Positions 1 through 64,000 of a DNA stretch of 64,000 bases are shown piece after piece. Source of the stretch: a virus. Each line of letters starts with the position of its first letter. Positions within the stretch are counted from its first letter, which is position 1. The stretch is from the IMG/VR virus record IMGVR_UViG_3300007512_001367, positions 53,807-117,806 of that record. One strand, given 5' to 3'. The position numbers and the translations under genes are program-made. Under the pieces are notes generated by a model. That model was not told the origin of the DNA, made no database searches, and was given only the letters and a program-made list of their open reading frames with translations.

Positions 1-275
1 TAGATATTAGTTTTAGCAAATTGGAATATTTTTCTTGTTATAGCTCCCCTTAATATTGGATCAAACATAGGTTGTTCTCTTTTTATTTTTAAATCTCGTC
101 TAAACCAATCTAATGTTTTATCTAATCGATCAATTGTGTCTTGATTATTAGCATCAACAGCCAATTCCACATCTGTTAAAATTTGTATTTGTTCTTTTAA
201 AAACTTTTCCCAATCTGTACCTTTAAGTTTTTGTAGTTTTTCTTTTAACAGTTTTATTTCTTCTATGCTTAACAT
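1..275 (-). CDS. Hypothetical protein, 5' part only
   Basis: An open frame starts at ATG 275 (MLSIEEIKLLKEKL...) and runs off the left edge without a stop, giving about 91 residues. It is rich in Lys, Glu and Leu and probably helical; no family is recognised. The start lies 8 nt downstream of the DNA polymerase stop on the same strand, so it is the next gene in the polymerase operon. Confidence 0.6.
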   Translation of the reverse strand, partial: MLSIEEIKLLKEKLQKLKGTDWEKFLKEQIQILTDVELAVDANNQDTIDRLDKTLDWFRRDLKIKREQPMFDPILRGAITRKIFQFAKTNI

Positions 276-283
276 ACAGTTAT

Positions 284-2947
284 TTAGATTTCAAAAAGTT
301 TGTTGAATGTATTACTGGTTTCAGTGCTTTGTATATCCCAGTCTAATACACCAATTAAATTATCTAGTTTGCCATCTAGTATAGTTTGTTCCATTGCTTC
401 GTTATCAAATGGCAATTCTTGGAACCATTGTGGAATACGTAATTCATCTGTAGGGTATGCAACAGATGTATATCCTAATGGATTGTTTTTAAGTTTACAT
501 ACAATTACTTTTGCACCATCTGTAATTGGCAATGAGTATTTGTCATTATACATTTGTTTGCAATTATTCCAATTCATACTTGCTCGTATGTGTCCTGGCA
601 TATTTGCTTTGCCTTGTTTCTTTTCTAATTCAGTATACTTGGTTACGTTATTTGCTCGTTTAGGAGATCCTTTTTGCCAACCTGGTTTTGCTTTAAATTC
701 TGCTCTAAAATTTGTAATTGCTTCTAATACTTGCTCTTCAGTTTTACCTGTTAATACCATATACAGTATTTCACTTAAAAAATCTTGAACAAATACAGGA
801 GTATCTGATCTTTTTAAATCTAATCCCATAGCTTTCACTTTGCCCTCTCTACCTGCATTATCTACACGTTCACCTTCTCTATCATAATACAGTACTGCAT
901 ATCTTTTCTTTGTAATAAACAAACCTTTAATTGCTACAAGTTCTCTACCTGCTTTAATAATAGAGCCACGAGTATTTGGGCAATGAAATGCTTTAGTCAT
1001 ATAACCTGTAAATGTTGTATTCATTTCCTCTGCAATTTTATCATATAAAGCAATTACTGAATCTTTATTCCAAGTAATTTTGCCTGCGTCAATATCATTT
1101 TTTAAAGTTTTATGTGCAGTAAAATAAACTGAATCTGTATCTCCATATATTATAGATTGGCCAGAATGATCATATTTGCCCGCAACAATGTCATTTACTT
1201 TTGCCGCCATATGTTTTGTAATGCATCGACCTGTTAATGTTACTGATTGTCCAATTCTTATGTCAAAAAATCTACAACCTGGATTTAAAAGTGCTCCATA
1301 TAAACTGTTTAAATTAATTTTTTTAACAAGTTGTCTTTTATCCCAAAATGATCTTTCAATTTCGTTTTCACCACAAGCATCCATTTTACGTTGCATTTCT
1401 TGTCTTTCAGTATACCAACGTTTTAATAAGCCTGGAATAATTGCTTCAAACTCATATGTAAATATTGTACCATTAGCACTTAACATCCATTTGTTTTTGC
1501 CATCAAATATAATATCATATAATTGTGCCGCTGACATTCTTACAGATGTATCATCAGCCCAATCTACAATAAGTTCAGTACCTTTATCTTGTTTCATTAC
1601 TGCTTGATATTCCCAACTACCAAATTGTCCTTCCCAAGCCGCCGCAAATGATTTTTTTTGAAATTTAGCTCTGTTTATTTCTGCTGATGTTATTACAGGT
1701 CTTATTTGTCCCACAATAGTTTCAGGTCCCATATTCAATGCTCTAATAACTGAAGGATATAGTGAATTAATATCCATTGATCCTATCCAATTATGCATTC
1801 CTTTTTTTGGAGTTGCCACATAAGCACCTGCCGCCGTTTGTACTTCTTCTCCTTCTTTTCTATAACGTCTACCTTGAACAATCATGCCACGTCTATGTGC
1901 TTCATTAACTATTGCTTGTTCAGTTACTGCAACTGCACCCATTGTTGTTTGTAGCAACACAGTATTTTGGTGTGCAATTTCGTTGGCAAGTTCAATAAAT
2001 TTTAATTTTTTTTCTAGTTTAGCAAGTAGATTACAGTCTTGTCTGTTGTATTCTATAAACAACCCGAAGTCATTTTTATAAAGTGAATCTAATGATCCTT
2101 CGTAAACAGTTTTTTTCTCACCTAGTTCGTGTTCACCAATTGCATCTAATCTAAATGAATGTCTTTCCTCATATGTGTATTTTCTATATAATTCTAATAA
2201 GTCTAAGTGTACTCGTCCAACTAAATCATAACTTAATTGTTCTCTACCATATTTTTCAAATGTTCTTTTCTTGGGCTTCTCACCCCAAAAACATAAACGT
2301 CTTGTATCATCGGAACTTAATACTTTTTGTATTCTACCTACTGTGTATGGAATATCATATCCTTCAGAGTTCCAACCTGATATAACATCTGCTTCTTCAA
2401 CTAGTGTAAGAAATGCATCTAACATATCTTTTTCTTTTTGAAATAACATACAGTTAGAGAATCGTTCTGTTTGCATTTTAGCATCTTGTGTAGATAGTGT
2501 TTTAGGTACTAGTGCAAAAGTAACTAACTGATCCGTCCAGCTCATATAACAACTAATGGCAGTAATGGGCATAAACGGATCGTCAGTTGTGGCATAACCC
2601 TTTTCAGGATCAAAATCCACCTCGATATCAAAAAACATAGTGTTCAGTTTAGGAGTTTCCTTGCCTAGATAATTTTCTTCCAAACATCTAAACACTGGAT
2701 TGATATCTTGTTCATAAAGAGTTTTATTGGATCTTATCCGTTGCTCTTTAATGAATTCTTTTGAAGTTCTACATTGTACTTTTTGTAATGATAGTCCAGT
2801 CATAGATCTATGCTTACCTCTAGAGTCTGGATAATAGAATACATATCTAGCATCATAGTCTACAAAAATTCTTTTACCTTTAGAGTTTCTTTCAACTACA
2901 TATACTTTGTCTTCATCTTTTTTATATAAAGCGTCTATGTAACTCAT
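284..2947 (-). CDS. 43: Family-B DNA polymerase, T4 gp43-like
   Basis: Replicative DNA polymerase with proofreading, 887 aa (T4 gp43 is 898). Exonuclease motifs are visible: FFDIE with acidic residues at 107-109, GWNSEGYDIP near 191-200, and YNRQDC at 300-305. Polymerase motif A is DINSLYPSVI from 392, motif B is KKINLNSLYG at 542-551, and motif C is YGDTDS at 601-606. The C-terminus ends in FNKLFEI, like the clamp-binding tail of gp43 (inference). All catalytic residues are present, so it should be active. The ATG overlaps the stop of the upstream small membrane protein by 4 nt (ATGA), indicating translational coupling. Confidence 0.97.
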   Translation of the reverse strand: MSYIDALYKKDEDKVYVVERNSKGKRIFVDYDARYVFYYPDSRGKHRSMTGLSLQKVQCRTSKEFIKEQRIRSNKTLYEQDINPVFRCLEENYLGKETPKLNTMFFDIEVDFDPEKGYATTDDPFMPITAISCYMSWTDQLVTFALVPKTLSTQDAKMQTERFSNCMLFQKEKDMLDAFLTLVEEADVISGWNSEGYDIPYTVGRIQKVLSSDDTRRLCFWGEKPKKRTFEKYGREQLSYDLVGRVHLDLLELYRKYTYEERHSFRLDAIGEHELGEKKTVYEGSLDSLYKNDFGLFIEYNRQDCNLLAKLEKKLKFIELANEIAHQNTVLLQTTMGAVAVTEQAIVNEAHRRGMIVQGRRYRKEGEEVQTAAGAYVATPKKGMHNWIGSMDINSLYPSVIRALNMGPETIVGQIRPVITSAEINRAKFQKKSFAAAWEGQFGSWEYQAVMKQDKGTELIVDWADDTSVRMSAAQLYDIIFDGKNKWMLSANGTIFTYEFEAIIPGLLKRWYTERQEMQRKMDACGENEIERSFWDKRQLVKKINLNSLYGALLNPGCRFFDIRIGQSVTLTGRCITKHMAAKVNDIVAGKYDHSGQSIIYGDTDSVYFTAHKTLKNDIDAGKITWNKDSVIALYDKIAEEMNTTFTGYMTKAFHCPNTRGSIIKAGRELVAIKGLFITKKRYAVLYYDREGERVDNAGREGKVKAMGLDLKRSDTPVFVQDFLSEILYMVLTGKTEEQVLEAITNFRAEFKAKPGWQKGSPKRANNVTKYTELEKKQGKANMPGHIRASMNWNNCKQMYNDKYSLPITDGAKVIVCKLKNNPLGYTSVAYPTDELRIPQWFQELPFDNEAMEQTILDGKLDNLIGVLDWDIQSTETSNTFNKLFEI

Positions 2948-3225
2948 AGTAAAAATACTCTATAATTTCCTATTATATTCATTAATGTAAACCATCCGGA
3001 TAAAGTTACAATCCAAATGCTTCTTCTTCTCCAACTAGCATAACACAAAGTACTAGAGCCTAGCAAGTACAATGGAAATACATAATGCATTGTTGGGTGT
3101 GGTGAGGTAAATGTTAAAATACAGGAACCCATAATTGTTACAATTACAGATAACAGCTCATTCCAAAAAGCAACTTGGTCCGTTTTATAACTGTTTACCC
3201 AAAATTCTTTGAGTAAACGATACAC
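2944..3225 (-). CDS. Small membrane protein
   Basis: This 93-residue protein has two or three hydrophobic segments (about residues 22-40, 47-60 and 69-90) separated by a WRRRS basic turn. No family is recognised. It is coupled at both ends: the start overlaps the DsbA-like gene at 3225 by one base and the stop overlaps the polymerase start by 4 nt. Co-expression with replication genes suggests an early membrane function, but none can be named. Confidence 0.65.
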   Translation of the reverse strand: MYRLLKEFWVNSYKTDQVAFWNELLSVIVTIMGSCILTFTSPHPTMHYVFPLYLLGSSTLCYASWRRRSIWIVTLSGWFTLMNIIGNYRVFLL

Positions 3226-3482
3226 TATATCTTACCTGCCGCCGTTAATATGGAATCTAAAGTGTCCATATCATCTGACAAGTTCTGATAATTTCCTTTA
3301 TGAGCAATTGAAATCGCTTTGTTAATCAATGCGGGTTTTAATTCTAGTTCCTCTGCTATTGATTTAACTGTATCTCTTAATCCTGATTTAAGATCGTCTA
3401 CTTCTCCTAGGACTTGTGATCCTTGAGAAATGATTTGGATTAGCTTTTGTTTTTCGCCGTCGTTAAAGTTTCTTACTGCCAT
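3225..3482 (-). CDS. dsbA: DsbA-like double-stranded DNA-binding protein
   Basis: An 85-aa acidic helical protein, close to T4 DsbA (89 aa), which binds DNA at late promoters. The second half (AEELELKPALINKAISIAHKG, then an acidic stretch and LDSILTA) follows the layout of T4 DsbA, in which a helix pair is followed by a YHK-type turn and an acidic tail. The assignment rests on this remembered pattern and on location beside gp43, so it is moderate. AGGA lies just upstream of the ATG. A sigma70-type promoter precedes it and would drive dsbA, the membrane protein and the polymerase. Confidence 0.6.
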   Translation of the reverse strand: MAVRNFNDGEKQKLIQIISQGSQVLGEVDDLKSGLRDTVKSIAEELELKPALINKAISIAHKGNYQNLSDDMDTLDSILTAAGKI

Positions 3483-3505
3483 ATATTTCCTTTGTTGTTA
3501 ATAGT

Positions 3506-3534
3506 AGTATATAACAGTTTTAAGAGTAGAGCAA
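3506..3534 (-). promoter_or_regulatory. Sigma70-type promoter before the polymerase operon
   Basis: The minus strand reads TTGCTC (3534-3529), a 17-nt spacer, then TATACT (3511-3506). The predicted start near 3499 gives a short leader with a Shine-Dalgarno AGGA before ATG 3482. This is a host-polymerase-type promoter, consistent with early or middle expression of replication genes. Confidence 0.55.
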
Positions 3535-3544
3535 ATGGTTTTTT

Positions 3545-3790
3545 TTAGATTAAACCAGATAATTTTTTGATACGTGCTAATTCAGGATTTACTTCAGTAA
3601 TGTCGTTATCCTTCATTATTTGATTTGGAGAATTTATAAAATCTTCAGCCTTTGCTAATCCTCTAGAACCTGCTGATTGTGGATGTGCTGTTTGTTCACC
3701 TGTAGCAATATGTCCTCTTTGACGCATTTTGGTAACATCATCGAGATATTGTTTATAGTTGTAAGGTAAATGTTGTTCTAGTTCAGACAT
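3545..3790 (-). CDS. Conserved hypothetical, small
   Basis: An 81-aa polar protein starting MSELEQHLPYNYKQYLDDV and containing a Ser/Gly/Ala linker (QSAGSRGLAKAEDF). No domain is recognised. It has its own late-type -10 box 6 nt before the ATG and no Shine-Dalgarno site. That suggests late expression, and so possibly a virion or assembly role (inference). Confidence 0.6.
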   Translation of the reverse strand: MSELEQHLPYNYKQYLDDVTKMRQRGHIATGEQTAHPQSAGSRGLAKAEDFINSPNQIMKDNDITEVNPELARIKKLSGLI

Positions 3791-3796
3791 ACTAGG

Positions 3797-3804
3797 TATT
3801 TATT
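3797..3804 (-). promoter_or_regulatory. T4-late-type promoter box, 6 nt before ATG
   Basis: The minus strand reads AATAAATA, one change from the T4 late -10 box TATAAATA, with exactly 6 nt to ATG 3790. Transcription would start at or next to the start codon. Confidence 0.55.
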
Positions 3805-3809
3805 GGAAA

Positions 3810-4643
3810 TTATTTTTTCGTAGATTCAGTTTTTGGAGCCTTTGGTGCAGGATCCAAGTCGTTTGTAAATTTGTCTTTTGTTGGAATTTCTACTTCTGGT
3901 TGAACAGCATCCATTTCCACAGCTGGTTCTTCGATTGCTGGTTCTTCGATTGCTGGTTCTTCGATTGCTGGTTCTTCGATTGCTGGTTCTTCTGCTTTAG
4001 GTTCTTTTTCTTGTACAACTTCTGCGTTAGCTTCTGCTTCTTTTGCCTCTGCATCAGCAATAACTTCTTTTGTTTCTGGTGTTTTAATTAAGAAGTTTTT
4101 TTCTTGTAACTCTACTTCATTCATTGAAAACTTATTGTAAAGTTCTGCTAATTCAGTTCCTTCGGCTTTTTTTACGTACTCAGTTATTTCTGAAACAAAT
4201 CTTTCTCTAAATGTTTTATCATCTAAAGTTGCATCTTCTTTTTCTTGTGCTTTTAATTCTGCCAATTGTGATTCAAGCTCTGTAATTTTGTCTAATCTTT
4301 TAGTTTCTTCTGTTACTGCTTTTTTAATACCTGCTGATATTGAATCATCAGCATCGGATTCTTTTATTGCTTTAGTAATACTAGATGTTGGTTCTGGTTT
4401 GGTAATTTCCTCAACTAATTTTTTTGCTTTTTTAGAAACTTTTACTGGATCAACGTATTCTTTAATTCCAGCTAATTTGGCAATATCTGCTAGGCTAACA
4501 TCTTTTTCATCTAATAGTCTTGGTTCAGCACTAGCGGATTCCAACAAAGATTTTCGTTCTTGTTCAGGAGTCATATTGCTCATTGCGTTCAAACGAGCAA
4601 CCAAGTCTGCAAAATTATCTGTGTAAGGTTTTTTACGTGCCAT
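3810..4643 (-). CDS. Acidic repeat-containing protein, likely late
   Basis: 277 aa. Residues 1-60 look globular (DNFADLVARLNAMSNMTPEQE...), the middle is Lys/Glu-rich and probably coiled coil, and the C-terminal part carries a perfect five-residue repeat (EEPAI, about five copies) followed by a Pro/Lys tail. No family is recognised. A perfect TATAAATA box sits 6 nt before the ATG, so it should be a late gene. Such acidic, low-complexity proteins occur among phage head-core and accessory proteins, but that role is only a guess. Confidence 0.65.
   Translation of the reverse strand: MARKKPYTDNFADLVARLNAMSNMTPEQERKSLLESASAEPRLLDEKDVSLADIAKLAGIKEYVDPVKVSKKAKKLVEEITKPEPTSSITKAIKESDADDSISAGIKKAVTEETKRLDKITELESQLAELKAQEKEDATLDDKTFRERFVSEITEYVKKAEGTELAELYNKFSMNEVELQEKNFLIKTPETKEVIADAEAKEAEANAEVVQEKEPKAEEPAIEEPAIEEPAIEEPAIEEPAVEMDAVQPEVEIPTKDKFTNDLDPAPKAPKTESTKK
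3922..3993. repeat. 15-bp tandem repeat, about five copies
   Basis: A 15-bp unit (gctggttcttcgatt on the plus strand) repeats in direct tandem from 3922 and encodes the EEPAI peptide repeat of the minus-strand gene. Copy number is likely to vary between relatives by slippage. There are no spacers, so it is not CRISPR. Confidence 0.85.
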
Positions 4644-4649
4644 ATTGAA

Positions 4650-4657
4650 TATTTATA
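4650..4657 (-). promoter_or_regulatory. Perfect T4-late promoter box
   Basis: The minus strand reads TATAAATA, the exact T4 late -10 consensus, with 6 nt to ATG 4643. There is no Shine-Dalgarno site between box and start, so the transcript should be leaderless or nearly so. Confidence 0.65.
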
Positions 4658-4669
4658 ATAGATTCGTGA

Positions 4670-6613
4670 TTATTTAAGACGTTGTTTTAACATTTCGGCA
4701 AGTTTTGACTCGTATGAAGTCTCAGCCCTTAATGCCGATTTTTTCCATCCTTTCGCAAGATACTCGTTGTGCTTTCTTTTTGGTATCATTATTGTTTTGC
4801 CATCTTTATGAACATATATTTTAGGTTCTGTTTGACCTAATCTTTTTAAATCAACTGGTTGTAAACCATCTTGATTTTGTTCGGTTGTTTTGTATACATT
4901 TTTAATTTTATCAATTAAAGGTGGCCAATTTTCTGAAATAACTTTAGCCTGAACTTCTGCCATGCCATAATTTTTTTTAAGTACAGCCTGGGCCATTTCT
5001 AATCCGTGCATTAAAGAAGCTTCAGCTTTACCTAATAAAGTTGCTTCTGTATCTTCATTTTGCTCTGCCTCTGTTGCAACAGGTTCGCCTTTCATTCTTA
5101 CGTTTGTTATACCTAATTTTTCTAATTTCTCTGGCATTTTAGTTACAACAAATTTACCACTAGTGTCTTGGTCATCAAATTCGTATCCTACTATACTCAT
5201 TAAATCTCTAATTGCAAAATTATGATCCGATGATCCAAACCCTTCTCCGTCTGGCCAATCACTATATCTTTGTTCTAATTCTCGAGCCGCATCTTGCCAT
5301 TCATCTTTTAAATGATACCATTCTTCTGCTGATATCCATTTATTAAAAACTGCTCTTTGTAATATACCTTTTCCATCAAATGGTGCGTCTTCTTGTACTG
5401 CTGATTCTTCTGTCTGGTCAGGATCTGGTAACCTTGAAGTTTTTGCAAACTGTCCTGCCTTTTTGGCCTGTTCCACTTTGTCATAGAAGAAATCTATTAA
5501 TTTAGGATTGTTATCTGCCGCTGACATGAGCATACTAATAAGGTCTTCGTCTACATGAAACAGTTGATTGTAGTAGTCTGACAAGTATACATCATCCTCC
5601 CTACCCCATTTTTTTAATTTTTCTGCCTTTTTTTGATCATTGTTGATATGACTATAATCGATTATCAGTTCCATCAGTTTAGGTCCATATCGTTTCATCA
5701 TCTTGTCAAAAAACGCAACATCCTTATCAGAACTGTGTTTGATAGTAGAGATAGTTCTTTCTTTGTCATCTAATTCTTTTACTGATTCATCACTTCCTGG
5801 ACTTGTAATAGGTGTTCCGTTATCTTTTCTATATGCTGGTTTTAACTTTTTACCAACAAATGCTTTTTGACCAGCTGGTATTTTTTCAACTGAACCACCT
5901 TTAGCAAGATATTGTTTCATCAACGCATCACGTTGTGCTTTTTTTTCTGGGGTATCGTATTCTTGCATAGCTTTTTCTAATTTGTTTTGTAAAAAATCAG
6001 TGTATTCTGGTTTCTTTCCTATAAAGCCTTCATCAACTTCTTTGTCTAATATTTTGTCATCTAAGTCTTGATGTACAGTTGGATCTATAAATTCTAAATC
6101 TCCTGCAGTCACATCTGTTTCGCCTTGACCCTCACCGTAAGATATTGTGTAAATGCCTTCATCGTCATCTGTATAGTCAACTATTCTTACAAGTTTACCT
6201 GTAGATTTTTCATGAGCATAGTCACCAATATTACCCGGCATATTATTTGGAATCATGTCTTCTCTAAACTTGTCATCTAACCATTCATCAAAATCTTCTG
6301 AATTCATAAAGTCTTGCCAAGTTTTAAATCTTGATTGTATTTCTTTACTTGATGCCCACATACCTCTAGCCGCATCTGCTCTTTCGGCACCTACATCAGG
6401 TTGTGATTCTCTTTTTATATTTTTTTCTGCCCAGTTTCTTAGTTCCATTCTTCTTCTTCGTATTTCTGCCATAAGTTTTTCATCACGTCTATTCACAGGA
6501 TCTAATTCCATGTCTTGGAGATGTTTCATCAGTTCTCTATAATGTGCCTCATCTTTTGGAATAACTACGTTTCGATATTCTTTTATAGGTTTGTTAATTT
6601 CTTTTAATCTCAT
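4670..6613 (-). CDS. Large hypothetical with capsid-targeting-like N-terminus
   Basis: 647 aa, hydrophilic, no recognised enzyme fold. The N-terminus MRLKEINKPIKEY matches the layout of the neighbouring M-R/K-x-x-E leaders, with a possible prohead-protease site after I-K-E. Residues near 225-250 carry LAKGGSVEKIP, a motif also present in the 56-aa gene at 10021. The mid-part is helical with several acidic DD/DE runs, and the C-terminus resembles a basic helix. The start overlaps the stop of the 135-aa gene (6613) by one base. It could be an internal head protein or a precursor of several; not certain. Confidence 0.6.
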   Translation of the reverse strand: MRLKEINKPIKEYRNVVIPKDEAHYRELMKHLQDMELDPVNRRDEKLMAEIRRRRMELRNWAEKNIKRESQPDVGAERADAARGMWASSKEIQSRFKTWQDFMNSEDFDEWLDDKFREDMIPNNMPGNIGDYAHEKSTGKLVRIVDYTDDDEGIYTISYGEGQGETDVTAGDLEFIDPTVHQDLDDKILDKEVDEGFIGKKPEYTDFLQNKLEKAMQEYDTPEKKAQRDALMKQYLAKGGSVEKIPAGQKAFVGKKLKPAYRKDNGTPITSPGSDESVKELDDKERTISTIKHSSDKDVAFFDKMMKRYGPKLMELIIDYSHINNDQKKAEKLKKWGREDDVYLSDYYNQLFHVDEDLISMLMSAADNNPKLIDFFYDKVEQAKKAGQFAKTSRLPDPDQTEESAVQEDAPFDGKGILQRAVFNKWISAEEWYHLKDEWQDAARELEQRYSDWPDGEGFGSSDHNFAIRDLMSIVGYEFDDQDTSGKFVVTKMPEKLEKLGITNVRMKGEPVATEAEQNEDTEATLLGKAEASLMHGLEMAQAVLKKNYGMAEVQAKVISENWPPLIDKIKNVYKTTEQNQDGLQPVDLKRLGQTEPKIYVHKDGKTIMIPKRKHNEYLAKGWKKSALRAETSYESKLAEMLKQRLK

Positions 6614-7020
6614 TATGCAAATGCCACGTGTGTTAAATCTGGGTGTGCTTGTTTAATTCTTCTTGCTTCTTTATTAAATGTCATAACCATTTTGTTTATC
6701 CAACCCTCAGGTCTGCCACCACTTATCATAGTTGCTCCGCCTCCGGATTTATCAACTGTTGTTGGAACATCTGCTGATGGTTTGTCAAGATTTTTCTTTA
6801 ACCATGCAGTAGATATGTTTATAAATTTGTCTACTTCAATTGGACCTGCGTCCTCAAAATTTGAATCTAATCCTAATGCGTCTAGAATTTCCCTTACACT
6901 ATGATTACTTAAATGTCCAGTTTGCGTTTCAAAACCATCTGGAAATTCCCATGTTCTTGTAGGAGCATTATATTTGTATCCTAAAAAATCTGCACCTTCT
7001 GTAAATTCTTGTGCTCTCAT
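6613..7020 (-). CDS. Hypothetical with capsid-targeting-like leader
   Basis: 135 aa starting MRAQEFTEGADFLG. The first eight residues fit a T4-type capsid-targeting peptide with a cut after F-T-E. The rest contains a Gly-rich loop (DKSGGGATMISGGRPEGW) and a basic C-terminal helix. No family is recognised. One-base overlaps at both ends place it in a translationally coupled run with the 93-aa and 647-aa genes. Confidence 0.6.
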   Translation of the reverse strand: MRAQEFTEGADFLGYKYNAPTRTWEFPDGFETQTGHLSNHSVREILDALGLDSNFEDAGPIEVDKFINISTAWLKKNLDKPSADVPTTVDKSGGGATMISGGRPEGWINKMVMTFNKEARRIKQAHPDLTHVAFA

Positions 7021-7301
7021 TATGGGTAACTCCTCTTAACCAATGGTCCACCAAACAAGCTAACATCTTTTCCTAGTTTGCCTGTTTGTGCACCTTTGGC
7101 TGAACCGTCTGGATTTTTGGGTTGTACTATTTTAGGTAGTCTTGGTGCTTTAGTACCTGAACGTCCTGGTGTACCTGTATATGCTTTATTGCCACGGTCT
7201 TTACCTATAGCTATATGTGGACTTACAACTGCCGCTATATTGCCAGCCGAAGTGGCGCCCGCAGTTGCATATTCACGCATTATGACTTCGTTTATTTTCA
7301 T
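7020..7301 (-). CDS. Small basic protein with capsid-targeting-like leader
   Basis: 93 aa. It begins MKINEVIMREYATAGA, a leader of the same design as its neighbours with M-R-E as possible cleavage site, followed by a Gly/Pro/Lys-rich, probably disordered basic body. Small basic proteins with such leaders are typical of T4 internal head proteins. A late-type box lies 6 nt before the ATG, inside the 3' end of the upstream gene. Confidence 0.6.
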   Translation of the reverse strand: MKINEVIMREYATAGATSAGNIAAVVSPHIAIGKDRGNKAYTGTPGRSGTKAPRLPKIVQPKNPDGSAKGAQTGKLGKDVSLFGGPLVKRSYP

Positions 7302-7959
7302 TATATATATTTATGTATGGAGTGATGCCTAATAGACTAGCAATAGAAAAATAACCTATTAAACGTTTTGTAGCTGGAGGCACAAAAATAAGCAAATTGT
7401 GTTTTTTAATTACTTTCATTATAATTTGGCAAGATTCTCCAATCCATTTATTATAGTAATTTTCAAATACTTTATCATGTAGTTTGCTTTTAATATAAGG
7501 GTATCTACAACCGGGCCAATAAATTTGCCATTTATGTGACTTTTGTAATTTATGTGATTTTTCCCTATCAGGTAGAGGAAATATTTTTGAATCGGTTTGC
7601 CAATTAATTTGATGCCACGTTTCTTCTCCCATAATTCTACGCCATTTTAATTTTAATCTATTTTTAATTAATTTCATTTTGTTTACATTAAACAGAGCTT
7701 TAGGTAGTAATACAACATTATGTATTTTTATTTTGGCCCATTTTGTCATGAAGCCATTTGAGTAGTTGTTATCATCGTTATAAATTTTAAAAGTTAAGTC
7801 GTTACCAATTGCATTTTCGTCTAATTCAATATATCTTAGATGTACTTTTTTGTTTTGTAATTCAAAGTCATCTAACATACAATTATTTGAAAATATTTGG
7901 ACATTACAAGTTTTTTTATAAGGTTTATATTTAAAACTAACGCATAAAATATATCGCAT
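7273..7959 (-). CDS. Hypothetical protein
   Basis: 228 aa, rich in aromatic and basic residues. The first half looks beta-rich (KKVHLRYIELDENAIG, then NDDNNYSNGF and KIKIHNVVLLPKALF) and the second half basic with several Trp. No domain is recognised. The N-terminal beta layout resembles small beta-sandwich proteins in tail or glycan-related positions of marine phages, a weak impression only. The stop overlaps the next gene by 29 nt. Confidence 0.55.
   Translation of the reverse strand: MRYILCVSFKYKPYKKTCNVQIFSNNCMLDDFELQNKKVHLRYIELDENAIGNDLTFKIYNDDNNYSNGFMTKWAKIKIHNVVLLPKALFNVNKMKLIKNRLKLKWRRIMGEETWHQINWQTDSKIFPLPDREKSHKLQKSHKWQIYWPGCRYPYIKSKLHDKVFENYYNKWIGESCQIIMKVIKKHNLLIFVPPATKRLIGYFSIASLLGITPYINIYNENKRSHNA
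7308..7315 (-). promoter_or_regulatory. Late-type promoter box, 6 nt before ATG 7301
   Basis: The minus strand reads CATAAATA, then 6 nt (TATATA), then ATG. It lies inside the end of the 228-aa gene and would drive the 93-, 135- and 647-aa genes. Confidence 0.55.
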
Positions 7960-7976
7960 ATGTGTAATTATTTGGA

Positions 7977-8225
7977 TTATCTAAGGTGTAATTTTTTTAA
8001 TTGTCGTTGTGTTTCGCCCGGTTTAACATCTTTTGTAGTGTTTTGTTTTGTAATAGTACCGACGCCCATGGCATCTTCTTTTTCAACTTCGTTTGCTTTG
8101 TTGTTGTATTTGTTTTTAAAATCAAATCTATTATTTGGACCAGTACCTTTTTTGCGTATTAAACCCATAGGTTTAATTGACTGAGGCATTATTACCCATT
8201 CACCCATGATTTCATTTATTTTCAT
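7977..8225 (-). CDS. Small basic protein with capsid-targeting-like leader
   Basis: 82 aa beginning MKINEIMGEWV, with a likely processing motif M-G-E, followed by a Lys/Asn-rich, probably unstructured body. It closely matches the leader of the 93-aa protein at 7020. A Shine-Dalgarno GAGGAG precedes the ATG, and the start overlaps the thioredoxin-like gene stop by 4 nt. A candidate internal head protein (inference). Confidence 0.6.
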   Translation of the reverse strand: MKINEIMGEWVIMPQSIKPMGLIRKKGTGPNNRFDFKNKYNNKANEVEKEDAMGVGTITKQNTTKDVKPGETQRQLKKLHLR

Positions 8226-8593
8226 TGTTTCTCCTCAAAGTAGTCTTTAGGAAATAATTCTGTAAGTCTACTGTAAAATCTTCCTTTACTTTGATATCCT
8301 ACAATTCTACCTAATTCTTTTCTACCATTCCATATTATAAACGTAGGTGTTCCTCTAATTTTTTTAATTCTATTTTCAGCATATGCTTGTTTAAACCACT
8401 CGGGTTGTGCATATACACTAATAATTATCAATGGTAGCTTTTTAGCTATATCAGAATCATTGTAGTCTACTGCAACTTCGTTAATAAATCTTTCACAAAT
8501 ATGACAAGCAGGATTATGTGCCATTAATAATTCTAATGCGTATACTGGAAACGCAAATAATATAAAAAATAAAGTTAGTAACAGTTTTTTCAT
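8222..8593 (-). CDS. Exported thioredoxin-like protein
   Basis: 123 aa. An N-terminal signal peptide (MKKLLLTLFFILFAFPVYA) is followed by a thioredoxin-like fold: NPACHICERF provides a CxxC-type motif (CHIC, about residues 31-34), and RGTPTFIIWNG contains the conserved cis-proline before a strand. It should act in the periplasm as a disulfide oxidoreductase. It lies between two small membrane or leader-bearing genes and is coupled to both. Confidence 0.75.
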   Translation of the reverse strand: MKKLLLTLFFILFAFPVYALELLMAHNPACHICERFINEVAVDYNDSDIAKKLPLIIISVYAQPEWFKQAYAENRIKKIRGTPTFIIWNGRKELGRIVGYQSKGRFYSRLTELFPKDYFEEKQ

Positions 8594-8842
8594 CTACCAT
8601 CTCCATGGCAACATACTAAGGCCTATAAAATTTAATAACATCTCTATTACAACAACAAATACTAAACCACCACCTATTTGCCATGCCCACCATTTCCATC
8701 CTGTAAGGCTACGCGACCATTGTGCAAGTTTACTGTTATGTGCTTTATCATATGCACCTGTTTTATTGCCTATTTTATTTGCCCAGTAATTAGGATCTAC
8801 TATATTCTTTAACATTATTAATGGCCATAATAGTTTTTTCAT
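8594..8842 (-). CDS. Small membrane protein
   Basis: 82 aa with a weak hydrophobic start and one clear membrane segment (about residues 52-75), plus a Trp-rich stretch (GWKWWAWQIGGG). No family is recognised. AGGA lies upstream of the ATG. It sits immediately before the exported thioredoxin-like gene, with no gap between them, so the two may work together at the inner membrane (inference). Confidence 0.6.
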   Translation of the reverse strand: MKKLLWPLIMLKNIVDPNYWANKIGNKTGAYDKAHNSKLAQWSRSLTGWKWWAWQIGGGLVFVVVIEMLLNFIGLSMLPWRW

Positions 8843-9447
8843 TGTAAAAATTTCCTTATATTTTTTTCAACTTGTACAAGTTGTTTAGGCATTGAATCTT
8901 GTTCAATATCAGAATTATTAATAACGTGTACGTCATTAAACATACGTTGATATTCTCCCAACCTTTGGTCTATAATATCAAAATTTTGATGTATAAGTTT
9001 ATCTGGTAGTGTACGTTCTCTTTCTTTATTTCTGCGTAAAGCAGTTTGTAAATCTGTGGTTACAAATATCATTGTTGTTTCATATCCTTTATCTTCTAAC
9101 TCGTCTTTAATACGTCTAACAGTTCCAGCTATTCTACCTGTAGAATCTATTAGCAAACCCAATCCACTGTCAGATAATGATTGTTGTTGTTTAGTAACTA
9201 ATTCTTTTGATCTTTGTCTTTGTTTTTCTCGTTCAGGTTCTTCTTCTGGAGGCATTTTCCATGATAAGTTTTTTCTTGTCATAAGATGTTTAAAAATAAT
9301 ATCCATGTTCACTTGTTTTAATCCTTGGAATACACCTGCTAATTTTCTAGCAACATATGTTTTACCTGCACCTGGGGAGCCAGCAAAAAATATTGCTTTA
9401 TACTGATAAGGATCATGTGGACCTTCTAAAAATTCATTTGCTCTCAT
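8839..9447 (-). CDS. P-loop kinase (zeta-toxin/AAA_33-like) with capsid-targeting-like leader
   Basis: 202 aa. Residues 1-8 (MRANEFLE) form the leader, with a possible cut after F-L-E. A nucleotide-kinase core follows: Walker A GSPGAGKT near residues 23-30, an Asp after the second strand (NMDIIF), and Arg-rich lid residues (RRNKERERTLP). The fold is that of polynucleotide kinase-like or zeta-toxin-like P-loop kinases; the substrate is unknown. The leader suggests packaging in the head and delivery with DNA. Its start overlaps the SOD stop by 4 nt. Confidence 0.7.
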   Translation of the reverse strand: MRANEFLEGPHDPYQYKAIFFAGSPGAGKTYVARKLAGVFQGLKQVNMDIIFKHLMTRKNLSWKMPPEEEPEREKQRQRSKELVTKQQQSLSDSGLGLLIDSTGRIAGTVRRIKDELEDKGYETTMIFVTTDLQTALRRNKERERTLPDKLIHQNFDIIDQRLGEYQRMFNDVHVINNSDIEQDSMPKQLVQVEKNIRKFLQ

Positions 9448-9989
9448 TTTGCGTTAATCCTATCGTTAACTACGTCCCAATTTATTATCTTCCAAGTATT
9501 TACTAGGTACTTTGTCTTGTCAGCTTGATAGTCAAGTGCCCATGCGTGTTCCCACCAGTCGACTAATAGTGCAATATTTTTTACAACTTTATGATTTTTA
9601 ATTGTTTTAATTGTACCACTTGTATCCATATAGATCCAACCTGAACCTTGGATGCCCATTGCCGCTTTTGTAAATTCTTCTTTAAACTTGTCAAAATCAT
9701 TTATAAATTCGTTAGAAACACCAGTTGGCCTGTTAGCTCCTGCAGGAGCTTTAAATTGAGGAAAATATAAACTGTGTAAGAATGCACCTGCTATTTGGAA
9801 GTCACCGCCCTCACTTTTGTTAGCTTTATCTACATAGCCTTTATATAGTTTGCCATAATGATAGTCTAGTGTGTCCTTACTCATTACAGGCACTAGATCT
9901 GTAAGACCATAGGGTAGTTTAGACTGTATATAGTGTGCTTTAGTCTCTTCTATTTGGTCAATTTGGTTAATTAGGTTCCTGATATTCAT
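9444..9989 (-). CDS. sod: Superoxide dismutase, Mn/Fe family, with N-terminal leader
   Basis: 181 aa. Conserved metal ligands are visible: His44 (DYHYG), His72 (FLHS), Asp144 and His148 (VDWWEHAW). Tyr52 matches the gate tyrosine, and IQGSGW carries the Gln typical of Mn-type enzymes, while the second-sphere HH pair of bacterial enzymes is replaced by LY. The SOD domain starts near residue 24. The first 22 residues (MNIRNLINQIDQIEE...) are an extra leader with an I-x-E processing motif, as in neighbouring genes. The enzyme would convert superoxide to peroxide, possibly inside the newly infected cell. Confidence 0.85.
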   Translation of the reverse strand: MNIRNLINQIDQIEETKAHYIQSKLPYGLTDLVPVMSKDTLDYHYGKLYKGYVDKANKSEGGDFQIAGAFLHSLYFPQFKAPAGANRPTGVSNEFINDFDKFKEEFTKAAMGIQGSGWIYMDTSGTIKTIKNHKVVKNIALLVDWWEHAWALDYQADKTKYLVNTWKIINWDVVNDRINAK

Positions 9990-9997
9990 TATATCAG

Positions 9998-10005
9998 TAT
10001 TTATT
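9998..10005 (-). promoter_or_regulatory. Late-type promoter box, 8 nt before ATG 9989
   Basis: The minus strand reads AATAAATA, then 8 nt, then the SOD ATG. There is no Shine-Dalgarno site. It would drive the SOD-kinase-membrane protein-thioredoxin run. Confidence 0.5.
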
Positions 10006-10020
10006 TTTAGGTAGATGCTT

Positions 10021-10191
10021 TTAAAACTTACCCTTTTCTATCATTTGTTTTGTTACTTTAGAAGGTATTTTTTGTATTTTGCCACCTTTGGCAAGAAATT
10101 CTTTCATCATACGATCACGTTCTTCTTGTGTTGATTTTTTATATTCTTTATCGGATGAATAATTTTTATTGATTCCTTCAAATTTTGGCAT
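10021..10191 (-). CDS. Small protein with LAKGG..KIP motif
   Basis: 56 aa from ATG 10191: MPKFEGINKNYSSDKEYKK... It contains RDRMMKEFLAKGGKIQKIP, closely resembling DALMKQYLAKGGSVEKIP inside the 647-aa protein at 4670. The motif is familiar in small marine T4-like phage proteins; its function is unknown. The start overlaps the radical SAM gene end by 14 nt. Confidence 0.65.
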   Translation of the reverse strand: MPKFEGINKNYSSDKEYKKSTQEERDRMMKEFLAKGGKIQKIPSKVTKQMIEKGKF

Positions 10192-11380
10192 TAAGATGTC
10201 CTTCTAGTTCGGGTAATGTATTTAATATATTATTGTTTCGATGTTTATCTCTTATATGTACTTCTTTGCAAAATGTTTGCCAATTTTTAATGTTAAAGTT
10301 ATTTGTGTTATAGCACATATCTATTAATTGATCAATTGCTTTAGTTATTTCTTTGTTAGTAAAGTCTTTGCTTATATTAGATAATCGTTTACCTGCTAAT
10401 TTTAAGATTTGTTTTGGTAAATTTGTAGGTCTATAATGTAATGGAGCATCTAGTATATAGAAGTAATTTAAATATTTTTTTTCTTTTATCCAGTTAAGCA
10501 ATTTGTCTAGTTTTAATATATTAAGATTAGATACTACTGTGTTTATAATAAATTTAATATTTTGTTGTTTTAAATATTCTATTGTGTTTAATATTTTTTG
10601 CCAATCGGAAGGATATCTTATGTAAGTGTTAGCATCTTTATATGCATCGATACTTACATTTACTTTGGTATTTTTAAATTTTTTGAATATTGATACCCAG
10701 GTTTTATCAGGAAAGATTGTTCCATTTGTTTGTATTTTTAAAGTAATATTTTTTGCAATATCGTTAGGAATAGTAGATAAGACTTTTTTTATTTCGGGAA
10801 CCATTAAAGTTTCTCCACCTCGTATATCTAAAAACAATAATCTTGGATGTATTATTTCCTTAATTGCATCAACAGTATCTACTACAAATTTTGTATAATT
10901 TGTGTTAGGAGCCTCACTAATACCTAATATTTTGTTTTCAGCATGAAACATACTGCTATCACGTTCGTTGCAAGTTAAACATTTTAAATTGCATAGGTTA
11001 CTAATATGTATATCAACATATAAAGGTCTTTGCAAAGTATTAATATGTAATTTTTCTACAATATTTTTATAATAATCAGAGGATTGTTTGTTTTTAATAA
11101 AATAGTATTCATTATATTTTTGTCTATGACTATGATGTCCACTTTTTTCTTGATATTGACATAAACGGCAATCAGCTAATCTTTTACCATTTAACAAGTC
11201 ATTTCTCATTTTTTTAACTTTATCGGAATTAAAAAAATCGTATGAAGTTTGTTTTTTTATATTGCTGTCTTTAAATGTAGTATTACAACAGACGTTGTGA
11301 TTTCCGGTAATTCTTGTAGTTACGTTTATAAAGGGCTGAATGCAGAAATGTTTATTGATCGTTTTGTCCATAGTTGTCAA
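10178..11380 (-). CDS. Radical SAM protein
   Basis: 400 aa. The CxxxCxxC cluster motif is C130, C134, C137 (CNLKCLTC), binding the [4Fe-4S]/SAM centre. An N-terminal CIQPF...CC segment (residues 13-32) and a CRLC pair (71-74) could bind an auxiliary cluster, as in the SPASM/twitch-containing radical SAM proteins found in marine phages. A GGE motif follows the first half (RGGETLM). The substrate is unknown. The start overlaps the upstream gene by 29 nt; Met4 (11371) is an equally plausible start. Confidence 0.85.
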   Translation of the reverse strand: MTTMDKTINKHFCIQPFINVTTRITGNHNVCCNTTFKDSNIKKQTSYDFFNSDKVKKMRNDLLNGKRLADCRLCQYQEKSGHHSHRQKYNEYYFIKNKQSSDYYKNIVEKLHINTLQRPLYVDIHISNLCNLKCLTCNERDSSMFHAENKILGISEAPNTNYTKFVVDTVDAIKEIIHPRLLFLDIRGGETLMVPEIKKVLSTIPNDIAKNITLKIQTNGTIFPDKTWVSIFKKFKNTKVNVSIDAYKDANTYIRYPSDWQKILNTIEYLKQQNIKFIINTVVSNLNILKLDKLLNWIKEKKYLNYFYILDAPLHYRPTNLPKQILKLAGKRLSNISKDFTNKEITKAIDQLIDMCYNTNNFNIKNWQTFCKEVHIRDKHRNNNILNTLPELEGHLNAKI

Positions 11381-12521
11381 GTGCTTGTTGTACTTTACTT
11401 AATGGATCTCTATTCGCTTGGTATAAAATTCCATATCCGCCTGCCCCTTGCCAACGTTCAATATTAACTGGTCTGTCGTCAATTAGTATATTTGGTGTAC
11501 CTGATGCTTTGTCTTTTGCGTATGATTCTTTTCTTCCAGTAATAATAGTTTCATCTGGTTTTTCAATATGTTGTTCAATCCATAGTTTTTTGTATTTTGA
11601 CGAAACTTCATGATCACCCCGTAGTGGTGATGTTAGAATAGAAAACGAACCTCCAGTAAATTTTTTAACCAAAGTAATTAATTGATCAGCATTTGGAAAT
11701 TCTGGGAGTGTTGCAAAAAAGTCAGTGCCAGTAATTCGATTAATTACTTCTTGTTTTAAATCTTTTGTTTTATCTGATGTTAATTGTTTCCAATGTTCTA
11801 CGCCATATAGTTTTTCCACGCCTCCAAAGAAATCAGCTAATACTCCATCCATATCTATATACACTATAGGTTTATTTTCCATTTGTTCATTGTACAACTT
11901 TTCGTTGTTCATTGCAACTTTTACACCCATAGCATTTTGAATCATTTGGTAAATTGTTTTACTTTTTGTACCGCCCATTACAATTTTAGAAAAATTTGCA
12001 AAATCATCGTTTTGTGCAAACTCTCTTGCCTTAGATGCCGAAGCACCTGATATACCTTCTGCGTCTGGATCTCTTTCTCCAGCACTTATAACATCTACAA
12101 AATCAAAATTATAAAGTTCGTTGCCTTTTTGATCTGGTTTGCCATTATATTGTTTTAACAGTTTATCAAATTCCATTACTCTATCACTACCAGCAACCAT
12201 TATAACTCTTGTTCTGCCTTGTGCTTCAATAACTTGTAATGCTTTTATGACTGTATTTGCTTCACTATGTCCAATTTCTAAATCTGGATCATTTATTAAA
12301 GTTCGTAGATATGCTAACTTTTGATTAAAAGAAAGTGGATCTTTTTTTGCGTTTTGTGTATGAGATAGAAAAATAAATCCTTTGCCATTAACTTTTTTAG
12401 CCTGGGCTTGGACCAGTTCAATTAATTTTTGGTGTCCTATTGTGGGAGGATTAAATCGGCCAAAAGCAAAAACGGCTGTTGCCCTACCGTCCTCTTTGAG
12501 AAACAGTTCCTTTAACAACAT
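11352..12521 (-). CDS. Nucleotidyltransferase fused to 5'-nucleotidase-like HAD domain
   Basis: 389 aa. Residues 1-11 (MLLKELFLKED) match the leaders of the neighbours, with L-K-E as cut site. Residues 14-190 form a cytidylyltransferase-fold domain: RFNPPTIGH supplies the T/HxGH motif and GISGASASKAREF the ISGxxxR-type signature, as in NMN or pantetheine-phosphate adenylyltransferases. Residues 215-389 form a HAD phosphatase of the 5'(3')-nucleotidase type (IDMDGVLADF, LTSPL, IDDRPVNI). The pairing suggests nucleotide or NAD turnover. It overlaps the genes on both sides. Confidence 0.8.
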   Translation of the reverse strand: MLLKELFLKEDGRATAVFAFGRFNPPTIGHQKLIELVQAQAKKVNGKGFIFLSHTQNAKKDPLSFNQKLAYLRTLINDPDLEIGHSEANTVIKALQVIEAQGRTRVIMVAGSDRVMEFDKLLKQYNGKPDQKGNELYNFDFVDVISAGERDPDAEGISGASASKAREFAQNDDFANFSKIVMGGTKSKTIYQMIQNAMGVKVAMNNEKLYNEQMENKPIVYIDMDGVLADFFGGVEKLYGVEHWKQLTSDKTKDLKQEVINRITGTDFFATLPEFPNADQLITLVKKFTGGSFSILTSPLRGDHEVSSKYKKLWIEQHIEKPDETIITGRKESYAKDKASGTPNILIDDRPVNIERWQGAGGYGILYQANRDPLSKVQQALDNYGQNDQ

Positions 12522-12852
12522 CGTATTCGCCTTTTTCTATATTTTCCTTTTCTCTATCTGCTATTACTTGAGCAACTTTTAATCTAGTTTCTTTTGGAAA
12601 CATATCTTTAACATCTTGATCTGGTGTGCCAAATTCTTTAACATATTCTCTGGCCGCATCATCTACAAGGTACATCCATAATTTAATTACTTTTTCATGG
12701 TCGTATATACCTCTTCTCATTTTTCTTTTAATGTTTTCAATAATAGGCATAAAACGTCTACGATATAAATCTTCGTTATTCATTATGTACGAGTCTAGCT
12801 CGTTTACTGCGTCAGAGTCTTGTGCTTCTGTTATGAATTGATATGCTCTCAT
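12484..12852 (-). CDS. Hypothetical with T4-like capsid-targeting leader
   Basis: 122 aa, helical and charged. MRAYQFITEA is very close to the T4 internal-protein leader MKTYQEFIAEA, with cleavage expected after I-T-E. The body contains a basic helix (IENIKRKMRRGIYDHEK) and ends in RGR. It is the first gene of this late run, with a late box 6 nt upstream of the ATG, and overlaps the next gene by 38 nt. Function unknown; an internal head protein is the best guess. Confidence 0.65.
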   Translation of the reverse strand: MRAYQFITEAQDSDAVNELDSYIMNNEDLYRRRFMPIIENIKRKMRRGIYDHEKVIKLWMYLVDDAAREYVKEFGTPDQDVKDMFPKETRLKVAQVIADREKENIEKGEYDVVKGTVSQRGR

Positions 12853-12858
12853 TAAGCA

Positions 12859-12866
12859 TATTTATT
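12859..12866 (-). promoter_or_regulatory. Late-type promoter box, 6 nt before ATG 12852
   Basis: The minus strand reads AATAAATA, then TGCTTA, then ATG. The box touches the stop codon of the upstream gene at 12865. Confidence 0.55.
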
Positions 12867-13425
12867 AGTAAAGGTTCTCAAGTAACCACATATAAAAGGG
12901 AGAAGTGAATGTGAATGTCCAAGATCCGTTATGACCCATTTCAGTTACATTTTTAAAGGTCTCAGGCAATTTGTTACCTGCTTTTGCTTGTTGTGATGCC
13001 CATGGTTCAGGATATTCTGGTCTATATATACCTTCGTATACTAATGCTCCTATATCAATTTCATCAATTGTTATTTGACCGATATGTAATGCTTGGTCTT
13101 TAACAATTTTGCCATCTTCAACAATAGTTTGCTTGGGAGTTTTGTTAGTTCTCTTTATAATAAAATCGTATGATTTATTGTGTTCAAGTTCGTGTTCAAA
13201 TGTAATTATAGTTGGTTTATTTTTTGTACTAGTAATTTCATTTTTGAAATATGAATTATCAATGTTAAGTATAGGTTTGTTAGAATCATAATCAAAGAGA
13301 TTTTTATTATCAACATCGGTGATTGTTTTATCGCTTGATTTATTAAGTTTTATTTCTGCTATTGGGGGTGTGTCCCAATATGTTGAAGACAATTCAATTT
13401 TAAATGTTAATTTTTCGGTTTCCAT
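12865..13425 (-). CDS. Predicted beta-sandwich protein
   Basis: 186 aa, beta-rich with a two-part layout. The second half (HIGQITIDEIDIGALVYEG, then P-x-YPEPW, NGSWTFTF and SPFYMWLLENLY) shares its pattern with the 187-aa protein at 44304. No catalytic motif is seen. Such compact beta proteins could bind carbohydrate or be virion appendages, but this is an impression. The start overlaps the 64-aa gene by 19 nt. Confidence 0.6.
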   Translation of the reverse strand: METEKLTFKIELSSTYWDTPPIAEIKLNKSSDKTITDVDNKNLFDYDSNKPILNIDNSYFKNEITSTKNKPTIITFEHELEHNKSYDFIIKRTNKTPKQTIVEDGKIVKDQALHIGQITIDEIDIGALVYEGIYRPEYPEPWASQQAKAGNKLPETFKNVTEMGHNGSWTFTFTSPFYMWLLENLY

Positions 13426-13601
13426 GTAAATTCCAATCCGGACTTATGTCCTATATATGATTTATTTACATCGTTTCTGAATAGTTCTATAGTTATTTGA
13501 GTACCTTCTACAACTACTTTTAAATATTTGTCAGTATGTGATAATACGTCTGCAGTTTTGATTTTACCATTCTCTGTGCAAACGATTTCAACTTGATCCA
13601 T
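13407..13601 (-). CDS. Small conserved hypothetical
   Basis: 64 aa, beta-rich: VEIVCTENGKIKTADVLSHT followed by LKVVVEGTQITIEL and GLEFTWKP. It resembles small uncharacterised proteins of marine T4-like phages. It directly follows the autotransporter start-to-stop block with a one-base gap and precedes the beta-sandwich gene. Confidence 0.6.
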   Translation of the reverse strand: MDQVEIVCTENGKIKTADVLSHTDKYLKVVVEGTQITIELFRNDVNKSYIGHKSGLEFTWKPKN

Positions 13602-13602
13602 G

Positions 13603-16600
13603 TTATTTCTTTTTAATTGGAACGAATTTGTCTGTTTCTAAATCGTAAACTAATCCGTGTGTTAATGCTATTGAATTATTATTTCTGCTGTCACCGTATA
13701 AATTTGCTTTTAAAGTTTTGCCATCTTTTTCGTAACATTTTGGATTTTTCATCCATAAAAATTTACAATTTGTGTGTAATTTTTTAACATAGTTAAATCC
13801 TAAACTAACACCATCGTGTCCATCTTGTCCAGCAATATCTTGTCTGTATTCTGCTTTAAAGTTCCAAGATGCATCCATATCATTTGTTGGTGTGTGATTA
13901 TAAAAGAATCCAATATCTTTTTCAATTTTAGAAGGACTCATATCAGATTCGATAGTTGTATAATTAACATCACCATCTAATGTTCTTGATTCAGGAACCG
14001 TTAAATTCATTGTACCATTTGTAATATGACTTGGTGTTGATAATGAGAATCCCCAAGAATTATTTTGATCCTTGTGTACTTCATATGCTAGTTTCATAGA
14101 TTCTGTTTCAATGTTATCAAATCCTGTTATTAAACTATTATCAGTTGTATTAACATCTGTATAACCTTTTGAATAATCAAAACTTAACACATTGTTACCT
14201 AATTGATATTCAATACCTATTTGTCCAAAATTTGTAATGTTATTATCACCAACTGCTAATGCACCACTTGAAGAGTTACCTAACCAGTTGTCTTGTTCAT
14301 TCATTTGTCCAATTGATGTTTTTAATTTAAATTTATTACTTAACATAAAGTTTTTACCTATATTTGCTGAAAAGTCTCCATTTCCATTTTCACCTGAGTA
14401 TATACCAAAGTTCATATATCCTAAATCATAATTGCCACCTTGTGCAAAATTTCCGTACATAGATTGAATTGGAAGATATGTGTGTCCATTCATCATCATA
14501 TCTATATCAGATACTTTTCTCATATCTTTAACTGAAAAACTTGATCCTAAATTTAGATAATAATCTCTTTCATATTCATCCAATATCATTACTTTTAAAT
14601 TTGCTAAATTACTTGGCAACGCAGTACCAGTTGCAAAATATGTTCCATATACATTTATAATTGGTCCGTTTGTTCTACCTGTTGTTGGAATACCTGTTGC
14701 ACCTTGTGGTTTTGTTGCTTCACTTAAATCTAATAAACCTTGTCCGTGTGTGTTTACATTATAACCATATATATTTTTATTTGCAGTAGACAATATAAGT
14801 TTAACAAGATTGTCACCTTTCATGTGTGGCCACATTTGATTTATTACACCAAATGCTCCAGTTACGTGTGGTGCCGCCATACTAGTACCAGACATATTCA
14901 TATATCCATTGCCACCTAAATGAGTTGGAACAGAACTATTGATAAGATTACCTGGTGCTAAAATATAAAAGTCTGAAACTTTGTATTGGTCATTACAAGC
15001 ATTATTAGAAATGTCTAAACATACGTGACCTGCTTTATTACCTGCAATTGTTCCGTTATCCCAGTTACCTACAATAATCATTTTGCCACCTAATATAAGG
15101 TTTCCACTTGCATCTACTTCTACTGCCCAAATACCGGGATCACCTGAGTGATTGAATCCATAGTTACCTGCAGAGTTTACTAAAATAATATCGTTGTCAG
15201 TTGCTACTTTATAATATTTTGCATTTCCATCACCATTGTCCATTTTTGAAGTAATTTCTGATGCGTTATATGTGCCATCTCCTAATTGAGTTACTGTACT
15301 ACCTTGTCCATTAGTAAACAATGTTGGAGTATTCCAACTCATATTAACTGCGACAATGTTTAAATTTTCGCCATTTGGATCTTTTAATTTTGCAAAATCA
15401 TGTAATGCCTGTTGAGCATAACTTTTTGAAATACCACCATATCCATAATAGTCAACGTTGGCACCAACTAATTCGGCATCAAACGCCACACCGTGATTTC
15501 CTGTATTATTTTTTTTACCTGCTATAATACCTGCAACGTGTGTACCGTGAACTTGTGTATTGCCTGATGTAGATACTGTATTATCATATCTTGTATAATC
15601 ATTGTACCATTTATATTTGCCACTTAATTCTGGGTGATCAGTTTGTTGGTATGTATCAATTATTCCTAATACTGCACCTTTACCTGTCCATCCTTTTGCA
15701 TAAGCATCTGCGGCATTTATAGTATTCAATCCGTGGTTTGTATTGTATTCAGTTGTTTTGTGATCATTTACAACTGTAGACATATTTTCTGTTTTTGTAC
15801 CTAGTGTTGTATCTTGATCTGTGTATGCGTTTGAAATTGTAACCTGTGCAATTTGTGTACCTGAATTACTTGAAGTAGAAACTGTATTAGCAGTTGTTTC
15901 ACTAACTGGTAGTTCTTCTGTTCTTGTAGCAGTACTAATTGTATTAACTGTCCAATCACTTGTCACTACTGTTGCAGTACCTGAAATAGTTTCTGATGTA
16001 CCGTCTTTATATGTAACCTTTGTTTGTGGTGTTGTAGTTGTAATTGTTCTAGAATTTTGTTTTGTAATATCTGTGTAAGTTCTTGTTCTTGTTACCGTAG
16101 TTGTGACTGGTGTAGTAATTGTAGTATCAACATATCTTACGGTTGTTCTTGTCGTAGTGTTGTCACCATTATCAACATCTGTAACAACATCTCTGTTTGC
16201 AGTTGTAGTAACCGCAGTTCCGTTTGCAGTAGTTGTATTTGTATCTTCTGCATCTGCATAATTTGTCACAACATATTGATCGTTGGTTTCAGTAACTGTA
16301 TTAACCGTAGCTTCAAGAGTTTCTGATGTTATTACTGGATTGTCACCTTCTCTAGTTTCTGTTGAAGTTTCTACTGTTGGATCTAAAGCTATTGTAGAAA
16401 CAACCGGTGTTCCATATGTACAGGCACTATCAACTGTTGTACCATTTAATAAAGTTTTTCTAACTATTGTACAAGGTGTTGTTGTAGTAGTTCGGTAATT
16501 TGGAGTAGTAATTGTAATTGTTCTTGTTTCTTGTCCACCACCAGCATTTACAGTTGTCCAGTCACTTGTTGAAGTTGATGCTTCAGCAGTACCTACTGTA

Positions 16601-17214
16601 TCAACTGTTGAAACTGTAGATGTACCACTTACTGTTTCTGTACTTTTAATTTTTTTAGTTTCAGCATAACTTGTTGCAGTTGTATCTTTTTCTGTATTAA
16701 TAATTTCTTGTGCTTTATCTTCTTTTGCAACCAAATTGTATTCTGTTAGAGATACTGCATTACCATTTGATACTTTTTGTATAATAGGTTTAACATGATC
16801 TCTCAAATAAATCATGGCCGCGTATGCTTCTTTATATGAATTAGAATTATATATTGTATATTTTGTTGAATCGTCTTTACTTGATATTAAATCTTCTGTT
16901 TGAGACCAAAGTGTTTCTGCTTGGTTTAACATTGATAATAGTGTATTTGCTGTCTCTATATCATCTGCATCGGGTCCTGTTAATACTGCTTGTAAACTAG
17001 AATAGTTTCCACTTGAAATAGTTGATTGGAAATTTGATAATAAACTTGAATAAGAACTTACAATAGAACTTGATCCTGATAAATTAGATAAATCACCTTG
17101 AACAAAATCATTTACAACACCAGCACCAGAACCACCGCCACCGCCTCCACAAGCTGATAGAGTCGTAGCAAGAGCTGTGCTTAATAAAATCTTCCTTAAC
17201 TTTGCGTTAATCAT
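13603..17214 (-). CDS. Subtilisin-family (S8) autotransporter lipoprotein
   Basis: 1203 aa from ATG 17214; an upstream in-frame TTG at 17250 is part of a promoter -35 and is rejected as start. Residues 1-21 are a signal peptide ending in a lipobox (TLSAC, Cys22) followed by six Gly. Residues about 30-480 are Ser/Thr-rich and repetitive. The S8 protease triad is present: Asp520 (GIIDT), His556 (HGTHVAG) and Ser778 (SGTSMAAPH). From about 920 the sequence alternates beta-strands (FGIYSGENGNGDFSANIG...) as in an autotransporter barrel. It should be an outer-membrane surface protease. It sits among phage genes on the same strand. Confidence 0.88.
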   Translation of the reverse strand: MINAKLRKILLSTALATTLSACGGGGGGSGAGVVNDFVQGDLSNLSGSSSIVSSYSSLLSNFQSTISSGNYSSLQAVLTGPDADDIETANTLLSMLNQAETLWSQTEDLISSKDDSTKYTIYNSNSYKEAYAAMIYLRDHVKPIIQKVSNGNAVSLTEYNLVAKEDKAQEIINTEKDTTATSYAETKKIKSTETVSGTSTVSTVDTVGTAEASTSTSDWTTVNAGGGQETRTITITTPNYRTTTTTPCTIVRKTLLNGTTVDSACTYGTPVVSTIALDPTVETSTETREGDNPVITSETLEATVNTVTETNDQYVVTNYADAEDTNTTTANGTAVTTTANRDVVTDVDNGDNTTTRTTVRYVDTTITTPVTTTVTRTRTYTDITKQNSRTITTTTPQTKVTYKDGTSETISGTATVVTSDWTVNTISTATRTEELPVSETTANTVSTSSNSGTQIAQVTISNAYTDQDTTLGTKTENMSTVVNDHKTTEYNTNHGLNTINAADAYAKGWTGKGAVLGIIDTYQQTDHPELSGKYKWYNDYTRYDNTVSTSGNTQVHGTHVAGIIAGKKNNTGNHGVAFDAELVGANVDYYGYGGISKSYAQQALHDFAKLKDPNGENLNIVAVNMSWNTPTLFTNGQGSTVTQLGDGTYNASEITSKMDNGDGNAKYYKVATDNDIILVNSAGNYGFNHSGDPGIWAVEVDASGNLILGGKMIIVGNWDNGTIAGNKAGHVCLDISNNACNDQYKVSDFYILAPGNLINSSVPTHLGGNGYMNMSGTSMAAPHVTGAFGVINQMWPHMKGDNLVKLILSTANKNIYGYNVNTHGQGLLDLSEATKPQGATGIPTTGRTNGPIINVYGTYFATGTALPSNLANLKVMILDEYERDYYLNLGSSFSVKDMRKVSDIDMMMNGHTYLPIQSMYGNFAQGGNYDLGYMNFGIYSGENGNGDFSANIGKNFMLSNKFKLKTSIGQMNEQDNWLGNSSSGALAVGDNNITNFGQIGIEYQLGNNVLSFDYSKGYTDVNTTDNSLITGFDNIETESMKLAYEVHKDQNNSWGFSLSTPSHITNGTMNLTVPESRTLDGDVNYTTIESDMSPSKIEKDIGFFYNHTPTNDMDASWNFKAEYRQDIAGQDGHDGVSLGFNYVKKLHTNCKFLWMKNPKCYEKDGKTLKANLYGDSRNNNSIALTHGLVYDLETDKFVPIKKK

Positions 17215-17222
17215 ATAGTATA

Positions 17223-17250
17223 ATAATACTATACTTTTGGTAGAAGTCAA
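17223..17250 (-). promoter_or_regulatory. Sigma70-type promoter of the autotransporter
   Basis: The minus strand reads TTGACT (17250-17245), a 16-nt spacer, then TATTAT (17228-17223), with only 8 nt to ATG 17214. No Shine-Dalgarno site lies between, so the mRNA would be nearly leaderless and likely early. Confidence 0.55.
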
Positions 17251-17256
17251 CCAAAG

Positions 17257-17275
17257 TAGGTCTTAAAAAGACCTA
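17257..17275. repeat. Inverted repeat (8-bp stem, 3-nt loop)
   Basis: TAGGTCTT, AAA, AAGACCTA forms a perfect hairpin just upstream of the autotransporter -35 and after the end of the upstream structural gene. No U-tract follows in either direction, so a terminator is doubtful; an operator for the promoter is possible. Confidence 0.5.
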
Positions 17276-17324
17276 TGTAATTCAATGACTTACGTCTGGT
17301 GTTTTTGGTAATTGTGGGTAAAAA

Positions 17325-17903
17325 TTAAGAATTTAACTGAATTGATGTAATAGAACCAGCAGTAGTTGATGTTGCTTTAGCTCTAACATATACAAAATTT
17401 CCTGTAAAATTATTTGAGCTAATTAAAGTGCTTTGATCTGTTGTAAATGTAGTGCCTGAAATATCAAACCAATCTTCTTCAGTAGGAGTAGAAGCAAGTG
17501 TACCTTGCATTTTAATTGATCCTGTAAGTGTAGCATCTACTTTGTATGCCACAGTATGTACACCATCTACTTGTGAATAATAGCCATCACCTTTTGCTTT
17601 AGCACTAACAAATCCTGTATTATCAATAGTATACGTTGTTGAGCCATCGGCTGTTTCTGTTGTAACAATTTCTTCAACAATAATTGATAAACCGTCACTT
17701 GCAACACTTTTTACAGTAAAAGTTGAATTATTATTTGTAGTACCGGTTACTGTAATTAAATCGTATTGTGCAAGATTGCCAAGACTAGTGCTAGTTGCAC
17801 TAATTTTATATTCAGTACCTGTTGCAGTAAAACTGATATCTGTGCCTGTAATATCCGCTTTATGCGTTTTATTTGATAATAATGTTGTGCTTGTCTGTGC
17901 CAT
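17325..17903 (-). CDS. Putative virion structural protein
   Basis: 192 aa, Thr/Ser-rich and beta-rich, starting MAQTSTTLLSNKTHKADITG. The second half has a pattern common in marine T4-like phage structural proteins: GSIKMQGTLASTP..EDWFDI and NFTGNFVYVRAKA, ending IQLNS. It is probably a small tail, baseplate or fibre component. It has its own late-type box 6 nt upstream and no Shine-Dalgarno site. Confidence 0.65.
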   Translation of the reverse strand: MAQTSTTLLSNKTHKADITGTDISFTATGTEYKISATSTSLGNLAQYDLITVTGTTNNNSTFTVKSVASDGLSIIVEEIVTTETADGSTTYTIDNTGFVSAKAKGDGYYSQVDGVHTVAYKVDATLTGSIKMQGTLASTPTEEDWFDISGTTFTTDQSTLISSNNFTGNFVYVRAKATSTTAGSITSIQLNS

Positions 17904-17909
17904 TATTGT

Positions 17910-17917
17910 TATTTATT
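17910..17917 (-). promoter_or_regulatory. Late-type promoter box, 6 nt before ATG 17903
   Basis: The minus strand reads AATAAATA, then ACAATA, then ATG. It overlaps the stop of the gene at 17913. Confidence 0.55.
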
Positions 17918-18209
17918 GGTTTTTGCGTTTGCCGAATCTTTCAGTTTTAGGAACCAACCCATATACAGCGGCTAATTCATTAGGATTCATTCCATCTATT
18001 GTAGTAATATCAAGGTATTTAATTTTGTATGCTTTACCATCTGCTTCATTATATTCTTCGCAAATACAATCATTTTTTCTTAATTGCTTGACAATAAGAT
18101 GTGCTTTTACTTGGATAGGTTCTCCCATCCAGGATTTTTCTATAGTAGATAATACAATCGAATTTTGTTTGAATATATTATGTTTTTTTAGTTTTCTTAT
18201 TGCGTCCAT
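17913..18209 (-). CDS. Small hypothetical protein
   Basis: 98 aa, mixed charge, with MDAIRKLKKHNIF at the N-terminus, a central CICEEYNEADGKAYKIKYLDI and a basic end (KTERFGKRKN). No family is recognised. Its start overlaps the 219-aa gene by 32 nt, so it is the distal gene of the dnaJ-def-clpA run. Confidence 0.55.
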   Translation of the reverse strand: MDAIRKLKKHNIFKQNSIVLSTIEKSWMGEPIQVKAHLIVKQLRKNDCICEEYNEADGKAYKIKYLDITTIDGMNPNELAAVYGLVPKTERFGKRKNQ

Positions 18210-18837
18210 TTTTTATTGCGACAAATTTTATTACTTTGTCAATACCTTTTTGTGCTATCATATAGATAGGAGTTAGCATTTTTTCTTCGCTCACATAAAA
18301 ATATCCATGGTAACAATGAGGATATTTGCCAATTAAATAATCTAATACATATTTGTTTGATACTAAACAGTCGTTTTCATTATTTTCTAATAGTCTCCAT
18401 AAACTTTGTTTTTCTGAATCTGTAATGTGTTGATGCACATCTTTTTTAAGATGTATTTGATATTGAAATTTACCATGAGGTAATCTTTTACAACCTACTG
18501 AGTTTTTGCCTAATTTATTATATTTTGGATTAACAGATTCAGACCCATACCAGTCATTCCAAAATTCATTTACAATTTTTTTTGCTAAAGGTTCGCTTGT
18601 ATAAAAAATTACATATTTTTGTTGTATTCTAAATTTCATTTGTGTTCTATAATCTAAAATAAATTTTGCTATTTTGGCTATATTCATATCAAAATCGGTT
18701 GCAGATATTTTATACATTTTTACTAAACGATATAAGTTTTCATCAGTAGTAGGATATAGTTTACTTGCATAAGGCATTTTGAATATGCTTTTAAATCCGT
18801 ATTTTTGATAGTATAATTTATTGTGATGTTTTCGCAT
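18178..18837 (-). CDS. Conserved phage hypothetical
   Basis: 219 aa, basic and rich in Tyr and Lys, starting MRKHHNKLYYQKYGFKSIFKMPYA. No catalytic motif is evident. Proteins opening with a (K)HHNKLYY..Y.FK motif recur in marine T4-like phages without known function. It overlaps the end of clpA by 20 nt and so should be co-expressed with it. Confidence 0.6.
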   Translation of the reverse strand: MRKHHNKLYYQKYGFKSIFKMPYASKLYPTTDENLYRLVKMYKISATDFDMNIAKIAKFILDYRTQMKFRIQQKYVIFYTSEPLAKKIVNEFWNDWYGSESVNPKYNKLGKNSVGCKRLPHGKFQYQIHLKKDVHQHITDSEKQSLWRLLENNENDCLVSNKYVLDYLIGKYPHCYHGYFYVSEEKMLTPIYMIAQKGIDKVIKFVAIKNGRNKKTKKT

Positions 18838-21160
18838 TTTCTTTTTTTGGTTTAAATTGATTTGTTATAATCGGTGCTTTAAATTGTACTTTTAGTTTTG
18901 GTACGACATCGTTAGATAAACTAACGGCAACTCTACCACCTTCTGTTAATTCACCAAATAGTATCATTCTAGATAAAGGTTTCTTAATTTCTTCGTCTAT
19001 AACTCTTTGTAAAGGTCTTGCTCCCATTTTAGCATTAAATCCTTTTTTAATTAAAAATTCAATAGCTTCATCATTAGCATTAACTTCTACATTTTTCTCT
19101 ACGGTCATTGCATTTAATTCTAGTAAGAATTTCTTAACAATTAATTTCATTGTTTCTTTTGCTAGTTTAACAAATTTAACTGTTGCATCTAGTCTATTTC
19201 TAAATTCTGGAGGAAAGAATTTTTTCAAAGCGGTATCATCTTCGCCGGTTCTTTCGCTTGGTCCAAAACCAATACTTTCTCTTTCCATTTCTTCTGCACC
19301 TAAATTTGAAGTCATGATAAGTGTAATATTTCTACAATCTGCTTTTTTACCGTTGGAACCAGTAACACTTCCATAATCCATAACTTGTAATAGCATATTG
19401 GATACATCACGATGTGCTTTTTCTACTTCATCAAATAATACAACCGCGTGTGGATTTTTTTCTATTTCATTTATAAACATACCACCACCCATTGTAGTAT
19501 CTTCGTAGCCTACATAACCTGGAGGTGAGCCAATTAGTTTTGCAATAGAATGTTTCTCTTGATATTCTGACATATCAAATCTTAATAGTTCAACACCTAA
19601 AGTTTTTGCTAATTGTTTTGCAGTTTCAGTTTTACCACAACCCGTAGGTCCTAAAAATAAAAATGATCCAACAGGTTTGTTTAAAGTTTTTAATCCTGCT
19701 CTTGCAACTAATATTCTATCGATAATAGTATTAAGTGCTTTATCTTGTCCAAATATTTGCAGTTTCATTTTTTCTTCTAATGTTTTTAAACTTGTTGCTT
19801 GTTTTTGTGACAGTTGCTCAATTGATATACCTGTTGTAGCAGATATTTCATGTATTATTTCTTCATGGTCTATTTTGCCATCTTTAATTCCGTTTAATCT
19901 TAATCTTGCACACGCCACGTCAATAATGTCAATTGCTTTATCAGGCAATTTTTTATCTGTAACAAATTTTGATGTATATTCTACTGCGTCTTCACAAGCA
20001 TCATCGGTTATAGTACATTTATGAAATTGTTCATAGTATTGTTTAACACCTTTTAATATTTTAACCGCAGTTTCATTTGAAGGTTCACCTATTTGTAATC
20101 TTTGGAATCTTCTCATTAATGCTCTATCTTTTTCAAAGAATTTTCTATACTCTTCCCAAGTAGTAGATGCAATTACTTTTATATTACCCTTCATTAGTGC
20201 AGGTTTAATCATATTAGCCATATCCATACTGTTACCACTTCCAGTAGCACCAGCACCTACCATCATATGTGCTTCATCGATGTGTAATACTGTTTTGCCT
20301 TTTTGATCTAATGCATTTAAAACAAGTTTTAATCTTTCTTCAAAGTCTCCTCTAAATTTAGATCCTGCTATTAAAGAGTTTACATCTAAACTATATACGA
20401 TATGATTTTTTAAATATTCTGGAATATCTTCTTTATTTTTAGCGATACGTCTTGCAAGTCCTTCGATTAGTGCCGTTTTACCTACACCAGGGTCACCTAC
20501 TATTAATACATTATTTTTATTTCTTCTTGCTAGAATTTGTTTTAGTTGATTAGTTTCTTCTATTCGTCCTATTACAGGATCAATTTTTTTATCAAAATAT
20601 TTTTGATTTAAATTCTCAGTATAGTTTTTTAATATTCTATCTGCTTGGTTTGGTCGTAGTTTTTGTTCAACGCCAATCATTCCAGGGCCAGGTCCACCCA
20701 TAGCCGCCATACCTTCGTCTAATATAGTTTCGGTAGATACTAGATCCATTAAGTCTTGTTTATTAACTTTGTGTTTTTTTAAGAAAAATGAACCATAACT
20801 TTTCTTTTCAGCAAATATACTGATTAATATATCTACAGAAGTAACATCTTGTCTACCTTGAAATAATGCTTGAGTAAATGCTCTGTTCATTAATCTTTCT
20901 AATGATGCAGTTTTTCGTGGTGCTATAGGTTTAGTTGATTTTGAAATAATGTCTGTACATTTTGTATCAAGATAATCTTCAACGTCTTTAATCATTTGTC
21001 CAACATTAATTTTAAATTCTGATAATGTGGTACCAATATCTTTGTCCTTGATTAATGCTAATAGTACGTGTTCAATTGTAACGTATTCGTGTTTTCGTTT
21101 TTCTGCTTCGTTTACAGAATTTGTAAATATGTTTTCTAATGATTCATTAGCTTCAAGCAT
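18818..21160 (-). CDS. clpA: ClpA-like AAA+ unfoldase
   Basis: 780 aa from ATG 21160, chosen because GGAGGA precedes it. The N-terminal Clp-N repeats (residues 1-140) are followed by two AAA+ modules: Walker A GDPGVGKT at 222-229 with HIDEAH, and GPTGCGKT at 504-511 with LFDEVEKAH. A SIGF loop at about 629-632 matches the IGF/IGL loop by which ClpA docks on ClpP. The length is close to E. coli ClpA (758). No ClpP gene is in the window, so it probably recruits host ClpP to redirect protein turnover. Confidence 0.92.
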   Translation of the reverse strand: MLEANESLENIFTNSVNEAEKRKHEYVTIEHVLLALIKDKDIGTTLSEFKINVGQMIKDVEDYLDTKCTDIISKSTKPIAPRKTASLERLMNRAFTQALFQGRQDVTSVDILISIFAEKKSYGSFFLKKHKVNKQDLMDLVSTETILDEGMAAMGGPGPGMIGVEQKLRPNQADRILKNYTENLNQKYFDKKIDPVIGRIEETNQLKQILARRNKNNVLIVGDPGVGKTALIEGLARRIAKNKEDIPEYLKNHIVYSLDVNSLIAGSKFRGDFEERLKLVLNALDQKGKTVLHIDEAHMMVGAGATGSGNSMDMANMIKPALMKGNIKVIASTTWEEYRKFFEKDRALMRRFQRLQIGEPSNETAVKILKGVKQYYEQFHKCTITDDACEDAVEYTSKFVTDKKLPDKAIDIIDVACARLRLNGIKDGKIDHEEIIHEISATTGISIEQLSQKQATSLKTLEEKMKLQIFGQDKALNTIIDRILVARAGLKTLNKPVGSFLFLGPTGCGKTETAKQLAKTLGVELLRFDMSEYQEKHSIAKLIGSPPGYVGYEDTTMGGGMFINEIEKNPHAVVLFDEVEKAHRDVSNMLLQVMDYGSVTGSNGKKADCRNITLIMTSNLGAEEMERESIGFGPSERTGEDDTALKKFFPPEFRNRLDATVKFVKLAKETMKLIVKKFLLELNAMTVEKNVEVNANDEAIEFLIKKGFNAKMGARPLQRVIDEEIKKPLSRMILFGELTEGGRVAVSLSNDVVPKLKVQFKAPIITNQFKPKKENAKTSQ

Positions 21161-21378
21161 TAGTCTGTTCCTCCAATTTTTGGCCAAGGTCCTCTGCTAC
21201 CACCGCCACCTAATCCTTTAAAGTGATTAATTTTCTTTTTCTTTTTTCTTCTTTTTACTTTCCTTGTTTGTGGCATACTTTTCTTTTGTTCTTTAGCTCT
21301 CAATTTGTTATAGTCTGCTTCACTTATATCGTTAAATCCAAATTCATCTTCCATAGCATTATACTCTTTGCGTTGCAT
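21160..21378 (-). CDS. Small protein with basic and Gly-rich tail
   Basis: 72 aa as given, or 64 aa if Met9 (21354, MEDEFGFNDISEADYNK) is the start; the later start lies 5 nt after the deformylase stop and looks more natural. An acidic N-terminal motif is followed by a very basic run (KVKRRKKKKK) and a Gly/Ser tail ending in IGGTD. Function unknown. The stop overlaps the clpA start (TAATG). Confidence 0.55.
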   Translation of the reverse strand: MQRKEYNAMEDEFGFNDISEADYNKLRAKEQKKSMPQTRKVKRRKKKKKINHFKGLGGGGSRGPWPKIGGTD

Positions 21379-21889
21379 TAATTTTTTTTTCTAATTTTTT
21401 AACTGCCATATCCCATCGAAGTTTAGATACTTTAGTATTAAATGTAATACCGTTTAGATGATCAAGTTCATGTTGAAAGCATTTACTTTCCATACCATCT
21501 AAATGTTGCATTAAAGTTTCTCCTTTTTTGTTCTCCCATTTTACTGTAACTCTTTTAGGTCTTTCTATTTTTACAAATACTCCTAAAAAACTTAAACATC
21601 CTTCTTCATCCAACGTTTTTTCTTCACTTTCTCGAACTATCGATGGATTCCATATTATAACAGGTTTTTGCATTTTGTCAAACGACTCGTGTCCAAATGC
21701 AAAGAATCGCTTGGTAACGCCTATTTGATTTGCCGCTAATCCCAAACCTCGAGCATTTATCATTAAATTAATCATATCGTTTTCAAATTTTTCAATATCA
21801 TCGTAATCAAGAAGTTTATCGTTTTTAATGTCAAACGGAGTACTTACTTCCGTTAATGCTTTATGTGGATATTGCAATATTGAAATCAT
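21359..21889 (-). CDS. def: Peptide deformylase
   Basis: 176 aa. All three metal-site motifs are present: GLGLAANQ (48-55), EGCLS with Cys98, and QHELDH with His140 and His144. The enzyme removes the N-formyl group from nascent proteins. Marine phages often carry a deformylase, thought to favour synthesis of viral or photosystem proteins. It is coupled to dnaJ by a 4-nt overlap. Confidence 0.95.
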   Translation of the reverse strand: MISILQYPHKALTEVSTPFDIKNDKLLDYDDIEKFENDMINLMINARGLGLAANQIGVTKRFFAFGHESFDKMQKPVIIWNPSIVRESEEKTLDEEGCLSFLGVFVKIERPKRVTVKWENKKGETLMQHLDGMESKCFQHELDHLNGITFNTKVSKLRWDMAVKKLEKKINATQRV

Positions 21890-22731
21890 AAATTTTTTAT
21901 TTTGTTTAAATCTGTTTGTGAAAGTTCCGGTATTATAATGTTTATTCTCACATATAGATTTCCTCTAATATTTAACGTCTTGTGTATGGGCATACCTTGT
22001 CCTTTACAAAGGATCAAAGTTCCGGGTTGTGTAGCAGGTGGTACTTGTATTTTAATAATAGTATCAGTTAATGTTTTTAATTTTAATTCAAGTCCTCGTA
22101 TTGCTTGAAAACAATTTATAGTTTTATCTGTATATAAATCGTTTCCTTTTCTTGTATAGCCATCAGAATCAAGAACACTCATTTGTACTAATAAATCACC
22201 ACGTGGCATATTTTTTATTGAATCATCTCCCATACCTTTGTATTTGAATGTTATACCATGTTGTACACCAGCTGGAATTTTTACTGTGGCAAATTCTTCT
22301 TTGTTTGAAGGTAGTCTATATGATATAGTTTTTTCTAAGGTGTTCATTGCTTCTTTAATTGATATAGACATTCTTACGTTTATACTTTTATTATGTTGTT
22401 GTCGTGTTCTAAAAGTTCTTGTTCGTACATTAGGTCCACCAAAACCAGAAAAGAAATTCTCAAACATATCTTCACCAAAGAAGTCACCAGAAGTAAAATG
22501 AAAGTTTCCTCCTTGTCCACCACTATTTTGGCCGTATTTTCTTATAGTATCATATTCTTGTTTTTTACTAGAATTTTTTAATGTGTCGTAGGCTTCATTA
22601 GCTTCTTTAAATTTTGTTGTATCCCCTCCACGATCTGGGTGATGTTCTTTTGCTAATTTTTTAAAAGCCTGTTTAATTTGTTTGTCAGATGCATTTTCTG
22701 ACACACCTAGTATATTATAATAATTCTTCAT
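21886..22731 (-). CDS. dnaJ: DnaJ/CbpA-type co-chaperone
   Basis: 281 aa. The J domain (residues 1-70) contains HPD at 31-33, followed by a Gly/Phe region (GGQGGNFHF..FFGEDMFENFFSGFGG) and a C-terminal substrate-binding domain without the cysteine-rich zinc finger, so it is of the CbpA type. It should stimulate host DnaK. It is the first gene of a dnaJ-def-clpA operon under a consensus sigma70 promoter. Confidence 0.93.
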   Translation of the reverse strand: MKNYYNILGVSENASDKQIKQAFKKLAKEHHPDRGGDTTKFKEANEAYDTLKNSSKKQEYDTIRKYGQNSGGQGGNFHFTSGDFFGEDMFENFFSGFGGPNVRTRTFRTRQQHNKSINVRMSISIKEAMNTLEKTISYRLPSNKEEFATVKIPAGVQHGITFKYKGMGDDSIKNMPRGDLLVQMSVLDSDGYTRKGNDLYTDKTINCFQAIRGLELKLKTLTDTIIKIQVPPATQPGTLILCKGQGMPIHKTLNIRGNLYVRINIIIPELSQTDLNKIKNL

Positions 22732-22742
22732 TTATAGTAATT

Positions 22743-22770
22743 ATTATATTACGGATCTGTGAATTGTCAA
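22743..22770 (-). promoter_or_regulatory. Consensus sigma70 promoter before dnaJ
   Basis: The minus strand reads TTGACA (22770-22765), a 16-nt spacer, then TATAAT (22748-22743): both hexamers are perfect. Only 11 nt separate the -10 box from ATG 22731, so the leader is about 5 nt. Expected to be a strong early promoter recognised by host polymerase. Confidence 0.75.
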
Positions 22771-22780
22771 CTTTTGGTAA

Positions 22781-23104
22781 TTATTTTTTGTTTTTTGGAA
22801 GTGTTGCACCCGGTTTACCGACATATAGTCCAAAGAATGCCGCGCCGGCACCAACTATTGTTGATATAAACATAGCTTGAGCATTGGTTGGATCTGTTAG
22901 TCCCATAAACCATTTTACTGATGTGTAAAAAGCAAAGATGTAAGCCAACATCACCATTCGAGGAATAACTCTAAACTTGTCAATAAGACCTGCTAATTTA
23001 TTATACCATGTAGGTGCGTCTTCACCAGTATCAGGAATAAGGTCGCTTTTTTGTACTTCGTATTCTTCTGTTGTTTTTTTAACTTTAATTAAATCATCAG
23101 CCAT
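22781..23104 (-). CDS. Holin-like membrane protein
   Basis: 107 aa. A polar N-terminus is followed by two membrane segments (about residues 48-66 and 76-96: MVMLAYIFAFYTSV and AMFISTIVGAGAAFFGLYVG) and a basic tail. The design (VIPR-hydrophobic...STIVGAGAAFFGLYVG) matches proteins annotated as holins in marine T4-like phages. Location next to the endolysin and spanin genes supports a role in permeabilising the inner membrane. No biochemical signature distinguishes it from other small membrane proteins. Confidence 0.6.
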   Translation of the reverse strand: MADDLIKVKKTTEEYEVQKSDLIPDTGEDAPTWYNKLAGLIDKFRVIPRMVMLAYIFAFYTSVKWFMGLTDPTNAQAMFISTIVGAGAAFFGLYVGKPGATLPKNKK

Positions 23105-23694
23105 TATTTTAAGCTCTCGATTTTAGCATTTCTTTTTCTATGACCGTTCCATGCCATAAAACCGCCAAGTCTTAATGACCAATATGACAAGTAGTTCATA
23201 GTATAAAATCCGTTAACATAAATGTTAATATCTCTGAATGTTTTATCCATCCATTTTTGATCTTTAATGCCAATAGTATCTTTTTTATTTTTCTTTAATA
23301 GTGTTGCATACTTGTAACCGTAGTCGTGTACAAGTCCACCCATTAATAATACTCCAACCGGAGAGAAAAAAGTTCTTAGGAATTTTGGAATACTTGCACC
23401 ATCAAATGTAAATCCTGCAGGTATCACGTAATCAGTTCCGTTTATGTTGTAGTTCCAATCTTTTGTGACAGTCCAGTTTCTTGTTGATAATATCCACATT
23501 AATATACCTTTAAAAAATCCTATACCTTTTGTAGATATTTTTAATGGTTGCATATGCGGAAATTCTTTATATGTAAATTCTACTTTAGGTGGCTTTCTTT
23601 TATCTAATACGTTTATAAGCCAACCTATTAGAATAAAAACAATCACTAACGTCCATTGCCAAAATTTCATTGCAAGTGCTATTATAAATTCCAT
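23104..23694 (-). CDS. DUF1353-like membrane-anchored protein
   Basis: 196 aa. It has one N-terminal membrane segment (residues 5-26), then a soluble domain with PAGFTFDGASIPKFLR and GLVHDYGYKYA, the hallmark pair of DUF1353 proteins found in phage lysis regions. Its function is not established; the His-Asp motif suggests a metal site. AGGA precedes the ATG and a late-type box lies about 28 nt upstream. The stop overlaps the holin-like gene by one base. Confidence 0.65.
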   Translation of the reverse strand: MEFIIALAMKFWQWTLVIVFILIGWLINVLDKRKPPKVEFTYKEFPHMQPLKISTKGIGFFKGILMWILSTRNWTVTKDWNYNINGTDYVIPAGFTFDGASIPKFLRTFFSPVGVLLMGGLVHDYGYKYATLLKKNKKDTIGIKDQKWMDKTFRDINIYVNGFYTMNYLSYWSLRLGGFMAWNGHRKRNAKIESLK

Positions 23695-23722
23695 TTTTTT
23701 TCCTTTTTAAGTTATATGCGTA

Positions 23723-23730
23723 TATTTATT
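23723..23730 (-). promoter_or_regulatory. Late-type promoter box before DUF1353 gene
   Basis: The minus strand reads AATAAATA overlapping the stop of the nuclease gene, with 28 nt to ATG 23694 and a Shine-Dalgarno AGGA in between. Unlike most boxes here, it leaves a normal leader. Confidence 0.45.
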
Positions 23731-24163
23731 CTATTGCGCCTTCTACAATACCTTGTTTAACAAGTTTTTTTCTATTTTTAATGTGTTGTTTCTGTACATC
23801 TTCTTTAGCACCACCAAAATAAGCTACTGCATGGCCTTCTTCACAAAGTATATCTGCACAACTATGACCGTCTTCAGTTGCAAAATTTCCTAAGATTCGT
23901 CCAAACTTACCCTTCATGTCTTCGCCTTTTTTGTTTACCTGTGTTTTTAGAATAGCAGTCTCACCTAATAACTCTTGTAATCTACTTTTAGCCGCTAATC
24001 CAAACTTCTTTTCTATGTCATTGCTTGTTCTAGATTCGGGTGTGTCTATGCCCATGATTCTAACACGTTCATTGCGTATCCACGTACCAAAACCTAAGTC
24101 GATATCAATATCAACAGTATCTCCGTCTATTACTTTTAATACTTTACATCTGTATTCGTACAT
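23726..24163 (-). CDS. Staphylococcal-nuclease-like (SNase) protein
   Basis: 145 aa. It contains IDGDTVDIDIDLGF, ERVRIMGIDTPESR and KFGRILG, matching the thermonuclease family; the catalytic Arg (R in RVRIMGIDTPE) and Glu (E after TP) and the second Arg (GRILG) are in place, as are the calcium-site Asp residues. It lacks a signal peptide, so it would act in the cytoplasm on DNA or RNA. It overlaps the next gene by one base. Confidence 0.85.
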   Translation of the reverse strand: MYEYRCKVLKVIDGDTVDIDIDLGFGTWIRNERVRIMGIDTPESRTSNDIEKKFGLAAKSRLQELLGETAILKTQVNKKGEDMKGKFGRILGNFATEDGHSCADILCEEGHAVAYFGGAKEDVQKQHIKNRKKLVKQGIVEGAIE

Positions 24164-24369
24164 TATTCTTCTCTTATAATATATTTGATTGGTTGATCTG
24201 ATTTAACAACAACGTATTTTTCAGTTTCCATATTTTTAAATGTAATATGGTTAGGTTTAACTTCTTTAAATTTACGAACTTGTAATGTAGTTTCACTTCC
24301 TTCAAACCAATAAGTCAGTTCTGCAGGATAACCTACAATCCAATACCATATGTTAGTTAGAATTCTCAT
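24163..24369 (-). CDS. Small hypothetical in lysis region
   Basis: 68 aa, beginning MRILTNIWYWIVGYPAELTYW, with aromatic residues at the start and a short beta-rich body. It may be membrane associated. No family is recognised. It overlaps the o-spanin-like gene by 17 nt. Confidence 0.5.
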   Translation of the reverse strand: MRILTNIWYWIVGYPAELTYWFEGSETTLQVRKFKEVKPNHITFKNMETEKYVVVKSDQPIKYIIREE

Positions 24370-24718
24370 CTGTCTCGTAATATTTTTTGTATTCTTCTAG
24401 TAAGTTAGTTGTTTCTTGTAATTTTTGTCTTATCTGTGCAAAGTTTTTAGCAAGTACTTGAAAATCTTTATCTGTTACTCCAAATAGTACAGGATCAATT
24501 CCTGCCGCTTCTAGTTTAGCAAATACTTCTTCTGCATTTTCACTTGTAATAATAATCCATTTAATTTCTTCAAGTTGTAATGCAGTTGGCATTGGATAAT
24601 CTAGATTTTTTCTAGGTTCTTCTACTTGAAATATTTTAATTTTCTTTTCACCACCAATACTGCAACTAGTAAGGAAAATAATTAGTGCTACTGCAAATAT
24701 TTTATTGATATGGTACAT
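24353..24718 (-). CDS. Lipoprotein, candidate o-spanin (Rz1-like)
   Basis: 121 aa. The signal MYHINKIFAVALIIFLTSCS ends in a lipobox (LTSC, Cys about 19), predicting an outer-membrane lipoprotein. The mature part has Pro residues then a helical coil ending QETTNLLEEYKKYYET. Directly after the coiled-coil membrane protein, with 17 nt overlap, the pair fits an i-spanin/o-spanin set for outer-membrane disruption. It is longer than phage lambda Rz1 (60 aa), so it would be a large o-spanin. Confidence 0.6.
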   Translation of the reverse strand: MYHINKIFAVALIIFLTSCSIGGEKKIKIFQVEEPRKNLDYPMPTALQLEEIKWIIITSENAEEVFAKLEAAGIDPVLFGVTDKDFQVLAKNFAQIRQKLQETTNLLEEYKKYYETDENSN

Positions 24719-25175
24719 AACTTGGGTTTGCTAACGCCGGGCATTCCGGGTTTATCTCCGATTTTAAAGTTGCTTTTAATTCTGCTTCTGTGTGTTCGGC
24801 GCCTGAAGCCAACTCAATACATCTTTGAGCATTTTTGGCACCTTTGTTTATAATTCTTTCAACTGCTTTTGTTCTGTCTATTGCTAGTTTTCCAACATCT
24901 CTGTTCTTTTTGGTAAATCTTTTATCTAAATCTTCTAAATCTTTTTTAAATGTTTGTATTAATTCGTTTAATTTTTTATTGCTTTCAAGGATTGCTTCAA
25001 AATCTGCTTTTTGTTGTTCTAATAGTTTAGTTTGCGACTCAATACTTTGTTCTAGTTTTATTTGATTTGTTTTAAGAACGGCGTTGTCTGCTCTCAATTT
25101 GAAAACATACATACCTGCACCTGCGATACCCATGATCATAACCAGGGTAATAACCATTCTTATTTGTCCAAACAT
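24702..25175 (-). CDS. Membrane-anchored coiled coil, candidate i-spanin (Rz-like)
   Basis: 157 aa. One N-terminal membrane segment (residues 6-26) is followed by about 100 residues of heptad-like coil (LKTNQIKLEQSIESQTKLLEQQ...), then a C-terminal Cys/Pro region (CIELASGAEH..NPECPALANPSY). Topology and neighbours match i-spanins, which span the periplasm to contact the lipoprotein partner. Confidence 0.65.
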   Translation of the reverse strand: MFGQIRMVITLVMIMGIAGAGMYVFKLRADNAVLKTNQIKLEQSIESQTKLLEQQKADFEAILESNKKLNELIQTFKKDLEDLDKRFTKKNRDVGKLAIDRTKAVERIINKGAKNAQRCIELASGAEHTEAELKATLKSEINPECPALANPSYVPYQ

Positions 25176-25183
25176 AATGTATG

Positions 25184-25191
25184 TATTTAAC
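25184..25191 (-). promoter_or_regulatory. Late-type promoter box, 8 nt before ATG 25175
   Basis: The minus strand reads GTTAAATA, then 8 nt, then the i-spanin ATG. It matches the late box less well than others. Confidence 0.35.
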
Positions 25192-25655
25192 TACTCTGTG
25201 AGCCCGTTTTTATAAACTGTTTTACCGTCCTCTTTTACAGCTCTAAGACGTTGCATACGGTTTGCTCCACGATTATAACTAACGTGAACCCAACCCGAAT
25301 CTGGTATTCCTGGGGTGTGAAATTCAAGAATTACTTGGTCGAAGGTACAATTATCCGAAATCCAATCAGCTACATAACGATTACCTGTACCTGGACATTC
25401 AATATCAACTGCTTTACCTTCACAATGTTGAGATTTCCAAGAGCCTCCAATTGCTTTGTTTAATACTACTCCTCTATAACCCGAATTGATTGCTATTGGA
25501 CCAAAATGATTTCTAACTGGCTGAAGGACCATTTCACATAGAAGTTGCATATTTTCTATATGTTCTTCGGTAGGTGTGTTGTCGATGTTTTGTCGTATTG
25601 CGGTTTGACTTCTTGTAAATTCTTCCAGTGTGAAATTTGTGCTTAATCTTACCAT
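25191..25655 (-). CDS. Endolysin, M15-type peptidase
   Basis: 154 aa. The fold of D-Ala-D-Ala/L-Ala-D-Glu peptidases (M15A) is shown by NSGYRG, SQHCEGKAVDIE (zinc His and Asp) and GWVHVSY (last zinc His). It should cut peptide bridges in peptidoglycan at lysis. No signal peptide is seen, so release would depend on the holin. Overlaps the 246-aa gene by 7 nt. Confidence 0.85.
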   Translation of the reverse strand: MVRLSTNFTLEEFTRSQTAIRQNIDNTPTEEHIENMQLLCEMVLQPVRNHFGPIAINSGYRGVVLNKAIGGSWKSQHCEGKAVDIECPGTGNRYVADWISDNCTFDQVILEFHTPGIPDSGWVHVSYNRGANRMQRLRAVKEDGKTVYKNGLTE

Positions 25656-26389
25656 TTGTACTTACTTAACAGAACAGAGTTTTGTCCTTTAGAAAAAACG
25701 AATCTGTCCTCAGTAGTTTTGGTAATATTATATGGTCCAAAGTATTTGGTTAGGTGTATGCATTCTGCCATGGCATCTTGATCAATAGTAAATGCTTTAA
25801 CTTCTTTTAGTATCATTTGTGACTCACCATATGAATGTAATTCAAATTTTAATGTATCTTTTGTTCCGTGTTTTTTAATCGAAATAATATTGTTGTCTAA
25901 TTTAAATTCCATCATAGCAAATTTGTCAAAGAAATCTTTTACTTCGCCTAATCTTAGTGAATTAACTTTTTTTGTATATGCTATAGGTGTTCTTGGTAAT
26001 ACATCTGCTAAATTTTTTGCAGATGCTTCAAATGGTACTGATCTTTTATGATATGTAAATTCAAATGTTTCTATGTTTGTTAATTTTTTTAAATCTTCTA
26101 AAAATTTTATAATATGTTGATCAACTGTTTCTACTCTTGCAAATTCTACAAATACTCTATGTTTGCCATCCATTACTGTTCCAGGTGTAGCGTCTGCATC
26201 TAATATTTCTTTGTATCCTGTTTCTGCAAAACGTTCTAAATCTTTCGCAGGTTCTAGGCCACTAACAGAGAAGGCAAGAACCATAATGTTCCTGTCATCA
26301 CCCATTTTTGATTTATATTGATCTACTGAAAAACGTTTATCTACAACGCCTTCTAAATCACCGGCTTTTAATCCTTCGTTAAAGTGCAT
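25649..26389 (-). CDS. Conserved T4-like marine phage protein
   Basis: 246 aa starting MHFNEGLKAGDLEGVVDKRFSV. The opening and the phrase DGKHRVFVEFAR match a conserved but uncharacterised protein family of marine T4-like phages (from memory). No enzyme motif is seen. It overlaps its neighbours by 7 and 11 nt, in a run with the 159-aa protein. Confidence 0.65.
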   Translation of the reverse strand: MHFNEGLKAGDLEGVVDKRFSVDQYKSKMGDDRNIMVLAFSVSGLEPAKDLERFAETGYKEILDADATPGTVMDGKHRVFVEFARVETVDQHIIKFLEDLKKLTNIETFEFTYHKRSVPFEASAKNLADVLPRTPIAYTKKVNSLRLGEVKDFFDKFAMMEFKLDNNIISIKKHGTKDTLKFELHSYGESQMILKEVKAFTIDQDAMAECIHLTKYFGPYNITKTTEDRFVFSKGQNSVLLSKYKW

Positions 26390-26858
26390 CTGCTGTATTT
26401 AGATTATCAGGCATAATGTCTGTTTCGTCTTGGCTTTCTACGTCATCTTTACCATGTTTTAAATTGCCAATTAATTCTTTTGGCATTTTAATATTCACGA
26501 CCCAAATTCCGTGTCCATCAATTTTACCTTTTACTGTGCCTGGTCGATAATCTTCTGGTCCTTTAATTTCTCTTGGTTTAAATAATGTATCTTTTTCAAA
26601 TGTAACTTTACAACCTCTATCTAATAATCGTTTACCTCCTGATGGATCAGGCATTTGATCTTCAGGCCACATAAAAGAACATTCAACAAAATGTCTGTGA
26701 TCTACTGGTCCTGTAAGTAATTCTCCGTCTTGCCAGTTCTTAAAAACATAAACGTCTAATTCGTCTATAACTCGTTCAAAGTCCTTCAATATGCCCAAAG
26801 TAGGGCCTACGGCGTACAAAGATTGTATATTTTTGATTATATCGAGTACATCATGCAT
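26379..26858 (-). CDS. Conserved T4-like marine phage protein
   Basis: 159 aa. ILKDFERVIDELDVYVFKNW, CSFMWPEDQMPDPSGGKRLLD and GTVKGKIDGHGIWVV are recurrent in marine T4-like phages; function unknown. It may be structural, as it pairs with the 246-aa protein. A weak late box (GCTAAATA) lies 8 nt before the ATG. Confidence 0.65.
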   Translation of the reverse strand: MHDVLDIIKNIQSLYAVGPTLGILKDFERVIDELDVYVFKNWQDGELLTGPVDHRHFVECSFMWPEDQMPDPSGGKRLLDRGCKVTFEKDTLFKPREIKGPEDYRPGTVKGKIDGHGIWVVNIKMPKELIGNLKHGKDDVESQDETDIMPDNLNTADAL

Positions 26859-26866
26859 AATGTTAT

Positions 26867-26874
26867 TATTTAGC
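26867..26874 (-). promoter_or_regulatory. Weak late-type box before ATG 26858
   Basis: The minus strand reads GCTAAATA with 8 nt to the start codon and no Shine-Dalgarno site. Confidence 0.35.
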
Positions 26875-26881
26875 GATTAAA

Positions 26882-27160
26882 CTAAGATGCTAAAAACTGA
26901 TTAATAGCTTCGGAATAGTACTTGCGGTAGTAATTAATTACTTTTTCATAAGGAATATTATCCCTCTCGGATAAAGGTATACCAGGAAGTTCACACTTTA
27001 ATACCTTTTCATTTACTAGATCTAATATTACAGTATATTCTAGCATTTTTCCTGTACCAAGTTTCTTTTTTGATAGTTCAACAAATTCGTCAAACTTTTT
27101 ATCGGGTTTAATGTTGTATTTTACGCAAAAAAATCGTTTTTTGTTATGTTTACTGCCCAT
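26882..27160 (-). CDS. Small hypothetical next to gp44
   Basis: 92 aa, basic, starting MGSKHNKKRFFCVKYNIKPDKKF. It occupies the place of the clamp-loader small subunit gp62 in T4 order, but it is half the length of T4 gp62 (187 aa) and no shared motif was recognised, so gp62 is not assigned. The 11-nt overlap with gp44 suggests coupled expression. Confidence 0.55.
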   Translation of the reverse strand: MGSKHNKKRFFCVKYNIKPDKKFDEFVELSKKKLGTGKMLEYTVILDLVNEKVLKCELPGIPLSERDNIPYEKVINYYRKYYSEAINQFLAS

Positions 27161-28079
27161 TGTTTAATCTTGCTAGTTTAATCATAACACTTGCTAAATT
27201 AATTTCTGGGTCTGCAACAAATGAATGATCTACTAATCCTTGTTTAATAATTAGTACTGCTTTATCTTGTTGATCTTCGTCTTTGGATATAATATCTAAA
27301 TTGTCATATAACCATCTATATATCTCTTCACACTCTTCTGGTCTTGCTTGAGCACATACAAGTTTTCGTGCCTCATTAATTTTACCTGCTTTAAACAATT
27401 CAACCATTTGTAATCTATAATCTTGTTGTCCACTATCACCACTTGCTGGTGGCATAAGTTTGCCATCTCTGCAATTTTGTTGTATCATATTAATACATTT
27501 TCTTAAATCTGGATATGTTGCTTTAACATACGTGTCTAGTGTTTCTAAATCTGGTTCCATTTGTTCTGCAATTAATATTTCTGCCACTCTTGCTGTAAAT
27601 TCTGTTTTATCAATTACTTCCATATGGAAACCTTGACATCTACTATGTAATGCTGGAATAATTCTATTTGGATAATTGCAAGTTATTATAAATCTTGCTG
27701 ATGTGTGATATGTTTCCATTACACCACGTAATGCCGCTTGTCCATTTGGACTCATATAATCTGCTTCATCTAGTAATACATATTTGTATGCACCAAATGG
27801 CATAATTTGTACAAAGTTATTAATTTTTTCTCTAACAGTATCCACACTATTTTCTCTTGAAGCATTTATTTCTAATATATCATAACCACTTACTTCAAGT
27901 TCGTTAAACAATACTTTTGCTAATGTAGTTTTACCTACACCCGGAGCACCACTTAATAATAAATGTGGAATTGCTTTGTCAGTAATCCAAGATTGTATTT
28001 GTTGTCGTTGTGCATCGTCACGAACTACATATTCTTTTAATGTTTTTGGTCTATACTTTTCTACCCAAAGTTCTTTCAT
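27150..28079 (-). CDS. 44: Clamp-loader large subunit, T4 gp44-like
   Basis: 309 aa (T4 gp44 is 319). AAA+ ATPase of the replication-factor-C type: Walker A GAPGVGKT at 44-51, Walker B LLDEAD at 102-107, arginine-finger SRC at 146-148, and a C-terminal helical collar. It loads the sliding clamp gp45 onto DNA. A strong sigma70 promoter lies directly before the ATG, with no leader, consistent with early expression. Confidence 0.95.
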   Translation of the reverse strand: MKELWVEKYRPKTLKEYVVRDDAQRQQIQSWITDKAIPHLLLSGAPGVGKTTLAKVLFNELEVSGYDILEINASRENSVDTVREKINNFVQIMPFGAYKYVLLDEADYMSPNGQAALRGVMETYHTSARFIITCNYPNRIIPALHSRCQGFHMEVIDKTEFTARVAEILIAEQMEPDLETLDTYVKATYPDLRKCINMIQQNCRDGKLMPPASGDSGQQDYRLQMVELFKAGKINEARKLVCAQARPEECEEIYRWLYDNLDIISKDEDQQDKAVLIIKQGLVDHSFVADPEINLASVMIKLARLNNGQ

Positions 28080-28085
28080 TTACTA

Positions 28086-28114
28086 ATAATATACAAGTTA
28101 TTGTTATTTGTCAA
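28086..28114 (-). promoter_or_regulatory. Sigma70 promoter of gp44, 6 nt before ATG
   Basis: The minus strand reads TTGACA (28114-28109), 17 nt, then TATTAT (28091-28086), with 6 nt to ATG 28079. No Shine-Dalgarno site fits, so gp44 mRNA should be leaderless. The -35 lies in the end of the ParB-like gene. Confidence 0.7.
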
Positions 28115-28475
28115 TTTGATCTTGAGCCCAGTCGTTAATAATACCAGATACCTTTAATTTGTAGTTAAAATCCTTATCAACGTCTCGGAGAATCTTGTTT
28201 GCTCTTGCAAGTTGTAATCCTGCTTTAATTGGTATAGGAATACCTCTAATTATTCGTTTCTTTTGTTTTAAAACTGCTTGTAGTCTATGCCAACCATCAC
28301 ATAATATATAATAGTTTGAATCTTTAATTTGTGATACTAGGATAGGTTTTTGGTTTTTTTGTTTGGAAAGTTTTTTAATCCAATAACGTTTTTCTTTGTT
28401 TAATGGACGTTCAGCACCTAGTCCTATTTCAGCTAGAGTAACAATTTTTTTAACATCAATTATAATACTTTTCAT
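28104..28475 (-). CDS. ParB/Srx-like domain protein
   Basis: 123 aa. ILVSQIKDSNYYILCDGWHRLQAVLKQ carries the ParB-type GxxRLxA box (here GWHRLQA) preceded by a beta strand, and RGIPIPI follows. ParB-fold domains bind nucleotides and occur in DNA-binding, nuclease and sulfiredoxin proteins; with only this core, the activity is unclear. Overlaps the zinc-finger gene by 4 nt. Confidence 0.65.
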   Translation of the reverse strand: MKSIIIDVKKIVTLAEIGLGAERPLNKEKRYWIKKLSKQKNQKPILVSQIKDSNYYILCDGWHRLQAVLKQKKRIIRGIPIPIKAGLQLARANKILRDVDKDFNYKLKVSGIINDWAQDQIDK

Positions 28476-28741
28476 GGAAATATTTGTTGTGTAGGTTTCC
28501 AGCTTTGTTCTTTAGGATAATCTTTTGGTTCACGTAAAGGCCAATCAATTGCACCTGTTTTTTCATACCATTCTTGTACACATTTAGGACTACAAAAAGG
28601 AATTATTTCTCTTATAGGCCAATTGGCGGCGTATAAGGAATCAAACCAATATGTAGCTTTGTCAAAGTGTATACCACATTGTCCACATTCAAATTTATTT
28701 GGAATATTCGGAAAATTTTGTGTTATGTTCTGGCTCATCAT
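28472..28741 (-). CDS. Small zinc-binding protein
   Basis: 89 aa. CGQC near residue 19 and CSPKC near residue 50 form a probable zinc site in a compact Trp/Pro-rich protein (YWFDSLYAANWPIREIIPF). No function is recognised. It overlaps the groES-like gene by 47 nt. Confidence 0.6.
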   Translation of the reverse strand: MMSQNITQNFPNIPNKFECGQCGIHFDKATYWFDSLYAANWPIREIIPFCSPKCVQEWYEKTGAIDWPLREPKDYPKEQSWKPTQQIFP

Positions 28742-29099
28742 CTGATATCATAAGAATGTCGTCTTCATCAATCATTCTTATTTCATGTTTAATATTATTT
28801 TTGTCAACAAGTATAAGAGCACGGGACCATCTGCCATGAGATATTAAAATCCATTCACCTACTTTAACATCTTCTTGTCTTTTTCCAATAGCATAAACTT
28901 TAGCCCATCGTGGGTGTATGCCTCGAGTCGCTCCATCGTCATCAACTAAAATAAGTCCACCTTTAGTTTTAGTTTCTCCAAATTGCATACCTTCTACAAG
29001 GACTCTTTTACCTAACGGTTCTATTTCTCCATGGTATATGTTTACCAAGCCACCATGAGAGCCAAAACCTTTTGTTTGTAAATCTTCTATTTGTCCCAT
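28695..29099 (-). CDS. GroES/gp31-like co-chaperonin
   Basis: 134 aa (T4 gp31 is 111). The order of GroES strands is seen: PLGKRVLVEG, a mobile-loop-like segment ETKTKGGLIL, then ARGIHP-type RWAKVYAIGKRQEDVKVGEWILISHGRW and a final DEDDIL. It should cap host GroEL to help fold capsid or other phage proteins, as gp31 does. The promoter lies 5 nt from the ATG. Confidence 0.78.
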   Translation of the reverse strand: MGQIEDLQTKGFGSHGGLVNIYHGEIEPLGKRVLVEGMQFGETKTKGGLILVDDDGATRGIHPRWAKVYAIGKRQEDVKVGEWILISHGRWSRALILVDKNNIKHEIRMIDEDDILMISDDEPEHNTKFSEYSK

Positions 29100-29104
29100 G
29101 ATTT

Positions 29105-29133
29105 ATTATAACTTAAAATGTATTCCATTGCAA
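29105..29133 (-). promoter_or_regulatory. Sigma70 promoter of co-chaperonin gene, 5 nt before ATG
   Basis: The minus strand reads TTGCAA (29133-29128), 17 nt, then TATAAT (29110-29105) and 5 nt to ATG 29099. Leaderless transcription is predicted. The -35 lies inside the upstream gene. Confidence 0.65.
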
Positions 29134-29847
29134 TGGTTGTTTGGTCCATTTAACAATTGATTCACCACCAAATACATTTTTATATTTCATATTATTAAAT
29201 TGATAAGCATATATTTGATACCAACCCCATTCAGACCCATTTAATTCTTGCTTTTCTTTCATTTCTAAAACATTTTTTAATCGATCTCTTGGGTGGAATT
29301 GAATATGATCCCATATTCTCCATGGTTGTAAATTCTGTGGTTGTTCTTCTAGTTTATGACCAGGACCAGGATTACCACCTGGTGCTTGTCCACAATCAAA
29401 ACCTATAACCCAGCCTTCTTCTGCTAATTTAATATAAGGAGCAAAGTCAACTTTTGTAGAAACTAGTGTATCAAATCTTAATCTTATTATTGTTTTATAT
29501 TTTTCAGGTAAACTTGCAACTAAATGTGCGTGTGCAAGTTGTTGATTTGCAGAGTGTTTAAATTGTGTATATAATCTTTTTTTTCTATACATTTTCCCGT
29601 CAGGCTTTTTAGTATATCTTCTAAAAATATTACAGTCAGGCTTTACTTTTACGTCTTCCATAACATGATAATCCCATTTAGGCTCAGGAACAAATAAACA
29701 ATTAGGAACATTAGGCTTTGGATAACCTTCCCATTGTTGAAAGAAGAAGTCGTAAGGAAAAACTTTTCTTTGTAATTCTATAACCTTTTCATATTCTGGT
29801 GTAAAACTTGATATTCCAGAAACGCAAACTGCTATCATATAGGCCAA
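29113..29847 (-). CDS. WavE-like glycosyltransferase-type protein
   Basis: 244 aa. IIRLRFDTLV near the middle resembles the R-x-R-x-D signature of WavE-type lipopolysaccharide proteins, and GFDCGQAPGG and WIWDHIQF-type segments surround it. The upstream gene has a related layout (KILKSRADT), so the two may be tandem paralogues. The predicted role is glycan synthesis or modification; donor and acceptor unknown. Confidence 0.55.
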   Translation of the reverse strand: MAYMIAVCVSGISSFTPEYEKVIELQRKVFPYDFFFQQWEGYPKPNVPNCLFVPEPKWDYHVMEDVKVKPDCNIFRRYTKKPDGKMYRKKRLYTQFKHSANQQLAHAHLVASLPEKYKTIIRLRFDTLVSTKVDFAPYIKLAEEGWVIGFDCGQAPGGNPGPGHKLEEQPQNLQPWRIWDHIQFHPRDRLKNVLEMKEKQELNGSEWGWYQIYAYQFNNMKYKNVFGGESIVKWTKQPLQWNTF

Positions 29848-30608
29848 TCCTTTTCTGTAGTTATTTTACCTATTTTAGGATGTGTATAAATTAGATTTCC
29901 TTCTTTATTCCATACGTGCCATTGTTCTTTTGATCCCCACAAATACTTTTCAAAGTTTATTAATTTATTTTGTAACATTTGTTCTTGCATATCTTTTAAT
30001 TCTGTCCAATTTGCTCTAAAATCAATCCATTTAAGATTAAAAATGTTAACAAAAGATGTATTGTTAATTAATGCATCTCGCCAATTATCTTCTTTGCATA
30101 AATTGAAAAAGTTTTTTGCTAAACTAGTTAATCCTGTTTTAGTTGGGTACCATGTGTTAATGTTCCAACATTTTTTAAGAAATTTTAAATTGCCATACAT
30201 AAAAAGGTCTCCCATTTCCATACGATCAATATTAGTTTGTTGTGTTATTAATATTTTTTTATCTTTTAAAAGATTATTACTGAATATAGAGATATCTTCT
30301 ATTAAATGTATTGTATCTGCTCTCGATTTTAATATTTTTTCAAATCCTTTTTCTTTAGCATGATCCAATCCAAGATTAATACAGTAAGGATGTCCAACAT
30401 TAATATCTTTTTCTTCTATTTGTTGTCTCCAAATAAAACAATCAACATATTCTTTGCTTTCTTTTGGAATTTCACCATGTCCTACTAGTATAATATATGC
30501 ATTAGGGTTATGTCTACGCCAATGTTGTACAGTAAAATTAACAGCATCAATTTTATGCTGTTCATCTTTGTTAATAAACACGTGAGATAGTAAAATACAA
30601 TCAGTCAT
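29835..30608 (-). CDS. WavE-like glycosyltransferase-type protein
   Basis: 257 aa from ATG 30608, chosen over 30623 because GGAG lies 9 nt upstream. ILLSHVFI, then WRRHNPNAYIILVGHG at the N-terminus resembles a nucleotide-sugar-binding half, and KILKSRADTIHL with FMYGNLKFLKKCWN matches the WavE family (from memory). It overlaps the sulfotransferase by 8 nt and the next gene by 13 nt. Confidence 0.55.
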   Translation of the reverse strand: MTDCILLSHVFINKDEQHKIDAVNFTVQHWRRHNPNAYIILVGHGEIPKESKEYVDCFIWRQQIEEKDINVGHPYCINLGLDHAKEKGFEKILKSRADTIHLIEDISIFSNNLLKDKKILITQQTNIDRMEMGDLFMYGNLKFLKKCWNINTWYPTKTGLTSLAKNFFNLCKEDNWRDALINNTSFVNIFNLKWIDFRANWTELKDMQEQMLQNKLINFEKYLWGSKEQWHVWNKEGNLIYTHPKIGKITTEKDWPI

Positions 30609-31233
30609 CAAATTTATCTCCAAATGTTACTATATCTTCATGAAATAAATCGCCTACGATGTTAATCATTTTGTCGTTAGTATAATATTTTTTATAATTT
30701 TTGTCTCTGTTAGCCTTTCTCCATTTTCGTCCTGAATTAAATGCTTGAATGCTACACTCAATTTTTTTAAACACTTTTTGTAAGTCTGTTTGCATATTAT
30801 CGTATCGTCCTATAAAATCTACAATCTTTTTGCCATTGCTATACGTATAATATGTTGTTGGTTGAAAATGTATTTCGTCTTTCCATTGACTATTTGGTAA
30901 ATCTAATATAAATTCTTCAAAATTTTTATAATTACATAACTCTTTTGCCCATGTTGTTATGTGTCCTTTATCGGATGTAAATTCTATTAATGATGATACA
31001 AGTCTGTCCCATGGATTTCTATGAAAAGCAAATTTATAATACTCTTTAAAATTTAAATTTTGATATTCGTTGATTATATTTGACATTGGCCAATGCCATT
31101 TATCGCCAGCCCATTCGTTTTTAACTTTTTTTATTGGCATATTGTCAGCTTTTACTAAAAATTTGTGTAGAGAAGTTGTTGCAGTTTTTGGAACGCAGAC
31201 AAAAACATATTTTTTATCTGAGTTTATGATCAT
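30601..31233 (-). CDS. Sulfotransferase-family protein
   Basis: 210 aa. VPKTATTSLHKFL near the N-terminus is the 5'-phosphosulfate loop and FHRNPWDRLVSS is the 3'-phosphate site of PAPS-dependent sulfotransferases (Sulfotransfer_2 type). It would transfer sulfate from PAPS to a glycan or lipid. Located between glycosyltransferase and nucleotidyltransferase genes with 4-8-nt overlaps, so a sulfated phage- or host-surface glycan is suggested. Confidence 0.85.
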   Translation of the reverse strand: MIINSDKKYVFVCVPKTATTSLHKFLVKADNMPIKKVKNEWAGDKWHWPMSNIINEYQNLNFKEYYKFAFHRNPWDRLVSSLIEFTSDKGHITTWAKELCNYKNFEEFILDLPNSQWKDEIHFQPTTYYTYSNGKKIVDFIGRYDNMQTDLQKVFKKIECSIQAFNSGRKWRKANRDKNYKKYYTNDKMINIVGDLFHEDIVTFGDKFDD

Positions 31234-32384
31234 AATAACTTATTAAGTCTTGTAAAGTGTCTTCCACCATCAAAAGAAGTGTTTAACCAAATTTCTATCA
31301 TTTTTGTAAGCATTCTCTTATTAACATATTTTGATGGAACTGAAAAGTGATTACAACAATTATGTTTTACGGCATATTCCGCAGTATATTCATCAAAAGT
31401 TAAACCAGAAATTATGCCCTTAACTTTATTAGCGGCAATATTAGCACCTTGTCCTGAGCGACAGAAAGATATACCATGACTGCAATCATTTTTATTAATT
31501 AATGCTGTTACTTGTGAAACATAATCAGCATAGTCACAAGCCTTGTCTGTAAAAGTTCCAACGTCAATAACAGGAATTCCTTTTTCTTGTAATATTTTTA
31601 TAGTAATGGCTTTAGCGTCAAAACCTGAGTGATCACTTGCTAATGCAATTGGTTTAGAACCAAATCTGTTTATAACTTTGTCTACAAAGAATTCAAATTG
31701 TGCAGGTGTTCCAAGTACGTGCATTTTTTCTGTATTGTGTGCTGTAACTTTTAATTCATCTCGTATCATTAAGTTATATATAGGTGCAATATAAAATTCA
31801 TTTCTAACTAAAATATTATTGTCAATCATTTCTTTTGCATATTGTAAAAACATTTTTCCTGTACGGAAATAGTATAAACCTACGTTGGCTTCTTTAGATA
31901 TGACTTCTTTTTCAACCACTTTTGTTACTATACCATCTTCGTTGTAATCAGAATAACTGTGATCAGGACTGTTAGCTGTAAATGTTAAAAGGAATCCATC
32001 GGCATCTTTGTCTATACTATTTGGATTAAATTGTGGTCCAAAATGAACATCCGGTGTGTATATTATTAAAGGTAAATCGTTACTAATATGTTCTTTAGCA
32101 AGTGTACAAGTTTCAAGAGCACCTCGAGTTACTTTATCTATTGTAACTATTGTAATATCATTTCCAAACTTTTGTTTTAAAATTTTATCAATTGAAAAGT
32201 TATAGATATGATCTACTCTTACTATAAAAATTAAATTACATTGAGATAAATCAACTGAATCTAATGCCCAATCAATTACGTGTTTGTTTTTAGCAAGTAT
32301 TAAAGGTTTGGGCATTCTATAACCAGCATCAATAAATCTTTGAGCCTTGCCTGCGATTGGTAATAATAAATTATATTTTTTCAT
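31230..32384 (-). CDS. Sugar nucleotidyltransferase-RpiB isomerase fusion
   Basis: 384 aa with two domains. Residues 1-235 are a sugar-1-phosphate nucleotidyltransferase (PIAGKAQRFIDAGYRMPKPLI, IVRVDH, TPDVHF, VEKEV). Residues 240-384 are an RpiB/LacA-B sugar-phosphate isomerase (ALASDHSGFDAK, then FCRSGQGANIAANK with the active-site Cys, and KHNCCNHFS). Isomerase and nucleotidyltransferase are the first and last steps of NDP-sugar routes, so the fusion implies one pathway. The neighbouring kinase and phosphatase supply the middle steps. Confidence 0.85.
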   Translation of the reverse strand: MKKYNLLLPIAGKAQRFIDAGYRMPKPLILAKNKHVIDWALDSVDLSQCNLIFIVRVDHIYNFSIDKILKQKFGNDITIVTIDKVTRGALETCTLAKEHISNDLPLIIYTPDVHFGPQFNPNSIDKDADGFLLTFTANSPDHSYSDYNEDGIVTKVVEKEVISKEANVGLYYFRTGKMFLQYAKEMIDNNILVRNEFYIAPIYNLMIRDELKVTAHNTEKMHVLGTPAQFEFFVDKVINRFGSKPIALASDHSGFDAKAITIKILQEKGIPVIDVGTFTDKACDYADYVSQVTALINKNDCSHGISFCRSGQGANIAANKVKGIISGLTFDEYTAEYAVKHNCCNHFSVPSKYVNKRMLTKMIEIWLNTSFDGGRHFTRLNKLL

Positions 32385-33048
32385 TTTCTTTTTTTATTAA
32401 TTTACTTGTTGTTTCGTGTGCATATGACACAGCTTCAACAACTTCTCTATTTGTATGTATGGCGTATAAAAAACAACTAGCAAACATATCGCCAGCACCA
32501 AGTATATTACTATTTGGTACAAATAAAGAGTTGTCTAGTTTATATTTTTTTTCAGTTGTTCCGTCTGAAATTACACTACTTTTATTTGTATGTAATATTA
32601 TCCAACCTTTTGTAAGTTTAGCCATTGTAGTAATATCAGCAAATGCATCTTCGTCGGAAATAAAAAAATAATCTAAGTATTGTAATAAATTTTCGTCGAC
32701 TTTTTTACCTGCACATACGTCAGCTGATATTATGCCAGGTAATTTGCTTAAAAAAGTTGTATCTGGTAATTTATTAATATAAAGTGCGTGTGATATTTTT
32801 GATTCTTTAATAATAGGGGGTTTAGTTTTTATATCCAATACAGCATTTGAATATCTTGTACACGAATCTCTGTCAACGTAAATTAATGCTTCTCCAATAG
32901 ATGTTGGACATAGTCCTACATTTAAATTAGAAGATATACTTTTAAATGTTCTCCACATATTAGCCATAGCACCTAATGTTTGACGTTCTGTCAGCCCATC
33001 AAATATTCTATCAACTGTTAAATGGCCATATAGAGTAATATCGTGCAT
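32371..33048 (-). CDS. PfkB/ribokinase-like sugar kinase
   Basis: 225 aa, short for the family. The C-terminal ATP/anion-hole motif is clear (NILGAGDMFAS; GAGD), and the N-terminal GHLTVDRI..ERQTLGAMANM resembles the family's opening strand and sugar loop. The middle is abbreviated relative to typical 300-aa kinases. Likely to phosphorylate the sugar phosphate made by the neighbouring isomerase. Confidence 0.72.
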   Translation of the reverse strand: MHDITLYGHLTVDRIFDGLTERQTLGAMANMWRTFKSISSNLNVGLCPTSIGEALIYVDRDSCTRYSNAVLDIKTKPPIIKESKISHALYINKLPDTTFLSKLPGIISADVCAGKKVDENLLQYLDYFFISDEDAFADITTMAKLTKGWIILHTNKSSVISDGTTEKKYKLDNSLFVPNSNILGAGDMFASCFLYAIHTNREVVEAVSYAHETTSKLIKKENEKI

Positions 33049-33584
33049 TAAAATTTTTCCTTTTCGTCTAGTGTATAAACTTTTTTTAGATGTTCGTCAA
33101 AATTATGTTTTGGAATTAATTTGTAATCTAACATAAGATCAAATAATGTCATTATAAAATTTTCACCACTATCAGCATCTATTATATCTGCATATTGTTG
33201 TACAATAGAAGGAGAATTCATTGGACAAAAACTCCATTTAATTTTTTTCATTATTTCAATATCAAATATATCGTCACCAGCAAAAGCAGTTTCTTTTAAA
33301 GAAACTTTATATTTTTTACATAATTCGTCAACGTATTTTGATTTGTCTGTGTGTTTGCCACCTTTTCTATTAATATAAACATCAATGTTTCTATTTTTTG
33401 CTATTGCTTCATTAAATGGATCACCAGTTAAAAATACAACATTGGTTCCTAATGCTTTAAATCTTTTAATTGCTGTCCAATCTTTATCACAAAAAGTTTT
33501 CATAACAACATCACCTTTATTATTATAATATTTTTTCCCATCTGTAAGAATTCCATCGACGTCTAAAATTAATAGTTTAATCAT
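33048..33584 (-). CDS. KdsC-like HAD phosphatase
   Basis: 178 aa from Met (33584), which lies 2 nt after the upstream stop; 33599 is the alternative. HAD motifs: LDVDGILTDG (nucleophile and acid Asp), VFLTGD, a conserved Lys region, and AGDDIFDIEI. The layout is that of the small KDO-8-phosphate phosphatase (KdsC) group, which lacks a large cap. It would remove a phosphate in the sugar pathway. Confidence 0.8.
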   Translation of the reverse strand: MIKLLILDVDGILTDGKKYYNNKGDVVMKTFCDKDWTAIKRFKALGTNVVFLTGDPFNEAIAKNRNIDVYINRKGGKHTDKSKYVDELCKKYKVSLKETAFAGDDIFDIEIMKKIKWSFCPMNSPSIVQQYADIIDADSGENFIMTLFDLMLDYKLIPKHNFDEHLKKVYTLDEKEKF

Positions 33585-33586
33585 TT

Positions 33587-34063
33587 CTAAATCAGCCAAC
33601 CTTCATAGTAACCATCTTTAAACAGTTCATTTTTTTTATATTTTTCTATATTATCAGAACATACACCGTCACATTTTTTAACTTCTTCTTCAGATATTTC
33701 ATGTGGATGTACTGCTATTGTTCTATTACCACCTGTTTGTCCTGGGTATGCCCATATGTATCCATGAGATGTTATTGTGTAATTGTCATTTTGATGCCAA
33801 AAACAATGTATGTCATATTTTATTAATTGTTCTAATGCTTTGTAATTTTTTGCATGGCACCATACAGGATTATTTTTTAACCACTCTGGTGATATTGCTT
33901 CTTGAGGTTCGTCATGCCCAAGAAAAAAGTTTTTGCCATCCCATTTGCAAATGTCAATTTCTACGTCAAAGCCTTTTGTTATTGCTTCTTCAATATAGCT
34001 GATAGTATTTTCTCTATTAGGTAATTTACCATTTATATTACCACGGTGTGATATAAGAATCAT
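33587..34063 (-). CDS. GDPD-like phosphodiesterase
   Basis: 158 aa. HRGN..ENTISYIEEAITKGFDVEIDI matches the start of glycerophosphodiester phosphodiesterases (catalytic His, Glu-Asn, E-x-D metal ligands), followed by GHDEP. It is shorter than bacterial GlpQ-type enzymes, with the second half trimmed. It may act on phospholipid- or teichoic-like glycerophosphodiesters; no signal peptide. Confidence 0.75.
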   Translation of the reverse strand: MILISHRGNINGKLPNRENTISYIEEAITKGFDVEIDICKWDGKNFFLGHDEPQEAISPEWLKNNPVWCHAKNYKALEQLIKYDIHCFWHQNDNYTITSHGYIWAYPGQTGGNRTIAVHPHEISEEEVKKCDGVCSDNIEKYKKNELFKDGYYEGWLI

Positions 34064-34071
34064 TATGTGAC

Positions 34072-34079
34072 TATTTAAT
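34072..34079 (-). promoter_or_regulatory. Late-type promoter box before the sugar operon
   Basis: The minus strand reads ATTAAATA with 8 nt to ATG 34063. It would drive the GDPD-phosphatase-kinase-isomerase-sulfotransferase-glycosyltransferase run down to 29113. Confidence 0.4.
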
Positions 34080-34114
34080 TGGACGAAATTAGTATATGAT
34101 CTTTTTTGTTTTTT

Positions 34115-34840
34115 TCATTTAATTCCATTTTTAGCTAGGAAGTTTAAAATGCTTTCCTTTTGCATAGAACCTTTTTTATGACCAGCGGCATGAAAAAAAT
34201 AAACCTTTGGATGTCCTCTCATATGAGCATTTTTATAATTGTAATATTCATTCATTTTAGTAATTTTTACATTACTTTTAATTGTAGCCCATATTAATAT
34301 TTCTCCATCGTGGTGATCTAATTTTTTATATAATTCAATCCACGTTTTCATTATGTCAACGGCTTTTTTTGTAAGAATAAACACACCAGGTTGGAAACCT
34401 TTTTTAATTACGTGTCGAAGTTTACATTGTAATAATAATCCTTTATAAAAAACATCAGTTTGTTCTCCAAGTTTTGCGTCTTCAAACGTAGGATACTTAC
34501 ATACTTTAAAAGATTCTGTATCAGGATATTCTTCAAAAATATTAGGTGCATTTGGTAAAGCAAATACATCACTATCTATATACATTATTTGATCGTACTT
34601 GTCCCACCACTTTAGATTTAACCAAAGATCGAATCTTTCAAATGTAGGATGTACATGGTTTAATTTAGGTTCTGTAATTCTAATAAAATCACAGTTGTAT
34701 TTTTCTGCATAATTTTTAAAAGATTTAGCGGAAAGGTCAGCCAATTCTTGTTGGTTTGTTAACAACTTATTATATTTTGGTTGGCTATATTTAAATGGAT
34801 CTATAAAATACTGAACAATACAGTTCCGGTGTCCCGGCAT
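34115..34840 (-). CDS. Glycosyltransferase (GT8/GT34-like)
   Basis: 241 aa. QIMYIDSDVFAL supplies a DxD metal motif in a GT-A fold; a helix with YAEKYNCDF precedes it and FFHAAGHKKGS follows near the end, similar to GMA12/MNN10 or GT8 glycosyltransferases. It begins 3 nt after the structural gene and precedes the sugar operon. Confidence 0.78.
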   Translation of the reverse strand: MPGHRNCIVQYFIDPFKYSQPKYNKLLTNQQELADLSAKSFKNYAEKYNCDFIRITEPKLNHVHPTFERFDLWLNLKWWDKYDQIMYIDSDVFALPNAPNIFEEYPDTESFKVCKYPTFEDAKLGEQTDVFYKGLLLQCKLRHVIKKGFQPGVFILTKKAVDIMKTWIELYKKLDHHDGEILIWATIKSNVKITKMNEYYNYKNAHMRGHPKVYFFHAAGHKKGSMQKESILNFLAKNGIK

Positions 34841-34843
34841 TGT

Positions 34844-35233
34844 TTACTCTATACCGTCTAATGCCGCGTCGATACCTTTTTTAGCAGTCTCAGTTTTTGG
34901 TTTAAAAACTTCTGTTTGTTTTTCTAAAGTTGGTTTAGCAACTGGAGTCATTGTTTGTGTTTTAGATACAGGTGCAACTCTTCTAGGTGCAGTAGGCTTT
35001 GATCTTGATGGAGTTTCGTCTACTTTACCTCTTGGTTGTTCATAGTATTTTGACATTACTTCTGATTTAGGTGTGATAATTGTTCCGCCTGGACCTAATA
35101 CATCACCTCTAGCATTAACGTTCATATTACCAATGGCTCTAACACTTTCGTTTGCCGCTCGTAGTTTTTCAATATCAACCATACGACCCTGCATGGTTCT
35201 ATACATTCTTTTTCTTACTGGTCTTCCTACCAT
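34844..35233 (-). CDS. Putative virion structural protein
   Basis: 129 aa. ESVRAIGNMNVNARGDVLG is a conserved phrase in an uncharacterised structural protein of marine T4-like phages; it is followed by a Lys/Pro/Thr-rich disordered half. The start follows a Shine-Dalgarno GGAG. Its location before the DnaE-like fragment and tail genes supports a virion role, though this is from memory. Confidence 0.6.
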   Translation of the reverse strand: MVGRPVRKRMYRTMQGRMVDIEKLRAANESVRAIGNMNVNARGDVLGPGGTIITPKSEVMSKYYEQPRGKVDETPSRSKPTAPRRVAPVSKTQTMTPVAKPTLEKQTEVFKPKTETAKKGIDAALDGIE

Positions 35234-35259
35234 AATATGCTCCTATTACACTTTACTTA

Positions 35260-35781
35260 TCATCTTAAAAATTCAGTAATATCTAAATTATATAATAATG
35301 GATTAATTTTATGTACTCCAATTAAAAATAAACAAAAACTTGCTACACTACTACCTCTACCTACACCCCATACTACATTTTTTGCTCGTAGTGTATCTAT
35401 AAAATAGATTAAAAATTGTAGTACACGAATAAATTTTTTCTTTTCAAATAATATATATTCTTGTTCTATTCTATCTCGTTCTTCTTGTGTTTGACATTTG
35501 TCTAAAAGATATTTTTTAACATCTATTTGGTAATATTCGTCTGGCATATACCATTTGTTAATCATTTGTTCGTCAAAATGAATAGGATTTGGTCTTTTTG
35601 GAACCTTTGATAATGTAGATAAGTTTGTACCTGTATTCTTTATGCTTGAATTATATTGTGTAGGGTCTTCGAAAAATAATTTTGATATATCTAATTCTGG
35701 ATTAGAATATAATAACTCTATTGCATCTTGTTCTGTATAGATGCAGTCACCCGTTTCATTTATTTTTATCTTTTCCGCCAT
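35260..35781 (-). CDS. DnaE-like fragment of DNA polymerase III alpha
   Basis: 173 aa. The C-terminal third (NVVWGVGRGSSVASFCLFLIG, then INPLLYNLDITEFL) matches the catalytic-neighbourhood GRGS..G.L..Y.LGI..IDP..Y.L.F.RFL block of bacterial DnaE/PolC; the remainder has no DnaE-like domains. Too short to be a polymerase, so a derived or regulatory protein. It overlaps the 210-aa gene by 26 nt. Confidence 0.6.
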   Translation of the reverse strand: MAEKIKINETGDCIYTEQDAIELLYSNPELDISKLFFEDPTQYNSSIKNTGTNLSTLSKVPKRPNPIHFDEQMINKWYMPDEYYQIDVKKYLLDKCQTQEERDRIEQEYILFEKKKFIRVLQFLIYFIDTLRAKNVVWGVGRGSSVASFCLFLIGVHKINPLLYNLDITEFLR

Positions 35782-36388
35782 CTAAAACCTTTGGATTGAA
35801 TTCAAATAGTTTAGCATGAGTTTCGTGGCTTTTGTCAACTGGTATTTTGTTGTTCCAACTAAAATGTCCTGTATAAATGCCTTTGTCAAGTTCTTCGTCA
35901 TATGTTGCCGTATCGGCTCTTAACCACCATGGATGAAACTTTTCATATTTTTTTGAAAACCAATCCTTTGTATCTAATAATAACAGTTCTGGACTATTTT
36001 TGTCAACTGAATATGTAATTCCGTCTCCTTGCCAACTGGAAAGCTCAATATGATTAATAGTGATTATAGAATCTAAAACTGCATTTGCTTTACAAAAACA
36101 TACTGCTGACATAATTTGATCGTAAGGAGGTTTTGGTAATTCAATAAATCGATTATTGCTGTTTTTTTTTAAAATATGGTAAAGAGGTTCGTCTCTCCAT
36201 GTGGTAATTGTATTTGCAAAAACTAATTCATAAAGATTTTTTAATCTGTCGAAATATTCTGTTTGTTCTTTTAAATTTGCTGTGTGTGGAGTTATAAAAA
36301 GTTTAACAGTATATTCATTTTGAAATAATTCACCGTCGACAATTATTATTGATTTAAATTTTGTATTCCAACTAAAAGAATTTGGCAT
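35756..36388 (-). CDS. Conserved phage hypothetical
   Basis: 210 aa with mixed secondary structure (KSIIIVDGELFQNEY, then LPKPPYDQIMSA, then SWQGDGITYSVDK). No recognised domain. It overlaps the DnaE-like fragment, with which it probably shares expression; both genes have counterparts in marine T4-like phages by memory only. Confidence 0.55.
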   Translation of the reverse strand: MPNSFSWNTKFKSIIIVDGELFQNEYTVKLFITPHTANLKEQTEYFDRLKNLYELVFANTITTWRDEPLYHILKKNSNNRFIELPKPPYDQIMSAVCFCKANAVLDSIITINHIELSSWQGDGITYSVDKNSPELLLLDTKDWFSKKYEKFHPWWLRADTATYDEELDKGIYTGHFSWNNKIPVDKSHETHAKLFEFNPKVLDGGKDKNK

Positions 36389-36400
36389 TAAACATACTTA

Positions 36401-36655
36401 CTACTCAATGTTGACCAAGTCTCCTAAATCTGGTTCACCTCTAGCTTTTTTATGATTTTTATGCCATTGTTCAAGTCTTCGGTTTCGGATTTCGGTTTTA
36501 TAGGTATCAAGTGCTTCTTGAAGTTTATACAGGATATCAGGATTGCGGCCAACTCGTCTAGCTATTCCAACTTTTCGTGAAAGTTCTTTTATTCGTTTAT
36601 TAATATCAATATCAGACAGTTTTAAGAGATCTTCTTGTAAAGGATGAAAATACAT
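36401..36655 (-). CDS. Small helical conserved hypothetical
   Basis: 84 aa, all-helical, with LSDIDINKRIKELSRKVGIA and LQEALDTYKTEI. A strong Shine-Dalgarno site (AGGAGGT) precedes the ATG. Its position between the fibre genes and the DnaE-like fragment is the only clue; a tail-assembly role is possible. Confidence 0.6.
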   Translation of the reverse strand: MYFHPLQEDLLKLSDIDINKRIKELSRKVGIARRVGRNPDILYKLQEALDTYKTEIRNRRLEQWHKNHKKARGEPDLGDLVNIE

Positions 36656-36667
36656 TATTACCTCCTA

Positions 36668-37231
36668 TTAGGTATATAATTTACCTACTTGATGCATTAA
36701 CACAGTTGTTCCATTATCTGAACTTAGAAACTCATACAAGTATCTTCCAGTTTGTGGAGCTGTTATTGTGTCTGATGATCCGTCACCACCTGTAACATTA
36801 TCAGCTACTATGACAGCAGACGGAATGGTAATAGTATGTGCAACCGAACCGTATGTAATATCTAAAATAATTCTTCCTACTGTTGCCGCCGCTGGCCAAT
36901 TTGTAAAAGATAGTGTAATTGAAGCATTAGACGTTATTGTTTGGTAATGTCCATTTGTATGATTTAAAACAATGTCACCACCTGCTGTGCCATGTGCATA
37001 TACCGATTCTGATGTGTCTTTAAATTTAGCTCTTAGAACTTCATTGTCCGAAAAATCACTTGAACCGTTTAGTGATGCTTTGTTTGTTTGTAATGCTTCA
37101 ATTTCACTTTTTGCTTCAGTAAAATTATTTTTAATTGCAGTAAAATTGTCTCTAAAACCTTGAGACGAATTGTCTTTTCCTGCTGTAGGATAAGTTCCAT
37201 CTACATTACCTGGTACTATTTTACTTGCCAT
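36668..37231 (-). CDS. Tail-fibre-like structural protein
   Basis: 187 aa. Residues 1-45 (GTYPTAGKDNSSQGFRDNFTAIKNNF) share the fibre-type N-terminal module seen in the genes at 39777, 41453 and 42425, in a diverged form. The rest is beta-rich with SNASITLSFTNWP and VAHTITIPS. A Shine-Dalgarno AGGA precedes the ATG. Probably a short fibre or whisker-like subunit. Confidence 0.7.
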   Translation of the reverse strand: MASKIVPGNVDGTYPTAGKDNSSQGFRDNFTAIKNNFTEAKSEIEALQTNKASLNGSSDFSDNEVLRAKFKDTSESVYAHGTAGGDIVLNHTNGHYQTITSNASITLSFTNWPAAATVGRIILDITYGSVAHTITIPSAVIVADNVTGGDGSSDTITAPQTGRYLYEFLSSDNGTTVLMHQVGKLYT

Positions 37232-37234
37232 TTA

Positions 37235-39730
37235 TTAAATTCCTTTGTTTCTAAATATAAGATATTTATCGCTTACTCTATCCACTGTAATTATAGTACC
37301 GTTTGATGGTGCTGTGTTAAAAATTACAGTAGTTTTTATATTTGTTGTGTCATGGGTTAATGTAAGTTCATTTTCAAAGTCAGCTGATCTTAATTGTGTA
37401 TCTGCTGATAGATATGTAGGCGATGCATTATTGTCTGCTGTGACATTATCACCAACATATACAATAACACCATCTTTTTTTACTAAAATATCTTCATCGT
37501 GTACAATTTCTCCTAAATCAAAGCTACTAGAAGAGCCATCGGCTATAAATGAATTTATGGTAATTTTACTTTTAGAAATTTGATATCTATCAACAATAAA
37601 ATGTATGTTTTTAAAATTTATATTTTTATCTGTAATTCTTTTTTTGATTAATGCTGATATACCTGGCATACAATAACAAATTGGTACTGCTTTTACATAT
37701 CCTAACGGAACGCCAGAAGATGTTTGTGCTGTTCTCATCCAAAGTGGTAAATGTGTCCATTCTTTATGTCCTAATGATTTCATTCTGCTTCTCATATTTG
37801 CCACAGCATTTGGATATAAAGTTGACATATAATCTAAGTCTGCTGATAATTGATTTGCATATCGTACTTTAGAACCCGATGTTGAAAATGCTAATCCATT
37901 ATTTGTTGTAATTTCGTATTCATTCATATCAGTAGTTGCTTCTGTTGTAGATGCTCGAGGACCTAACATAGGTTTTGCTACTACATCTCTTAATGTAACT
38001 GATGATGCTATTGATTCTCCGGAATTGTTTTCTAATGGATCTTTAATATCAAGATATACAACCTCATATATAACTTTTCCATCTTCTTTTGCCACAGCAG
38101 TTTTTAAATCTCCAAAATATAAAGTTTTTGGTGCATGATTTTGTTCCATTTGTTGTTGGAACGCCGTTAATGTTTGTGCTTGTAGTCCAGCCATTAATAA
38201 CATTGACGGAGATTGTTTCATTCCAAAATTTGTATCCTCTGGTCTATAGATATACGCAGGTGAGTTAATACTTGGATCTTGTGCTATTGCATAAAAAAGA
38301 TTTTGATCAACAAATGATGTAGAATGTCCAGTCATGTTACCGTATTCGATAGTAGTAAATGGAATATTAATGTTTAATGTAAATTCTTTTGATGTTGCTT
38401 GTGATTGATATTGATCACTAACCGTTACTGTAAATGTATATGTTATTGTTGAATCTGTAAAGTTGTTTTGATCTATTGTACCAATTAAATTTCCTTGTTC
38501 TGAAAGTGTTATACCTGTTGGCAATGATCCTGATGTAACTGTATAAGATAATACTCTATCAGTTTTGTCACTTATTGCTCTAACCGATAATATGCTAGGA
38601 ATATCTGCTGTAAGAGTTCCAATATTAGAAGGTGTGGTAAATGTAATACCGATATCAATTTCACCAACCACTTTCATTATAAAAATTTGATCGGTATACA
38701 CATTTGTTCCTGTTGCAACAACTCTATTTGCTCTTATTGTAAATTGGTAGTTGGTTTCGGTAGCAACTTGTCTTGATAACGTTCCGTAAATTTCTCCACT
38801 GCTACTATCAACTGATAATCCTGATGGTAATGAACCCGATTGTATTGTATAAGTTAAATCTGCTAGTAACGGATCAACATCTTCAACATCAATTTTTATA
38901 ACTACTGCGTTATCATGTCTAAATGTACCAAGGTCAGATGCTGTTTTAAATATTGGTCTTCTATGTGCTGAAAAATCAACGGAAAGTGTTGCTCCTCCGA
39001 TAGTATTCATGTCTGCTCGAATTTCTGTATTTGATACTCTCCAATAATCTGCTGTATAAACAAATATTGAATTATTTTGTTCTACATAAGAAGCACCATC
39101 AGTAACTCTTATAATAAAATCATAATTTACTGATCTAGATTTTGAAAATAATGTTCTGTCATAAACATAATCATCATAATCTTCTGCATATCCACCTTGT
39201 GGTCCATATCTTTCGTCGTCTGTTAATTCTACGACGCCAGATATCAACCCAGTTTTAGTCATAGTAACTCCTGGCGGTAATGCACCTTGTATTACTTCAT
39301 AAACTAATTGTTGTCCTGCCGCTGTATCAGTATCAGTAGCCTGCATTTGAAAAGATATACTAGAACCATCCATTACCCAGTATAAACCAACCGATGTAGA
39401 GTCATCTAATTGTAATTGTCCTGTGGCAGTTGTAAATGTTGGTGCATCAGCACCTTTAATGTCTAATTTAAAAGTTCTATCTGTAATTTTTGTTCCGGCT
39501 GTGGCTCGCACAACGAATGTATATAAAGTTCGTTTGCTAACCTCAACCGGAGTTCCTTGCAGTAAACCTGTTGAAGTAAGTTCTAATCCATTTGGTAGGC
39601 TTCCTGCGATAATGGAGTAAGTGACAGCCGTAGAATCGGCAGTATTCGCTTCTAGTTGTAGCGAATATGATGCTAATTCATTAATAGCACCTAATTTACC
39701 TGCTGTGGTTGTCCACACTGGTGTTGACAT
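37235..39730 (-). CDS. Tail protein with repeated Ig-like (He_PIG) domains
   Basis: 831 aa. At least four repeats show the pattern S-LP-x-GL...T-G-x-I/L-x-GT (SLPNGLELTSTGLLQGTP, ALPPGVTMTKTGLISG, SLPSGLSVDSSSGEIYGT, SLPTGITLSEQGNLIGT), each the mark of a putative Ig-fold. The last 330 residues differ and may be a tip domain. It probably forms an elongated fibre or side appendage for cell contact. A late-type box with a Shine-Dalgarno site lies upstream. Confidence 0.75.
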   Translation of the reverse strand: MSTPVWTTTAGKLGAINELASYSLQLEANTADSTAVTYSIIAGSLPNGLELTSTGLLQGTPVEVSKRTLYTFVVRATAGTKITDRTFKLDIKGADAPTFTTATGQLQLDDSTSVGLYWVMDGSSISFQMQATDTDTAAGQQLVYEVIQGALPPGVTMTKTGLISGVVELTDDERYGPQGGYAEDYDDYVYDRTLFSKSRSVNYDFIIRVTDGASYVEQNNSIFVYTADYWRVSNTEIRADMNTIGGATLSVDFSAHRRPIFKTASDLGTFRHDNAVVIKIDVEDVDPLLADLTYTIQSGSLPSGLSVDSSSGEIYGTLSRQVATETNYQFTIRANRVVATGTNVYTDQIFIMKVVGEIDIGITFTTPSNIGTLTADIPSILSVRAISDKTDRVLSYTVTSGSLPTGITLSEQGNLIGTIDQNNFTDSTITYTFTVTVSDQYQSQATSKEFTLNINIPFTTIEYGNMTGHSTSFVDQNLFYAIAQDPSINSPAYIYRPEDTNFGMKQSPSMLLMAGLQAQTLTAFQQQMEQNHAPKTLYFGDLKTAVAKEDGKVIYEVVYLDIKDPLENNSGESIASSVTLRDVVAKPMLGPRASTTEATTDMNEYEITTNNGLAFSTSGSKVRYANQLSADLDYMSTLYPNAVANMRSRMKSLGHKEWTHLPLWMRTAQTSSGVPLGYVKAVPICYCMPGISALIKKRITDKNINFKNIHFIVDRYQISKSKITINSFIADGSSSSFDLGEIVHDEDILVKKDGVIVYVGDNVTADNNASPTYLSADTQLRSADFENELTLTHDTTNIKTTVIFNTAPSNGTIITVDRVSDKYLIFRNKGI

Positions 39731-39751
39731 TAAAACTTACTCCTTCACCAG

Positions 39752-39759
39752 TATTTATT
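39752..39759 (-). promoter_or_regulatory. Late-type promoter box before fibre gene
   Basis: The minus strand reads AATAAATA; 21 nt to ATG 39730 with GGAG in between, so a normal leader rather than a leaderless one. Confidence 0.5.
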
Positions 39760-39776
39760 GAGTTTTAGCTATGTTA

Positions 39777-41396
39777 TTATGCTTGATCCCAGAATGGTAT
39801 AACTCTTAATGTACCACCTATTTTGATTTTAACATATCCAGTTGGTGCACCTGGAAGAGCACTTGCTCCACCTGCCGAACCTACTGTTGATTGTGTATCA
39901 GTTAATATATCAAGATATCCTGTACCGTCTGTATCAAGTTTTAAGTCAGCATTTGATACATGAGTTGTGATTGTGTTGTCTGTTATTGAAATTTGATCTA
40001 AAACTACAGAACCAGTACCATTTGCTTCAAGAACAAGATCTTGGTTTGTGCTCAATGGTTGGATTTTACCACCACCGGCAATGAATATATCAGAATTAAT
40101 AGTTAGTGATAAAACGTCTAGTCGTCCTGTCACTGAAGCCGAATCACCATTTATCATTACTGTCCCAGTACCGTTTGGTTGAAGTACAATACCACCATTT
40201 GAACTAGTTGCAGTAATTGTGTTTCCATTAATAGTAAGATTATCAATAGCCGCCGAACCATCAACAGTTAATACACCTGTTACAGTTTGGCCAATTGTTG
40301 TCATTGCATTTTGTACATCAACAACTCCTGTACCATTTGCTGAAAATTCTAGATTAGCATTTGTGGCATTTGTTGTAATTTTGTTATCTTTAATTCGTAC
40401 CCAGTCAATATCTGATTGGCCTGTAACTGTATGTGTTCCAGTTGTTGCAATATCTGCCGTTGTAAGTGTTCCTGTTACACCTAAAGAAGTACTAAATGTT
40501 CCTGCTCCTGTAACTGCAAGTGTGCTACCATCAAAAGTTAAGTTTGCTTCACCTTGAAATGTATTTGCACCTGTTACAGTTGTGACAGTATTGTTAGTTG
40601 AACCTGTTTGAACTGCTTTTGTGTCTGCATATGCTTTGATTGATTGTTGTGTAGCTAATTGTGTAGCCGAATCAGTTCCCATAGCATCTTCATCAAGTAC
40701 ACCTGTTACAGTTGCACCTGTTGCCAATGTTAAACTTGTTGCCGCAGTTAAGGCTCCAGTAATATCTACTGCTTCTGCTAGTGTAATTTTTGTTGAGTCA
40801 TCTGAATTTATTGTTGTACCACGTATTTTTAATGCATCAACAAAAATTGAGCCAGTACCTTGAGATGCTAATAATAAATCTGCGTTTGTGAGATCTGCAG
40901 AAATTGTATGATCATGAATAGTAATACCCTCTACAATAACACTACCTCCACCCATTGATGTAATAGTAATGTCACCATTTGTAACTGTACTTGTTAATGT
41001 AGTTCCGTCAATTTGTAATTGGTCTGCTTCAAATACACCAGTTACTTTAACTTGGTCACCTGCCGCATTACCTAAATTAATATTTCCATTTGCAACTATA
41101 TCACCTGTTGCTGTTAAATTTCCTGTAACATTAGTATTTCCTTCAAGTTCTACTGTACCTGTTCCGTTAGGAATAACTCTAATGTTTTCGTTTGATCTAG
41201 CTGAAGTTATATTCCAGCCATTGATATCTAAGTTACCACCTAATTGTGGTGAAGTATCTTCTAATAAATCGTTTGCTTCAGCAGTACTGCCGTATAATTC
41301 TGTAAAATTTGCATTAATTTTTGTAAATGCTGTTCTTAATGGATCACCGGTGCCGTCATTTGCTGATGAACCTATGCTAACTGTTTGTTGTGCCAT
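39777..41396 (-). CDS. Tail-fibre-like protein with beta repeats
   Basis: 539 aa. The N-terminal module (SANDGTGDPLRTAFTKINAN, then ELYG) is shared with three neighbours. The body consists of repeating strands with NG-x-GTV or GTGS turns (NGTGTVELEGN, GTGSIFVD, NGTGVVDVQ, GTGSVVLD), a parallel beta-helix-like architecture suited to fibres. It ends in KIKIGGTLRVIPFWDQ. A Shine-Dalgarno AGGAG precedes the start. Confidence 0.8.
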   Translation of the reverse strand: MAQQTVSIGSSANDGTGDPLRTAFTKINANFTELYGSTAEANDLLEDTSPQLGGNLDINGWNITSARSNENIRVIPNGTGTVELEGNTNVTGNLTATGDIVANGNINLGNAAGDQVKVTGVFEADQLQIDGTTLTSTVTNGDITITSMGGGSVIVEGITIHDHTISADLTNADLLLASQGTGSIFVDALKIRGTTINSDDSTKITLAEAVDITGALTAATSLTLATGATVTGVLDEDAMGTDSATQLATQQSIKAYADTKAVQTGSTNNTVTTVTGANTFQGEANLTFDGSTLAVTGAGTFSTSLGVTGTLTTADIATTGTHTVTGQSDIDWVRIKDNKITTNATNANLEFSANGTGVVDVQNAMTTIGQTVTGVLTVDGSAAIDNLTINGNTITATSSNGGIVLQPNGTGTVMINGDSASVTGRLDVLSLTINSDIFIAGGGKIQPLSTNQDLVLEANGTGSVVLDQISITDNTITTHVSNADLKLDTDGTGYLDILTDTQSTVGSAGGASALPGAPTGYVKIKIGGTLRVIPFWDQA

Positions 41397-41418
41397 GTTT
41401 TAAATCTCCTAATATGAT

Positions 41419-41426
41419 TATTTATT
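41419..41426 (-). promoter_or_regulatory. Late-type promoter box before fibre gene
   Basis: The minus strand reads AATAAATA; the ATG at 41396 is 22 nt downstream with AGGAG between. A conventional leader. Confidence 0.5.
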
Positions 41427-41452
41427 AGAAATTCTATAAACCGAACGTAAAT

Positions 41453-42418
41453 TTATATAGCAAGAATTGTTCTAAAGAATTTATAGGTAGTAGAACTACC
41501 AGCCGCATTTGTGACTAATATTCTAACAGATCCACTGTTTACATCTGCTGTAAATGTTGCAAGATCTGTTGTAGTACTGCCTGCTCTGCCATATACTGAT
41601 ATGTAAGGAGTTGAACCGTCGTGTGTTACTATTATTTCTACTGTTTCGTATCTAGAATTTGTTGTGTCAGTGACTGAAACAACATATTTTGCACCTCGAT
41701 AAGTTGCCGCTACAAAAGAATCTATAGCAGTAGCGGCTGATGAAGTCACAGTAACAGAACCTGAACTTATATAAGCATTTGACATTATTCGAATAAGTCC
41801 AGTACCTTGTGTATCTAATTTTAAGTGATTATTTGTAACTACGTTTTGTAAAGTATCTGTTACTATTTCTAAATTTCCAAAATTGTTTGCTCGACCATCA
41901 ACATAATCTTTTGTAGCAACATCTGTAGCTTGAGTTGGTGTTCCAACACCGCTTAAAATTTCACCACCGAAAGATATAGTTGTAGAATCTGTAGAAGTAA
42001 TAACATTACCTGAAATATTAATTGAACCTAGTGTAATATTAGATTCTGCAAAGTTAATTGCTGAAGAATCATCTGAACTAATAGTTGTACCGTTAATTCT
42101 TAATGCACCAACCACAATATGTCCTGTACCAGATGCAGAAATTACTAAATTTTCATTTGATCTTGTTCCAGTTATAGCATTATCATCGATAGTAATGGCA
42201 GGTAAAACAATTGCACCTGTACCTGAAGGTTCTAATACTAAATCAGCATTAGTGGCATTTGCATTAATTTTATTTCCTGAAATAGTAATTTGTGAAGCGA
42301 GGGTAGATGAATCATATAACTCTGTAAAGTTAGAATTGATGTAGATCATTGCTGTTCTTAGATCATCACCAGTTCCATCATTTGCATTAGTACCTGTATT
42401 AATTGTGTATTTTGCCAT
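41453..42418 (-). CDS. Tail-fibre-like protein, paralogue
   Basis: 321 aa. The N-terminal module (NANDGTGDDLRTAMIYINSN) is nearly the same as in the 539-aa gene, followed by shorter repeats (SGTGAIVLPA, SGTGHIVVGALR, TQGTGLIRI) and a distinct C-terminal beta domain (SRYETVEIIVTHDG..ISVYGRAG). Likely an alternative or partner fibre. Confidence 0.8.
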   Translation of the reverse strand: MAKYTINTGTNANDGTGDDLRTAMIYINSNFTELYDSSTLASQITISGNKINANATNADLVLEPSGTGAIVLPAITIDDNAITGTRSNENLVISASGTGHIVVGALRINGTTISSDDSSAINFAESNITLGSINISGNVITSTDSTTISFGGEILSGVGTPTQATDVATKDYVDGRANNFGNLEIVTDTLQNVVTNNHLKLDTQGTGLIRIMSNAYISSGSVTVTSSAATAIDSFVAATYRGAKYVVSVTDTTNSRYETVEIIVTHDGSTPYISVYGRAGSTTTDLATFTADVNSGSVRILVTNAAGSSTTYKFFRTILAI

Positions 42419-42424
42419 GATCTA

Positions 42425-43276
42425 TTATCCTGTGCTAATTTTTACGTCGTTACCACTTCTCCAAAGTCTTCCTGCTACTGCCGGATCTGAAGTTGGAAGT
42501 GCTGTAAAGTCTATTTGGGCACCAGTTGCCGCAAAATGTCCTGTTACCTTTGCTCCGCCAAGTGTAACTCTGAATTTTTCTGCTAAACTTCCATCCATGT
42601 TTTGGAAAACTATTTCTTTGTTAGTTCCATTGTTTCCATCCATAAAAATTTTGGCTCTTACGTTACCGCCATTACTTTGGAAATCTATACCAGGTGTGTT
42701 ATTGTCGTTAGTTCTTTGGAGTGTTATGGTTGCAGTGGCTTGTTTAATGTGTAATGAAGTGTCGGGTGAACTTACTGCGCCTATACCCACTTGACCACCT
42801 GCTTTTAACAAAATGTCACCTGAGCCATTATTCTCTAATATAATGTTTCCGTTGGCGCCATCAACAATCTCTATGAAACTTGAACTTGTTCCACTGTTTG
42901 TATCAATTTTTATATTTTGTGCACCATTAGATGTAATATTGCCTGCCGCTGATCCTGTGCCAACTAGAAAAGGTCCAGATACTACAATACTACCCGTGCC
43001 ATTTGGTGCAAGTGTTAAGTCGGCGTTTGTGTCCATGGAGGTAATTGTTGTGTTGTTTATTGATAGTCTGTCTATCTCAACTATACCCGTTCCATTGGCT
43101 TGTATTTTTACATCACCGTTTGTTGCGTTATTTGTGAATAATCCACCCAAACTAGACCCGGCTAAATCATCGTAGACCTCCACGAAATTCGCGTTGATCT
43201 TTGACATAGCGGTACGTAAAGTATCGCCTGTAGCTCTATTTCCTTCTGTTCCTGTGTCTATTATTAATCTAGCCAT
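42425..43276 (-). CDS. Tail-fibre-like protein, paralogue
   Basis: 283 aa. The N-terminal module (TEGNRATGDTLRTAMSKINA, then FVEVYD) is shared, then repeats (NGTGIVEIDR, NGTGSIVVSG, NGSGDILLKA), then KIFMDGNNGTNKEIVFQNMDG and a tip-like end. The three genes in a row suggest duplication of an adhesin with divergent tips. Confidence 0.8.
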   Translation of the reverse strand: MARLIIDTGTEGNRATGDTLRTAMSKINANFVEVYDDLAGSSLGGLFTNNATNGDVKIQANGTGIVEIDRLSINNTTITSMDTNADLTLAPNGTGSIVVSGPFLVGTGSAAGNITSNGAQNIKIDTNSGTSSSFIEIVDGANGNIILENNGSGDILLKAGGQVGIGAVSSPDTSLHIKQATATITLQRTNDNNTPGIDFQSNGGNVRAKIFMDGNNGTNKEIVFQNMDGSLAEKFRVTLGGAKVTGHFAATGAQIDFTALPTSDPAVAGRLWRSGNDVKISTG

Positions 43277-43290
43277 ATTATGTTTATACG

Positions 43291-43303
43291 TATTTATTAA
43301 ATA
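43291..43303. promoter_or_regulatory. Divergent late-type promoter pair
   Basis: On the minus strand AATAAATA (43298-43291) serves the fibre gene at 43276, with 14 nt to its ATG. On the plus strand ATTAAATA (43296-43303) lies 5 nt before ATG 43309 of the small zinc protein. The two boxes overlap head to head. Confidence 0.5.
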
Positions 43304-43308
43304 GTTAT

Positions 43309-43587
43309 ATGTTCATAGAAACCTTAAGAACAATGAGATTATACGAACGTCAATCTAAACTGGGTATGTACCACACCTTTCACCGTAAAAATACCATCTA
43401 TTATTTTAAATGTGATTCATGTGGAGTATCATTTTTAAGACCTAGATCGCAAGTAGATCCAGAAAGAGCATCAAATGATTATAAACACGTTTGTTCGTAT
43501 TGTGATACTAAAAAGTTTGCTCAAAAAGTGGGTCTTAAGATGCGTAAAATTTATCAGTTAGATGCTAGTTCGACAAAAACGTTATAA
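43309..43587 (+). CDS. Zinc-ribbon protein, conserved in marine T4-like phages
   Basis: 92 aa on the plus strand. CDSCG and CSYCDTKKFAQK form a zinc ribbon; the start YERQSKLGMYHTFHRKNTIYYFK precedes it. The pattern is known to me from marine T4-like phages, without a function. Met9 (43333) is an alternative start. The gene converges with the next minus-strand gene, their stop codons overlapping by 6 nt. Confidence 0.7.
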   Translation: MFIETLRTMRLYERQSKLGMYHTFHRKNTIYYFKCDSCGVSFLRPRSQVDPERASNDYKHVCSYCDTKKFAQKVGLKMRKIYQLDASSTKTL

Positions 43588-44322
43588 TTTCATCCATTGA
43601 ATATCATCACGCAAACCATCTACCCATCTTCGTAAGTCAGCATAAATTCCAACCTTAATATTAGGTTGATCAAAGTAATGTCTTAAAAAATGATTACCTT
43701 CGATGTACTCTCTACGATTAATGAAATGAAAATTAGTATTAGGAAACTGTCTAATAATTTGTCTTAATTGATACATCCATTCATATTTGAGATATGCTTT
43801 CATACTCATTCTATAACTATAATTTAAAGTATTTTTGTATATATTATTTTGTTCTCTGCTAGGAGAATCCATTTCCCATTGACGAGCACCTAGTATGTCA
43901 TAAGCAAGTATAATAATATTTTTAATTCCTGATTCAGTAGCTAATAATAAAGCAGACATTCCTGAACCTCGTTGTTGAGAAAAATCCATTGTACGAATTG
44001 TACCTTTTTTAATGTCACCACCTCTCCATATTCTATATATTTTTAAACCTTTGGGTACATCGCTTTCTTTGTCGTCTTTGCATATATAACTCCATTTGCT
44101 AAGGTCATTTGGACCATATATTTTTAAATTTGGATTTGTTTCATCGTACCATTGCTTTAATTCTGCAAACATATCTTTGTCAGCGGCTATTATGTGATCA
44201 CAGAGATTAGGATGATCTCTGTATATGGCATTACATCCGTATATAATACCTTTATTTTTTAAATCTTCAATTGGAAATATATTTCGTGACTCGCCATTAC
44301 CTATTATAAATGCTGTGTCCAT
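43582..44322 (-). CDS. MptE/GT29-like glycosyltransferase-type protein
   Basis: 246 aa starting MDTAFIIGNGESRNIFPIEDLK; the IGNGESR motif, CNAIYRD and ADKDMFAEL mark a family that includes sialyltransferase-like and 6-hydroxymethylpterin-pyrophosphokinase-like proteins in phages. A paralogue is at 50834. Substrate unknown. Confidence 0.65.
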   Translation of the reverse strand: MDTAFIIGNGESRNIFPIEDLKNKGIIYGCNAIYRDHPNLCDHIIAADKDMFAELKQWYDETNPNLKIYGPNDLSKWSYICKDDKESDVPKGLKIYRIWRGGDIKKGTIRTMDFSQQRGSGMSALLLATESGIKNIIILAYDILGARQWEMDSPSREQNNIYKNTLNYSYRMSMKAYLKYEWMYQLRQIIRQFPNTNFHFINRREYIEGNHFLRHYFDQPNIKVGIYADLRRWVDGLRDDIQWMKL

Positions 44323-44867
44323 AAATTTTGTAATTTTGTAAGATATTTGTTCTTTACGGCTTGTTTTGATGAAGAATTTATTGCTTGTTTTGAACCTACT
44401 AAATTGGCAAAAAATTGTCTAGCAGGATTTTCGTAATATAATTCCCATTTGCCTTGAAAAAATAAATGTTCGCTAACAACTTCTTCAGGTCCTTGGTTAT
44501 TGTAATGATATTTTGGTTTTTGTTTTCCTGTAAAAATGTAAGTCCTAATATTCACGCCGTCAATTTTAATTTCACAAATTTGTAATTTTTTATCACTTAT
44601 AATTTTACTATTTTTCACTTCTGTGTCTTTAGGTGATTTGTCGGTCATCTCAATACTAAGAATGTTCTCGGTTTGCAATTCATTTACTGTGAATTCAATG
44701 ATTTGTTCTTCTACAACCTTGTCATGAAAGTATGATTTGTCATTTACACAAATTTTAGTCATGGGATAGTCACGAGCACCCTTACTGCCTAAAAGTTTTA
44801 ATTTTATGATAGTATGCTTACATCTGGTTGCGTCAATATATTTTCTAATGTAATATCCTTTTTCCAT
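44304..44867 (-). CDS. Predicted beta-sandwich protein
   Basis: 187 aa, beta-rich: IIKLKLLGSKGARDYP, VEEQIIEFTVNEL, then LQICEIKIDGVNIRTYIFTG, QKPKYHY, FFQGKWELYY. The ending matches the pattern of the 186-aa protein at 12865 (I-x-ID-x-I/V-I, G-x-x-x-P-x-Y, G-x-W). No catalytic motif. Overlaps the radical SAM gene by 64 nt. Confidence 0.55.
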   Translation of the reverse strand: MEKGYYIRKYIDATRCKHTIIKLKLLGSKGARDYPMTKICVNDKSYFHDKVVEEQIIEFTVNELQTENILSIEMTDKSPKDTEVKNSKIISDKKLQICEIKIDGVNIRTYIFTGKQKPKYHYNNQGPEEVVSEHLFFQGKWELYYENPARQFFANLVGSKQAINSSSKQAVKNKYLTKLQNLWTQHL

Positions 44868-46318
44868 AATAGATAGTTTTCGTGTCTTTTTAATATCAGT
44901 CCAAGTTCTCTGTCAGCACTTATAGTAGGCCATTTTAACATATCACATACCTCTTGTGCAACCATTCTTCTTCTTAATCTTTCTTCCCAATCTAAACTAG
45001 GAACAGCCATTGAAGTCCATCCCCAACTTGAATCTTGACTTTTATCACGCACAAAAATTTCATTTTCGTGCTTCGCCAACGGAATACCAGTATGAATTAT
45101 AGCCATAGTGGCACCTAATGATGTTCCGTGTATTGTGCCTGAAGCAACATATTTTTGGTGGTCATAAAATAAATCAAGAGTTTCTTGAAAATTTTTTTCA
45201 GTTTCTGTTGGATAGCCTATAATCATTTGGTATGAACAAGTTATATCATGTAAGTCAAAATTTTCCATATATTCATCGAGGTCTTCTCTAGTAACACCTT
45301 TTTTCATGTGTGCAAGTACATCATTTGATCCACTTTCAATACCTAGTGCTAAATTGTATGCACCACTGTCTCGTGTTAAAGGATAATATTCTTTACTTAA
45401 ATTTTTACTTTTTCTAACAATGCATTGTCCACCCCATGTAATTTTAGCATCTGTTTTATAGTTAAATTGTGCTAGAGCTTCAACCATTTGCATATAAACT
45501 TTTAAGTTTCCGTTTATTAAACTATCAGTAAAGAAAAAATCTGTAATACCGTGTGTTTCATATGTACGTTGAATTTCGTAAACTATACTTTCACTTGAAC
45601 GCCATGTAAAAGAAGGCCAGTGTGTATTAATATCACAGAATGTACAGGCTCTTATACAGCCACGTGATCCTGTGATTTGAGCAACTTTTTTATCTTTGTA
45701 AAAAGTTTCATACCTACTCAAATCGTAATCTTCATAATCTGCAACGCCCAAACTACTTAAATCTTTTATTTGTTCTACTTTTCCGTTAATGCCTTTGAAA
45801 CCGTAATTTCCTTTTAAAAGATTTTCCAGAGCTAATTCTCCTTCGCCAATTATGTAATAATCAATCTTATCACGGACACTGTCTATCCATTTTTCTTTAA
45901 GACCTGGGTGGCCAAGACCCATTCCGCCAATAAGCACTTTTGAATTGTGATTTTTTGCTTGTAATTTTTCTACAAGTATTTCACAGGCTTTTCTGCTGTC
46001 GACAGAAAAAACACTTAAGGCAATAAAACGTGGATTTAATTCTAGAAGTTTATCTACCCAACTGTTTATTAGTTTATCAATTCTGTCATGAAGATTTTTT
46101 TCAAATTTTAGTATACCATGGTTTTCATGGAAAAAAGCAGAAGCTAAAGGTAACTCGTCACTGTCAAAAGTTTCTTTTACTGTGATGTTGAAGTCAAGTG
46201 TTCTTACTGTAAACCCTTTGCTTTCTAAATGTCCTTTTAAAACAGCCGGAGCCGCCGGTGGCAAGTAATATTCCATAAACGGTAAGGATGTAATTACACA
46301 ATCTAATCTTTTAGACAC
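44804..46318 (-). CDS. B12-binding-type radical SAM protein
   Basis: 504 aa from GTG 46318, chosen because GGAG lies 9 nt upstream and the longer frame from 46384 would overlap iscA by 73 nt. The N-terminal half (SVFSVDSRKA, VLIGGMGLGHPG, IGEGE) resembles the B12-binding domain of HpnR/BchE-type radical SAM enzymes. The cluster motif is C221, C225, C228 (CIRACTFC). Its role may be methylation of a natural product, lipid or tRNA; the phage substrate is unknown. Confidence 0.8.
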   Translation of the reverse strand: MSKRLDCVITSLPFMEYYLPPAAPAVLKGHLESKGFTVRTLDFNITVKETFDSDELPLASAFFHENHGILKFEKNLHDRIDKLINSWVDKLLELNPRFIALSVFSVDSRKACEILVEKLQAKNHNSKVLIGGMGLGHPGLKEKWIDSVRDKIDYYIIGEGELALENLLKGNYGFKGINGKVEQIKDLSSLGVADYEDYDLSRYETFYKDKKVAQITGSRGCIRACTFCDINTHWPSFTWRSSESIVYEIQRTYETHGITDFFFTDSLINGNLKVYMQMVEALAQFNYKTDAKITWGGQCIVRKSKNLSKEYYPLTRDSGAYNLALGIESGSNDVLAHMKKGVTREDLDEYMENFDLHDITCSYQMIIGYPTETEKNFQETLDLFYDHQKYVASGTIHGTSLGATMAIIHTGIPLAKHENEIFVRDKSQDSSWGWTSMAVPSLDWEERLRRRMVAQEVCDMLKWPTISADRELGLILKRHENYLLWKKDITLENILTQPDVSILS

Positions 46319-46643
46319 CAAAACTGTCTCCGCAACCACAACTTGATTTGGAGTTGGGATTGATAATTTCAAATTGAGAACCAAATACTTCTTCTTTCCA
46401 GTCTATTTTAGTACCTGCAATATAAAGCATACTTGCGTCATCAACAACAAATCGTCCTGTACCCCAATCTTCTACAACATCGTTTTCTTTAATTGAGTCT
46501 TTATCAGTAAATCCCCAATCATATTTGAAGCCAGCACAACCACCACCTAATATAGATAGGCTGACTGCGTATTTGTCAGGATTTTTAGATAATAACCCTT
46601 CTATTTGACTTTTTGCTCTATCTGTTATATCAAACCATTTCAT
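46311..46643 (-). CDS. IscA/HesB/ErpA-type iron-sulfur carrier
   Basis: 110 aa. The three Fe-S ligands are C36 (GGGCAGF), C102 and C104 (SSCGCG). A-type carriers deliver clusters to apo-enzymes. It precedes the radical SAM gene with 8 nt overlap, suggesting it supplies that enzyme's cluster. Confidence 0.88.
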   Translation of the reverse strand: MKWFDITDRAKSQIEGLLSKNPDKYAVSLSILGGGCAGFKYDWGFTDKDSIKENDVVEDWGTGRFVVDDASMLYIAGTKIDWKEEVFGSQFEIINPNSKSSCGCGDSFGV

Positions 46644-46651
46644 ATCAATAC

Positions 46652-46978
46652 TTATCTGCTATGGTCTCCCATATTAGCAACTCCGATTGCTAAAAAGAAT
46701 GCCATAGCTTCTCGTCTATCTTCAAAACTCATATAGCTGTCTTGTTCTTCCCAATTATGATCCCATGGGTTTGCTCCAGGAGGTCCTTTGAACCACCAAC
46801 CCCATTTACTTTTACAATGTTTTTGGCACCATTCAATACAATCTCCAGCAATCCCGTTAGAATTCATGTCTACATCAAATTTGAATCTTTTATCATAACC
46901 ACAATCTTCGGGAATCTCATCTAATGGTTTCATACTTTTAATTTTAACTTTTCCAAATTTTTTATTTCTCATTACCAA
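46652..46978 (-). CDS. Conserved hypothetical
   Basis: 108 aa, starting MVMRNKKFGKVKIK; ATG at 46972 (MRNKK) is an alternative. The middle has DCIEWCQKHCKSKWGWWFKGPP with Cys and Trp, perhaps a metal site. No family recognised. Confidence 0.55.
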   Translation of the reverse strand: MVMRNKKFGKVKIKSMKPLDEIPEDCGYDKRFKFDVDMNSNGIAGDCIEWCQKHCKSKWGWWFKGPPGANPWDHNWEEQDSYMSFEDRREAMAFFLAIGVANMGDHSR

Positions 46979-47967
46979 AAAAACTTATCTTTATTTTCAA
47001 TTAATTTCGATATACTAATCAACTCATTAAAATTATAATGTTTTGAAGGCATAAGGTCAATTGGATTTTTGTAGTTTGATGACTTTGATAACCACAATAA
47101 GTTAGTTTTAGTTAATTTAAATGTTTTATTGATTGAATTTATATTATCATTGTGTTTGTTATAAACATAATCTAATTCAAAGTTATTAATGAATTTTAAA
47201 AAAAGATTTGCACCAACACGGTTATAATATCTTTGTTGTTGCATTATGCTGTAATGATCGTTTATTTTTGTTTTTGAAAATCGTATTGCTGATCTAAAAT
47301 CATCAATTGGTAATGCTTTATGCATACTAAAATATATTTCGTTAAAGGGAGTTAAGTCAATTTCTATCTTTTGATTAGTAATAGGTAATAATGTTAAGTC
47401 AATAGTAAGATAACATTCTTTATTAACACATTTTTTAATAATATTTTTTAATTCAGTAATAGAATAATGCGGTGAGGGGTATTCAATTAATACAGTTTGT
47501 CCTTTTTTACAATCAAGAGGATGAGTAACAGTTAATTGATATTGATCAAGCATATCAAACGTATTATAATAGGTGTTTTTTAAAATGCCAAATTTATTTT
47601 TGGATCGATTTATAAGAGAAAAAATAAAATCAGAAGCACCATTCCCAAGAGTAAGATTTTGTAATTTATCAACACCTAATATTGATATTAAATTAGATTT
47701 TTTAAACCAATTTTTAATTGTGTTACTAAATTTATTGATATTAATTTCTTTTCTTAATTCTTTTACAGATAAAGAAGATATTAATTTCTCAATAGAAGGA
47801 TCTCTAGGTGCATATATTCCAGTATACATAAGTTTTGCTCTATTTTTAATATCGTCGTAGGTAGTAGGTTTGTCTAGATGCAATCTTGAATCATAATTAA
47901 TAGAACCTTGGTGTTCTGATACAGCAATTAACCAAGAAGCTTGATTTAGGTTATTTTTCATTTCCAA
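46972..47967 (-). CDS. PLP aminotransferase-like protein
   Basis: 331 aa. TLGNGASDFIFSLIN resembles the nucleotide-loop region of class I/II aminotransferases, LTIDLTLLP the Asp-bearing strand, and IYFSMHKALPIDDFRSAIRF the S-x-x-K region in which Lys binds PLP. Other motifs are weak and the protein is short (typical 390 aa), so it is a degenerate or specialised relative. Lies next to a glycosyltransferase, so an amino-sugar step is possible. Confidence 0.5.
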   Translation of the reverse strand: MEMKNNLNQASWLIAVSEHQGSINYDSRLHLDKPTTYDDIKNRAKLMYTGIYAPRDPSIEKLISSLSVKELRKEININKFSNTIKNWFKKSNLISILGVDKLQNLTLGNGASDFIFSLINRSKNKFGILKNTYYNTFDMLDQYQLTVTHPLDCKKGQTVLIEYPSPHYSITELKNIIKKCVNKECYLTIDLTLLPITNQKIEIDLTPFNEIYFSMHKALPIDDFRSAIRFSKTKINDHYSIMQQQRYYNRVGANLFLKFINNFELDYVYNKHNDNINSINKTFKLTKTNLLWLSKSSNYKNPIDLMPSKHYNFNELISISKLIENKDKFFW

Positions 47968-48653
47968 TTATCAATAACAAATTGATCTCCACAGTTAAAA
48001 GGTTTAGGTTCTCCATGAAATACTGCTACGTTGTTCTGTTCTGTAATTCTTGCAGGACGTTCAAATATAAATTTTTTTCCTTTTCTAATTTTAGTAGTTT
48101 TTAAACCAATCATTTCCCATTTGTATGAGCGAATCCAATCATCGGGCCAATGATTAATTTGATCTTTAGCTCTTACTGTAATATAATCTTGATCACCATG
48201 GTTGTTTTGCATAATTTGAGTATGATTATTATTAAAATCGTCCCAAAGGAAATTCATCGTACCAGTTTGCCAACGCATTACACTTGAGTTGCATAATTTC
48301 CAATCTTTTATTCTACATCGGTTAAAATCTCGAATAATCATAAATTTGCCTGGATTGTGTGTAAACAAATTATCAATATTACGAAATACAATAATATCAA
48401 GATCAAAATATAATATATTGCCTTGTAAAGGAAGATGAGAGCCAAACATCCATAATTTACTCCACCAAGTTTTAATCCATGGATCATTTGGTAATTTAAT
48501 AGTTTTTATGTGTGAATCTAAACCTGTTGGGTCGTCGGTAATACAATGAAATTCATAAGGTACAGTAGTATTTCTTTTAACCATATTATAAAGTACATTG
48601 GCATATTGAGAAATATACTTGTTACCCCATTTAACGCATACTATATGATTCAT
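47958..48653 (-). CDS. Glycosyltransferase with DxD motif
   Basis: 231 aa. NILYFDLDIIVFRN supplies a DxD metal site in a GT-A fold; the opening HIVCVKWGNKY and YEFHCITDDP resemble nucleotide-sugar binding. Related to GT8-like enzymes of phages. Overlaps neighbouring genes by 10 and 23 nt. Confidence 0.75.
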   Translation of the reverse strand: MNHIVCVKWGNKYISQYANVLYNMVKRNTTVPYEFHCITDDPTGLDSHIKTIKLPNDPWIKTWWSKLWMFGSHLPLQGNILYFDLDIIVFRNIDNLFTHNPGKFMIIRDFNRCRIKDWKLCNSSVMRWQTGTMNFLWDDFNNNHTQIMQNNHGDQDYITVRAKDQINHWPDDWIRSYKWEMIGLKTTKIRKGKKFIFERPARITEQNNVAVFHGEPKPFNCGDQFVIDNWK

Positions 48654-49764
48654 ATCCTTGTTTTAATCCTTCTATTTGTATTTTTTTCCAATTATCACTT
48701 TCAAGACTGTATGGATATTCGTTTTCCCAACTTCGTAACCCAATAGTGTGAATACTTTTTATATTTAAATTGTTTTTCATTGTATTATACACTTCTAGAA
48801 ATGGTTTATTTTGAAATGCTAATTTCATGTCTACTTGGCCGATTTTAATATATCCAAGAGATAATTTTGGGTCTTCCCAATCGTAATTGTTTTCCTTTAA
48901 CCATTTTTTAAACTCATCTATTTCTTTTTTCTTAAATGCGTGTGTTTCTTCTGTGATAGTATCGCCCCATTCAATATCAAACTCACCAGAATAGTATTTT
49001 TGATGGTTTATTTCGGAACACATAGATTCAGTCATTACAGGTGCGTATTCATCTCTAAAAACTTCATATAAAGTTTTGCCAACTTGTGACCAATGTAGAT
49101 ATACACCACCTAATTCTCTGTTATATCTGTTTTGTTTGAATAATTCATAATCTTCTTCGTGTAAATCGTGTCTAGGTGCATTTAAAAATGTAGTAATTTG
49201 AGAAGGCCTCATCCATGCAGGGTCTACTACACTTTTTCTATAACTTAATACCCAATTTTCTATTTCATGACAAAGATTATTAAGTTGTCTTATTGCATAT
49301 TTTGTTTCTGTGTCTGCTTGTTTGTAGTAATCGGAAATTTTCCATGCAGTTCCTTGTAGTTCTTCAAAATACCTATGTAATAAATTACAAGCATCATGTT
49401 TTAATCTTAATCCTGGTTTCTCCCATTCATTTCCACTTGGACAAAGTCCTGTTGGGAGTGTAGATGAGTGTTGAAAATCTGCTGGAGTAAATGATTTTAA
49501 TTTAGGATATTCTGGATTAAATTTAAATGAATCTATTTGTGCTATATTTTTGTTTAATTCTTCGCAAAGATAAGTTAAATCTCTTTTAGAATCTGCCCAA
49601 CCTAAAAAACAGAAGTTTTTTTCTAATATTCTTTTTTCTGTTAAATTATCTTTTAGTGCTTCAAGAAATCTTTTTCCTAAAGGAGTATCGTAAATGTGTA
49701 CTCTTACTTGTTTGTTGTTGTATTGAATTACTAAATTTTCAAATAGAGTTATTTGCTTGTCCAT
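48631..49764 (-). CDS. Conserved marine-phage protein of unknown function
   Basis: 377 aa with phrases NRYNRELGGVYLHWSQVGK, EINHQKYYSGEFDIEWGD and ADFQHSSTLPTG that recur in marine T4-like phages (memory). No enzymatic motif is seen. The start overlaps the QueD-like gene by 16 nt. Confidence 0.65.
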   Translation of the reverse strand: MDKQITLFENLVIQYNNKQVRVHIYDTPLGKRFLEALKDNLTEKRILEKNFCFLGWADSKRDLTYLCEELNKNIAQIDSFKFNPEYPKLKSFTPADFQHSSTLPTGLCPSGNEWEKPGLRLKHDACNLLHRYFEELQGTAWKISDYYKQADTETKYAIRQLNNLCHEIENWVLSYRKSVVDPAWMRPSQITTFLNAPRHDLHEEDYELFKQNRYNRELGGVYLHWSQVGKTLYEVFRDEYAPVMTESMCSEINHQKYYSGEFDIEWGDTITEETHAFKKKEIDEFKKWLKENNYDWEDPKLSLGYIKIGQVDMKLAFQNKPFLEVYNTMKNNLNIKSIHTIGLRSWENEYPYSLESDNWKKIQIEGLKQGYESYSMR

Positions 49765-50255
49765 CCCTTGAATCCTGCATTTGGGTTTGTGTAGATTGAG
49801 CTATTTTTGTCATTCTCTCTAGCTTCAACACTAATAACCCAAGCACGACCACGAGATTTTTCACGTAACCATTTATCTGTCCATTCACAAAGATAATGTG
49901 CAGTACCTTCCATGCCAGGTCCCATTGGATGAGTTCTAATTCGGCATACACCTGCTTGTTCTAATTCTTTAAATTTATCCATATGTGGATCTTCTTCATC
50001 AAGTACTAAAGTATGGTCATACATATGATCTAAATGTGCTTTTAATTCTTTTAAGTCACCATAGTCTACTGCAAAGCCTTCTTTTGTAAATGTTTTAATG
50101 CCAAATACAAAATGAAAACTTCTGCTGTATCCGTGAATTAAATGGCAGTTGCCATCATGTCTATATTGTCTATGAGCACACGGAAAATTCCAAAAACTTT
50201 TTGTGGAAGTAAAACATTCTTCTGTTACGTTGTCTTTAATTTCTATATCAGCCAT
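49749..50255 (-). CDS. QueD/PTPS-like tetrahydropterin synthase
   Basis: 168 aa. Zinc-site histidines are in FPCAHRQYRHDGNCHLIHGYS and the later DHMYDHTLV contains the DH pair. The family makes 6-carboxy- or 6-pyruvoyl-tetrahydropterin from dihydroneopterin triphosphate, in queuosine or pterin synthesis. No queC or queE lies in this window, so the product is uncertain. Confidence 0.8.
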   Translation of the reverse strand: MADIEIKDNVTEECFTSTKSFWNFPCAHRQYRHDGNCHLIHGYSRSFHFVFGIKTFTKEGFAVDYGDLKELKAHLDHMYDHTLVLDEEDPHMDKFKELEQAGVCRIRTHPMGPGMEGTAHYLCEWTDKWLREKSRGRAWVISVEARENDKNSSIYTNPNAGFKGWTSK

Positions 50256-50512
50256 TAGTGTAACCTCTTTTTAATATCGTTAACGTCAATTCCTAGTTCA
50301 TTTGATTTATTACGAATTGAATCAGTTAACTCGTTTGGGATATTTAATTCTCCATCAAGGATAGATTTTAAAAAGTGGATAAACACCGTAAATTCTGGTC
50401 TCTTTGTTACTGTCTCAGGATCAATGTTATATTTTTCCATTTGATCTAACATAGCTTCTGTAACATCAACTAATGCTTTAATACTTGTACTATGTTTTTC
50501 AAAATGTGTCAT
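50255..50512 (-). CDS. Small hypothetical
   Basis: 85 aa, helical, starting MTHFEKHSTSIKALVDVTEA. No family recognised. Its start overlaps the Sm-like gene stop (TAATG), and the stop abuts the QueD-like gene, so the three should be co-translated. Confidence 0.55.
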   Translation of the reverse strand: MTHFEKHSTSIKALVDVTEAMLDQMEKYNIDPETVTKRPEFTVFIHFLKSILDGELNIPNELTDSIRNKSNELGIDVNDIKKRLH

Positions 50513-50817
50513 TATACTATAATTTTTGGTTTCTCAGGTGTTTTTATTGTAGAAAATATTCTTTCGTATTCTTGTTTAATTTTATCATTAATATTTGCAA
50601 TAGATGTAATTTTATTTCTACAAATGTTAATAGGTTCGTTTTGTTCAGCAGTAGAAAAGAATGTTCCAAATGCTAAACCTTTAGGACCTTGCATTAATAC
50701 TAATGCTTTCTCTATACTGATATAATCAGAATTAAGTGATTTAAAATTTGCAATTACTTCTTCACCTGATGCAAGTTTAAGAGTAATAACATTTCCTTCT
50801 TTAAATTTGTCAAACAT
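50512..50817 (-). CDS. Sm/LSM-fold-like small protein
   Basis: 101 aa. VITLKLASGEEVIANFKSLNSDYISIEKAL followed by INICRNKITSI follows the Sm1-Sm2 pattern (G-E-x-x-x strands with a central Asp). Small Sm-like proteins of unknown function are common in marine T4-like phages. A perfect sigma70 promoter lies in the end of the upstream gene, 6 nt before the ATG. Confidence 0.55.
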   Translation of the reverse strand: MFDKFKEGNVITLKLASGEEVIANFKSLNSDYISIEKALVLMQGPKGLAFGTFFSTAEQNEPINICRNKITSIANINDKIKQEYERIFSTIKTPEKPKIIV

Positions 50818-50823
50818 AATACT

Positions 50824-50851
50824 ATTATAAACTTTATTTAGATTTTGTCAA
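50824..50851 (-). promoter_or_regulatory. Consensus sigma70 promoter, 6 nt before ATG 50817
   Basis: The minus strand reads TTGACA (50851-50846), 16 nt, then TATAAT (50829-50824) with 6 nt to the ATG. The -35 is inside the C-terminal codons of the MptE-like gene. Leaderless transcription is predicted. Confidence 0.75.
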
Positions 50852-51466
50852 TTGCTTATTAATAAATTTAGCCATGCCGTCATAAGATTCTTGGAAAACG
50901 TTTTTATGTTGAGACCATTCCTCTGGCATTTTCCATTTTTCTTGATTTACCACGATCCAACGAACATTTGGAAATAATTCCATTAATTTGTGGAATTGAT
51001 GTACCCAATAAGATGGATCAACTGGTCGTTTAATGTATTCATATCCTTTAGTATTTTTGTATATATTATTGACTGTTTTTCCTATTGGATAAAGATCAAA
51101 TCCTAACATAAAAATTGCTTTTGGTTTAAAAGTTAATGCTACTACACCTGCGTATGGTCCAGTCCCCCAATGGAACGGGTCATCTTTTCGTTGATCGCCG
51201 TGATAAGGTAAATGTGGTATTTTTATTACATTTGGCCACATGGCAAATTGATTAACCCATTTATCTCTGGTGTAAATTGTGGTGCCTTTGCCTACAGTGT
51301 TTACTGCTTCTTGACACATATGTTTATCAGCACATACTAGGTATTCACAGACGTAATCTCTGAATATAGCATTACATCCTACCACCGTTGAAAATAGTTT
51401 TAGTGGAGTTATATCAAACCCCCGTCTACTCTCACCATTTCCTACAACACTTACGAATTTAGTCAT
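50834..51466 (-). CDS. MptE/GT29-like glycosyltransferase-type protein
   Basis: 210 aa. VVGNGESRRGFD, CNAIFRD and CADKHM are the same motif set as in the protein at 43582, so these are paralogues. C-terminal WIVVNQEKWKMP is distinct. Probably modifies a glycan, but the enzymatic reaction is not certain. A late-type box lies 5 nt before the ATG. Confidence 0.62.
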   Translation of the reverse strand: MTKFVSVVGNGESRRGFDITPLKLFSTVVGCNAIFRDYVCEYLVCADKHMCQEAVNTVGKGTTIYTRDKWVNQFAMWPNVIKIPHLPYHGDQRKDDPFHWGTGPYAGVVALTFKPKAIFMLGFDLYPIGKTVNNIYKNTKGYEYIKRPVDPSYWVHQFHKLMELFPNVRWIVVNQEKWKMPEEWSQHKNVFQESYDGMAKFINKQLTKSK

Positions 51467-51471
51467 ATTGC

Positions 51472-51479
51472 TATTTAAA
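51472..51479 (-). promoter_or_regulatory. Late-type promoter box, 5 nt before ATG 51466
   Basis: The minus strand reads TTTAAATA with 5 nt to the start codon. It lies in the 74-nt gap after purF. Confidence 0.45.
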
Positions 51480-51540
51480 CACCCTTTTAAGCTGTATTAG
51501 AGCGACGTATACGCATGGTAAAGGCAGGTCAAGTATCAAA

Positions 51541-52995
51541 CTATCCACCAATATTTTCGGCATAACTTCTTTTTTTAACAGGATATTTTCCAGTAAAACA
51601 AGCGTCGCAATAGCCTTTACTTTTCATTGCTTTATGTAATCCTTCTATAGATATATATTCTAATGAATCAGCATCAATAAATTCTTTAATTTCTTTTACG
51701 TTACTTTCTCCGGCTATAAGCTCTTTTCTGTTTGGTGTATCTATACCATACCAACACGGACCAGTAACTGGCGGAGATGAAATACGCATATGAATTTCTT
51801 TAGCGCCTGCATTTCTTATTAAATTTATAATTTTCTTTGCTGTTGTGCCTCTAACAATAGAATCATCAATAACGGTAACTGTTTTATCTTTAAATAATCG
51901 CATAGCACTATGTTTTAATTTTACACCCAAGTCTCGTATTTTTTGTGTAGGTTCAATAAATGTTCTTCCTCTGTAATGACTTCGTGTAAGTCCTAGTTCA
52001 AAAGGAATTTTTGATTGGTTAGCATATCCAAGTGCAGATACCATACCAGAATCAGGTACTGGAACAACCATATCAGAATCAACATAAGTTTCTTTTGCTA
52101 ATTCTTCACCTATTCTTTTACGAACATCATATACTAATTGGTTATCAATAACAGAATCAGGTCTCGAAAAATAAATGTGTTCAAATATACAAAAATGTTT
52201 TGTAACTTTTTTATCTAAATAATATGTTTCTCTATCTTTTTTTACTTTTTTTCTCTGTGAACTGATAGAATCTTCCTTCTGGTCTAACCGAGACCATTTG
52301 AAATTAACATCCATGGCCCAATTTTTTAGTGTTGTTTCGTTATCAAATATAATTACTTCTCCAGGTTCAACATCTCTAATATTTGTTGCACCAATTAAAT
52401 CAAGAGCACAGGTTTCTGATGCTATTGCATATCCTTCTTTGTATTGACCTATAACTAAAGGACGAAAGCCATAAGGATCTCGAGCGACAACTAATTTATT
52501 ATCCATTAATGCTATTATGCTAAATGCACCATTTACTTTATTCAATACTGTGAGTAAACGATCCACAGGATCAATACCTTTTGTTCGAGCAATTAAATGT
52601 GGAATAATTTCTGTATCAGTTGATGTTTGAAATATTGCACCTTCTTCAGATAGCTTTTGTCTCCAATATGCAGAATCAGTAAAGTCACCATTATGGGCAA
52701 TAGCAAAACCACCGAAGTCTAAATTGTAAAATAATGGTTGAACATTACTTTTTCCAGTGCCTCCAGTAGTACTGTATCTAACGTGTCCAATTGCTGTACT
52801 ACCTGGAAGATTTTCTATAACTTTATTTTTACTAAAAATATGATCAACACGTCCATAGTCACCGTGGGTATGAAATTTTTTATCGTATGAAATAATACCC
52901 GCACCTTCTTGGCCTCGATGTTGCAAGGCATGAATGCCTAATGCCGCAATTTTAGAAGCTTCAGGAACATTGTATATTCCAACTATTCCACACAT
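51541..52995 (-). CDS. purF: Amidophosphoribosyltransferase PurF
   Basis: 484 aa (E. coli 505). The N-terminal nucleophile is Cys2 (MCGIVGIYN), followed by the Ntn glutaminase domain (RYSTTGG, AHNGDF). The phosphoribosyltransferase signature VIDDSIVRGTTAKK binds PRPP. It catalyses the first committed step of purine synthesis. No other pur gene is in the window; phage enzymes for later steps are known in cyanophages, purF less often. The downstream 74-nt gap holds no gene. Confidence 0.96.
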   Translation of the reverse strand: MCGIVGIYNVPEASKIAALGIHALQHRGQEGAGIISYDKKFHTHGDYGRVDHIFSKNKVIENLPGSTAIGHVRYSTTGGTGKSNVQPLFYNLDFGGFAIAHNGDFTDSAYWRQKLSEEGAIFQTSTDTEIIPHLIARTKGIDPVDRLLTVLNKVNGAFSIIALMDNKLVVARDPYGFRPLVIGQYKEGYAIASETCALDLIGATNIRDVEPGEVIIFDNETTLKNWAMDVNFKWSRLDQKEDSISSQRKKVKKDRETYYLDKKVTKHFCIFEHIYFSRPDSVIDNQLVYDVRKRIGEELAKETYVDSDMVVPVPDSGMVSALGYANQSKIPFELGLTRSHYRGRTFIEPTQKIRDLGVKLKHSAMRLFKDKTVTVIDDSIVRGTTAKKIINLIRNAGAKEIHMRISSPPVTGPCWYGIDTPNRKELIAGESNVKEIKEFIDADSLEYISIEGLHKAMKSKGYCDACFTGKYPVKKRSYAENIGG

Positions 52996-53010
52996 ATATC
53001 AATAATTATG

Positions 53011-53298
53011 CTAATCTTCGTTAACCAGATGCCAAACTGTTTTGTATCGATTCCAGGCTTTTTGTAAAGTAGGATATTTTCTACGTAATTTAATAGCATC
53101 AGCACCTACCATATCATTTTCGTTATATGCTACCTCAATATCTTTAGCTAATTGGGATTGTGAAACCATTTTGCCTCTTTTTCCATTTTTCTTTTGTATA
53201 AAAACTGTTTCACCACCATCAGGAGAAACAAAAATTACACCTTTTGGAACATCGTCAACACTCATTGGCCAAGTTAATTTCTTTTTTCTTTTTTTCAT
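53011..53298 (-). CDS. Small basic hypothetical
   Basis: 95 aa starting MKKRKKKLTWPMSVDDVPKGV, basic, with YPTLQKAWNRYKTVWHLV at the end. No family recognised. It is between purF and the HIT gene with a one-base overlap. Confidence 0.6.
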   Translation of the reverse strand: MKKRKKKLTWPMSVDDVPKGVIFVSPDGGETVFIQKKNGKRGKMVSQSQLAKDIEVAYNENDMVGADAIKLRRKYPTLQKAWNRYKTVWHLVNED

Positions 53299-53705
53299 TA
53301 GTAATATCGTTTGTGATCGCCATTAGGATGACATAGTCTTATTCCATTAGATTTTTTAGGTTTACAATCACCGTTATGCCGAGGAATTAAATGTACGTGT
53401 GGCCACATAATAGATTGTCCAGCGGCTAATCCAATATTTTGTCCTATATTAAATCCATCCATTCTGCCTTCTTTGATCCATTCTTCTCCACAATAAAAAG
53501 CGAGTTTGTATGCTTCAGTAATATGTTCTATATTATTTTTTTTTGGTACAAATAATAAATGTCCTTTTGTGACCGGAAATTTATCGTAGAATACTGAAAC
53601 TTTTTTATTTTGGAACATTGGTTTGGCATTACCCAACCAAGTACATTCTTCATAATATTTGATTACTTCTCTGGGTTTCTTGAATGTAGGTTTTTTTGAT
53701 GGCAT
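53298..53705 (-). CDS. HIT-family nucleotide hydrolase
   Basis: 135 aa. WPHVHLIPR aligns with the histidine triad; His103 and His105 correspond to the second (nucleophile) and third His, while the first is Trp101. FPVTKGHLLFVPK matches the family substrate loop. Typical substrates are dinucleoside polyphosphates or nucleoside phosphoramidates. Confidence 0.82.
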   Translation of the reverse strand: MPSKKPTFKKPREVIKYYEECTWLGNAKPMFQNKKVSVFYDKFPVTKGHLLFVPKKNNIEHITEAYKLAFYCGEEWIKEGRMDGFNIGQNIGLAAGQSIMWPHVHLIPRHNGDCKPKKSNGIRLCHPNGDHKRYY

Positions 53706-54024
53706 TGGTTTTTATTATTCCTATTTTAATATTACTTGAGTTTGGACGATGTTGCAACCTAATTTCGGTCCAATATTTTGTTTTAGGCACAGATGTATTA
53801 TAATCAGTAATATTTAATAAATTAACTATTGCTTTTCTAACTTTTTCAGCACCACCGTGTTTTTTGCAAGTATCAGATCTTCCTATGTGTACTATTGTTT
53901 TGTTAATTTTTATTTTATATACACAAGGTAATTTTATCCATTTGGTAACTGGATTTTTATTATGTCGTATCTTATATTTGTTTATAGTATATAAATCTTC
54001 TATAGAATACCATTTAATATCCAT
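53650..54024 (-). CDS. Hypothetical, possible GIY-YIG-like
   Basis: 124 aa, basic. LPCVYKIKINKTIVHIGRSD resembles the G-x-Y...Y-I-G strand pair of GIY-YIG nucleases, with VYK and HIG substituting the canonical residues, and the catalytic Arg is plausible (IGRSD). The remaining helix and Glu are not obvious. Low certainty. It overlaps the HIT gene by 56 nt. Confidence 0.4.
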   Translation of the reverse strand: MDIKWYSIEDLYTINKYKIRHNKNPVTKWIKLPCVYKIKINKTIVHIGRSDTCKKHGGAEKVRKAIVNLLNITDYNTSVPKTKYWTEIRLQHRPNSSNIKIGIIKTNAIKKTYIQETQRSNQIL

Positions 54025-54025
54025 T

Positions 54026-54301
54026 TTAATACCAAATAAAATTGTAGAGGAAAATTATTCCACAAACCCATCCAGCAAAACCATACCAAAAGTCATCCCA
54101 ACTCCAGTGACCTTTACTCCATAAGTCTAGTCCTTCTTTAATAATTGTTGCAATAAGTCCTAACCATACTAATGGTAGCCAAAATATTGCAAACATAGTT
54201 AAAAAGAAAGACCATAAGAAATGTAGTTGTAAGTCTAGTCTAAAATAGTGAAGGATACAATCAGTTAGTTTTTTATAATAAGTTTTAGTTTCCATTGTCA
54301 T
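54026..54301 (-). CDS. Small membrane protein
   Basis: 91 aa from ATG 54301, with two membrane segments (about residues 30-52 and 74-90), the latter Trp-rich. A short KEGLDLW..GHWSWDDFWYGFAG motif lies between. It resembles phage-encoded proteins without function. Overlaps the SET gene by 17 nt. Confidence 0.6.
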   Translation of the reverse strand: MTMETKTYYKKLTDCILHYFRLDLQLHFLWSFFLTMFAIFWLPLVWLGLIATIIKEGLDLWSKGHWSWDDFWYGFAGWVCGIIFLYNFIWY

Positions 54302-54605
54302 CAAAATCCATGTATAATGAATATTTGGCTGTTAATTCTTCGTCTGTTTTAATATTTTTAATTGACATAAGGTATACTACTGGTAATTGATGCCAAAATC
54401 CTTGATATGTTTTACAATTTGGATTAATTGAATGATTATAAAATGCTCCTAAAGCCGTTCTTATATGACCGTGTGGAAAGTTTTTATTTTTAATATGTAC
54501 AATTCCAAATACTGTATCTTTTGGGAAATCTTTTGTAGCATATAATCCTAATCCTTGTATTTTAGAATATTTAATTGTGATTCCATCTGGAAGTGGTTTA
54601 TACAT
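54285..54605 (-). CDS. SET-domain protein
   Basis: 106 aa. The SET core is complete in miniature: IQGLGLYATKDF, a GHIRTALGAFYNHSINPNC block with the NHS motif (57-59), and a DEELTAKY end. These residues bind SAM and the target lysine in protein lysine methyltransferases. The protein lacks pre- and post-SET domains. It may methylate a host or phage protein; overlaps the exonuclease gene by 8 nt. Confidence 0.78.
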   Translation of the reverse strand: MYKPLPDGITIKYSKIQGLGLYATKDFPKDTVFGIVHIKNKNFPHGHIRTALGAFYNHSINPNCKTYQGFWHQLPVVYLMSIKNIKTDEELTAKYSLYMDFDDNGN

Positions 54606-55131
54606 TTCTAATCCCTAACTGTTTATATACTTTTTGTACTTTTCTTGCTTGAAAGTAACAGTCTTCTAATGCATTATGCATACCTGTTCTTACTTCGTTA
54701 AGATCACGTGGTACTAAACTAAACAAAGTTCGAGAATCTCGTATTTGCCAGTATTGCCATGGAACAGGATGTCCTAATTGTTTATATAAATTTTGTAATA
54801 TAGCATAATCAAATAAAGGTCCTTGACACCAAAATACATTCACACCTACTGCCCATTTGTTAATTCTTTTAACCATTTCTTCAAGAGGTATTCGATCTTT
54901 TTCACCCATAGCTTCATCTTGTATTTCTTTTGATTGTGTTGCCCACCAATCAATTGTTTCTTGCATTACTTCTCTGCCTGTAGTAGTTTGTGAATCCACA
55001 TCTACTTTAAAATACATACCTTGTGATGGTTCTGTGTGTGTATATGGATCAAATTTTACACCACCTACTGTTAAAATCACAGCATTAGGGTTAGTGCTTA
55101 ATGTTTCCAAATCTATCATTGCGTGGATCAT
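54598..55131 (-). CDS. DEDDh-type 3'-5' exonuclease
   Basis: 177 aa from ATG 55131 (ATGA overlap with the upstream stop; the longer frame from 55155 is less likely). MIDLETLSTNPNA contains the DxE motif, WCQGPLFDYAIL the second Asp, and HNALEDCYFQA the HxxxxD. Together they make a DEDDh exonuclease similar to RecE-C or RNase-T-like proteins of phages. It may degrade DNA ends or RNA. Confidence 0.85.
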   Translation of the reverse strand: MIHAMIDLETLSTNPNAVILTVGGVKFDPYTHTEPSQGMYFKVDVDSQTTTGREVMQETIDWWATQSKEIQDEAMGEKDRIPLEEMVKRINKWAVGVNVFWCQGPLFDYAILQNLYKQLGHPVPWQYWQIRDSRTLFSLVPRDLNEVRTGMHNALEDCYFQARKVQKVYKQLGIRNV

Positions 55132-55346
55132 GAGTATTTTGCCTTTGGTTTCCATCCAGGTTCACCAACATCTTTTAATGGATCTGGAATTTGTTTTATA
55201 TTAGTAATTTTGTGATTAGGAAATCTTGCTTCAATGTCTTTTCCAGTATCACTATAAACAAACGTTTTTATAGTTTTCTTTTCTAACTTTAAATTGAATT
55301 CCCAAGCCTTTTGAGTTGAAGGAGCTGGTGCAGTTTTTATAACCAT
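55128..55346 (-). CDS. Small hypothetical
   Basis: 72 aa: MVIKTAPAPSTQKAWEF, then beta-rich TIKTFVYSDTGKDIEARFPN and a Pro/Lys tail. No family recognised. Coupled to the exonuclease by the ATGA overlap. Confidence 0.55.
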   Translation of the reverse strand: MVIKTAPAPSTQKAWEFNLKLEKKTIKTFVYSDTGKDIEARFPNHKITNIKQIPDPLKDVGEPGWKPKAKYS

Positions 55347-55350
55347 ACAA

Positions 55351-55638
55351 TTATTCTTTCTCCTTCGTTCTAAAATCGTATTTTATAGGTTTCCAATCTT
55401 CTGCAAATGGAAATATATGGGTATGTTCTTCAGGTCCGTCATAACCCCATTTAATTTTGCTCCATCCTCTTTCGTGAGCATAATATAAAAACATTTTTGT
55501 TATTACCTCAATACCTGCAATAGCACCCGCTAACGTTAGGTAACCTGTAATTATCCAACTGATTAAAAATGTATCAGTAGTCGCAAGGATTCTCCAAGTC
55601 AAGGTTTTTACCAGACTTCTTCTGATTTTACTTCTCAT
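55351..55638 (-). CDS. DUF2061 membrane protein
   Basis: 95 aa. RRSLVKTLTWRILATTDTFLISWIITGYL and the YYAHERGW motif mark DUF2061, a small membrane-protein family with two hydrophobic segments. Function unknown. A strong sigma70 promoter directly precedes it. Confidence 0.82.
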   Translation of the reverse strand: MRSKIRRSLVKTLTWRILATTDTFLISWIITGYLTLAGAIAGIEVITKMFLYYAHERGWSKIKWGYDGPEEHTHIFPFAEDWKPIKYDFRTKEKE

Positions 55639-55643
55639 AGTTT

Positions 55644-55672
55644 ATTTTACTATGAAAACCAAGATCTGTCAA
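55644..55672 (-). promoter_or_regulatory. Sigma70 promoter, 5 nt before ATG 55638
   Basis: The minus strand reads TTGACA (55672-55667), 17 nt, then TAAAAT (55649-55644) and 5 nt to the ATG. Predicted leaderless and early. Confidence 0.7.
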
Positions 55673-55927
55673 TTAGATGGCTGATGGGTTTGGTAAAGAT
55701 TCCAAGGTAGGTTTACCACCATTTTCTAGGTAATCGTAATATTCGTTAAATTCGGGTTCATTCATGCAATATATTTCGCCAGCAGAAGTTGGATATTGTT
55801 TCACCATGAAATTTTTAACATTTTGTGATGCATTAAGGCAGTCGTTCATAGATGGATACCATGTCTGTTCCCAGATTGCATTACAATCCATGCCAAAACA
55901 TATTATTATTACCATTATAAATTTCAT
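55673..55927 (-). CDS. Small exported hypothetical
   Basis: 84 aa. A short signal-like start (MKFIMVIIICFGMDCNA) precedes a mature part with Cys at two spaced positions (DCLNAS, YCMNEPE). Likely periplasmic. A Shine-Dalgarno GGAAGGAA precedes it and a late-type TTAAATAA box lies about 20 nt upstream. Confidence 0.6.
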   Translation of the reverse strand: MKFIMVIIICFGMDCNAIWEQTWYPSMNDCLNASQNVKNFMVKQYPTSAGEIYCMNEPEFNEYYDYLENGGKPTLESLPNPSAI

Positions 55928-55979
55928 TTCCTTCCCCGCTCGATTTATTTAAGTGTGTTGATTTAAAAGTTAAGTGAGT

Positions 55980-56141
55980 TTATTTCTTAGTCAACTTATT
56001 GATGAGATCGAACGCAACTTTGACTTTTTCTTCAAGCACTTTAATTCGATAATGCGATTGTGCTAAAGTCACAATGAGCAATATGAAGGCCACAAAGATG
56101 GGCCATAGTTTAGATATTATTGTTATTGTGTCTGCGTCCAT
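55980..56141 (-). CDS. Single-pass membrane protein, 53 aa
   Basis: From ATG 56141: MDADTITIISKLWPIFVAFI, one membrane segment (about residues 12-27), then a coil ending in KLTKK. No family recognised. A perfect TATAAATA lies 6 nt before the ATG, so it should be transcribed late and translated without a leader. It is short but the promoter and codon pattern support it. Confidence 0.65.
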   Translation of the reverse strand: MDADTITIISKLWPIFVAFILLIVTLAQSHYRIKVLEEKVKVAFDLINKLTKK

Positions 56142-56147
56142 TATAGC

Positions 56148-56155
56148 TATTTATA
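56148..56155 (-). promoter_or_regulatory. Perfect T4-late promoter box
   Basis: The minus strand reads TATAAATA with GCTATA (6 nt) then ATG 56141. It lies just after the cyclase stop. Confidence 0.65.
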
Positions 56156-56158
56156 ATT

Positions 56159-57805
56159 CTATCTTACCACGGTATAAACCTTGATAGGTTCGGTCTTACC
56201 TTTGACGGTAATGCTGTCGATATATTCAAACGGAAATATATGTTCAATACCTTTCATAGTATTCTCTGAAATTACCAAAGTTTTGCCTAATGTTTTACTT
56301 GAGCTTTCTAAACGTGATGCAAGGTTAACAGCATCACCAATTACAGAGTAGTCAAATCTTTGATCAGAACCCATATTACCTACAAGTGCTTGACCTGTGT
56401 TAATACCTATGCCTATGTTAATTTCAGGTAATCCTTCTGCAGTTAATTCTTCATTTAATTTTACTAGTTCTGTTTGCATCTGTGACGCTGACATTACTGC
56501 TAACATTTGATGATCTTTTACATCAAGTGGTGCATTCCAAAATGCCATAATGCAGTCTCCCATAAACTTATCTACGGTTCCACCATTAGCAATTATAACG
56601 TTTGTCATGCGTGTTAAAAATCTATTAACAAGTTTTGTAAGTCCTTCTGGATTGCCTTTATATTTTTCACTTATAGGTGTAAAGCCACGTATATCTGAAA
56701 ATAAAAATGTCATTATTTTTGTTTCGCCTCCTAGTTTTAATAAAGAAGGATTTTTTTGTAATTTTTTAACCATTCTAGGATCTAGGTAGTGTTCAAATTG
56801 TCTTTTAATTTGTAATTTTAGTCTGTTCTCACGTGCAAAGTTATTGTATATTAAATGTCCCCAAACTATGGTAACAATTACAACAGGAGTTAACCATTCT
56901 GTAAGATATAATTTTGTGTTCCATAGATAGGCACTTGCTCCAAGTACAATACTTAGATAAACTATGATAGGTATAAAACTCCATAGGACGCCGAGTCGTG
57001 GAATAATAATTAGGAATATTATACCTCCTATAATAACAAATGCCCATTCTACTTTCTCTAGCCAATCCGGTCTACTAATAAAATTTTGTGATAATAATGT
57101 TTCTGTACCAATAGCCATAATCTCATGAGTGTTTTTTAAACCATTAGGCGTAGTAACGAATGTTGATCCTTTAAATGTAGTTCCAATGAATACAATTTTG
57201 CCCTTCATTTTTGACCAGTTACTTTTGTCTGTATAATCTATTCGTGGAATATGATGTCTAAAATCTAACCATATTTCGTTTTTTGCTTTATTGTAATATT
57301 GAATTGTTTCTAATATAACAGCAGGAATTGACCTATCAAGTGGTAGTCTTCTTATAGTACCATCTATGTCAATAGGTACACTTACATTACCTACCGCCCG
57401 GGCTTTTCGTTCAATGCTGAGTAAGTTTTTAACATCGTCGGTCTCGGTAAGAATAACTGGATATTTTGAAATCATTTTAAGAAACATTTCGTCTCCGCCT
57501 AGTCTATCTTTATGTGCAAATACGACTTGTAAGACTACCAGAGCGGCACCACTCCGATAAGCATTAACTATTGTCCGTCCTAAAATATCACGTTTCCATG
57601 GCCATTGTCCTTGTTTTTTTAGAGCTTCGTCAGATATATCTAACAAAATTAAACTCTTTGAGTCAAAGTGTTGTCCAAATTTTTGATAGGAATCAAACGT
57701 TGTCAGTTTTGCTGACTGAATAGGTGTTGGGTCTGCCCATTTTATGAATAAAAGGATCATCAAAGTGACACAAACCGCCCAGGTGCTTGTTAAAATTTTC
57801 GACAT
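56159..57805 (-). CDS. CHASE2-domain transmembrane adenylate cyclase
   Basis: 548 aa. An N-terminal membrane helix (residues 5-22) is followed by a periplasmic CHASE2 sensor (about 30-235, with LLDISDEAL and KGKIVFIGTT), three membrane helices (about 250-330) and a class III cyclase (about 360-548). FSDIRGF and DKFMGDC supply the two metal Asp and the adenine-specific Lys; YSVIGDAVNLASR supplies Asp and the Asn/Arg. So it should make cAMP. The domain is nearly identical to that of the second copy at 62844. It is transcribed divergently from the curli operon. Confidence 0.93.
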   Translation of the reverse strand: MSKILTSTWAVCVTLMILLFIKWADPTPIQSAKLTTFDSYQKFGQHFDSKSLILLDISDEALKKQGQWPWKRDILGRTIVNAYRSGAALVVLQVVFAHKDRLGGDEMFLKMISKYPVILTETDDVKNLLSIERKARAVGNVSVPIDIDGTIRRLPLDRSIPAVILETIQYYNKAKNEIWLDFRHHIPRIDYTDKSNWSKMKGKIVFIGTTFKGSTFVTTPNGLKNTHEIMAIGTETLLSQNFISRPDWLEKVEWAFVIIGGIIFLIIIPRLGVLWSFIPIIVYLSIVLGASAYLWNTKLYLTEWLTPVVIVTIVWGHLIYNNFARENRLKLQIKRQFEHYLDPRMVKKLQKNPSLLKLGGETKIMTFLFSDIRGFTPISEKYKGNPEGLTKLVNRFLTRMTNVIIANGGTVDKFMGDCIMAFWNAPLDVKDHQMLAVMSASQMQTELVKLNEELTAEGLPEINIGIGINTGQALVGNMGSDQRFDYSVIGDAVNLASRLESSSKTLGKTLVISENTMKGIEHIFPFEYIDSITVKGKTEPIKVYTVVR

Positions 57806-57815
57806 AATAGTACAA

Positions 57816-57856
57816 TATTTAAGTGCATATAAATTGGTTAAGATATTACATAAATA
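57816..57856. promoter_or_regulatory. Divergent late-type promoters between cyclase and csgF
   Basis: Minus strand: CTTAAATA (57823-57816) with 10 nt to the cyclase ATG 57805. Plus strand: CATAAATA (57849-57856) with a start expected near 57863 and a Shine-Dalgarno AGGAG before ATG 57884. Both sides of the module therefore have T4-late-type boxes. Confidence 0.5.
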
Positions 57857-57883
57857 TTATGGTAAAAGAATTTTAGGAGAAAA

Positions 57884-58336
57884 ATGCGAATTTTAACGAC
57901 AATATTACTATTTTTATTCATGATAACTGGGTCAAACGCCAGTGAAATCACTTTTGACTTTGACAGTCCATCTTTTAGTGGACAGGGCAAAAGTTCACAT
58001 TATTTGACCATTGAAAACATAGAAAAAACAAGAAAAGATGCTATAAAAGCCGCTGATAAAGCCGCAAAAGAAAAAGCAGAACAAGATGCAAAAAATACTG
58101 CGGTAGCAAAATTCAAAGCAAACTTAGAATCAAGATTTTATACGGCTTTAGCAAAACAAATTACAACAAACGTATTTGGTGCTGACGGCTTACAACAAGA
58201 TTCAGGAACATTTACATCACCTATTGGTGGAGAAGTTGTAACTTGGACAACGCCTTCAGGTACTGGTAATGTTACAATTACTGTTACTGAAACAGACGGA
58301 ACTGTAACATCATTTACTATGCCGAAGGAAGACTAA
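57884..58336 (+). CDS. csgF: CsgF-like curli accessory protein
   Basis: 150 aa. A signal peptide (MRILTTILLFLFMITGSNA) is followed by ITFDFDSPSFSGQ, close to the CsgF N-terminal F-x-F-x-N/S-P-x-F-x-G segment that inserts in the CsgG pore, then a long helix and a beta-rich end (GNVTITVTETDGTVTSFTMP). CsgF tethers and nucleates curli at the surface. It sits 5 nt before csgG with a Shine-Dalgarno site upstream. Confidence 0.82.
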   Translation: MRILTTILLFLFMITGSNASEITFDFDSPSFSGQGKSSHYLTIENIEKTRKDAIKAADKAAKEKAEQDAKNTAVAKFKANLESRFYTALAKQITTNVFGADGLQQDSGTFTSPIGGEVVTWTTPSGTGNVTITVTETDGTVTSFTMPKED

Positions 58337-58341
58337 TAATA

Positions 58342-59595
58342 ATGTTTAAAAAATTAGCAATTATATTTCTAGCAACTTTATTTCTGGCTAGTTGTGCTGG
58401 TAAACCAGACTTCGATTACAGAACTCAAAAGCCTGCGGCAAAAACATTTATTGAGGTTCCTGAGTTAGATGGCGATCCAATTATAATTGCTGTCTATGAT
58501 TTCTTAGATATGACAGGGCAAAAGAAGCCAGGTGGCAATTTTGCTTCAATGAGTACAGCAGTAACTCAAGGTTCATATCAACTTTTAATTAAAGCATTAC
58601 AAGATGCTGGAGAAGGCAAATGGTTTAGAGTTGTTGAAAGAGCAAGTCTACCAAGCCTATTACAAGAAAGAAAACTTATTAGATCAACAAGACAAATGGC
58701 AGATGGTGATCAAGCTGAACCATTACCAGCATTATTATTTGCAGGTGCATATATTACAGGTGGTATAGTAGGATACGATTCAGATACTAAATCAGGTGGT
58801 ATAGGTGCAAGAATTTTAGGCGTACAAGCCAATACACAATACAGACAAGATGTAGTTACTGTTATTTTAAGATTAGTAAATGTGCAAACAGGTGAAGTTG
58901 TTATATCAACAACAATTGAAAAAACAATATTCTCAACAGGAACAGGTGGAGATATATTCAAGTACTTTGATGCTGATACAATGTTATTAGAAACTGAAAT
59001 TGGAGTAGCAAGAAACGAACCAGTTACTTTTGCTGTGAGAAAAGCAATTGAAGCCGGTGTTGCAGAAATTATACAAGTAGGTGCTAAAAAAGAAATATGG
59101 AAAATTAAACTACCACCGGAACCAGTACTACCAGAAGCAGTTGAAGAGTCAGATGCAGAAGTTGTTACTGAAGAAGAAGTAAAAGTAAATTTAGAAGTAG
59201 AACAAACAGTAGTAAAAATTAAAACAAGAGAAGAATACCTAGCAGAAAAGAAAGCTAAAAAACTTGCATTGTTAGAAGAGAAGAAAGCTAAAAAAGAAGC
59301 CTTGAAGGCAGAAAAGTTAGCTAAAAAAGAAGCATTGTTGGCTAAAAAACATTTAAAGAAAGTTCAAAAGAATGAATTAGCTTGGTATAATAAAGCTAAC
59401 AGTACAGATTTTAAAACTTGGGATGAATATCAAGACCATTTAAAAATGTTAGTAGCATTTGATTTAAAAGAAACAGAAAAAGAAATACGTAAAGCAAAAA
59501 TTCAAACAATTTTAAATGATCAGAAAGCCGCATTGGAGGTCGCAGATGAGAGCGTTATTATTGAGTCTAATACTGTTACTAGCAACAACGATTAA
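58342..59595 (+). CDS. csgG: CsgG-like outer-membrane secretion pore, C-terminally extended
   Basis: 417 aa (E. coli CsgG 277). A lipoprotein signal ends in LFLASC (Cys18). The CsgG core (about 40-260) shows AVYDFLDMTGQKKP, STAVTQGSYQLL, ERKLIRSTR, GYDSDTKSGGIGAR and LRLVNVQTGEVV. A further 150 residues of Lys/Glu/Ala-rich coil and a helical end are not found in classical CsgG. The protein would form a nonameric channel exporting the curlin. Its 3' end overlaps the curlin gene by 50 nt. Confidence 0.9.
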   Translation: MFKKLAIIFLATLFLASCAGKPDFDYRTQKPAAKTFIEVPELDGDPIIIAVYDFLDMTGQKKPGGNFASMSTAVTQGSYQLLIKALQDAGEGKWFRVVERASLPSLLQERKLIRSTRQMADGDQAEPLPALLFAGAYITGGIVGYDSDTKSGGIGARILGVQANTQYRQDVVTVILRLVNVQTGEVVISTTIEKTIFSTGTGGDIFKYFDADTMLLETEIGVARNEPVTFAVRKAIEAGVAEIIQVGAKKEIWKIKLPPEPVLPEAVEESDAEVVTEEEVKVNLEVEQTVVKIKTREEYLAEKKAKKLALLEEKKAKKEALKAEKLAKKEALLAKKHLKKVQKNELAWYNKANSTDFKTWDEYQDHLKMLVAFDLKETEKEIRKAKIQTILNDQKAALEVADESVIIESNTVTSNND

Positions 59596-60634
59596 TTGTT
59601 ATGCGAGTAATAAAGTCTTTATAACACAAATTGATCAAGAAAATGGTTCAGTCTATATAAAACAAGACGGATTAAACAATACGTTTGGAAGAAGCACAGA
59701 TAATCCTTTTGTAATTGACGGAAATAAAATTACTATTATTATTAAACAAATAGGTAATACAAACGTAACAGATTATAATGGTCACTTATCTTTTAAAGGT
59801 ACTAATATGACCTTTGATTATACAGCAATTGGTAATTCTAATAAATTAAGACCTGACATAGATGACGTTAATGCTACAGGTTTTTATTTAGATCATGATA
59901 TTACAGGTGATTCAAACGTAGTAGACTATGATACTTGGTCAGACTCTACAACAAATTTCAATGTTGACTTAGACATTTATGGAGATTCAAATACATTTTG
60001 GGTTCAGAATAGAGGTGACAACCATTTCTTATATGTTCGTATGTCAGGTGACTCAAATACTGTAGAATGGTACAGTTCAACAGATTCAGAAGGATTTAAT
60101 ACAAATGCAAATAAGGCAATTGGTCCACAAACTGCTTCGCATAGTCAGTTTGCAGATAGTTCAGGTAGCGAAGGTGCAAGTGCAGATATTTACATAGTAG
60201 GAAATTCAAATGTAATACACACTTCATCATATGGTACAGGCAACTATCAACTTCACGATTTTATAGGTAATTCAAATCTTTTAGATATTCACTCTAGTTA
60301 CACTGGTTCTGATACAGACCCTTATGGAGATTCAGCAATAATATCAGGCGATAACAATTGGTTGAGAACAATAATAAATGGTGATGATAATACAATAAGA
60401 CTTCACATGGCAGGTGGTAATAATACTGCTAAAATTTTTCTTTATACAGATGATTCAGTAATAAACTTTGCTCAAACAGGTGGAGGTAATGATGGTAAGG
60501 TTACTATAACAGGTGATAGCATTTACGACTATACATTAAATTTTACACAAGACGGTTCAGACACTTGCGTATATTCATACAACAGGAATACTCAATCAGC
60601 TGATGTAACTGCTACTGTATCTAACGGGTGTTAA
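59546..60634 (+). CDS. Curlin-like repeat protein
   Basis: 362 aa from ATG 59546, preceded by a perfect GGAGGT; a longer frame from 59516 lacks a good site. A signal peptide (MRALLLSLILLLATTINCYA) is followed by about a dozen G-[ND]-[ST]-N turns (GNTN, GNSN, GDSN, GDNN) interspersed with aromatic/Val strands and Q-x-G (FITQ, IKQ, FAQTG), as in curlin amyloid repeats. It is longer than CsgA (151 aa). It ends with a lone Cys pair (DTCVY, SNGC). It is the probable secreted cargo. Confidence 0.72.
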   Translation: MRALLLSLILLLATTINCYASNKVFITQIDQENGSVYIKQDGLNNTFGRSTDNPFVIDGNKITIIIKQIGNTNVTDYNGHLSFKGTNMTFDYTAIGNSNKLRPDIDDVNATGFYLDHDITGDSNVVDYDTWSDSTTNFNVDLDIYGDSNTFWVQNRGDNHFLYVRMSGDSNTVEWYSSTDSEGFNTNANKAIGPQTASHSQFADSSGSEGASADIYIVGNSNVIHTSSYGTGNYQLHDFIGNSNLLDIHSSYTGSDTDPYGDSAIISGDNNWLRTIINGDDNTIRLHMAGGNNTAKIFLYTDDSVINFAQTGGGNDGKVTITGDSIYDYTLNFTQDGSDTCVYSYNRNTQSADVTATVSNGC

Positions 60635-60636
60635 TC

Positions 60637-62847
60637 ATGAAGAAGTTCTTCTTTGTGGTATCCTTTTTGATACTATTTGTTACAAATGCTTTAGCTGTAA
60701 CTGTAGGTGAAGTTAAAGACAAAATGGGTTCCACGTTTAATGAACGTGGCGGAAAAACTTATAAAGTTGAATCAGGTTATCTTTTAGAAATGAATGACTT
60801 TCTCCAAACTGGAGAAGATGGTGCTATGAACATTGTGTTTGTAGATGAAACAAAAATTACTCTTGCACCTAACACAGAATTTTTAATTGATGAATTTGCT
60901 TTTGACACAACAGTTGTGCCAATAGAAATTGCAATGAATGTATCGGTTAACGTAGGAACGTTTACTTACGAGTCTGGCGAAATTTCTAAAATGAATGGTG
61001 ATGTAGAAATTGCAACGCCAACAGCAACAATTACAGTACAAGGTACAGCATTTTCAGGATCAGTATCAACAAGTGGAGTTACAACAATTACATTACTTCC
61101 GGATTCTTCTGGGCAAGTAGGAAAAGTTACAGTTTCTAATGATGCAGGTTCTCAAACAATAACCCAAGTATATACATCAGTAACAGTTATTAGTGATAGC
61201 CTAGTACCTAGAGCACCATCTCCATTAGATAATCTTCAGAAAAAGAATTTATTTGATTTAGATAGTGTTGAAGACGGTATTGAAGATAAAAATGATCTTC
61301 AATTTGATAGAAAAGAAAATAACGAATTTTTAGAAAACGAAAAAGAAATGTTTGAATCTAACGAGTTGTTAGAGCAAGAATCTTTAGAAATAGAAATGGA
61401 TGCCAAAGAAGCCAACGAAATGGAAGAACAAATTGTATCAGAGGAATTAACAATTGAATCAGACACATTAACATCAGACACTACGGTGGCAGTTGAAGAT
61501 TTTACAACACAATCAAGTGAAATAGATACAAGTTCTACTCAAGATATAGTAATAGATGAAGTAGTAGAATCAGACATAGATACATCTTATTATGATTCAT
61601 GGGAAGACGATTTAAAAGATTGGGGTTATATTGATGACGACAATCAAATATCAGTGTGGGACGCTGAAGGTGAACAAACTATGGATTGGGATGATGCTAA
61701 ACAGATGTATGCAGAAATGGATCAAGCATACTTTGACGCAATAGGTTGTTCAGATTGTACGTGGGACACAATTAATTGGGATTCTATAGATTGGGATGAA
61801 GTTGATTGGACTGCATACATGGAAGAATATAACGACTTATTAGAAGATTATGGATTGACGGCTTATGATGCCGTAGTAGAAGATAAATCTGAAGAAGTTG
61901 AAGAAGAAGCAACATCTACAATTGAAGGATATACTTGGGAAGATTTTAAATTAGATGACGAATATTATGCTAACTCAGATTACATAGCAAATGGCGGCCC
62001 ACCAACTTTAACAATAGAAAATTATTGTAATTACAATGGCTATGGTAGTGATTGGTGTACTCAAGAATATTTAGATTACTTAAATGACTGGTATACAGAT
62101 GACTGGAAGTTGTTTAAAAATTATACTTCATGGACACCAGAAGCTAAATCACTTTTCAAAAAATGGTATGGCTGGTGTTGGGTAAGCAGTTGGACTTGGG
62201 AATTTTGTGAAGGTCAACCCTATCCTTGGGATATGCCAAGTTTAAAAGACAAGTATATTGCGGATTGGACTTGGGACGATTGGGATACATTTTATGATTG
62301 GACTTACAACTGGTACTACTATGGTGAGTATGAAGAAGATGATGGTTCAGTAACATTAGAAGAAGAGTATGCTTACGAAGATGATTATGATCAAGATTTA
62401 GAATTAGAACTATGGTTAGCAGATATTGATAACGAAGAAGATTGTCTTAATTGGGGTTACTATTGGGACACTGCAAATTCAGCCTGCGGTACAGAATGGG
62501 TTGACAATGATGCTGGAACAACAGTAACAACAAGTGGTGAAGTTATTAACTATGAAACAGGAGATATTACTCAAACAACAGTTACAACAGATGGTGTCAC
62601 AGGTGCAACTTCATCATCAACTGCAACAGGAAGATATACAACTGGTAGTAATACAAACGATGCCACTGCTAGTACAAGTGGAAACTATTCAATTGTAAAC
62701 AGAACGCATGGTGGTCATACTGCATATATAAAATCTGAAACGGCGGACTCTGCAGACATTCAAATAGTTCAAGATTCAGAAACTCAAAATATAACAATTG
62801 GTACAGATTCTACTAAACCTGAAGTAACTATAATTCAAACAGATTAA
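60637..62847 (+). CDS. FecR-domain exported protein with Trp/Asp-rich region
   Basis: 736 aa from ATG 60637 (the GTG at 60628 overlaps the curlin stop and is rejected). A signal peptide (residues 1-20) precedes a FecR-type domain (about 30-165: VDETKITLAPNTEFLIDEF, TPTATITVQGTAFSG). The region 190-300 is acidic, 300-620 is very rich in Trp, Asp and Tyr, and the C-terminus returns to Thr-rich beta repeats. It resembles FecR/CHASE2 gene pairs of marine bacteria, where a FecR-type protein senses or is displayed. Its stop overlaps the second cyclase stop by 3-4 nt. Confidence 0.82.
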   Translation: MKKFFFVVSFLILFVTNALAVTVGEVKDKMGSTFNERGGKTYKVESGYLLEMNDFLQTGEDGAMNIVFVDETKITLAPNTEFLIDEFAFDTTVVPIEIAMNVSVNVGTFTYESGEISKMNGDVEIATPTATITVQGTAFSGSVSTSGVTTITLLPDSSGQVGKVTVSNDAGSQTITQVYTSVTVISDSLVPRAPSPLDNLQKKNLFDLDSVEDGIEDKNDLQFDRKENNEFLENEKEMFESNELLEQESLEIEMDAKEANEMEEQIVSEELTIESDTLTSDTTVAVEDFTTQSSEIDTSSTQDIVIDEVVESDIDTSYYDSWEDDLKDWGYIDDDNQISVWDAEGEQTMDWDDAKQMYAEMDQAYFDAIGCSDCTWDTINWDSIDWDEVDWTAYMEEYNDLLEDYGLTAYDAVVEDKSEEVEEEATSTIEGYTWEDFKLDDEYYANSDYIANGGPPTLTIENYCNYNGYGSDWCTQEYLDYLNDWYTDDWKLFKNYTSWTPEAKSLFKKWYGWCWVSSWTWEFCEGQPYPWDMPSLKDKYIADWTWDDWDTFYDWTYNWYYYGEYEEDDGSVTLEEEYAYEDDYDQDLELELWLADIDNEEDCLNWGYYWDTANSACGTEWVDNDAGTTVTTSGEVINYETGDITQTTVTTDGVTGATSSSTATGRYTTGSNTNDATASTSGNYSIVNRTHGGHTAYIKSETADSADIQIVQDSETQNITIGTDSTKPEVTIIQTD

Positions 62848-64000
62848 TTTTTAATTGTATAAACTTTAATTTTTTCAGTTTTGCCTTTAACTGTAATGCT
62901 ATCTATGTATTCAAAAGGATAAACTGTTTCAATGCTGTGTCTAGTGTCTTCACCTATTACTAGTGTTTTGCCTAATGTTTTACTAGAGCTTTCTAGTCTA
63001 CTTGCTAAATTTACAGCATCTCCAATTACAGAGTAATCAAATCTTTGTCTAGATCCCATATTACCTACAAGTGCTTCACCTGTGTTAATACCAATTCCTA
63101 TATTAATTTGAGGTAGTCCTTCAGCAACTAATTGTACATTTAATAATGCTAATTCTATTTGCATTTCAATTGCACTTTTAACTGCTAGTTGTCTGTGTTT
63201 GTTATTATCCAATGGAGCATTCCAAAATGCCATTATACAGTCGCCCATAAACTTATCTATTGTTCCACCATTTTTGATTATAATGTCGGTCATGCTAGTT
63301 AAAAATCTATTAATAAGTTTTGTAAGTGCTTCTGGATTACCTTTGTACTTCTCACTAATAGGTGTAAATCCTCTAATGTCTGAAAACAAGAAAGTCATTG
63401 TTTTTGTTTCTCCACCTAGTTTTAATAGTGAAGGATCTTTCTGTAATTTTTTAACCATGCTTGGATCTAAATAATGTTCAAATTGTCTTTTAATTTGTTT
63501 TCTTAGTCTACTTTGTGTTGCAAAATTATTGTATGTGCTATGCGACCAAATTAAAAATATGTATAATACTGCAAATGAAGGATCTATTAACCAACCTTTG
63601 TTTGCATAAGCCATAAATGATGCATAACTTATTCCACCTAATACAAAAACTAATAGTGGAACAGAAAATAATACTGATACTCTAGGAATTAATACTATCA
63701 TTAATAATCCTAGTAAACCTATAAACAAAATTTCATATGTATCTGCCTGTGGAAGTCTAGTCAAATATTTTCCTGTTAGTAATGTATCTAATGCTTGAGC
63801 AGTAATTTCTTGATCTGTGGTTAATCCAAAAGGTGTATATTTTAATACACTTAATCCTGCGGCATCTAATCCTACAACTATTATTTTTCCTTTAACTGTA
63901 TTTGCATCAAATTCAGAACTTAAAACATAGTCAGCAGATACGTGATTATATTTTTTTGGATTTGCATAATTTATATACATTTCTGCATTATGATTTACAG
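62844..64000 (-). CDS. CHASE2-adenylate cyclase, second copy, 5' partial
   Basis: The frame is open to the right edge; no true start is in the window (the first ATG at 63980 lies within the CHASE2 domain). Visible are the end of CHASE2 (VKGKIIVVGLDAAG), three membrane helices, and a complete cyclase with FSDIRGF, DKFMGDC and YSVIGDAVNLASR, very similar to the copy at 56159. Both copies are on the minus strand and bracket the plus-strand curli operon. The catalytic residues are intact. Confidence 0.92.
   Translation of the reverse strand, partial: VNHNAEMYINYANPKKYNHVSADYVLSSEFDANTVKGKIIVVGLDAAGLSVLKYTPFGLTTDQEITAQALDTLLTGKYLTRLPQADTYEILFIGLLGLLMIVLIPRVSVLFSVPLLVFVLGGISYASFMAYANKGWLIDPSFAVLYIFLIWSHSTYNNFATQSRLRKQIKRQFEHYLDPSMVKKLQKDPSLLKLGGETKTMTFLFSDIRGFTPISEKYKGNPEALTKLINRFLTSMTDIIIKNGGTIDKFMGDCIMAFWNAPLDNNKHRQLAVKSAIEMQIELALLNVQLVAEGLPQINIGIGINTGEALVGNMGSRQRFDYSVIGDAVNLASRLESSSKTLGKTLVIGEDTRHSIETVYPFEYIDSITVKGKTEKIKVYTIKN

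What the first reader, a model, noticed from the sequence alone, without database searches (positions are those of the whole stretch)
13603..17214. Subtilisin autotransporter lipoprotein amid phage genes
An outer-membrane surface protease with intact Asp520-His556-Ser778 and a barrel-like end is encoded between phage genes, under a host-type promoter with minimal leader. A lytic phage making a surface protease could strip receptors (superinfection exclusion) or process fibres. Its base composition and lack of GCWGC match the surroundings.
Basis: partly seen in the sequence, partly recalled or inferred. Interest (0 to 1): 0.78.

Follow-up and report, generated by a model that had tools for sequence, protein, structure and literature searches.

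The report
Phage-encoded surface subtilisin autotransporter family
A large bacterial virus carries, on its own promoter, a gene for a lipid-anchored protein-cutting enzyme built to sit on the outside of the infected cell; the gene belongs to an apparently undescribed family found in about a hundred uncultured viral genome fragments, and it probably remodels the host surface during infection.

Summary
At 13603-17214 (minus strand) an intact 1203-aa ORF encodes a signal peptide with lipobox, a Thr-rich stalk, an S8 subtilase domain and a predicted outer-membrane beta-barrel. It is no misassembly or host contamination: the same gene, in the same slot, occurs in viral contigs from other datasets (99.9-100% and 44-80% identity). 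One profile scan found 102 viral contigs encoding relatives. Asp520, His556, Asn684 and Ser778 are identical in 45 of 45 diverse relatives, and dN/dS is about 0.28. AlphaFold2 gives a subtilisin domain (closest: autotransporter Ssp) and a barrel whose listed structural matches are all outer-membrane or related beta-barrels, including NalP and EspP. Phage members form one branch apart from the sampled bacterial homologs. In close relatives the gene sits in a small co-translated operon behind a conserved sigma70-type promoter. Four relatives have the same slot without it, scattered over the phage tree: repeated gain or loss, as expected of accessory cargo. No GenBank phage in the collection encodes the full architecture. 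Best reading: a phage-borne relative of NalP/SphB1, displayed on the infected cell to cut host surface proteins, most plausibly phage receptors. Localisation, expression time and substrate are inferred, not shown.

The parts
13603..17214 (-). phage subtilase autotransporter lipoprotein gene, 1203 aa (stop codon at 13603-13605)
17149..17214 (-). lipoprotein signal peptide and lipobox LSAC, residues 1-22 (Cys22 = predicted lipidation site, Gly at +2)
   Evidence: sequence; L19/A21/C22 invariant in close group; +2 residue is G, Q, N or V, never D, in the 28 relatives with a lipobox
15820..16617 (-). Thr-rich variable region, about residues 200-465 (stalk, inferred)
   Evidence: fastest-evolving part; absent from the short relatives
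14665..15720 (-). peptidase S8 domain, about residues 499-850; catalytic codons D520 15655-15657, H556 15547-15549, N684 15163-15165, S778 14881-14883
13780..14439 (-). C-terminal outer-membrane beta-barrel, about residues 926-1145
   Evidence: AlphaFold2 and fold search
13606..13779 (-). C-terminal extension after the barrel, residues 1146-1203, conserved only in the window's clade (two invariant Cys)
17223..17250 (-). sigma70-type promoter: -35 TTGACT 17245-17250, 16-bp spacer, -10 TATTAT 17223-17228; start codon 8 bases downstream
   Evidence: conserved in relatives
17257..17275 (-). hairpin TAGGTCTTTTTAAGACCTA upstream of the promoter, possible terminator or operator
   Evidence: sequence; function not tested
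17325..17903 (-). upstream syntenic neighbour, 192 aa, weak match to phage virion structural proteins; left edge of the slot
13407..13601 (-). downstream syntenic neighbour, 64 aa; right edge of the slot

Best explanation
The gene encodes a phage-borne subtilisin autotransporter of the lipidated NalP/SphB1 type. Inferred route: Sec export, lipidation at Cys22, barrel insertion into the host outer membrane by BAM, and exposure of the subtilase domain on the cell surface on a Thr-rich stalk. It is read from its own sigma70-type promoter, so host RNA polymerase could transcribe it early and apart from the virion genes. Its most likely work is to cut host surface proteins, in particular phage receptors or structures displaying them, so that the infected cell no longer adsorbs competing phages and progeny are not lost to debris. 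Shown by computation: domain make-up, conserved active site, purifying selection, phage residence, conserved promoter, repeated gain/loss. Inferred: surface location, early timing, substrate and benefit.
For: S8 domain with D/H/N/S identical in 45/45 relatives at 24-80% identity; dN/dS 0.28 overall, 0.26 in S8, 0.23 in the C-terminal domain. Lipobox without Asp at +2. AlphaFold2: S8 closest to autotransporter Ssp 8e7f, Z 37.9; barrel alone has NalP 1uyn Z 11.5, EspP Z 12.2, Hbp Z 11.1 among hits that are all outer-membrane or related beta-barrels. Same slot and promoter in relatives, with start and stop codons overlapping the flanking small genes. Gene present or absent at this slot needs 5 changes on a ClpA tree. 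102 viral contigs with relatives. NalP and SphB1, both lipidated, cut other surface proteins of their own cell (PMC5472700; PMC9977779). Phages are known to block their own receptor with a lipoprotein: T5 Llp (PMC9586334, title and start of abstract seen; the blocking itself from general knowledge).
Against: No experiment, no host identified, no substrate. Pfam autotransporter barrel PF03797 is not hit. In the window's clade the barrel is followed by about 58 extra residues rather than ending at an aromatic residue. Gain/loss also fits other accessory roles such as nutrition or anti-defence. Timing is inferred from promoter type alone.
Confidence: 0.42

Rival explanations
1. Nutritional auxiliary gene: the displayed subtilase digests extracellular protein so that the infected cell gains amino acids for phage synthesis.
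For: Surface subtilases can digest environmental protein (general knowledge); accessory presence/absence and wide spread in uncultured viral contigs fit auxiliary metabolic genes.
Against: Lipid anchoring plus barrel suits cutting of neighbouring surface proteins more than bulk digestion; no peptide-uptake gene was recognised among the neighbours examined.
Confidence: 0.2
2. Release factor: the protease acts late to sever surface layers, pili or matrix so that progeny escape and disperse.
For: Same surface topology; NalP expression is thought to lead to biofilm dispersal (PMC5472700).
Against: Own sigma70-type promoter; not in a recognised lysis cassette.
Confidence: 0.13
3. Counter-defence or competition: it cleaves surface or periplasmic defence factors, contact toxins or predator attachment proteins.
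For: Repeated gain/loss is typical of arms-race genes.
Against: No linked known anti-defence gene was seen among the neighbours examined; no target known.
Confidence: 0.12
4. Virion-related: processes tail fibres or capsid proteins, or is part of the particle, as other phage S8 peptidases may be.
For: Predicted structures include S8-like folds in phage proteins, one named baseplate wedge; the upstream neighbour resembles a virion structural protein.
Against: Export signal, lipobox and barrel are not expected in a virion or cytoplasmic maturation protease; gene absent from close relatives with the same structural neighbours.
Confidence: 0.07
5. Assembly artefact or host DNA joined to phage DNA.
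For: Bacterial homologs of the same architecture exist.
Against: Both junctions recur in contigs from other datasets and the slot recurs in more than ten diverged relatives; GCWGC-free like the rest of the phage.
Confidence: 0.01

Closest known systems
NalP (Neisseria meningitidis) and SphB1 (Bordetella pertussis), lipidated subtilase autotransporters
   Same: lipobox, S8 passenger, C-terminal outer-membrane barrel; barrel model matches NalP 1uyn (Z 11.5)
   Different: encoded by phages; long Thr-rich stalk before the S8 domain; barrel not recognised by PF03797; extra C-terminal tail in the window's clade
Ssp (Serratia marcescens, PDB 8e7f) and EprS autotransporter subtilases
   Same: best sequence and structure match of the S8 domain (phmmer 9.5e-27; Z 37.9)
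   Different: far below the EprS equivalog cut-off (83.9 against 1700 bits); bacterial chromosomal gene
Bacterial S8-barrel lipoprotein in genome G224 (L132, 773 aa)
   Same: lipobox, Gly-rich linker, S8 and barrel aligned end to end with the phage profile (524 bits)
   Different: on a bacterial contig (beside an ABC transporter gene); outside the phage clade in the tree
Phage S8 proteases in GenBank (Bacillus SP-15, FADO, Goe3; Pseudomonas Y5) and phrog_3677
   Same: S8 domain
   Different: tblastn matches in the rows shown stop at the S8 domain and do not cover the barrel
T5 Llp, superinfection-exclusion lipoprotein
   Same: phage-encoded lipoprotein acting at the outer membrane (as proposed here)
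   Different: Llp blocks the receptor and is no protease (PMC9586334; general knowledge)

Membership tests
Peptidase family S8 (subtilases) | S8 domain above curated cut-off | tested here: met
   PF00082 115.9 bits against cut-off 21.8
Peptidase family S8 (subtilases) | Asp-His-Ser triad and oxyanion-hole Asn | tested here: met
   identical in 45/45 sequences
Peptidase family S8 (subtilases) | proteolytic activity | not testable with these tools
   needs expression and assay
Classical (type Va) autotransporter | N-terminal export signal | tested here: met
   lipoprotein-type signal by sequence, conserved; cleavage not shown
Classical (type Va) autotransporter | C-terminal outer-membrane beta-barrel of about 12 strands | tested here: met
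   AlphaFold2 pLDDT 76, 11-12 long strands; listed fold matches are outer-membrane or related barrels, including NalP, EspP, EstA, Hbp
Classical (type Va) autotransporter | match to the Pfam autotransporter beta-domain PF03797 | tested here: not met
   no hit in the window protein or in ten relatives including two bacterial ones; sequence-profile membership fails although architecture and fold fit
Classical (type Va) autotransporter | terminal aromatic residue of the last barrel strand at the C-terminus | tested here: inconclusive
   F, W or Y is last in 30/45 relatives; window clade carries a further tail
Classical (type Va) autotransporter | surface exposure of the passenger | not testable with these tools
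   needs protease-accessibility assay
Lipidated subtilase autotransporters (NalP/SphB1 type) | lipobox Cys and no inner-membrane retention Asp at +2 | tested here: met
EprS equivalog NF051851 | score above curated cut-off | tested here: not met
   83.9 against 1700 bits
Superinfection-exclusion proteins | blocks adsorption of further phage | not testable with these tools
   needs infection or adsorption assay

The most novel reading that the evidence does not exclude
A widespread, phage-specific clade of outer-membrane subtilisins with which phages enzymatically strip receptors from the surface of the infected cell: superinfection exclusion by proteolysis rather than by receptor blocking.
Probability: 0.35. 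Interest if true: 0.85.

Novelty: new variant of a known kind. Interest (0 to 1): 0.64.

Why it matters
Phages are known to hide or block receptors with small proteins; an enzyme displayed by the phage on the outside of its host would be a different means and would make infected cells change their own surface proteome. The family is large, its active site is strictly kept, and its bearers and non-bearers differ by one clean gene, so its effect can be tested directly. It also shows that phages can carry whole autotransporter-like proteins.

Tried and rejected
Misassembly and host contamination: rejected by independent contigs and synteny. The one genome-contig hit, a MAG called Betaproteobacteria TMED41, looked like a host copy but is a phage contig with the same neighbours, so it tells nothing firm about the host. 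Full-length homologs in GenBank phages: none found with three queries. T4-type late promoter TATAAATA: rarer than chance in the window (2 against 9.3 expected) and none before the gene. Pfam and PHROGs gave no family for the C-terminal domain; only folding did. Link to preQ0/7-deazaguanine genes in distant relatives (FolE, QueD, QueE) judged to be shared neighbourhood, not shared function. Literature searches found no phage-encoded subtilase autotransporter, within an open-access library only. The N-terminal stalk was not folded.

Full report
OBSERVATION. The ORF at 13603-17214 on the minus strand is intact. It lies in a 117.8-kb virus record of which the window is the end part. Counted from the ATG at 17214 the protein has 1203 residues. 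It begins MINAKLRKILLSTALATTLSAC-GGGGGG, a lipoprotein signal with lipobox. Pfam finds Peptidase_S8 (E 2.8e-33). In a 45-row alignment of relatives at 24-80% identity, Asp520, His556, Asn684 and Ser778 are identical in every row.

NOT AN ARTEFACT. Viral contigs from other datasets carry the gene at 99.9-100% identity with both junctions, and further contigs at 51-79% by best segment. Neighbour genes are the same: homologs of the 192-aa gene at 17325 upstream and of the 64-aa gene at 13407 downstream. Against the 79%-identical relative, dN/dS is 0.28 (S8 0.26, C-terminal domain 0.23). The gene's GC and third-position GC match its neighbours, and like the whole window it has no GCWGC. All 17 close relatives counted also have none in their loci, at GC 31-47%, so the gene has probably long been in these phages.

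FAMILY. A profile scan found 102 viral contigs encoding relatives, 80 of which were kept. Some contigs are large (up to 302 kb). Three forms occur: the window's long form with lipobox and stalk; other long forms with lipobox; and short forms of about 660-690 aa with an ordinary signal peptide and no stalk. Most forms end at an aromatic residue, as outer-membrane barrels do; the window's clade adds a conserved tail. Distant relatives lie in a different but shared gene neighbourhood with FolE, QueD, QueE and an exonuclease. In GenBank phages only the S8 domain is matched in the rows shown, not the barrel. An uncultured-phage protein in BFVD matches over nearly the whole model (E 1.7e-49).

STRUCTURE. 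AlphaFold2 on residues 452-1203 (32 rows) gives mean pLDDT 78 and pTM 0.65. The S8 domain is closest to the autotransporter Ssp of Serratia (8e7f, Z 37.9, rmsd 2.9 over 313 residues). The C-terminal part folded alone (18 rows) gives pLDDT 76 and pTM 0.71 with about 11-12 long strands. The listed PDB matches are outer-membrane or related (mitochondrial SAM) beta-barrels, among them NalP, EspP, EstA and Hbp. Foldseek E-values are weak (best 3e-4) and barrels resemble each other, so this supports 'outer-membrane barrel' more firmly than 'autotransporter barrel'. The Pfam autotransporter profile PF03797 is not hit, also not in the bacterial homologs.

ORIGIN. Bacterial genomes hold proteins of the same make-up. 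The best, L132, is a 773-aa lipoprotein beside an ABC transporter gene. The barrel profile alone hits 24 of 398 genomes sampled from the phylum of the TMED41 MAG at E up to 1e-8; one of these is the MAG with the phage contig. In a tree of 32 phage and 22 bacterial sequences the phage ones lie on one side of one branch (SH-aLRT 86), with L132 next to them. Bacterial sampling was limited, so one acquisition is suggested, not shown.

LOCUS AND EXPRESSION. In close relatives the usual order is promoter, a 60-aa gene with a hydrophobic end (x60), protease, a 114-aa gene (x114), then the 64-aa gene. In examples inspected the protease ATG overlaps the x60 stop and its stop overlaps the x114 start. 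x114 was not found in some protease bearers (L003, L009, L011, L027). The promoter (TTGACA-like, 16-bp spacer, TATACT-like) ends a few bases before the first ATG and is visible in 16 of 18 loci; the other two have an extra gene inserted there. In the window both small genes are missing and the promoter abuts the protease. Similar promoters with very short leaders precede dnaJ and several other window genes, so this is a habit of the phage. Four relatives (L087, L095, L098, L104) hold x60 and x114 but no protease, and none was found elsewhere in their partial records. On a ClpA tree, with a distant outgroup, presence needs five changes, of which well-supported branches force at least two. The gene is therefore accessory and comes and goes in evolution.

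MECHANISM. The most likely course is export, lipidation, barrel insertion and display of the protease on the infected cell. The lipidated subtilase autotransporters NalP and SphB1 cleave neighbouring surface proteins (PMC5472700; PMC9977779). For a phage the most useful targets are receptors. Nutrition, progeny release and counter-defence remain possible. Surface location, timing and substrate are inferences.

VERDICT. It is a new variant of a known kind: a phage-borne clade of subtilase autotransporters. Membership in S8 is met; membership in the autotransporter family is met by architecture and predicted fold but not by the Pfam profile. The host is not known; a Gram-negative one is implied by the lipoprotein signal and barrel.

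Noticed in passing
window 1-64000 and 17 close relatives (L003-L027, L087, L095, L098, L104): GCWGC is wholly absent: 0 observed against about 44 expected in the window, and 0 in each relative at GC 31-47%, while GCSGC is not depleted. Distant relatives mostly have it near the expected level, but L065 and L073 also have none. This suggests escape from a GCWGC-specific restriction system.
   Followed up: partly
window 49749-50255; L028 6223-6912, 13178-13633, 14248-15114: QueD-like gene in the window, and FolE, QueD and QueE genes around the protease in distant relatives: preQ0/7-deazaguanine genes, possibly DNA modification.
   Followed up: partly
upstream of window starts 22731, 28079, 50817, 55638 and 17214: Near-perfect TTGACA-16/17-TATAAT-type promoters ending only a few bases before ATG: apparently leaderless early-type transcripts; the T4-type late motif TATAAATA is depleted.
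   Followed up: partly
window 18818-22731: Phage-encoded ClpA-like ATPase, peptide deformylase and DnaJ in a row: a protein quality-control cluster.
   Followed up: no
L013 (GTDB MAG Betaproteobacteria TMED41, NHCU01000066.1): Phage contig binned into a bacterial MAG; it also carries a SufB-like gene (935-2368) next to the protease.
   Followed up: partly
L046-L059 group: Active-site surroundings deviate (HGTGLAG, GTSQAAA instead of HGTHVAG, GTSMAAP) though the triad residues are kept: perhaps altered specificity.
   Followed up: no
window 11352-12521: Fusion of a cytidylyltransferase-like domain with a 5'-nucleotidase-like domain, next to a radical SAM gene (10178-11380).
   Followed up: no

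Follow-up and report, generated by a model that had tools for sequence, protein, structure and literature searches.

Sigma70-type promoters in an uncultivated marine T4-type phage lie so close to the genes they precede that host RNA polymerase very probably uses them to start transcription at or near the AUG, giving operon-head mRNAs that are leaderless or nearly so. We analysed a 64,000-nucleotide stretch (the window) of the viral record IMGVR_UViG_3300007512_001367, and use d for the number of nucleotides between the end of the -10 box and the ATG. All six promoters described in an earlier note on this DNA were found with the boxes and distances it had given, all on the minus strand:

28080..28114, minus strand: gp44 promoter, TTGACA-17-TATTAT (boxes 28114-28086, 6 nt to the ATG at 28079)
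29100..29133, minus strand: co-chaperonin promoter, TTGCAA-17-TATAAT (boxes 29133-29105, 5 nt to the ATG at 29099)
50818..50851, minus strand: Sm-like gene promoter, TTGACA-16-TATAAT (boxes 50851-50824, 6 nt to the ATG at 50817)
55639..55672, minus strand: DUF2061 promoter, TTGACA-17-TAAAAT (boxes 55672-55644, 5 nt to the ATG at 55638)
22732..22770, minus strand: dnaJ promoter, TTGACA-16-TATAAT (boxes 22770-22743, 11 nt to the ATG at 22731)
17215..17250, minus strand: promoter-like site of the protease gene, TTGACT-16-TATTAT (boxes 17250-17223, 8 nt to the ATG at 17214)

Measured against the sigma70 consensus (TTGACA, 16-18 nt, TATAAT), four of the six sites have at most one mismatch. The co-chaperonin and protease sites have two each and would not suffice by themselves; the former is backed by its relatives (see below), and the latter is the weakest of the six, with a d of 5 instead of 8 when the -35 box is paired with the following TATTAT across a 19-nt spacer. 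The dnaJ site, whose d is 5 nt longer than the modal value of 6, would leave a leader of about 4-5 nt, so we regard it as near-leaderless. Judging by promoter type, the six genes would be early.

The names that the earlier note had given to these genes largely held, by Pfam for the co-chaperonin, DnaJ and DUF2061, by AAA-type models for gp44 and by predicted fold for the Sm-like protein; the supposed autotransporter, however, shows Peptidase_S8 as its sole domain:

27150..28079, minus strand: gp44-like clamp loader ATPase (AAA-type Pfam match)
28695..29099, minus strand: Cpn10-like co-chaperonin (PF00166, E 3.6e-7)
50512..50817, minus strand: Sm/LSm-like fold protein (AlphaFold2 and Foldseek)
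55351..55638, minus strand: DUF2061 membrane protein (PF09834, E 5.9e-22)
21886..22731, minus strand: DnaJ (PF00226, residues 3-61)
13603..17214, minus strand: subtilase-domain protein, the former 'autotransporter' (PF00082, E 2.7e-33)

A Pfam search with the Sm-like protein gave no significant match; its AlphaFold2 model (pLDDT 79.6) matched the Sm/LSm-like structure 3by7 in Foldseek with an E of about 6e-5. The gp44-like protein matches PA5oct-group proteins at 54% and has matches in 2578 phage records. Together with a gp43-type polymerase (phrog_262, E 3e-193), this gp44-type clamp loader places the phage in the T4 superfamily. In DNA polymerase and clamp loader it is nearest to Phosso and the PA5oct group. 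An Rfam scan of the window gave no match, and ARAGORN detected no tRNA.

The closeness of sigma70-type promoters to the ATG, as the earlier note had claimed, is real, far above chance and at the normal distance from -10 to +1. Over the full 117.8 kb of the record, 6 of 148 called starts, three inside the window and three outside it, have a site with no more than one mismatch at d 5-9, compared with 1 of 1985 internal ATGs (Fisher p 7e-7). Starts were called as the longest ATG open reading frame (ORF); ORFs shorter than 60 aa (80 in the 2181-context profile below) or lacking an ATG were excluded, and the start-context counts omit repeated contexts as well as ORFs close to the 5' end of a stretch. 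A wider set, comprising 160 relative loci, the window phage and one large relative, yielded 226 start contexts with a site of at most one mismatch within 60 nt of the ATG. As many as 191 of these lie at d 5-9, spread over 26 protein families, and none has a Shine-Dalgarno (SD) motif (GGAG, AGGA or GAGG in the 5-17 nt before the ATG); another 22 lie at d 20-60, and 16 of those do have one. Collapsing at 75% identity leaves 77 contexts, 46 of them at d=6, the modal distance. The -10 box then begins 12 nt ahead of the start codon, within the 10-12 nt expected of leaderless genes with a -10-type signal. Among 2181 distinct start contexts from the 160 relative loci, such sites occur at 55 per 1000 at d=6 and at about zero outside d 5-9; they are also near zero at 22,525 internal-ATG controls. 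In a test independent of gene calls, 226 of 388 sites (58%) were followed by an ATG at d 5-8, compared with 4 of 86 reversed and 1 of 33 permuted sites. GTG and TTG were depleted at these distances (0.03 versus 0.10, with ATG at 0.58).

Such AT-rich DNA with short intergenic gaps might place TATAAT-like strings near ATGs by chance and without meaning. The GC content of the record is 32%, loose promoter matches are at chance level (67 versus 65.0 +/- 7.3 in shuffles of 17000-30000), and -10 hexamers taken by themselves show just a mild excess at d 4-9 (13 versus 8.4). Paired -35 and -10 boxes, by contrast, are enriched in a single register relative to the internal-ATG, reversed and permuted controls, which rules out AT-richness as the source of the whole set, and the relatives' loci have a GC content of 0.36-0.40. 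We consider chance a very improbable explanation overall, although it is a possible one for the protease site alone.

Conservation among relatives differed between genes. We compared the best 80 of 598 loci for gp44 and the best 80 of 88 for the Sm-like gene; the matches numbered 80 for gp44, 73 for the co-chaperonin, 80 for the Sm-like gene, 7 for DUF2061, 33 for dnaJ and 0 for the protease. Removing duplicates, alignments that start after query residue 8 and loci whose upstream sequence is shorter than 70 nt left 63, 37, 57, 4, 26 and 0 distinct relatives, respectively; the protease gene thus had no homologue among the relatives' loci compared. The Sm-like promoter is kept in all 57 distinct relatives (from the best 80 of 88), with at most one mismatch, d 5-8 and no SD motif, which argues further against chance; its -35 box falls in two different reading frames, in different upstream genes. 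The DUF2061 promoter is kept in 4 of 4 relatives at d 5-6, a co-chaperonin site with at most two mismatches in 29 of 37 at d 5-9, and a dnaJ site with at most one mismatch in 15 of 26, mostly at d 7. The gp44 promoter is kept at only 4 of 63 relatives' starts (from the best 80 of 598), and 33 of the 63 carry SD-like motifs. The register also recurs before different genes: two relatives (L099 and L102) have nearly the same promoter before different first genes, and a third (L011) has a promoter similar to the gp44 one of the window before an inserted gene.

Alternatively, the promoters could be real and the true start codons further downstream, leaving normal leaders. The calls are indeed longest ATG ORFs with predicted N termini. 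However, the dnaJ start codon is fixed by a J domain that starts as early as residue 3, and 63 gp44 relatives (from the best 80 of 598) and 57 Sm-like relatives (from the best 80 of 88) align from residue 1. These two observations make wrong start codons unlikely. The protease N terminus resembles what we take to be a lipoprotein signal ending in LSAC. The lack of SD motifs and the preference for ATG over GTG and TTG at the exact offset also speak against misplaced starts, and we give this explanation hardly any credence.

The earlier note had proposed that leaderless translation is general rather than only late. This stood for promoter classes, as sigma70-type and late-type promoters are both involved, but not for genes. 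Among 84 classified starts in the window, 6 are sigma70-type leaderless, 13 late-type leaderless and 10 other, whereas 24 have an SD motif and 31 touch or overlap the preceding gene. It is only next to promoters that leaderless starts are general. Alternatively, translation might proceed mainly from longer upstream transcripts, through coupling or A/U-rich standby sites, with the boxes giving only minor transcripts. Consistent with this, the gaps to the upstream gene are small (13-110 nt for the six), some late promoters of the same genome have leaders with SD motifs, and gp44 relatives without the box (among the best 80 of 598) have an SD motif or a start abutting the upstream gene. Upstream transcription would nonetheless leave unexplained both the fixed distance of 5-9 nt in 26 families without SD motifs and the same register at inserted genes, and we find it improbable.

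We therefore favour initiation at the promoters themselves. With the -10 element so near the gene, the first transcribed nucleotide would be the A of the AUG or lie a few positions before it, once host RNA polymerase has recognised the sigma70-type boxes. The ribosome would presumably bind the 5'-terminal AUG directly on the message of the first gene, and genes further along the unit would depend on SD motifs or on overlap with the gene before them. A substantial fraction of the T4-type late promoters of this phage may use the same register. Such promoters have a TATAAATA core near the start and are active with gp55, gp33 and gp45; in this phage TAAATA is enriched before spanin and virion genes. 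Late-type sites in the window include:

51467..51477, minus strand: late-type TAAATA, 5 nt to the ATG of gene 50834-51466
26859..26872, minus strand: late-type TAAATA, 8 nt to the ATG of virion structural gene 26379-26858 (phrog_12928)
26390..26401, minus strand: late-type TAAATA, 6 nt to the ATG of virion structural gene 25649-26389 (phrog_13138)
25176..25189, minus strand: late-type TAAATA, 8 nt to the ATG of Rz-like spanin gene 24702-25175 (phrog_739)

In the window phage, 17 of 150 starts (expected 0.1) have TAAATA at d 4-9, with a peak at d 5-6. Many of the late-type motifs close to starts leave a longer leader, in most cases one with an SD motif, and the test independent of gene calls gave only about a twofold excess (43 versus 20 per 1000 per position). 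The late promoters appear to share the sigma70-type register in part. Neither gp55 nor gp33 was named among the subset of proteins scanned.

The gene for the Sm/LSm-like protein itself bears the most conserved leaderless promoter. Conceivably, the clade fused promoter and start codon into a cassette, moving operon heads of both promoter types from SD-led to leaderless initiation, and the protein, by acting on ribosomes or on the ends of mRNAs, may give leaderless phage messages an advantage in the infected cell; we put this forward as an unlikely, speculative idea.

The suggestion in the earlier note that the pattern may match a preference of the host ribosome was approached through the SAR11 family, a weak candidate for the host. 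In a SAR11 genome, SD motifs are scarce, occurring at 13% of starts (6% in the control), with only a small -10 excess at d=6. Of 30 genomes of the family, 1 showed the strict leaderless sigma70 pattern. Searching genome contigs for DUF2061 returned 28 loci from mixed taxa, of which the top two are contigs that both belong to a single 'Rickettsiales' MAG (MED657). We presume that these contigs may themselves be phage, so they are uninformative about the host.

To our knowledge, leaderless phage mRNAs have usually been described one gene at a time, and a literature search covering few subscription papers turned up no account of leaderless sigma70 promoters across a clade of marine T4-type phages. 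PMC3160421 calls bacterial leaderless genes by a -10 box that begins 12 nt ahead of the start codon. The phage set shares with these TA-led genes the lack of an SD motif, a -10-like box roughly 12 bp ahead of the start and the preference for ATG over GTG and TTG. That survey concerns cellular genomes and lists just 2 of 117 alphaproteobacterial genomes as having leaderless genes; the present set, from a marine T4-type phage clade, has full -35/-10 pairs and a contrast between lineages. Leaderless phage transcripts, such as that of phage lambda mentioned in the same paper, likewise have a 5' leader that is very short or missing, but they amount to a single case and a general remark, whereas in the present clade sigma70-type and late-type promoters share a register. 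Phage AR9 has leaders of 26-491 nt.

Related phages provide a contrast. T4 and cyanophage Syn9 share the sigma70 consensus and the TAAATA late core, but their promoters lie mostly 15-60 nt upstream, and 0 of 243 T4 and 0 of 174 Syn9 starts have a sigma70 site with at most one mismatch at d 5-9. The Pelagibacter phage HTVC008M resembles the window phage in that 14 of its 175 starts have TAAATA at d 4-9, although in its gene-call-free test d 4-9 was not above control; unlike those of the window phage, its few strong sigma70 sites are mostly leadered (3 of 4 at d 20-60). The window phage is otherwise like the SAR11-infecting pelagimyophages only in its curli genes csgF and csgG, the latter with its best match in HTVC008M (50%). 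According to PMC7029224, late-promoter methods made for cyanomyophages failed on pelagimyophages, and one reason could be a late motif as near as 5 nt to the ATG, a placement seen in part of HTVC008M; the register thus bears on gene-start and promoter prediction. A whole T4-type marine lineage seems to have moved to leaderless mRNAs, whereas promoters of PA5oct, Atu_ph07, Phosso and two related lineages (G003 and G005) are mostly leadered, providing a natural comparison for what favours leaderless initiation.

Rereading the sequence confirmed all six promoter-like sites that an earlier note had claimed upstream of gp44 and of the genes for a co-chaperonin, an Sm-like protein, a DUF2061 protein, DnaJ and a Peptidase_S8 protease (an autotransporter in the note), with boxes, spacers and distances as it stated them. 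The record has 117,806 bases (window, positions 53807–117806), and the minus strand carries most window genes. Distances (d) are given in nucleotides counted from the last −10 base to the ATG. Sigma70 transcription starts about 7 nt past the −10 box, so at d = 6 position +1 falls on the A of the ATG. The dnaJ site is perfect, at d = 11; those of the co-chaperonin and protease genes each depart from the consensus at two positions. The dnaJ and co-chaperonin genes lie in a protein-quality set (18818–29099) that also includes:

18818–21160, ATP-dependent protease
21359–21889, peptide deformylase

Within the deformylase gene, a perfect TTGACA-16-TATAAT (21681–21654) abuts an ATG that is out of the gene's frame by our count, being either a cryptic promoter or chance.

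Loose consensus matches were as frequent in positions 17000–30000 of the window as in shuffles of that stretch (67 versus 65.0 ± 7.3), and lone weak sites therefore carry little meaning. Strong sites (TTGACA-spacer-TATAAT with at most one mismatch) at d 5–9 preceded 6 of 148 called starts in the whole record versus 1 of 1,985 internal ATGs (Fisher P = 7 × 10^-7); a second count at d 0–9 gave 6 of 148 starts versus 0.22 per 150, from 2,060 internal ATGs. Three of the six strong-site starts, those of gp44, the Sm-like gene and DUF2061, are inside the window. The others are in record stretches outside it (L002, L003), listed here with a QueD-like gene of the window:

L002:8254, strong-site start
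L003:15424, strong-site start of a QueE-like gene (L003:15424–16311)
L003:16436, strong-site start of a cysteine-dioxygenase-like gene
49749–50255, QueD-like gene

Across 2,181 distinct start contexts from 160 loci, sites with at most one mismatch peaked at d = 6 (55 per 1,000) and were nearly absent away from the peak; the control of 22,525 internal ATGs for these loci showed no peak. Together with the window phage and G002, one large relative, these loci yielded 226 contexts with such a site inside 60 nt. Of these, 191 had it at d 5–9, none with a Shine–Dalgarno (SD) motif, and 22 at d 20–60, 16 of them with one. The 191 contexts represent 26 protein families, 12 of which have at least two members, and collapsing similar upstream sequences left 77 contexts, 46 at d = 6. 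Without gene calling, an ATG stood at d 5–8 after 226 of 388 promoter sites (controls: reversed pattern, 4 of 86; permuted pattern, 1 of 33), and GTG or TTG was less frequent there than elsewhere (0.03 versus 0.10). According to one report, AUG is required for leaderless initiation (PMC3616915); on that basis, the favouring of ATG and the rarity of GTG/TTG are what leaderless initiation predicts.

IMG/VR was scanned with the gp44 and Sm-like proteins (best 80 of 598 and best 80 of 88 loci), and conservation was counted over distinct upstream contexts of homologues within these best-80 sets. There, the Sm-like gene kept a site with at most one mismatch in 57/57 contexts (d 5–8; d = 6 in 43), with SD motifs in 0/57. 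The co-chaperonin gene had a site with at most two mismatches at d 5–9 in 29 of 37 contexts, dnaJ kept its site in 15 of 26 (d = 7 in ten) and DUF2061 in 4 of 4; the protease gene had no homologue among these fetched loci. The gp44 site was kept in only 4 of 63 contexts and SD-like motifs occurred in 33 of 63, which marks this promoter as local to some relatives.

Among the Sm-like loci, the −35 box falls in the tails of different upstream genes, and the frame in which it is read differs (L085 versus L102); its conservation is therefore not accounted for by protein coding. An exonuclease gene directly follows a promoter in L102; in L099, behind a near-identical promoter, another gene's ATG occupies the same register and the exonuclease is now internal. 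L011 has a promoter resembling that of the window gp44 before an inserted gene, its ATG again in register. The different leading genes, which share almost the same promoter, are:

L099:1757–2515
L102:1823–2362
L011:9598–10029

These arrangements look as if genes had been exchanged at the promoter–ATG joint. New first genes would mostly have been taken up with their ATG at the promoter, and the sequence comparisons indicate that the promoter–ATG register is under selection.

The earlier note had also suggested that leaderless translation is general, not only late. The leaderless pattern does extend to both promoter types, but not to all genes: among 84 window starts sorted by rules, under which some labels will be wrong, 6 were sigma70-type leaderless (the same six) and 13 late-type leaderless, 24 had an SD motif, 31 abutted or overlapped the upstream gene and 10 were other. 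Leaderless starts are a habit of promoter-proximal genes. For 17 of 150 record starts, versus 0.1 expected, the T4-type late core TAAATA lay at d 4–9, with a peak at 5–6; virion proteins and an Rz-like spanin are among the genes concerned. Late-type promoters occur in two forms, as 14 other window-phage starts have TAAATA at d 15–60, 9 with an SD motif. Genes 37235–39730 and 39777–41396 differ from the leaderless late genes in that their late-type TAAATA is followed by a longer leader and an SD motif. Gene 39777–41396 has weak tail-fibre matches. The gene-call-free late test was weaker: the excess was approximately twofold for the window phage, rose to near threefold for loci L005–L042 and L085–L164 and reached three- to fourfold for G002; phage HTVC008M was not above the rotated control over d 4–9, although d = 5 alone stood out.

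At such promoters, host RNA polymerase with its primary sigma factor would start transcription at the AUG or a few nucleotides away, and the ribosome would bind the 5′-terminal AUG directly; the sequences show the promoter, the spacing and the absence of SD motifs, and we infer start sites, translation mode and timing. The Sm-like protein has a predicted Sm/LSm fold (match to 3by7), and any involvement of it in leaderless translation is speculative.

The host may plausibly be an alphaproteobacterium, on thin evidence. The nearest DNA polymerases are those of Sinorhizobium phage Phosso (49.7%) and Agrobacterium phage Atu_ph07 (43.8%), and gp44 is closest to the PA5oct group (54.2%). The curli secretion genes csgF and csgG (57884–59595) are present, csgG matching Pelagibacter phage HTVC008M at 50% (best isolate match) and Melnitz at 42%, near two CHASE2-cyclase genes:

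56159–57805, CHASE2-cyclase
62844–63980, CHASE2-cyclase, near the record end and apparently incomplete

In a genome sample (631 starts) of the SAR11 family, a weak candidate for the host, SD motifs stood at 13% of starts versus 6% in the control, and the −10 box was no more than slightly enriched at d = 6; 1 of 30 SAR11-family genomes had the strict leaderless sigma70 pattern. The host evidence speaks neither for nor against the note's idea that leaderless starts may match a preference of the host ribosome. DUF2061 recurs at 80% identity on two contigs (L239, L240) of a 'Rickettsiales' MAG (MED657); these contigs could be phage DNA that was assigned to a bacterial bin.

Leaderless phage messages are already known in kind; the literature searched contained no report of a clade in which sigma70-type and late-type promoters alike are locked to the start codon, in contrast to related phages. 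Strong sigma70 sites were counted by one method in all phages, and leadered promoters are detected where present, because the same method gives d 20–60 sites in other phages.

Strong sigma70 sites at d 5–9 and at d 20–60
Window phage: 6; 2
G002: 9; 3
gp44 loci, at least 79% identity (from best 80 of 598): 50; 8
gp44 loci, 72–74% identity (from best 80 of 598): 23; 14
Sm loci (from best 80 of 88): 111; 1
HTVC008M: 1; 3
Melnitz: 2; 7
Phosso (part): 0; 2
Atu_ph07 (part): 0; 9
PA5oct: 0; 10
T4: 0; 2
Syn9: 0; 10

Of the strong sites within 150 nt in two related lineages, 3 of 20 in G003 and 3 of 12 in G005 were at d 5–9. The leaderless form is dominant only in the clade of the window phage, fading in outer relatives.

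What the first reader, a model, noticed from the sequence alone, without database searches (positions are those of the whole stretch)
57884..62847. Curli-type amyloid export operon on a phage genome
csgF, an extended csgG, a curlin-like repeat protein and a FecR-domain protein form one plus-strand operon directly beside 57 kb of T4-like phage genes. A T4-late-type box (57849-57856) precedes it, and GCWGC is absent here as elsewhere. I infer the phage equips the infected cell with surface fibres late in infection. CsgE, CsgB and CsgC are not seen. Curli-like genes may already be reported for some marine phages; I cannot check.
Basis: partly seen in the sequence, partly recalled or inferred. Interest (0 to 1): 0.92.

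Follow-up and report, generated by a model that had tools for sequence, protein, structure and literature searches.

The report
Phage-borne curli export cassette
A marine virus of bacteria carries genes that should let an infected cell build protein fibres on its surface; such viral curli genes are already published, but here they trade places with a second, seemingly unreported surface-adhesin export module, and the swap point lies inside a signalling enzyme gene.

Summary
csgF, csgG, a curlin-like protein and a FecR-domain protein form one plus-strand operon on a T4-superfamily phage record, preceded by a late-promoter box. It is not a chimera.

Curli cassettes on marine phages are published (2020, 2022), so the core finding is known. 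Four things here go beyond the papers I could read.

(1) The FecR protein looks like exported cargo, not an iron regulator. All 38 full-length homologues end in a curlin-like strand, and the FecR domain resembles the cell-surface anchoring domain of a type I-secreted adhesin (PDB 5ix9).

(2) In the same phage species the operon abuts a second module: OEP/TolC, an ABC permease without ATPase, HlyD and its own CHASE2 cyclase. Related phages put a large FecR-domain adhesin in front of it.

(3) In near-identical phages the two modules occupy the same site. The DNA breakpoint falls inside the cyclase gene: the CHASE2 sensor half goes with the module, the catalytic half with the backbone.

(4) This phage lineage is distinct from HTVC008M-type pelagimyophages.

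I propose late display of a fibre anchored by the FecR protein, watched by a module-specific cyclase. Fibre formation, anchoring and signalling are inferred, not shown.

The parts
57849..57856 (+). CATAAATA, T4-type late promoter box, 35 bp before csgF
   Evidence: 13 of 16 NATAAATA in the record lie 14-58 bp upstream of a same-strand ORF
57884..58336 (+). csgF, 150 aa, signal peptide by eye, N-terminal pore-plug motif EITFDFDSPSFSGQG
   Evidence: PF10614 E 1e-12; [SN]P[SA]F[STN]GxG in 55 of 55 unique phage homologues; profile hits E. coli CsgF 6l7a, E 7e-9, through this motif
58342..59595 (+). csgG, 417 aa lipoprotein (lipobox LASC by eye) with a 160-residue Lys/Glu-rich C-terminal extension
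   Evidence: PF03783 E 8e-49; aligned to E. coli CsgG 3x2r/6l7a, E 1e-43, residues 8-256; full-length homologues 305-425 aa in this family, 277-280 aa in HTVC008M, Melnitz and L004
59546..60634 (+). curlin-like repeat protein, 362 aa, invariant G..N ladder about every 22-28 residues
   Evidence: 38-sequence alignment; AlphaFold2 beta-rich stack, pLDDT 75, pTM 0.78; no Pfam hit above cut-off
60637..62847 (+). FecR-domain protein, 736 aa (a GTG start at 60628 gives 739 aa): signal peptide by eye, FecR domain (about residues 22-180), Trp/Asp-rich middle, curlin-like C-terminus
   Evidence: PF04773 E 2.5e-7, 1.2e-8 for the domain alone; alignment A3; fold and sequence match to 5ix9
62521..62844 (+). 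C-terminal beta strands of the FecR protein ending ..EVTIIQTD (curlin-like strand)
   Evidence: all 38 full-length homologues end [AVI]x[VIL]xQxx; background 5e-4 per position; AF2 strands at pLDDT about 80
56159..57805 (-). AC1: CHASE2 + class III adenylate cyclase, divergent from csgF, belongs to the curli cassette
   Evidence: PF05226 1.8e-28, PF00211 7.9e-22; sensor half 92% identical to L007 AC1, cyclase half 78%
56162..56809 (-). cyclase half of AC1; joint at which modules are exchanged in related phages
   Evidence: 27% sensor vs 87% cyclase identity to AC2 of L145; L007/L116 DNA breakpoint inside this gene
62844..64000 (-). AC2 (3' 384 codons; complete 641 aa in L006), last gene of the type I secretion module that continues beyond the window in L006
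55673..55927 (-). 84-aa backbone gene that borders the cassette; homologues directly follow AC2 in L116 and lie near it in L109 and L149

Best explanation
This is a phage-borne type VIII (curli) secretion cassette transcribed late. CsgG with the CsgF plug forms the outer-membrane export pore (shown by homology). The curlin-like protein is the fibre subunit (fold prediction and repeat ladder; fibre inferred). The FecR-domain protein is a second exported component. Its C-terminal curlin strand would join or seed the fibre, in the role CsgB plays in E. coli. Its N-terminal FecR domain, related to the anchoring domain of type I-secreted adhesins, would stay at the periplasmic side of the pore and tether the fibre (inferred). 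The CHASE2-cyclase reads the state of its own module's FecR cargo in the periplasm and makes cAMP in the host (inferred; the sensor half is co-inherited with the module). In this phage clade the cassette is one of two exchangeable surface-display modules; the other is FecR-adhesin + OEP + ABC permease + HlyD + CHASE2-cyclase. They replace or join each other by recombination inside the cyclase gene (DNA breakpoint shown in one pair). The advantage is probably a change of the infected cell's surface late in infection: aggregation, capture of new hosts, or exclusion of rivals.
For: Gene identities and pore features: CsgG aligned to solved CsgG, CsgF plug motif kept in 55/55 and matched to 6l7a CsgF. 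Beta-stack prediction for the curlin. FecR protein: universal curlin-like end; 5ix9 is the top fold hit (prob 1.00, TM 0.68 on the target) and the top sequence hit of the FecR profile (E 4.6e-4 with type I adhesin rows; E 0.095 without them, still the only PDB hit). The same FecR domain sits at the N-terminus of phage adhesins with RTX or cadherin domains. FecR lies next to CHASE2-cyclase in 4 of 4 alphaproteobacterial plasmid loci read, 2 of them with NHLP-type exporters and a cNMP-binding protein. Module swap: L007 (curli) and L116 (type I) are 95% identical in DNA from inside the cyclase gene into the backbone and unrelated upstream; cyclase halves 98% against sensor halves 27%. Late box. 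No ECF sigma region 4 in the record for a FecI/FecR circuit.
Against: No curlin Pfam hit above cut-off for this curlin. AF2 of the FecR protein is poor overall (pTM 0.27), so only parts are usable, and the Foldseek E-value is 0.017. Without the adhesin rows the 5ix9 sequence match is only E 0.095. No cNMP-binding protein in the 117.8-kb record, so the cAMP target is unknown. No clumping was seen with Melnitz-infected cells (PMC9004378). Four annotated bacterial curli loci on plasmids have no FecR or cyclase, so the pairing of curli with FecR-cyclase is not general.
Confidence: 0.5

Rival explanations
1. FecR is an iron-responsive regulator and the cyclase and FecR regulate the T8SS, as proposed for pelagiphages in 2022.
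For: PMC9599517 names FecR an iron-dependent regulator and notes cAMP control of curli in Gammaproteobacteria.
Against: The protein begins with a signal peptide and a periplasmic-type FecR domain, no N-terminal cytosolic anti-sigma part was matched, no ECF sigma region 4 in the record, and the protein carries a curlin-like tail in 38/38 homologues. The same domain heads type I adhesins.
Confidence: 0.1
2. CsgG/CsgF have diverged from curli export and act as an outer-membrane pore for lysis (pinholin- or secretin-like) or for release.
For: Proposed for Melnitz from AlphaFold models and gene position (PMC9004378).
Against: The CsgF N-terminal plug motif that inserts into CsgG is kept in 55/55 homologues and aligns with the solved CsgF. 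Curlin and FecR cargo are always encoded next to it, which a lysis pore would not need. PMC9599517 found curlin genes in such phages.
Confidence: 0.12
3. An open CsgG pore raises uptake of nutrients for the infected cell.
For: Proposed in PMC7029224; no CsgE gate in the record.
Against: Does not explain CsgF, curlin, FecR tail or cyclase, nor exchange with a type I adhesin module at the same site.
Confidence: 0.08
4. The cassette is bacterial DNA joined to phage DNA by misassembly.
For: None; the cassette lies at the end of the record.
Against: L005 and L006 repeat the join at 100% identity; L013, L014, L026 at lower identity; more than 60 further viral contigs carry the cassette beside phage genes; GCWGC is absent in cassette and backbone alike.
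Confidence: 0.01

Closest known systems
Pelagimyophage curli (T8SS) cassette: HTVC008M, Melnitz, PMP genomes (PMC7029224, PMC9004378)
   Same: csgF-csgG-curlin-FecR order and a CHASE2-type cyclase.
   Different: Here: one curlin instead of two; CsgG 417 against 277-280 aa; FecR protein 736 against about 370 aa with a Trp/Asp-rich insert; cyclase divergent in front of csgF; second cyclase tail-to-tail behind FecR; polymerase lineage only about 30% identical.
HTVC023P-type podophage T8SS module (PMC9599517)
   Same: CsgF, CsgG, CsgA/B, FecR, adenylate cyclase; inferred transfer between phage families.
   Different: No histidine kinase seen here. The paper reads FecR as an iron regulator and, in the passages read, does not describe a type I module or an exchange point inside the cyclase.
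E. coli curli (csgBAC/csgDEFG)
   Same: CsgG pore and CsgF plug by sequence.
   Different: No CsgE in the record and no CsgC or CsgD seen in the cassette; no canonical CsgA/CsgB; FecR and cyclase added.
LapA/MpIBP-type type I-secreted adhesins with retention domain (PDB 5ix9)
   Same: The anchoring domain resembles the FecR domain of the curli-side protein and of the phage adhesins.
   Different: The curli protein has no RTX C-terminus; its presumed pore is CsgG, not an OEP.
BiofilmReg operon of Burkholderia (PMC5192318)
   Same: Adjacent LysM-FecR protein and CHASE2 sensor controlling biofilm.
   Different: There CHASE2 is on a histidine kinase, without a secretion module.

Membership tests
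Type VIII (curli) secretion system | CsgG pore lipoprotein (PF03783) | tested here: met
   E 8e-49; aligned to solved CsgG E 1e-43; invariant lipobox Cys
Type VIII (curli) secretion system | CsgF with N-terminal CsgG-binding plug | tested here: met
   PF10614 E 1e-12; motif in 55/55; hits 6l7a CsgF
Type VIII (curli) secretion system | Curlin-repeat fibre subunit (PF07012) | tested here: inconclusive
   below cut-off in this curlin (E 1.35); relatives in HTVC008M and Melnitz above cut-off; G..N ladder and beta-rich AF2 model
Type VIII (curli) secretion system | CsgE gate (gammaproteobacterial type) | tested here: not met
   no match in the record, which is a fragment; also missing from other phage and alphaproteobacterial systems per PMC9599517
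Type VIII (curli) secretion system | Amyloid fibre at the cell surface | not testable with these tools
   -
Pelagiphage T8SS module | csgF-csgG-curlin-FecR plus adenylate cyclase on a phage genome | tested here: met
   cyclase on the other strand and upstream in this clade
FecI/FecR iron signalling | ECF sigma partner and N-terminal anti-sigma part | tested here: not met
   no Sigma70_r4_2 in the record (fragment); signal peptide at the N-terminus by eye; no other domain matched
Type I adhesin retention domain (5ix9-like) | Fold and sequence of the anchoring domain | tested here: inconclusive
   Foldseek rank 1, prob 1.00, E 0.017; HMM E 4.6e-4 with adhesin rows, 0.095 without
Class III adenylate cyclase with CHASE2 sensor | Metal aspartates, substrate Lys and transition-state Asn/Arg motifs | tested here: met
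   FSDIRGFT, KFMGD, DYSVIGDAVNLASR in AC1 and AC2; CHASE2 and cyclase domains over cut-off
Type I secretion system (neighbouring module, L006 and relatives) | OEP/TolC, HlyD, ABC permease with ATPase domain | tested here: not met
   OEP and HlyD met; permease matches type I models only in the TM domain and is 247-251 aa in 19 copies, without ATPase domain. It resembles a T1SS but one defining part is missing from the module.

The most novel reading that the evidence does not exclude
Marine T4-superfamily phages carry a docking site for interchangeable surface-display modules (curli-type or type I adhesin-type). Each comes with its own FecR-domain cargo and its own CHASE2 sensor fused, by recombination inside the gene, to a backbone-resident adenylate cyclase. 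The FecR domain is a secretion anchor that the cyclase reads, so the phage couples surface-fibre assembly to cAMP in the infected cell. The type I-like module, with a permease lacking its ATPase, would be a new kind of phage-encoded exporter.
Probability: 0.45. Interest if true: 0.82.

Novelty: new variant of a known kind. Interest (0 to 1): 0.64.

Why it matters
Why marine phages carry curli genes is an open question in the papers that described them. The swap shown here says that curli and a type I adhesin fill the same slot, so the selected trait is most likely surface display itself, and not lysis, uptake or iron sensing. It also gives direct tests: whether the FecR protein crosses the pore and seeds or anchors the fibre, and whether the module-specific CHASE2 half switches the cyclase when that protein is stuck in the periplasm. 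FecR-CHASE2 pairs appear in bacteria too and are little characterised (638 plasmid records have a relative of this cyclase; 4 of 4 loci read have FecR beside it), so an answer would reach beyond phages.

Tried and rejected
Chimera: rejected. Fold search of the curlin model: no significant PDB match, weak beta-helix hits only. PDB profile search with the whole FecR protein: nothing; only the domain alignment worked. Near-identity search of phage records with the window's last 24 kb: no match. A CsgG hit in 'Salmonella phage S.Kent 1-2-1' is an unverified 1.5-kb contig and looks like host DNA. Literature searches for a phage-encoded type I adhesin module found nothing, in an open-access library only.
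Full report
OBSERVATION. Window 57884-62847 holds four plus-strand genes: csgF (57884-58336), csgG (58342-59595), a curlin-like protein (59546-60634, overlapping csgG by 50 bp) and a FecR-domain protein (60637-62847). Pfam supports csgF (E 1e-12), csgG (8e-49) and FecR (2.5e-7); the curlin-like protein has no Pfam hit. A CHASE2-adenylate cyclase, AC1, stands divergently in front of csgF (56159-57805, minus). A second one, AC2, runs tail-to-tail into FecR from 62844 to the record's end. The window is bases 53807-117806 of a 117,806-bp virus record. NATAAATA occurs 16 times in the record and 13 of these lie 14-58 bp before a same-strand ORF (binomial P about 5e-17). GCWGC is absent from all 117.8 kb, against about 83 expected.

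IS IT REALLY PHAGE DNA? Yes. The record carries a T4-type DNA polymerase and clamp loader. IMG/VR contigs L005 and L006 repeat backbone and cassette at 100% identity, L013, L014 and L026 at lower identity, and more than 60 further viral contigs carry the same gene order beside phage genes. The polymerase is nearest to Sinorhizobium phage Phosso and Agrobacterium phage Atu_ph07 (50% and 44%) and only about 30% identical to HTVC008M, Melnitz and the pelagimyophage contigs with curli. The cassette therefore sits in a further phage lineage. The host is unknown.

ALREADY KNOWN. CsgF/CsgG in pelagimyophages were reported in 2020 (PMC7029224). A curlin-FecR-cyclase cassette in podo- and myophages, ocean-wide, was reported in 2022 (PMC9599517), and a methylophage version in 2022 (PMC9004378). 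HTVC008M and Melnitz records show the same set. The finding as stated is thus a new member or variant of a known kind.

PORE AND FIBRE. CsgG aligns with solved E. coli CsgG over residues 8-256 (E 1e-43), and a 160-residue Lys/Glu-rich tail follows. The CsgF N-terminal motif is present in 55 of 55 unique phage sequences, and a mixed phage-bacterial profile finds the solved E. coli CsgF (E 7e-9) through the same segment. This speaks against the idea that phage CsgF has given up its CsgG partner. The curlin-like family shows an invariant G..N ladder, and AlphaFold2 predicts a beta stack (pLDDT 75, pTM 0.78). The only Curlin_rpt signal in the record, too weak to count alone (E 1.35), is in this gene.

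THE FecR PROTEIN. Full-length homologues share a signal peptide (by eye), a FecR domain, a Trp/Asp-rich middle and a near-invariant end ..ITIIQTD. All 38 full-length homologues, HTVC008M and Melnitz included, end in [AVI]x[VIL]xQxx; the motif's rate elsewhere in these proteins is 5e-4 per position and 9e-3 in the curlins. AlphaFold2 gives regular strands there (pLDDT about 80) but a poor overall model (pTM 0.27). Foldseek's first hit is 5ix9, 'cell surface anchoring domain' (prob 1.00, TM 0.68 on the target, E 0.017). A profile of the FecR domain finds the same entry by sequence (E 4.6e-4). Without the type I adhesin rows it is still the only hit, at E 0.095. No ECF sigma region 4 is found in the record. 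I read the protein as exported, anchored cargo rather than an iron regulator. Anchoring at the pore and seeding of the fibre are inference.

A SECOND MODULE NEXT DOOR. In L006, which extends past the window, AC2 (641 aa complete) is followed by HlyD, a 249-aa permease that matches type I secretion ABC proteins only in the membrane domain, and an OEP/TolC protein. A scan with AC2 shows a conserved order, adhesin - OEP - permease - HlyD - AC2, complete in ten counted loci (some repeat one species) and partial in about a dozen more. The permease is 247-251 aa in all 19 full copies, without ATPase domain. The adhesins (1000-1700 aa) start with the same FecR domain, then acidic coiled coil and cadherin-like parts, and some end with RTX/serralysin signals. 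I found no paper on such a phage module, within an open-access library. Alphaproteobacterial plasmids hold FecR next to a CHASE2-cyclase in 4 of 4 loci read, two of them with NHLP-type exporters and a cNMP-binding protein. Four annotated curli loci on plasmids lack both. The FecR-cyclase pair thus appears older than its link to curli.

EXCHANGE AT THE CYCLASE GENE. L007 (curli cassette) and L116 (type I module) have near-identical backbones. Their DNA is 95% identical over 4,045 bp starting inside the cyclase gene and running into the backbone, and unrelated upstream. Their cyclases are 27% identical in the sensor half and 98% in the catalytic half. Window AC1 against L007 AC1 is 92% sensor and 78% catalytic; window AC1 against L145 AC2 is 27% and 87%; window AC2 against L145 AC2 is 97% and 83%. 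Plain constraint on catalytic domains would not make the sensor half the better conserved one in like-module pairs. So the CHASE2 half is inherited with the secretion module and the catalytic half with the backbone. Each arrangement is repeated in several contigs from different metagenomes (L007-L012; L089, L092, L116), which argues against a single misassembly. In the window's phage both modules are present; its close relatives L145 and L108 (polymerase 87%) have the type I module's cyclase and no CsgG in the recovered parts. The window's cassette is 92% identical in DNA to L007's although the backbones differ, and their CsgG proteins group together in the tree, which points to recent transfer.

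MECHANISM. Shown: gene content, phage residence, late-type promoter box, plug and pore homology, curlin-like end of FecR, co-inheritance of sensor and module. Inferred: export of curlin and FecR through CsgG, fibre formation, anchoring by the FecR domain, cAMP signalling and its effect. No cNMP-binding protein is in the record, so the cAMP reader would be the host's or lie outside the record. The benefit (aggregation, capture of hosts, exclusion) is open; no clumping was seen in Melnitz cultures (PMC9004378).

VERDICT. Observation confirmed. Interpretation partly supported and already in the literature in outline. The variant found here adds a reassignment of the FecR protein, a second surface-display module and a defined exchange point.

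Noticed in passing
whole record (window 1-64000 and L085-L087): GCWGC is absent from all 117,806 bp (about 83 expected), while GCSGC is common (110). HTVC008M and Melnitz loci have it at expected rates. Looks like avoidance of a specific restriction site or loss by other pressure.
   Followed up: partly
L006:14361-18211; L116:3815-11926; L144, L145, L148, L149: Conserved phage module adhesin (FecR + coiled coil + cadherin, some RTX) - OEP - TM-only ABC permease - HlyD - CHASE2 cyclase; no ATPase domain in any full copy. How export would be energised is unexplained.
   Followed up: partly
L093 (NZAX01000026.1, 'Flavobacteriaceae MAG'): This 6.7-kb contig of a bacterial genome bin is a HTVC008M-type phage curli cassette (csgF, csgG, curlin, FecR, curlin, cyclase): probably mis-binned phage DNA in a reference genome set.
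   Followed up: partly
L016:1-4383: A relative with AC2 facing AC1 head-on in front of csgF, i.e. the curli cassette in the other orientation relative to the type I module; suggests inversion or independent insertion.
   Followed up: no
L177 (65,128-bp contig, polymerase 83% to the window's): The window's backbone there is bordered by a HTVC008M-type curli FecR and cyclase: a third occupant of the same site.
   Followed up: partly
window 13603-17214 (-): 1,203-aa predicted lipoprotein (by eye) with a subtilase domain (PF00082, E 3e-33), unusual in a phage; possibly a surface or secreted protease.
   Followed up: no
window 60637-62847, residues about 315-620 of the FecR protein: Conserved Trp/Asp/Tyr-rich middle region with invariant cysteines, present in this family and missing from HTVC008M and Melnitz; no known family. 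Function unknown.
   Followed up: no
window 18818-21160 (-) and 21886-22731 (-): ClpA/B-type ATP-dependent protease homologue (PHROG 4871) and, by eye, a DnaJ-like protein: phage-borne proteostasis genes.
   Followed up: no
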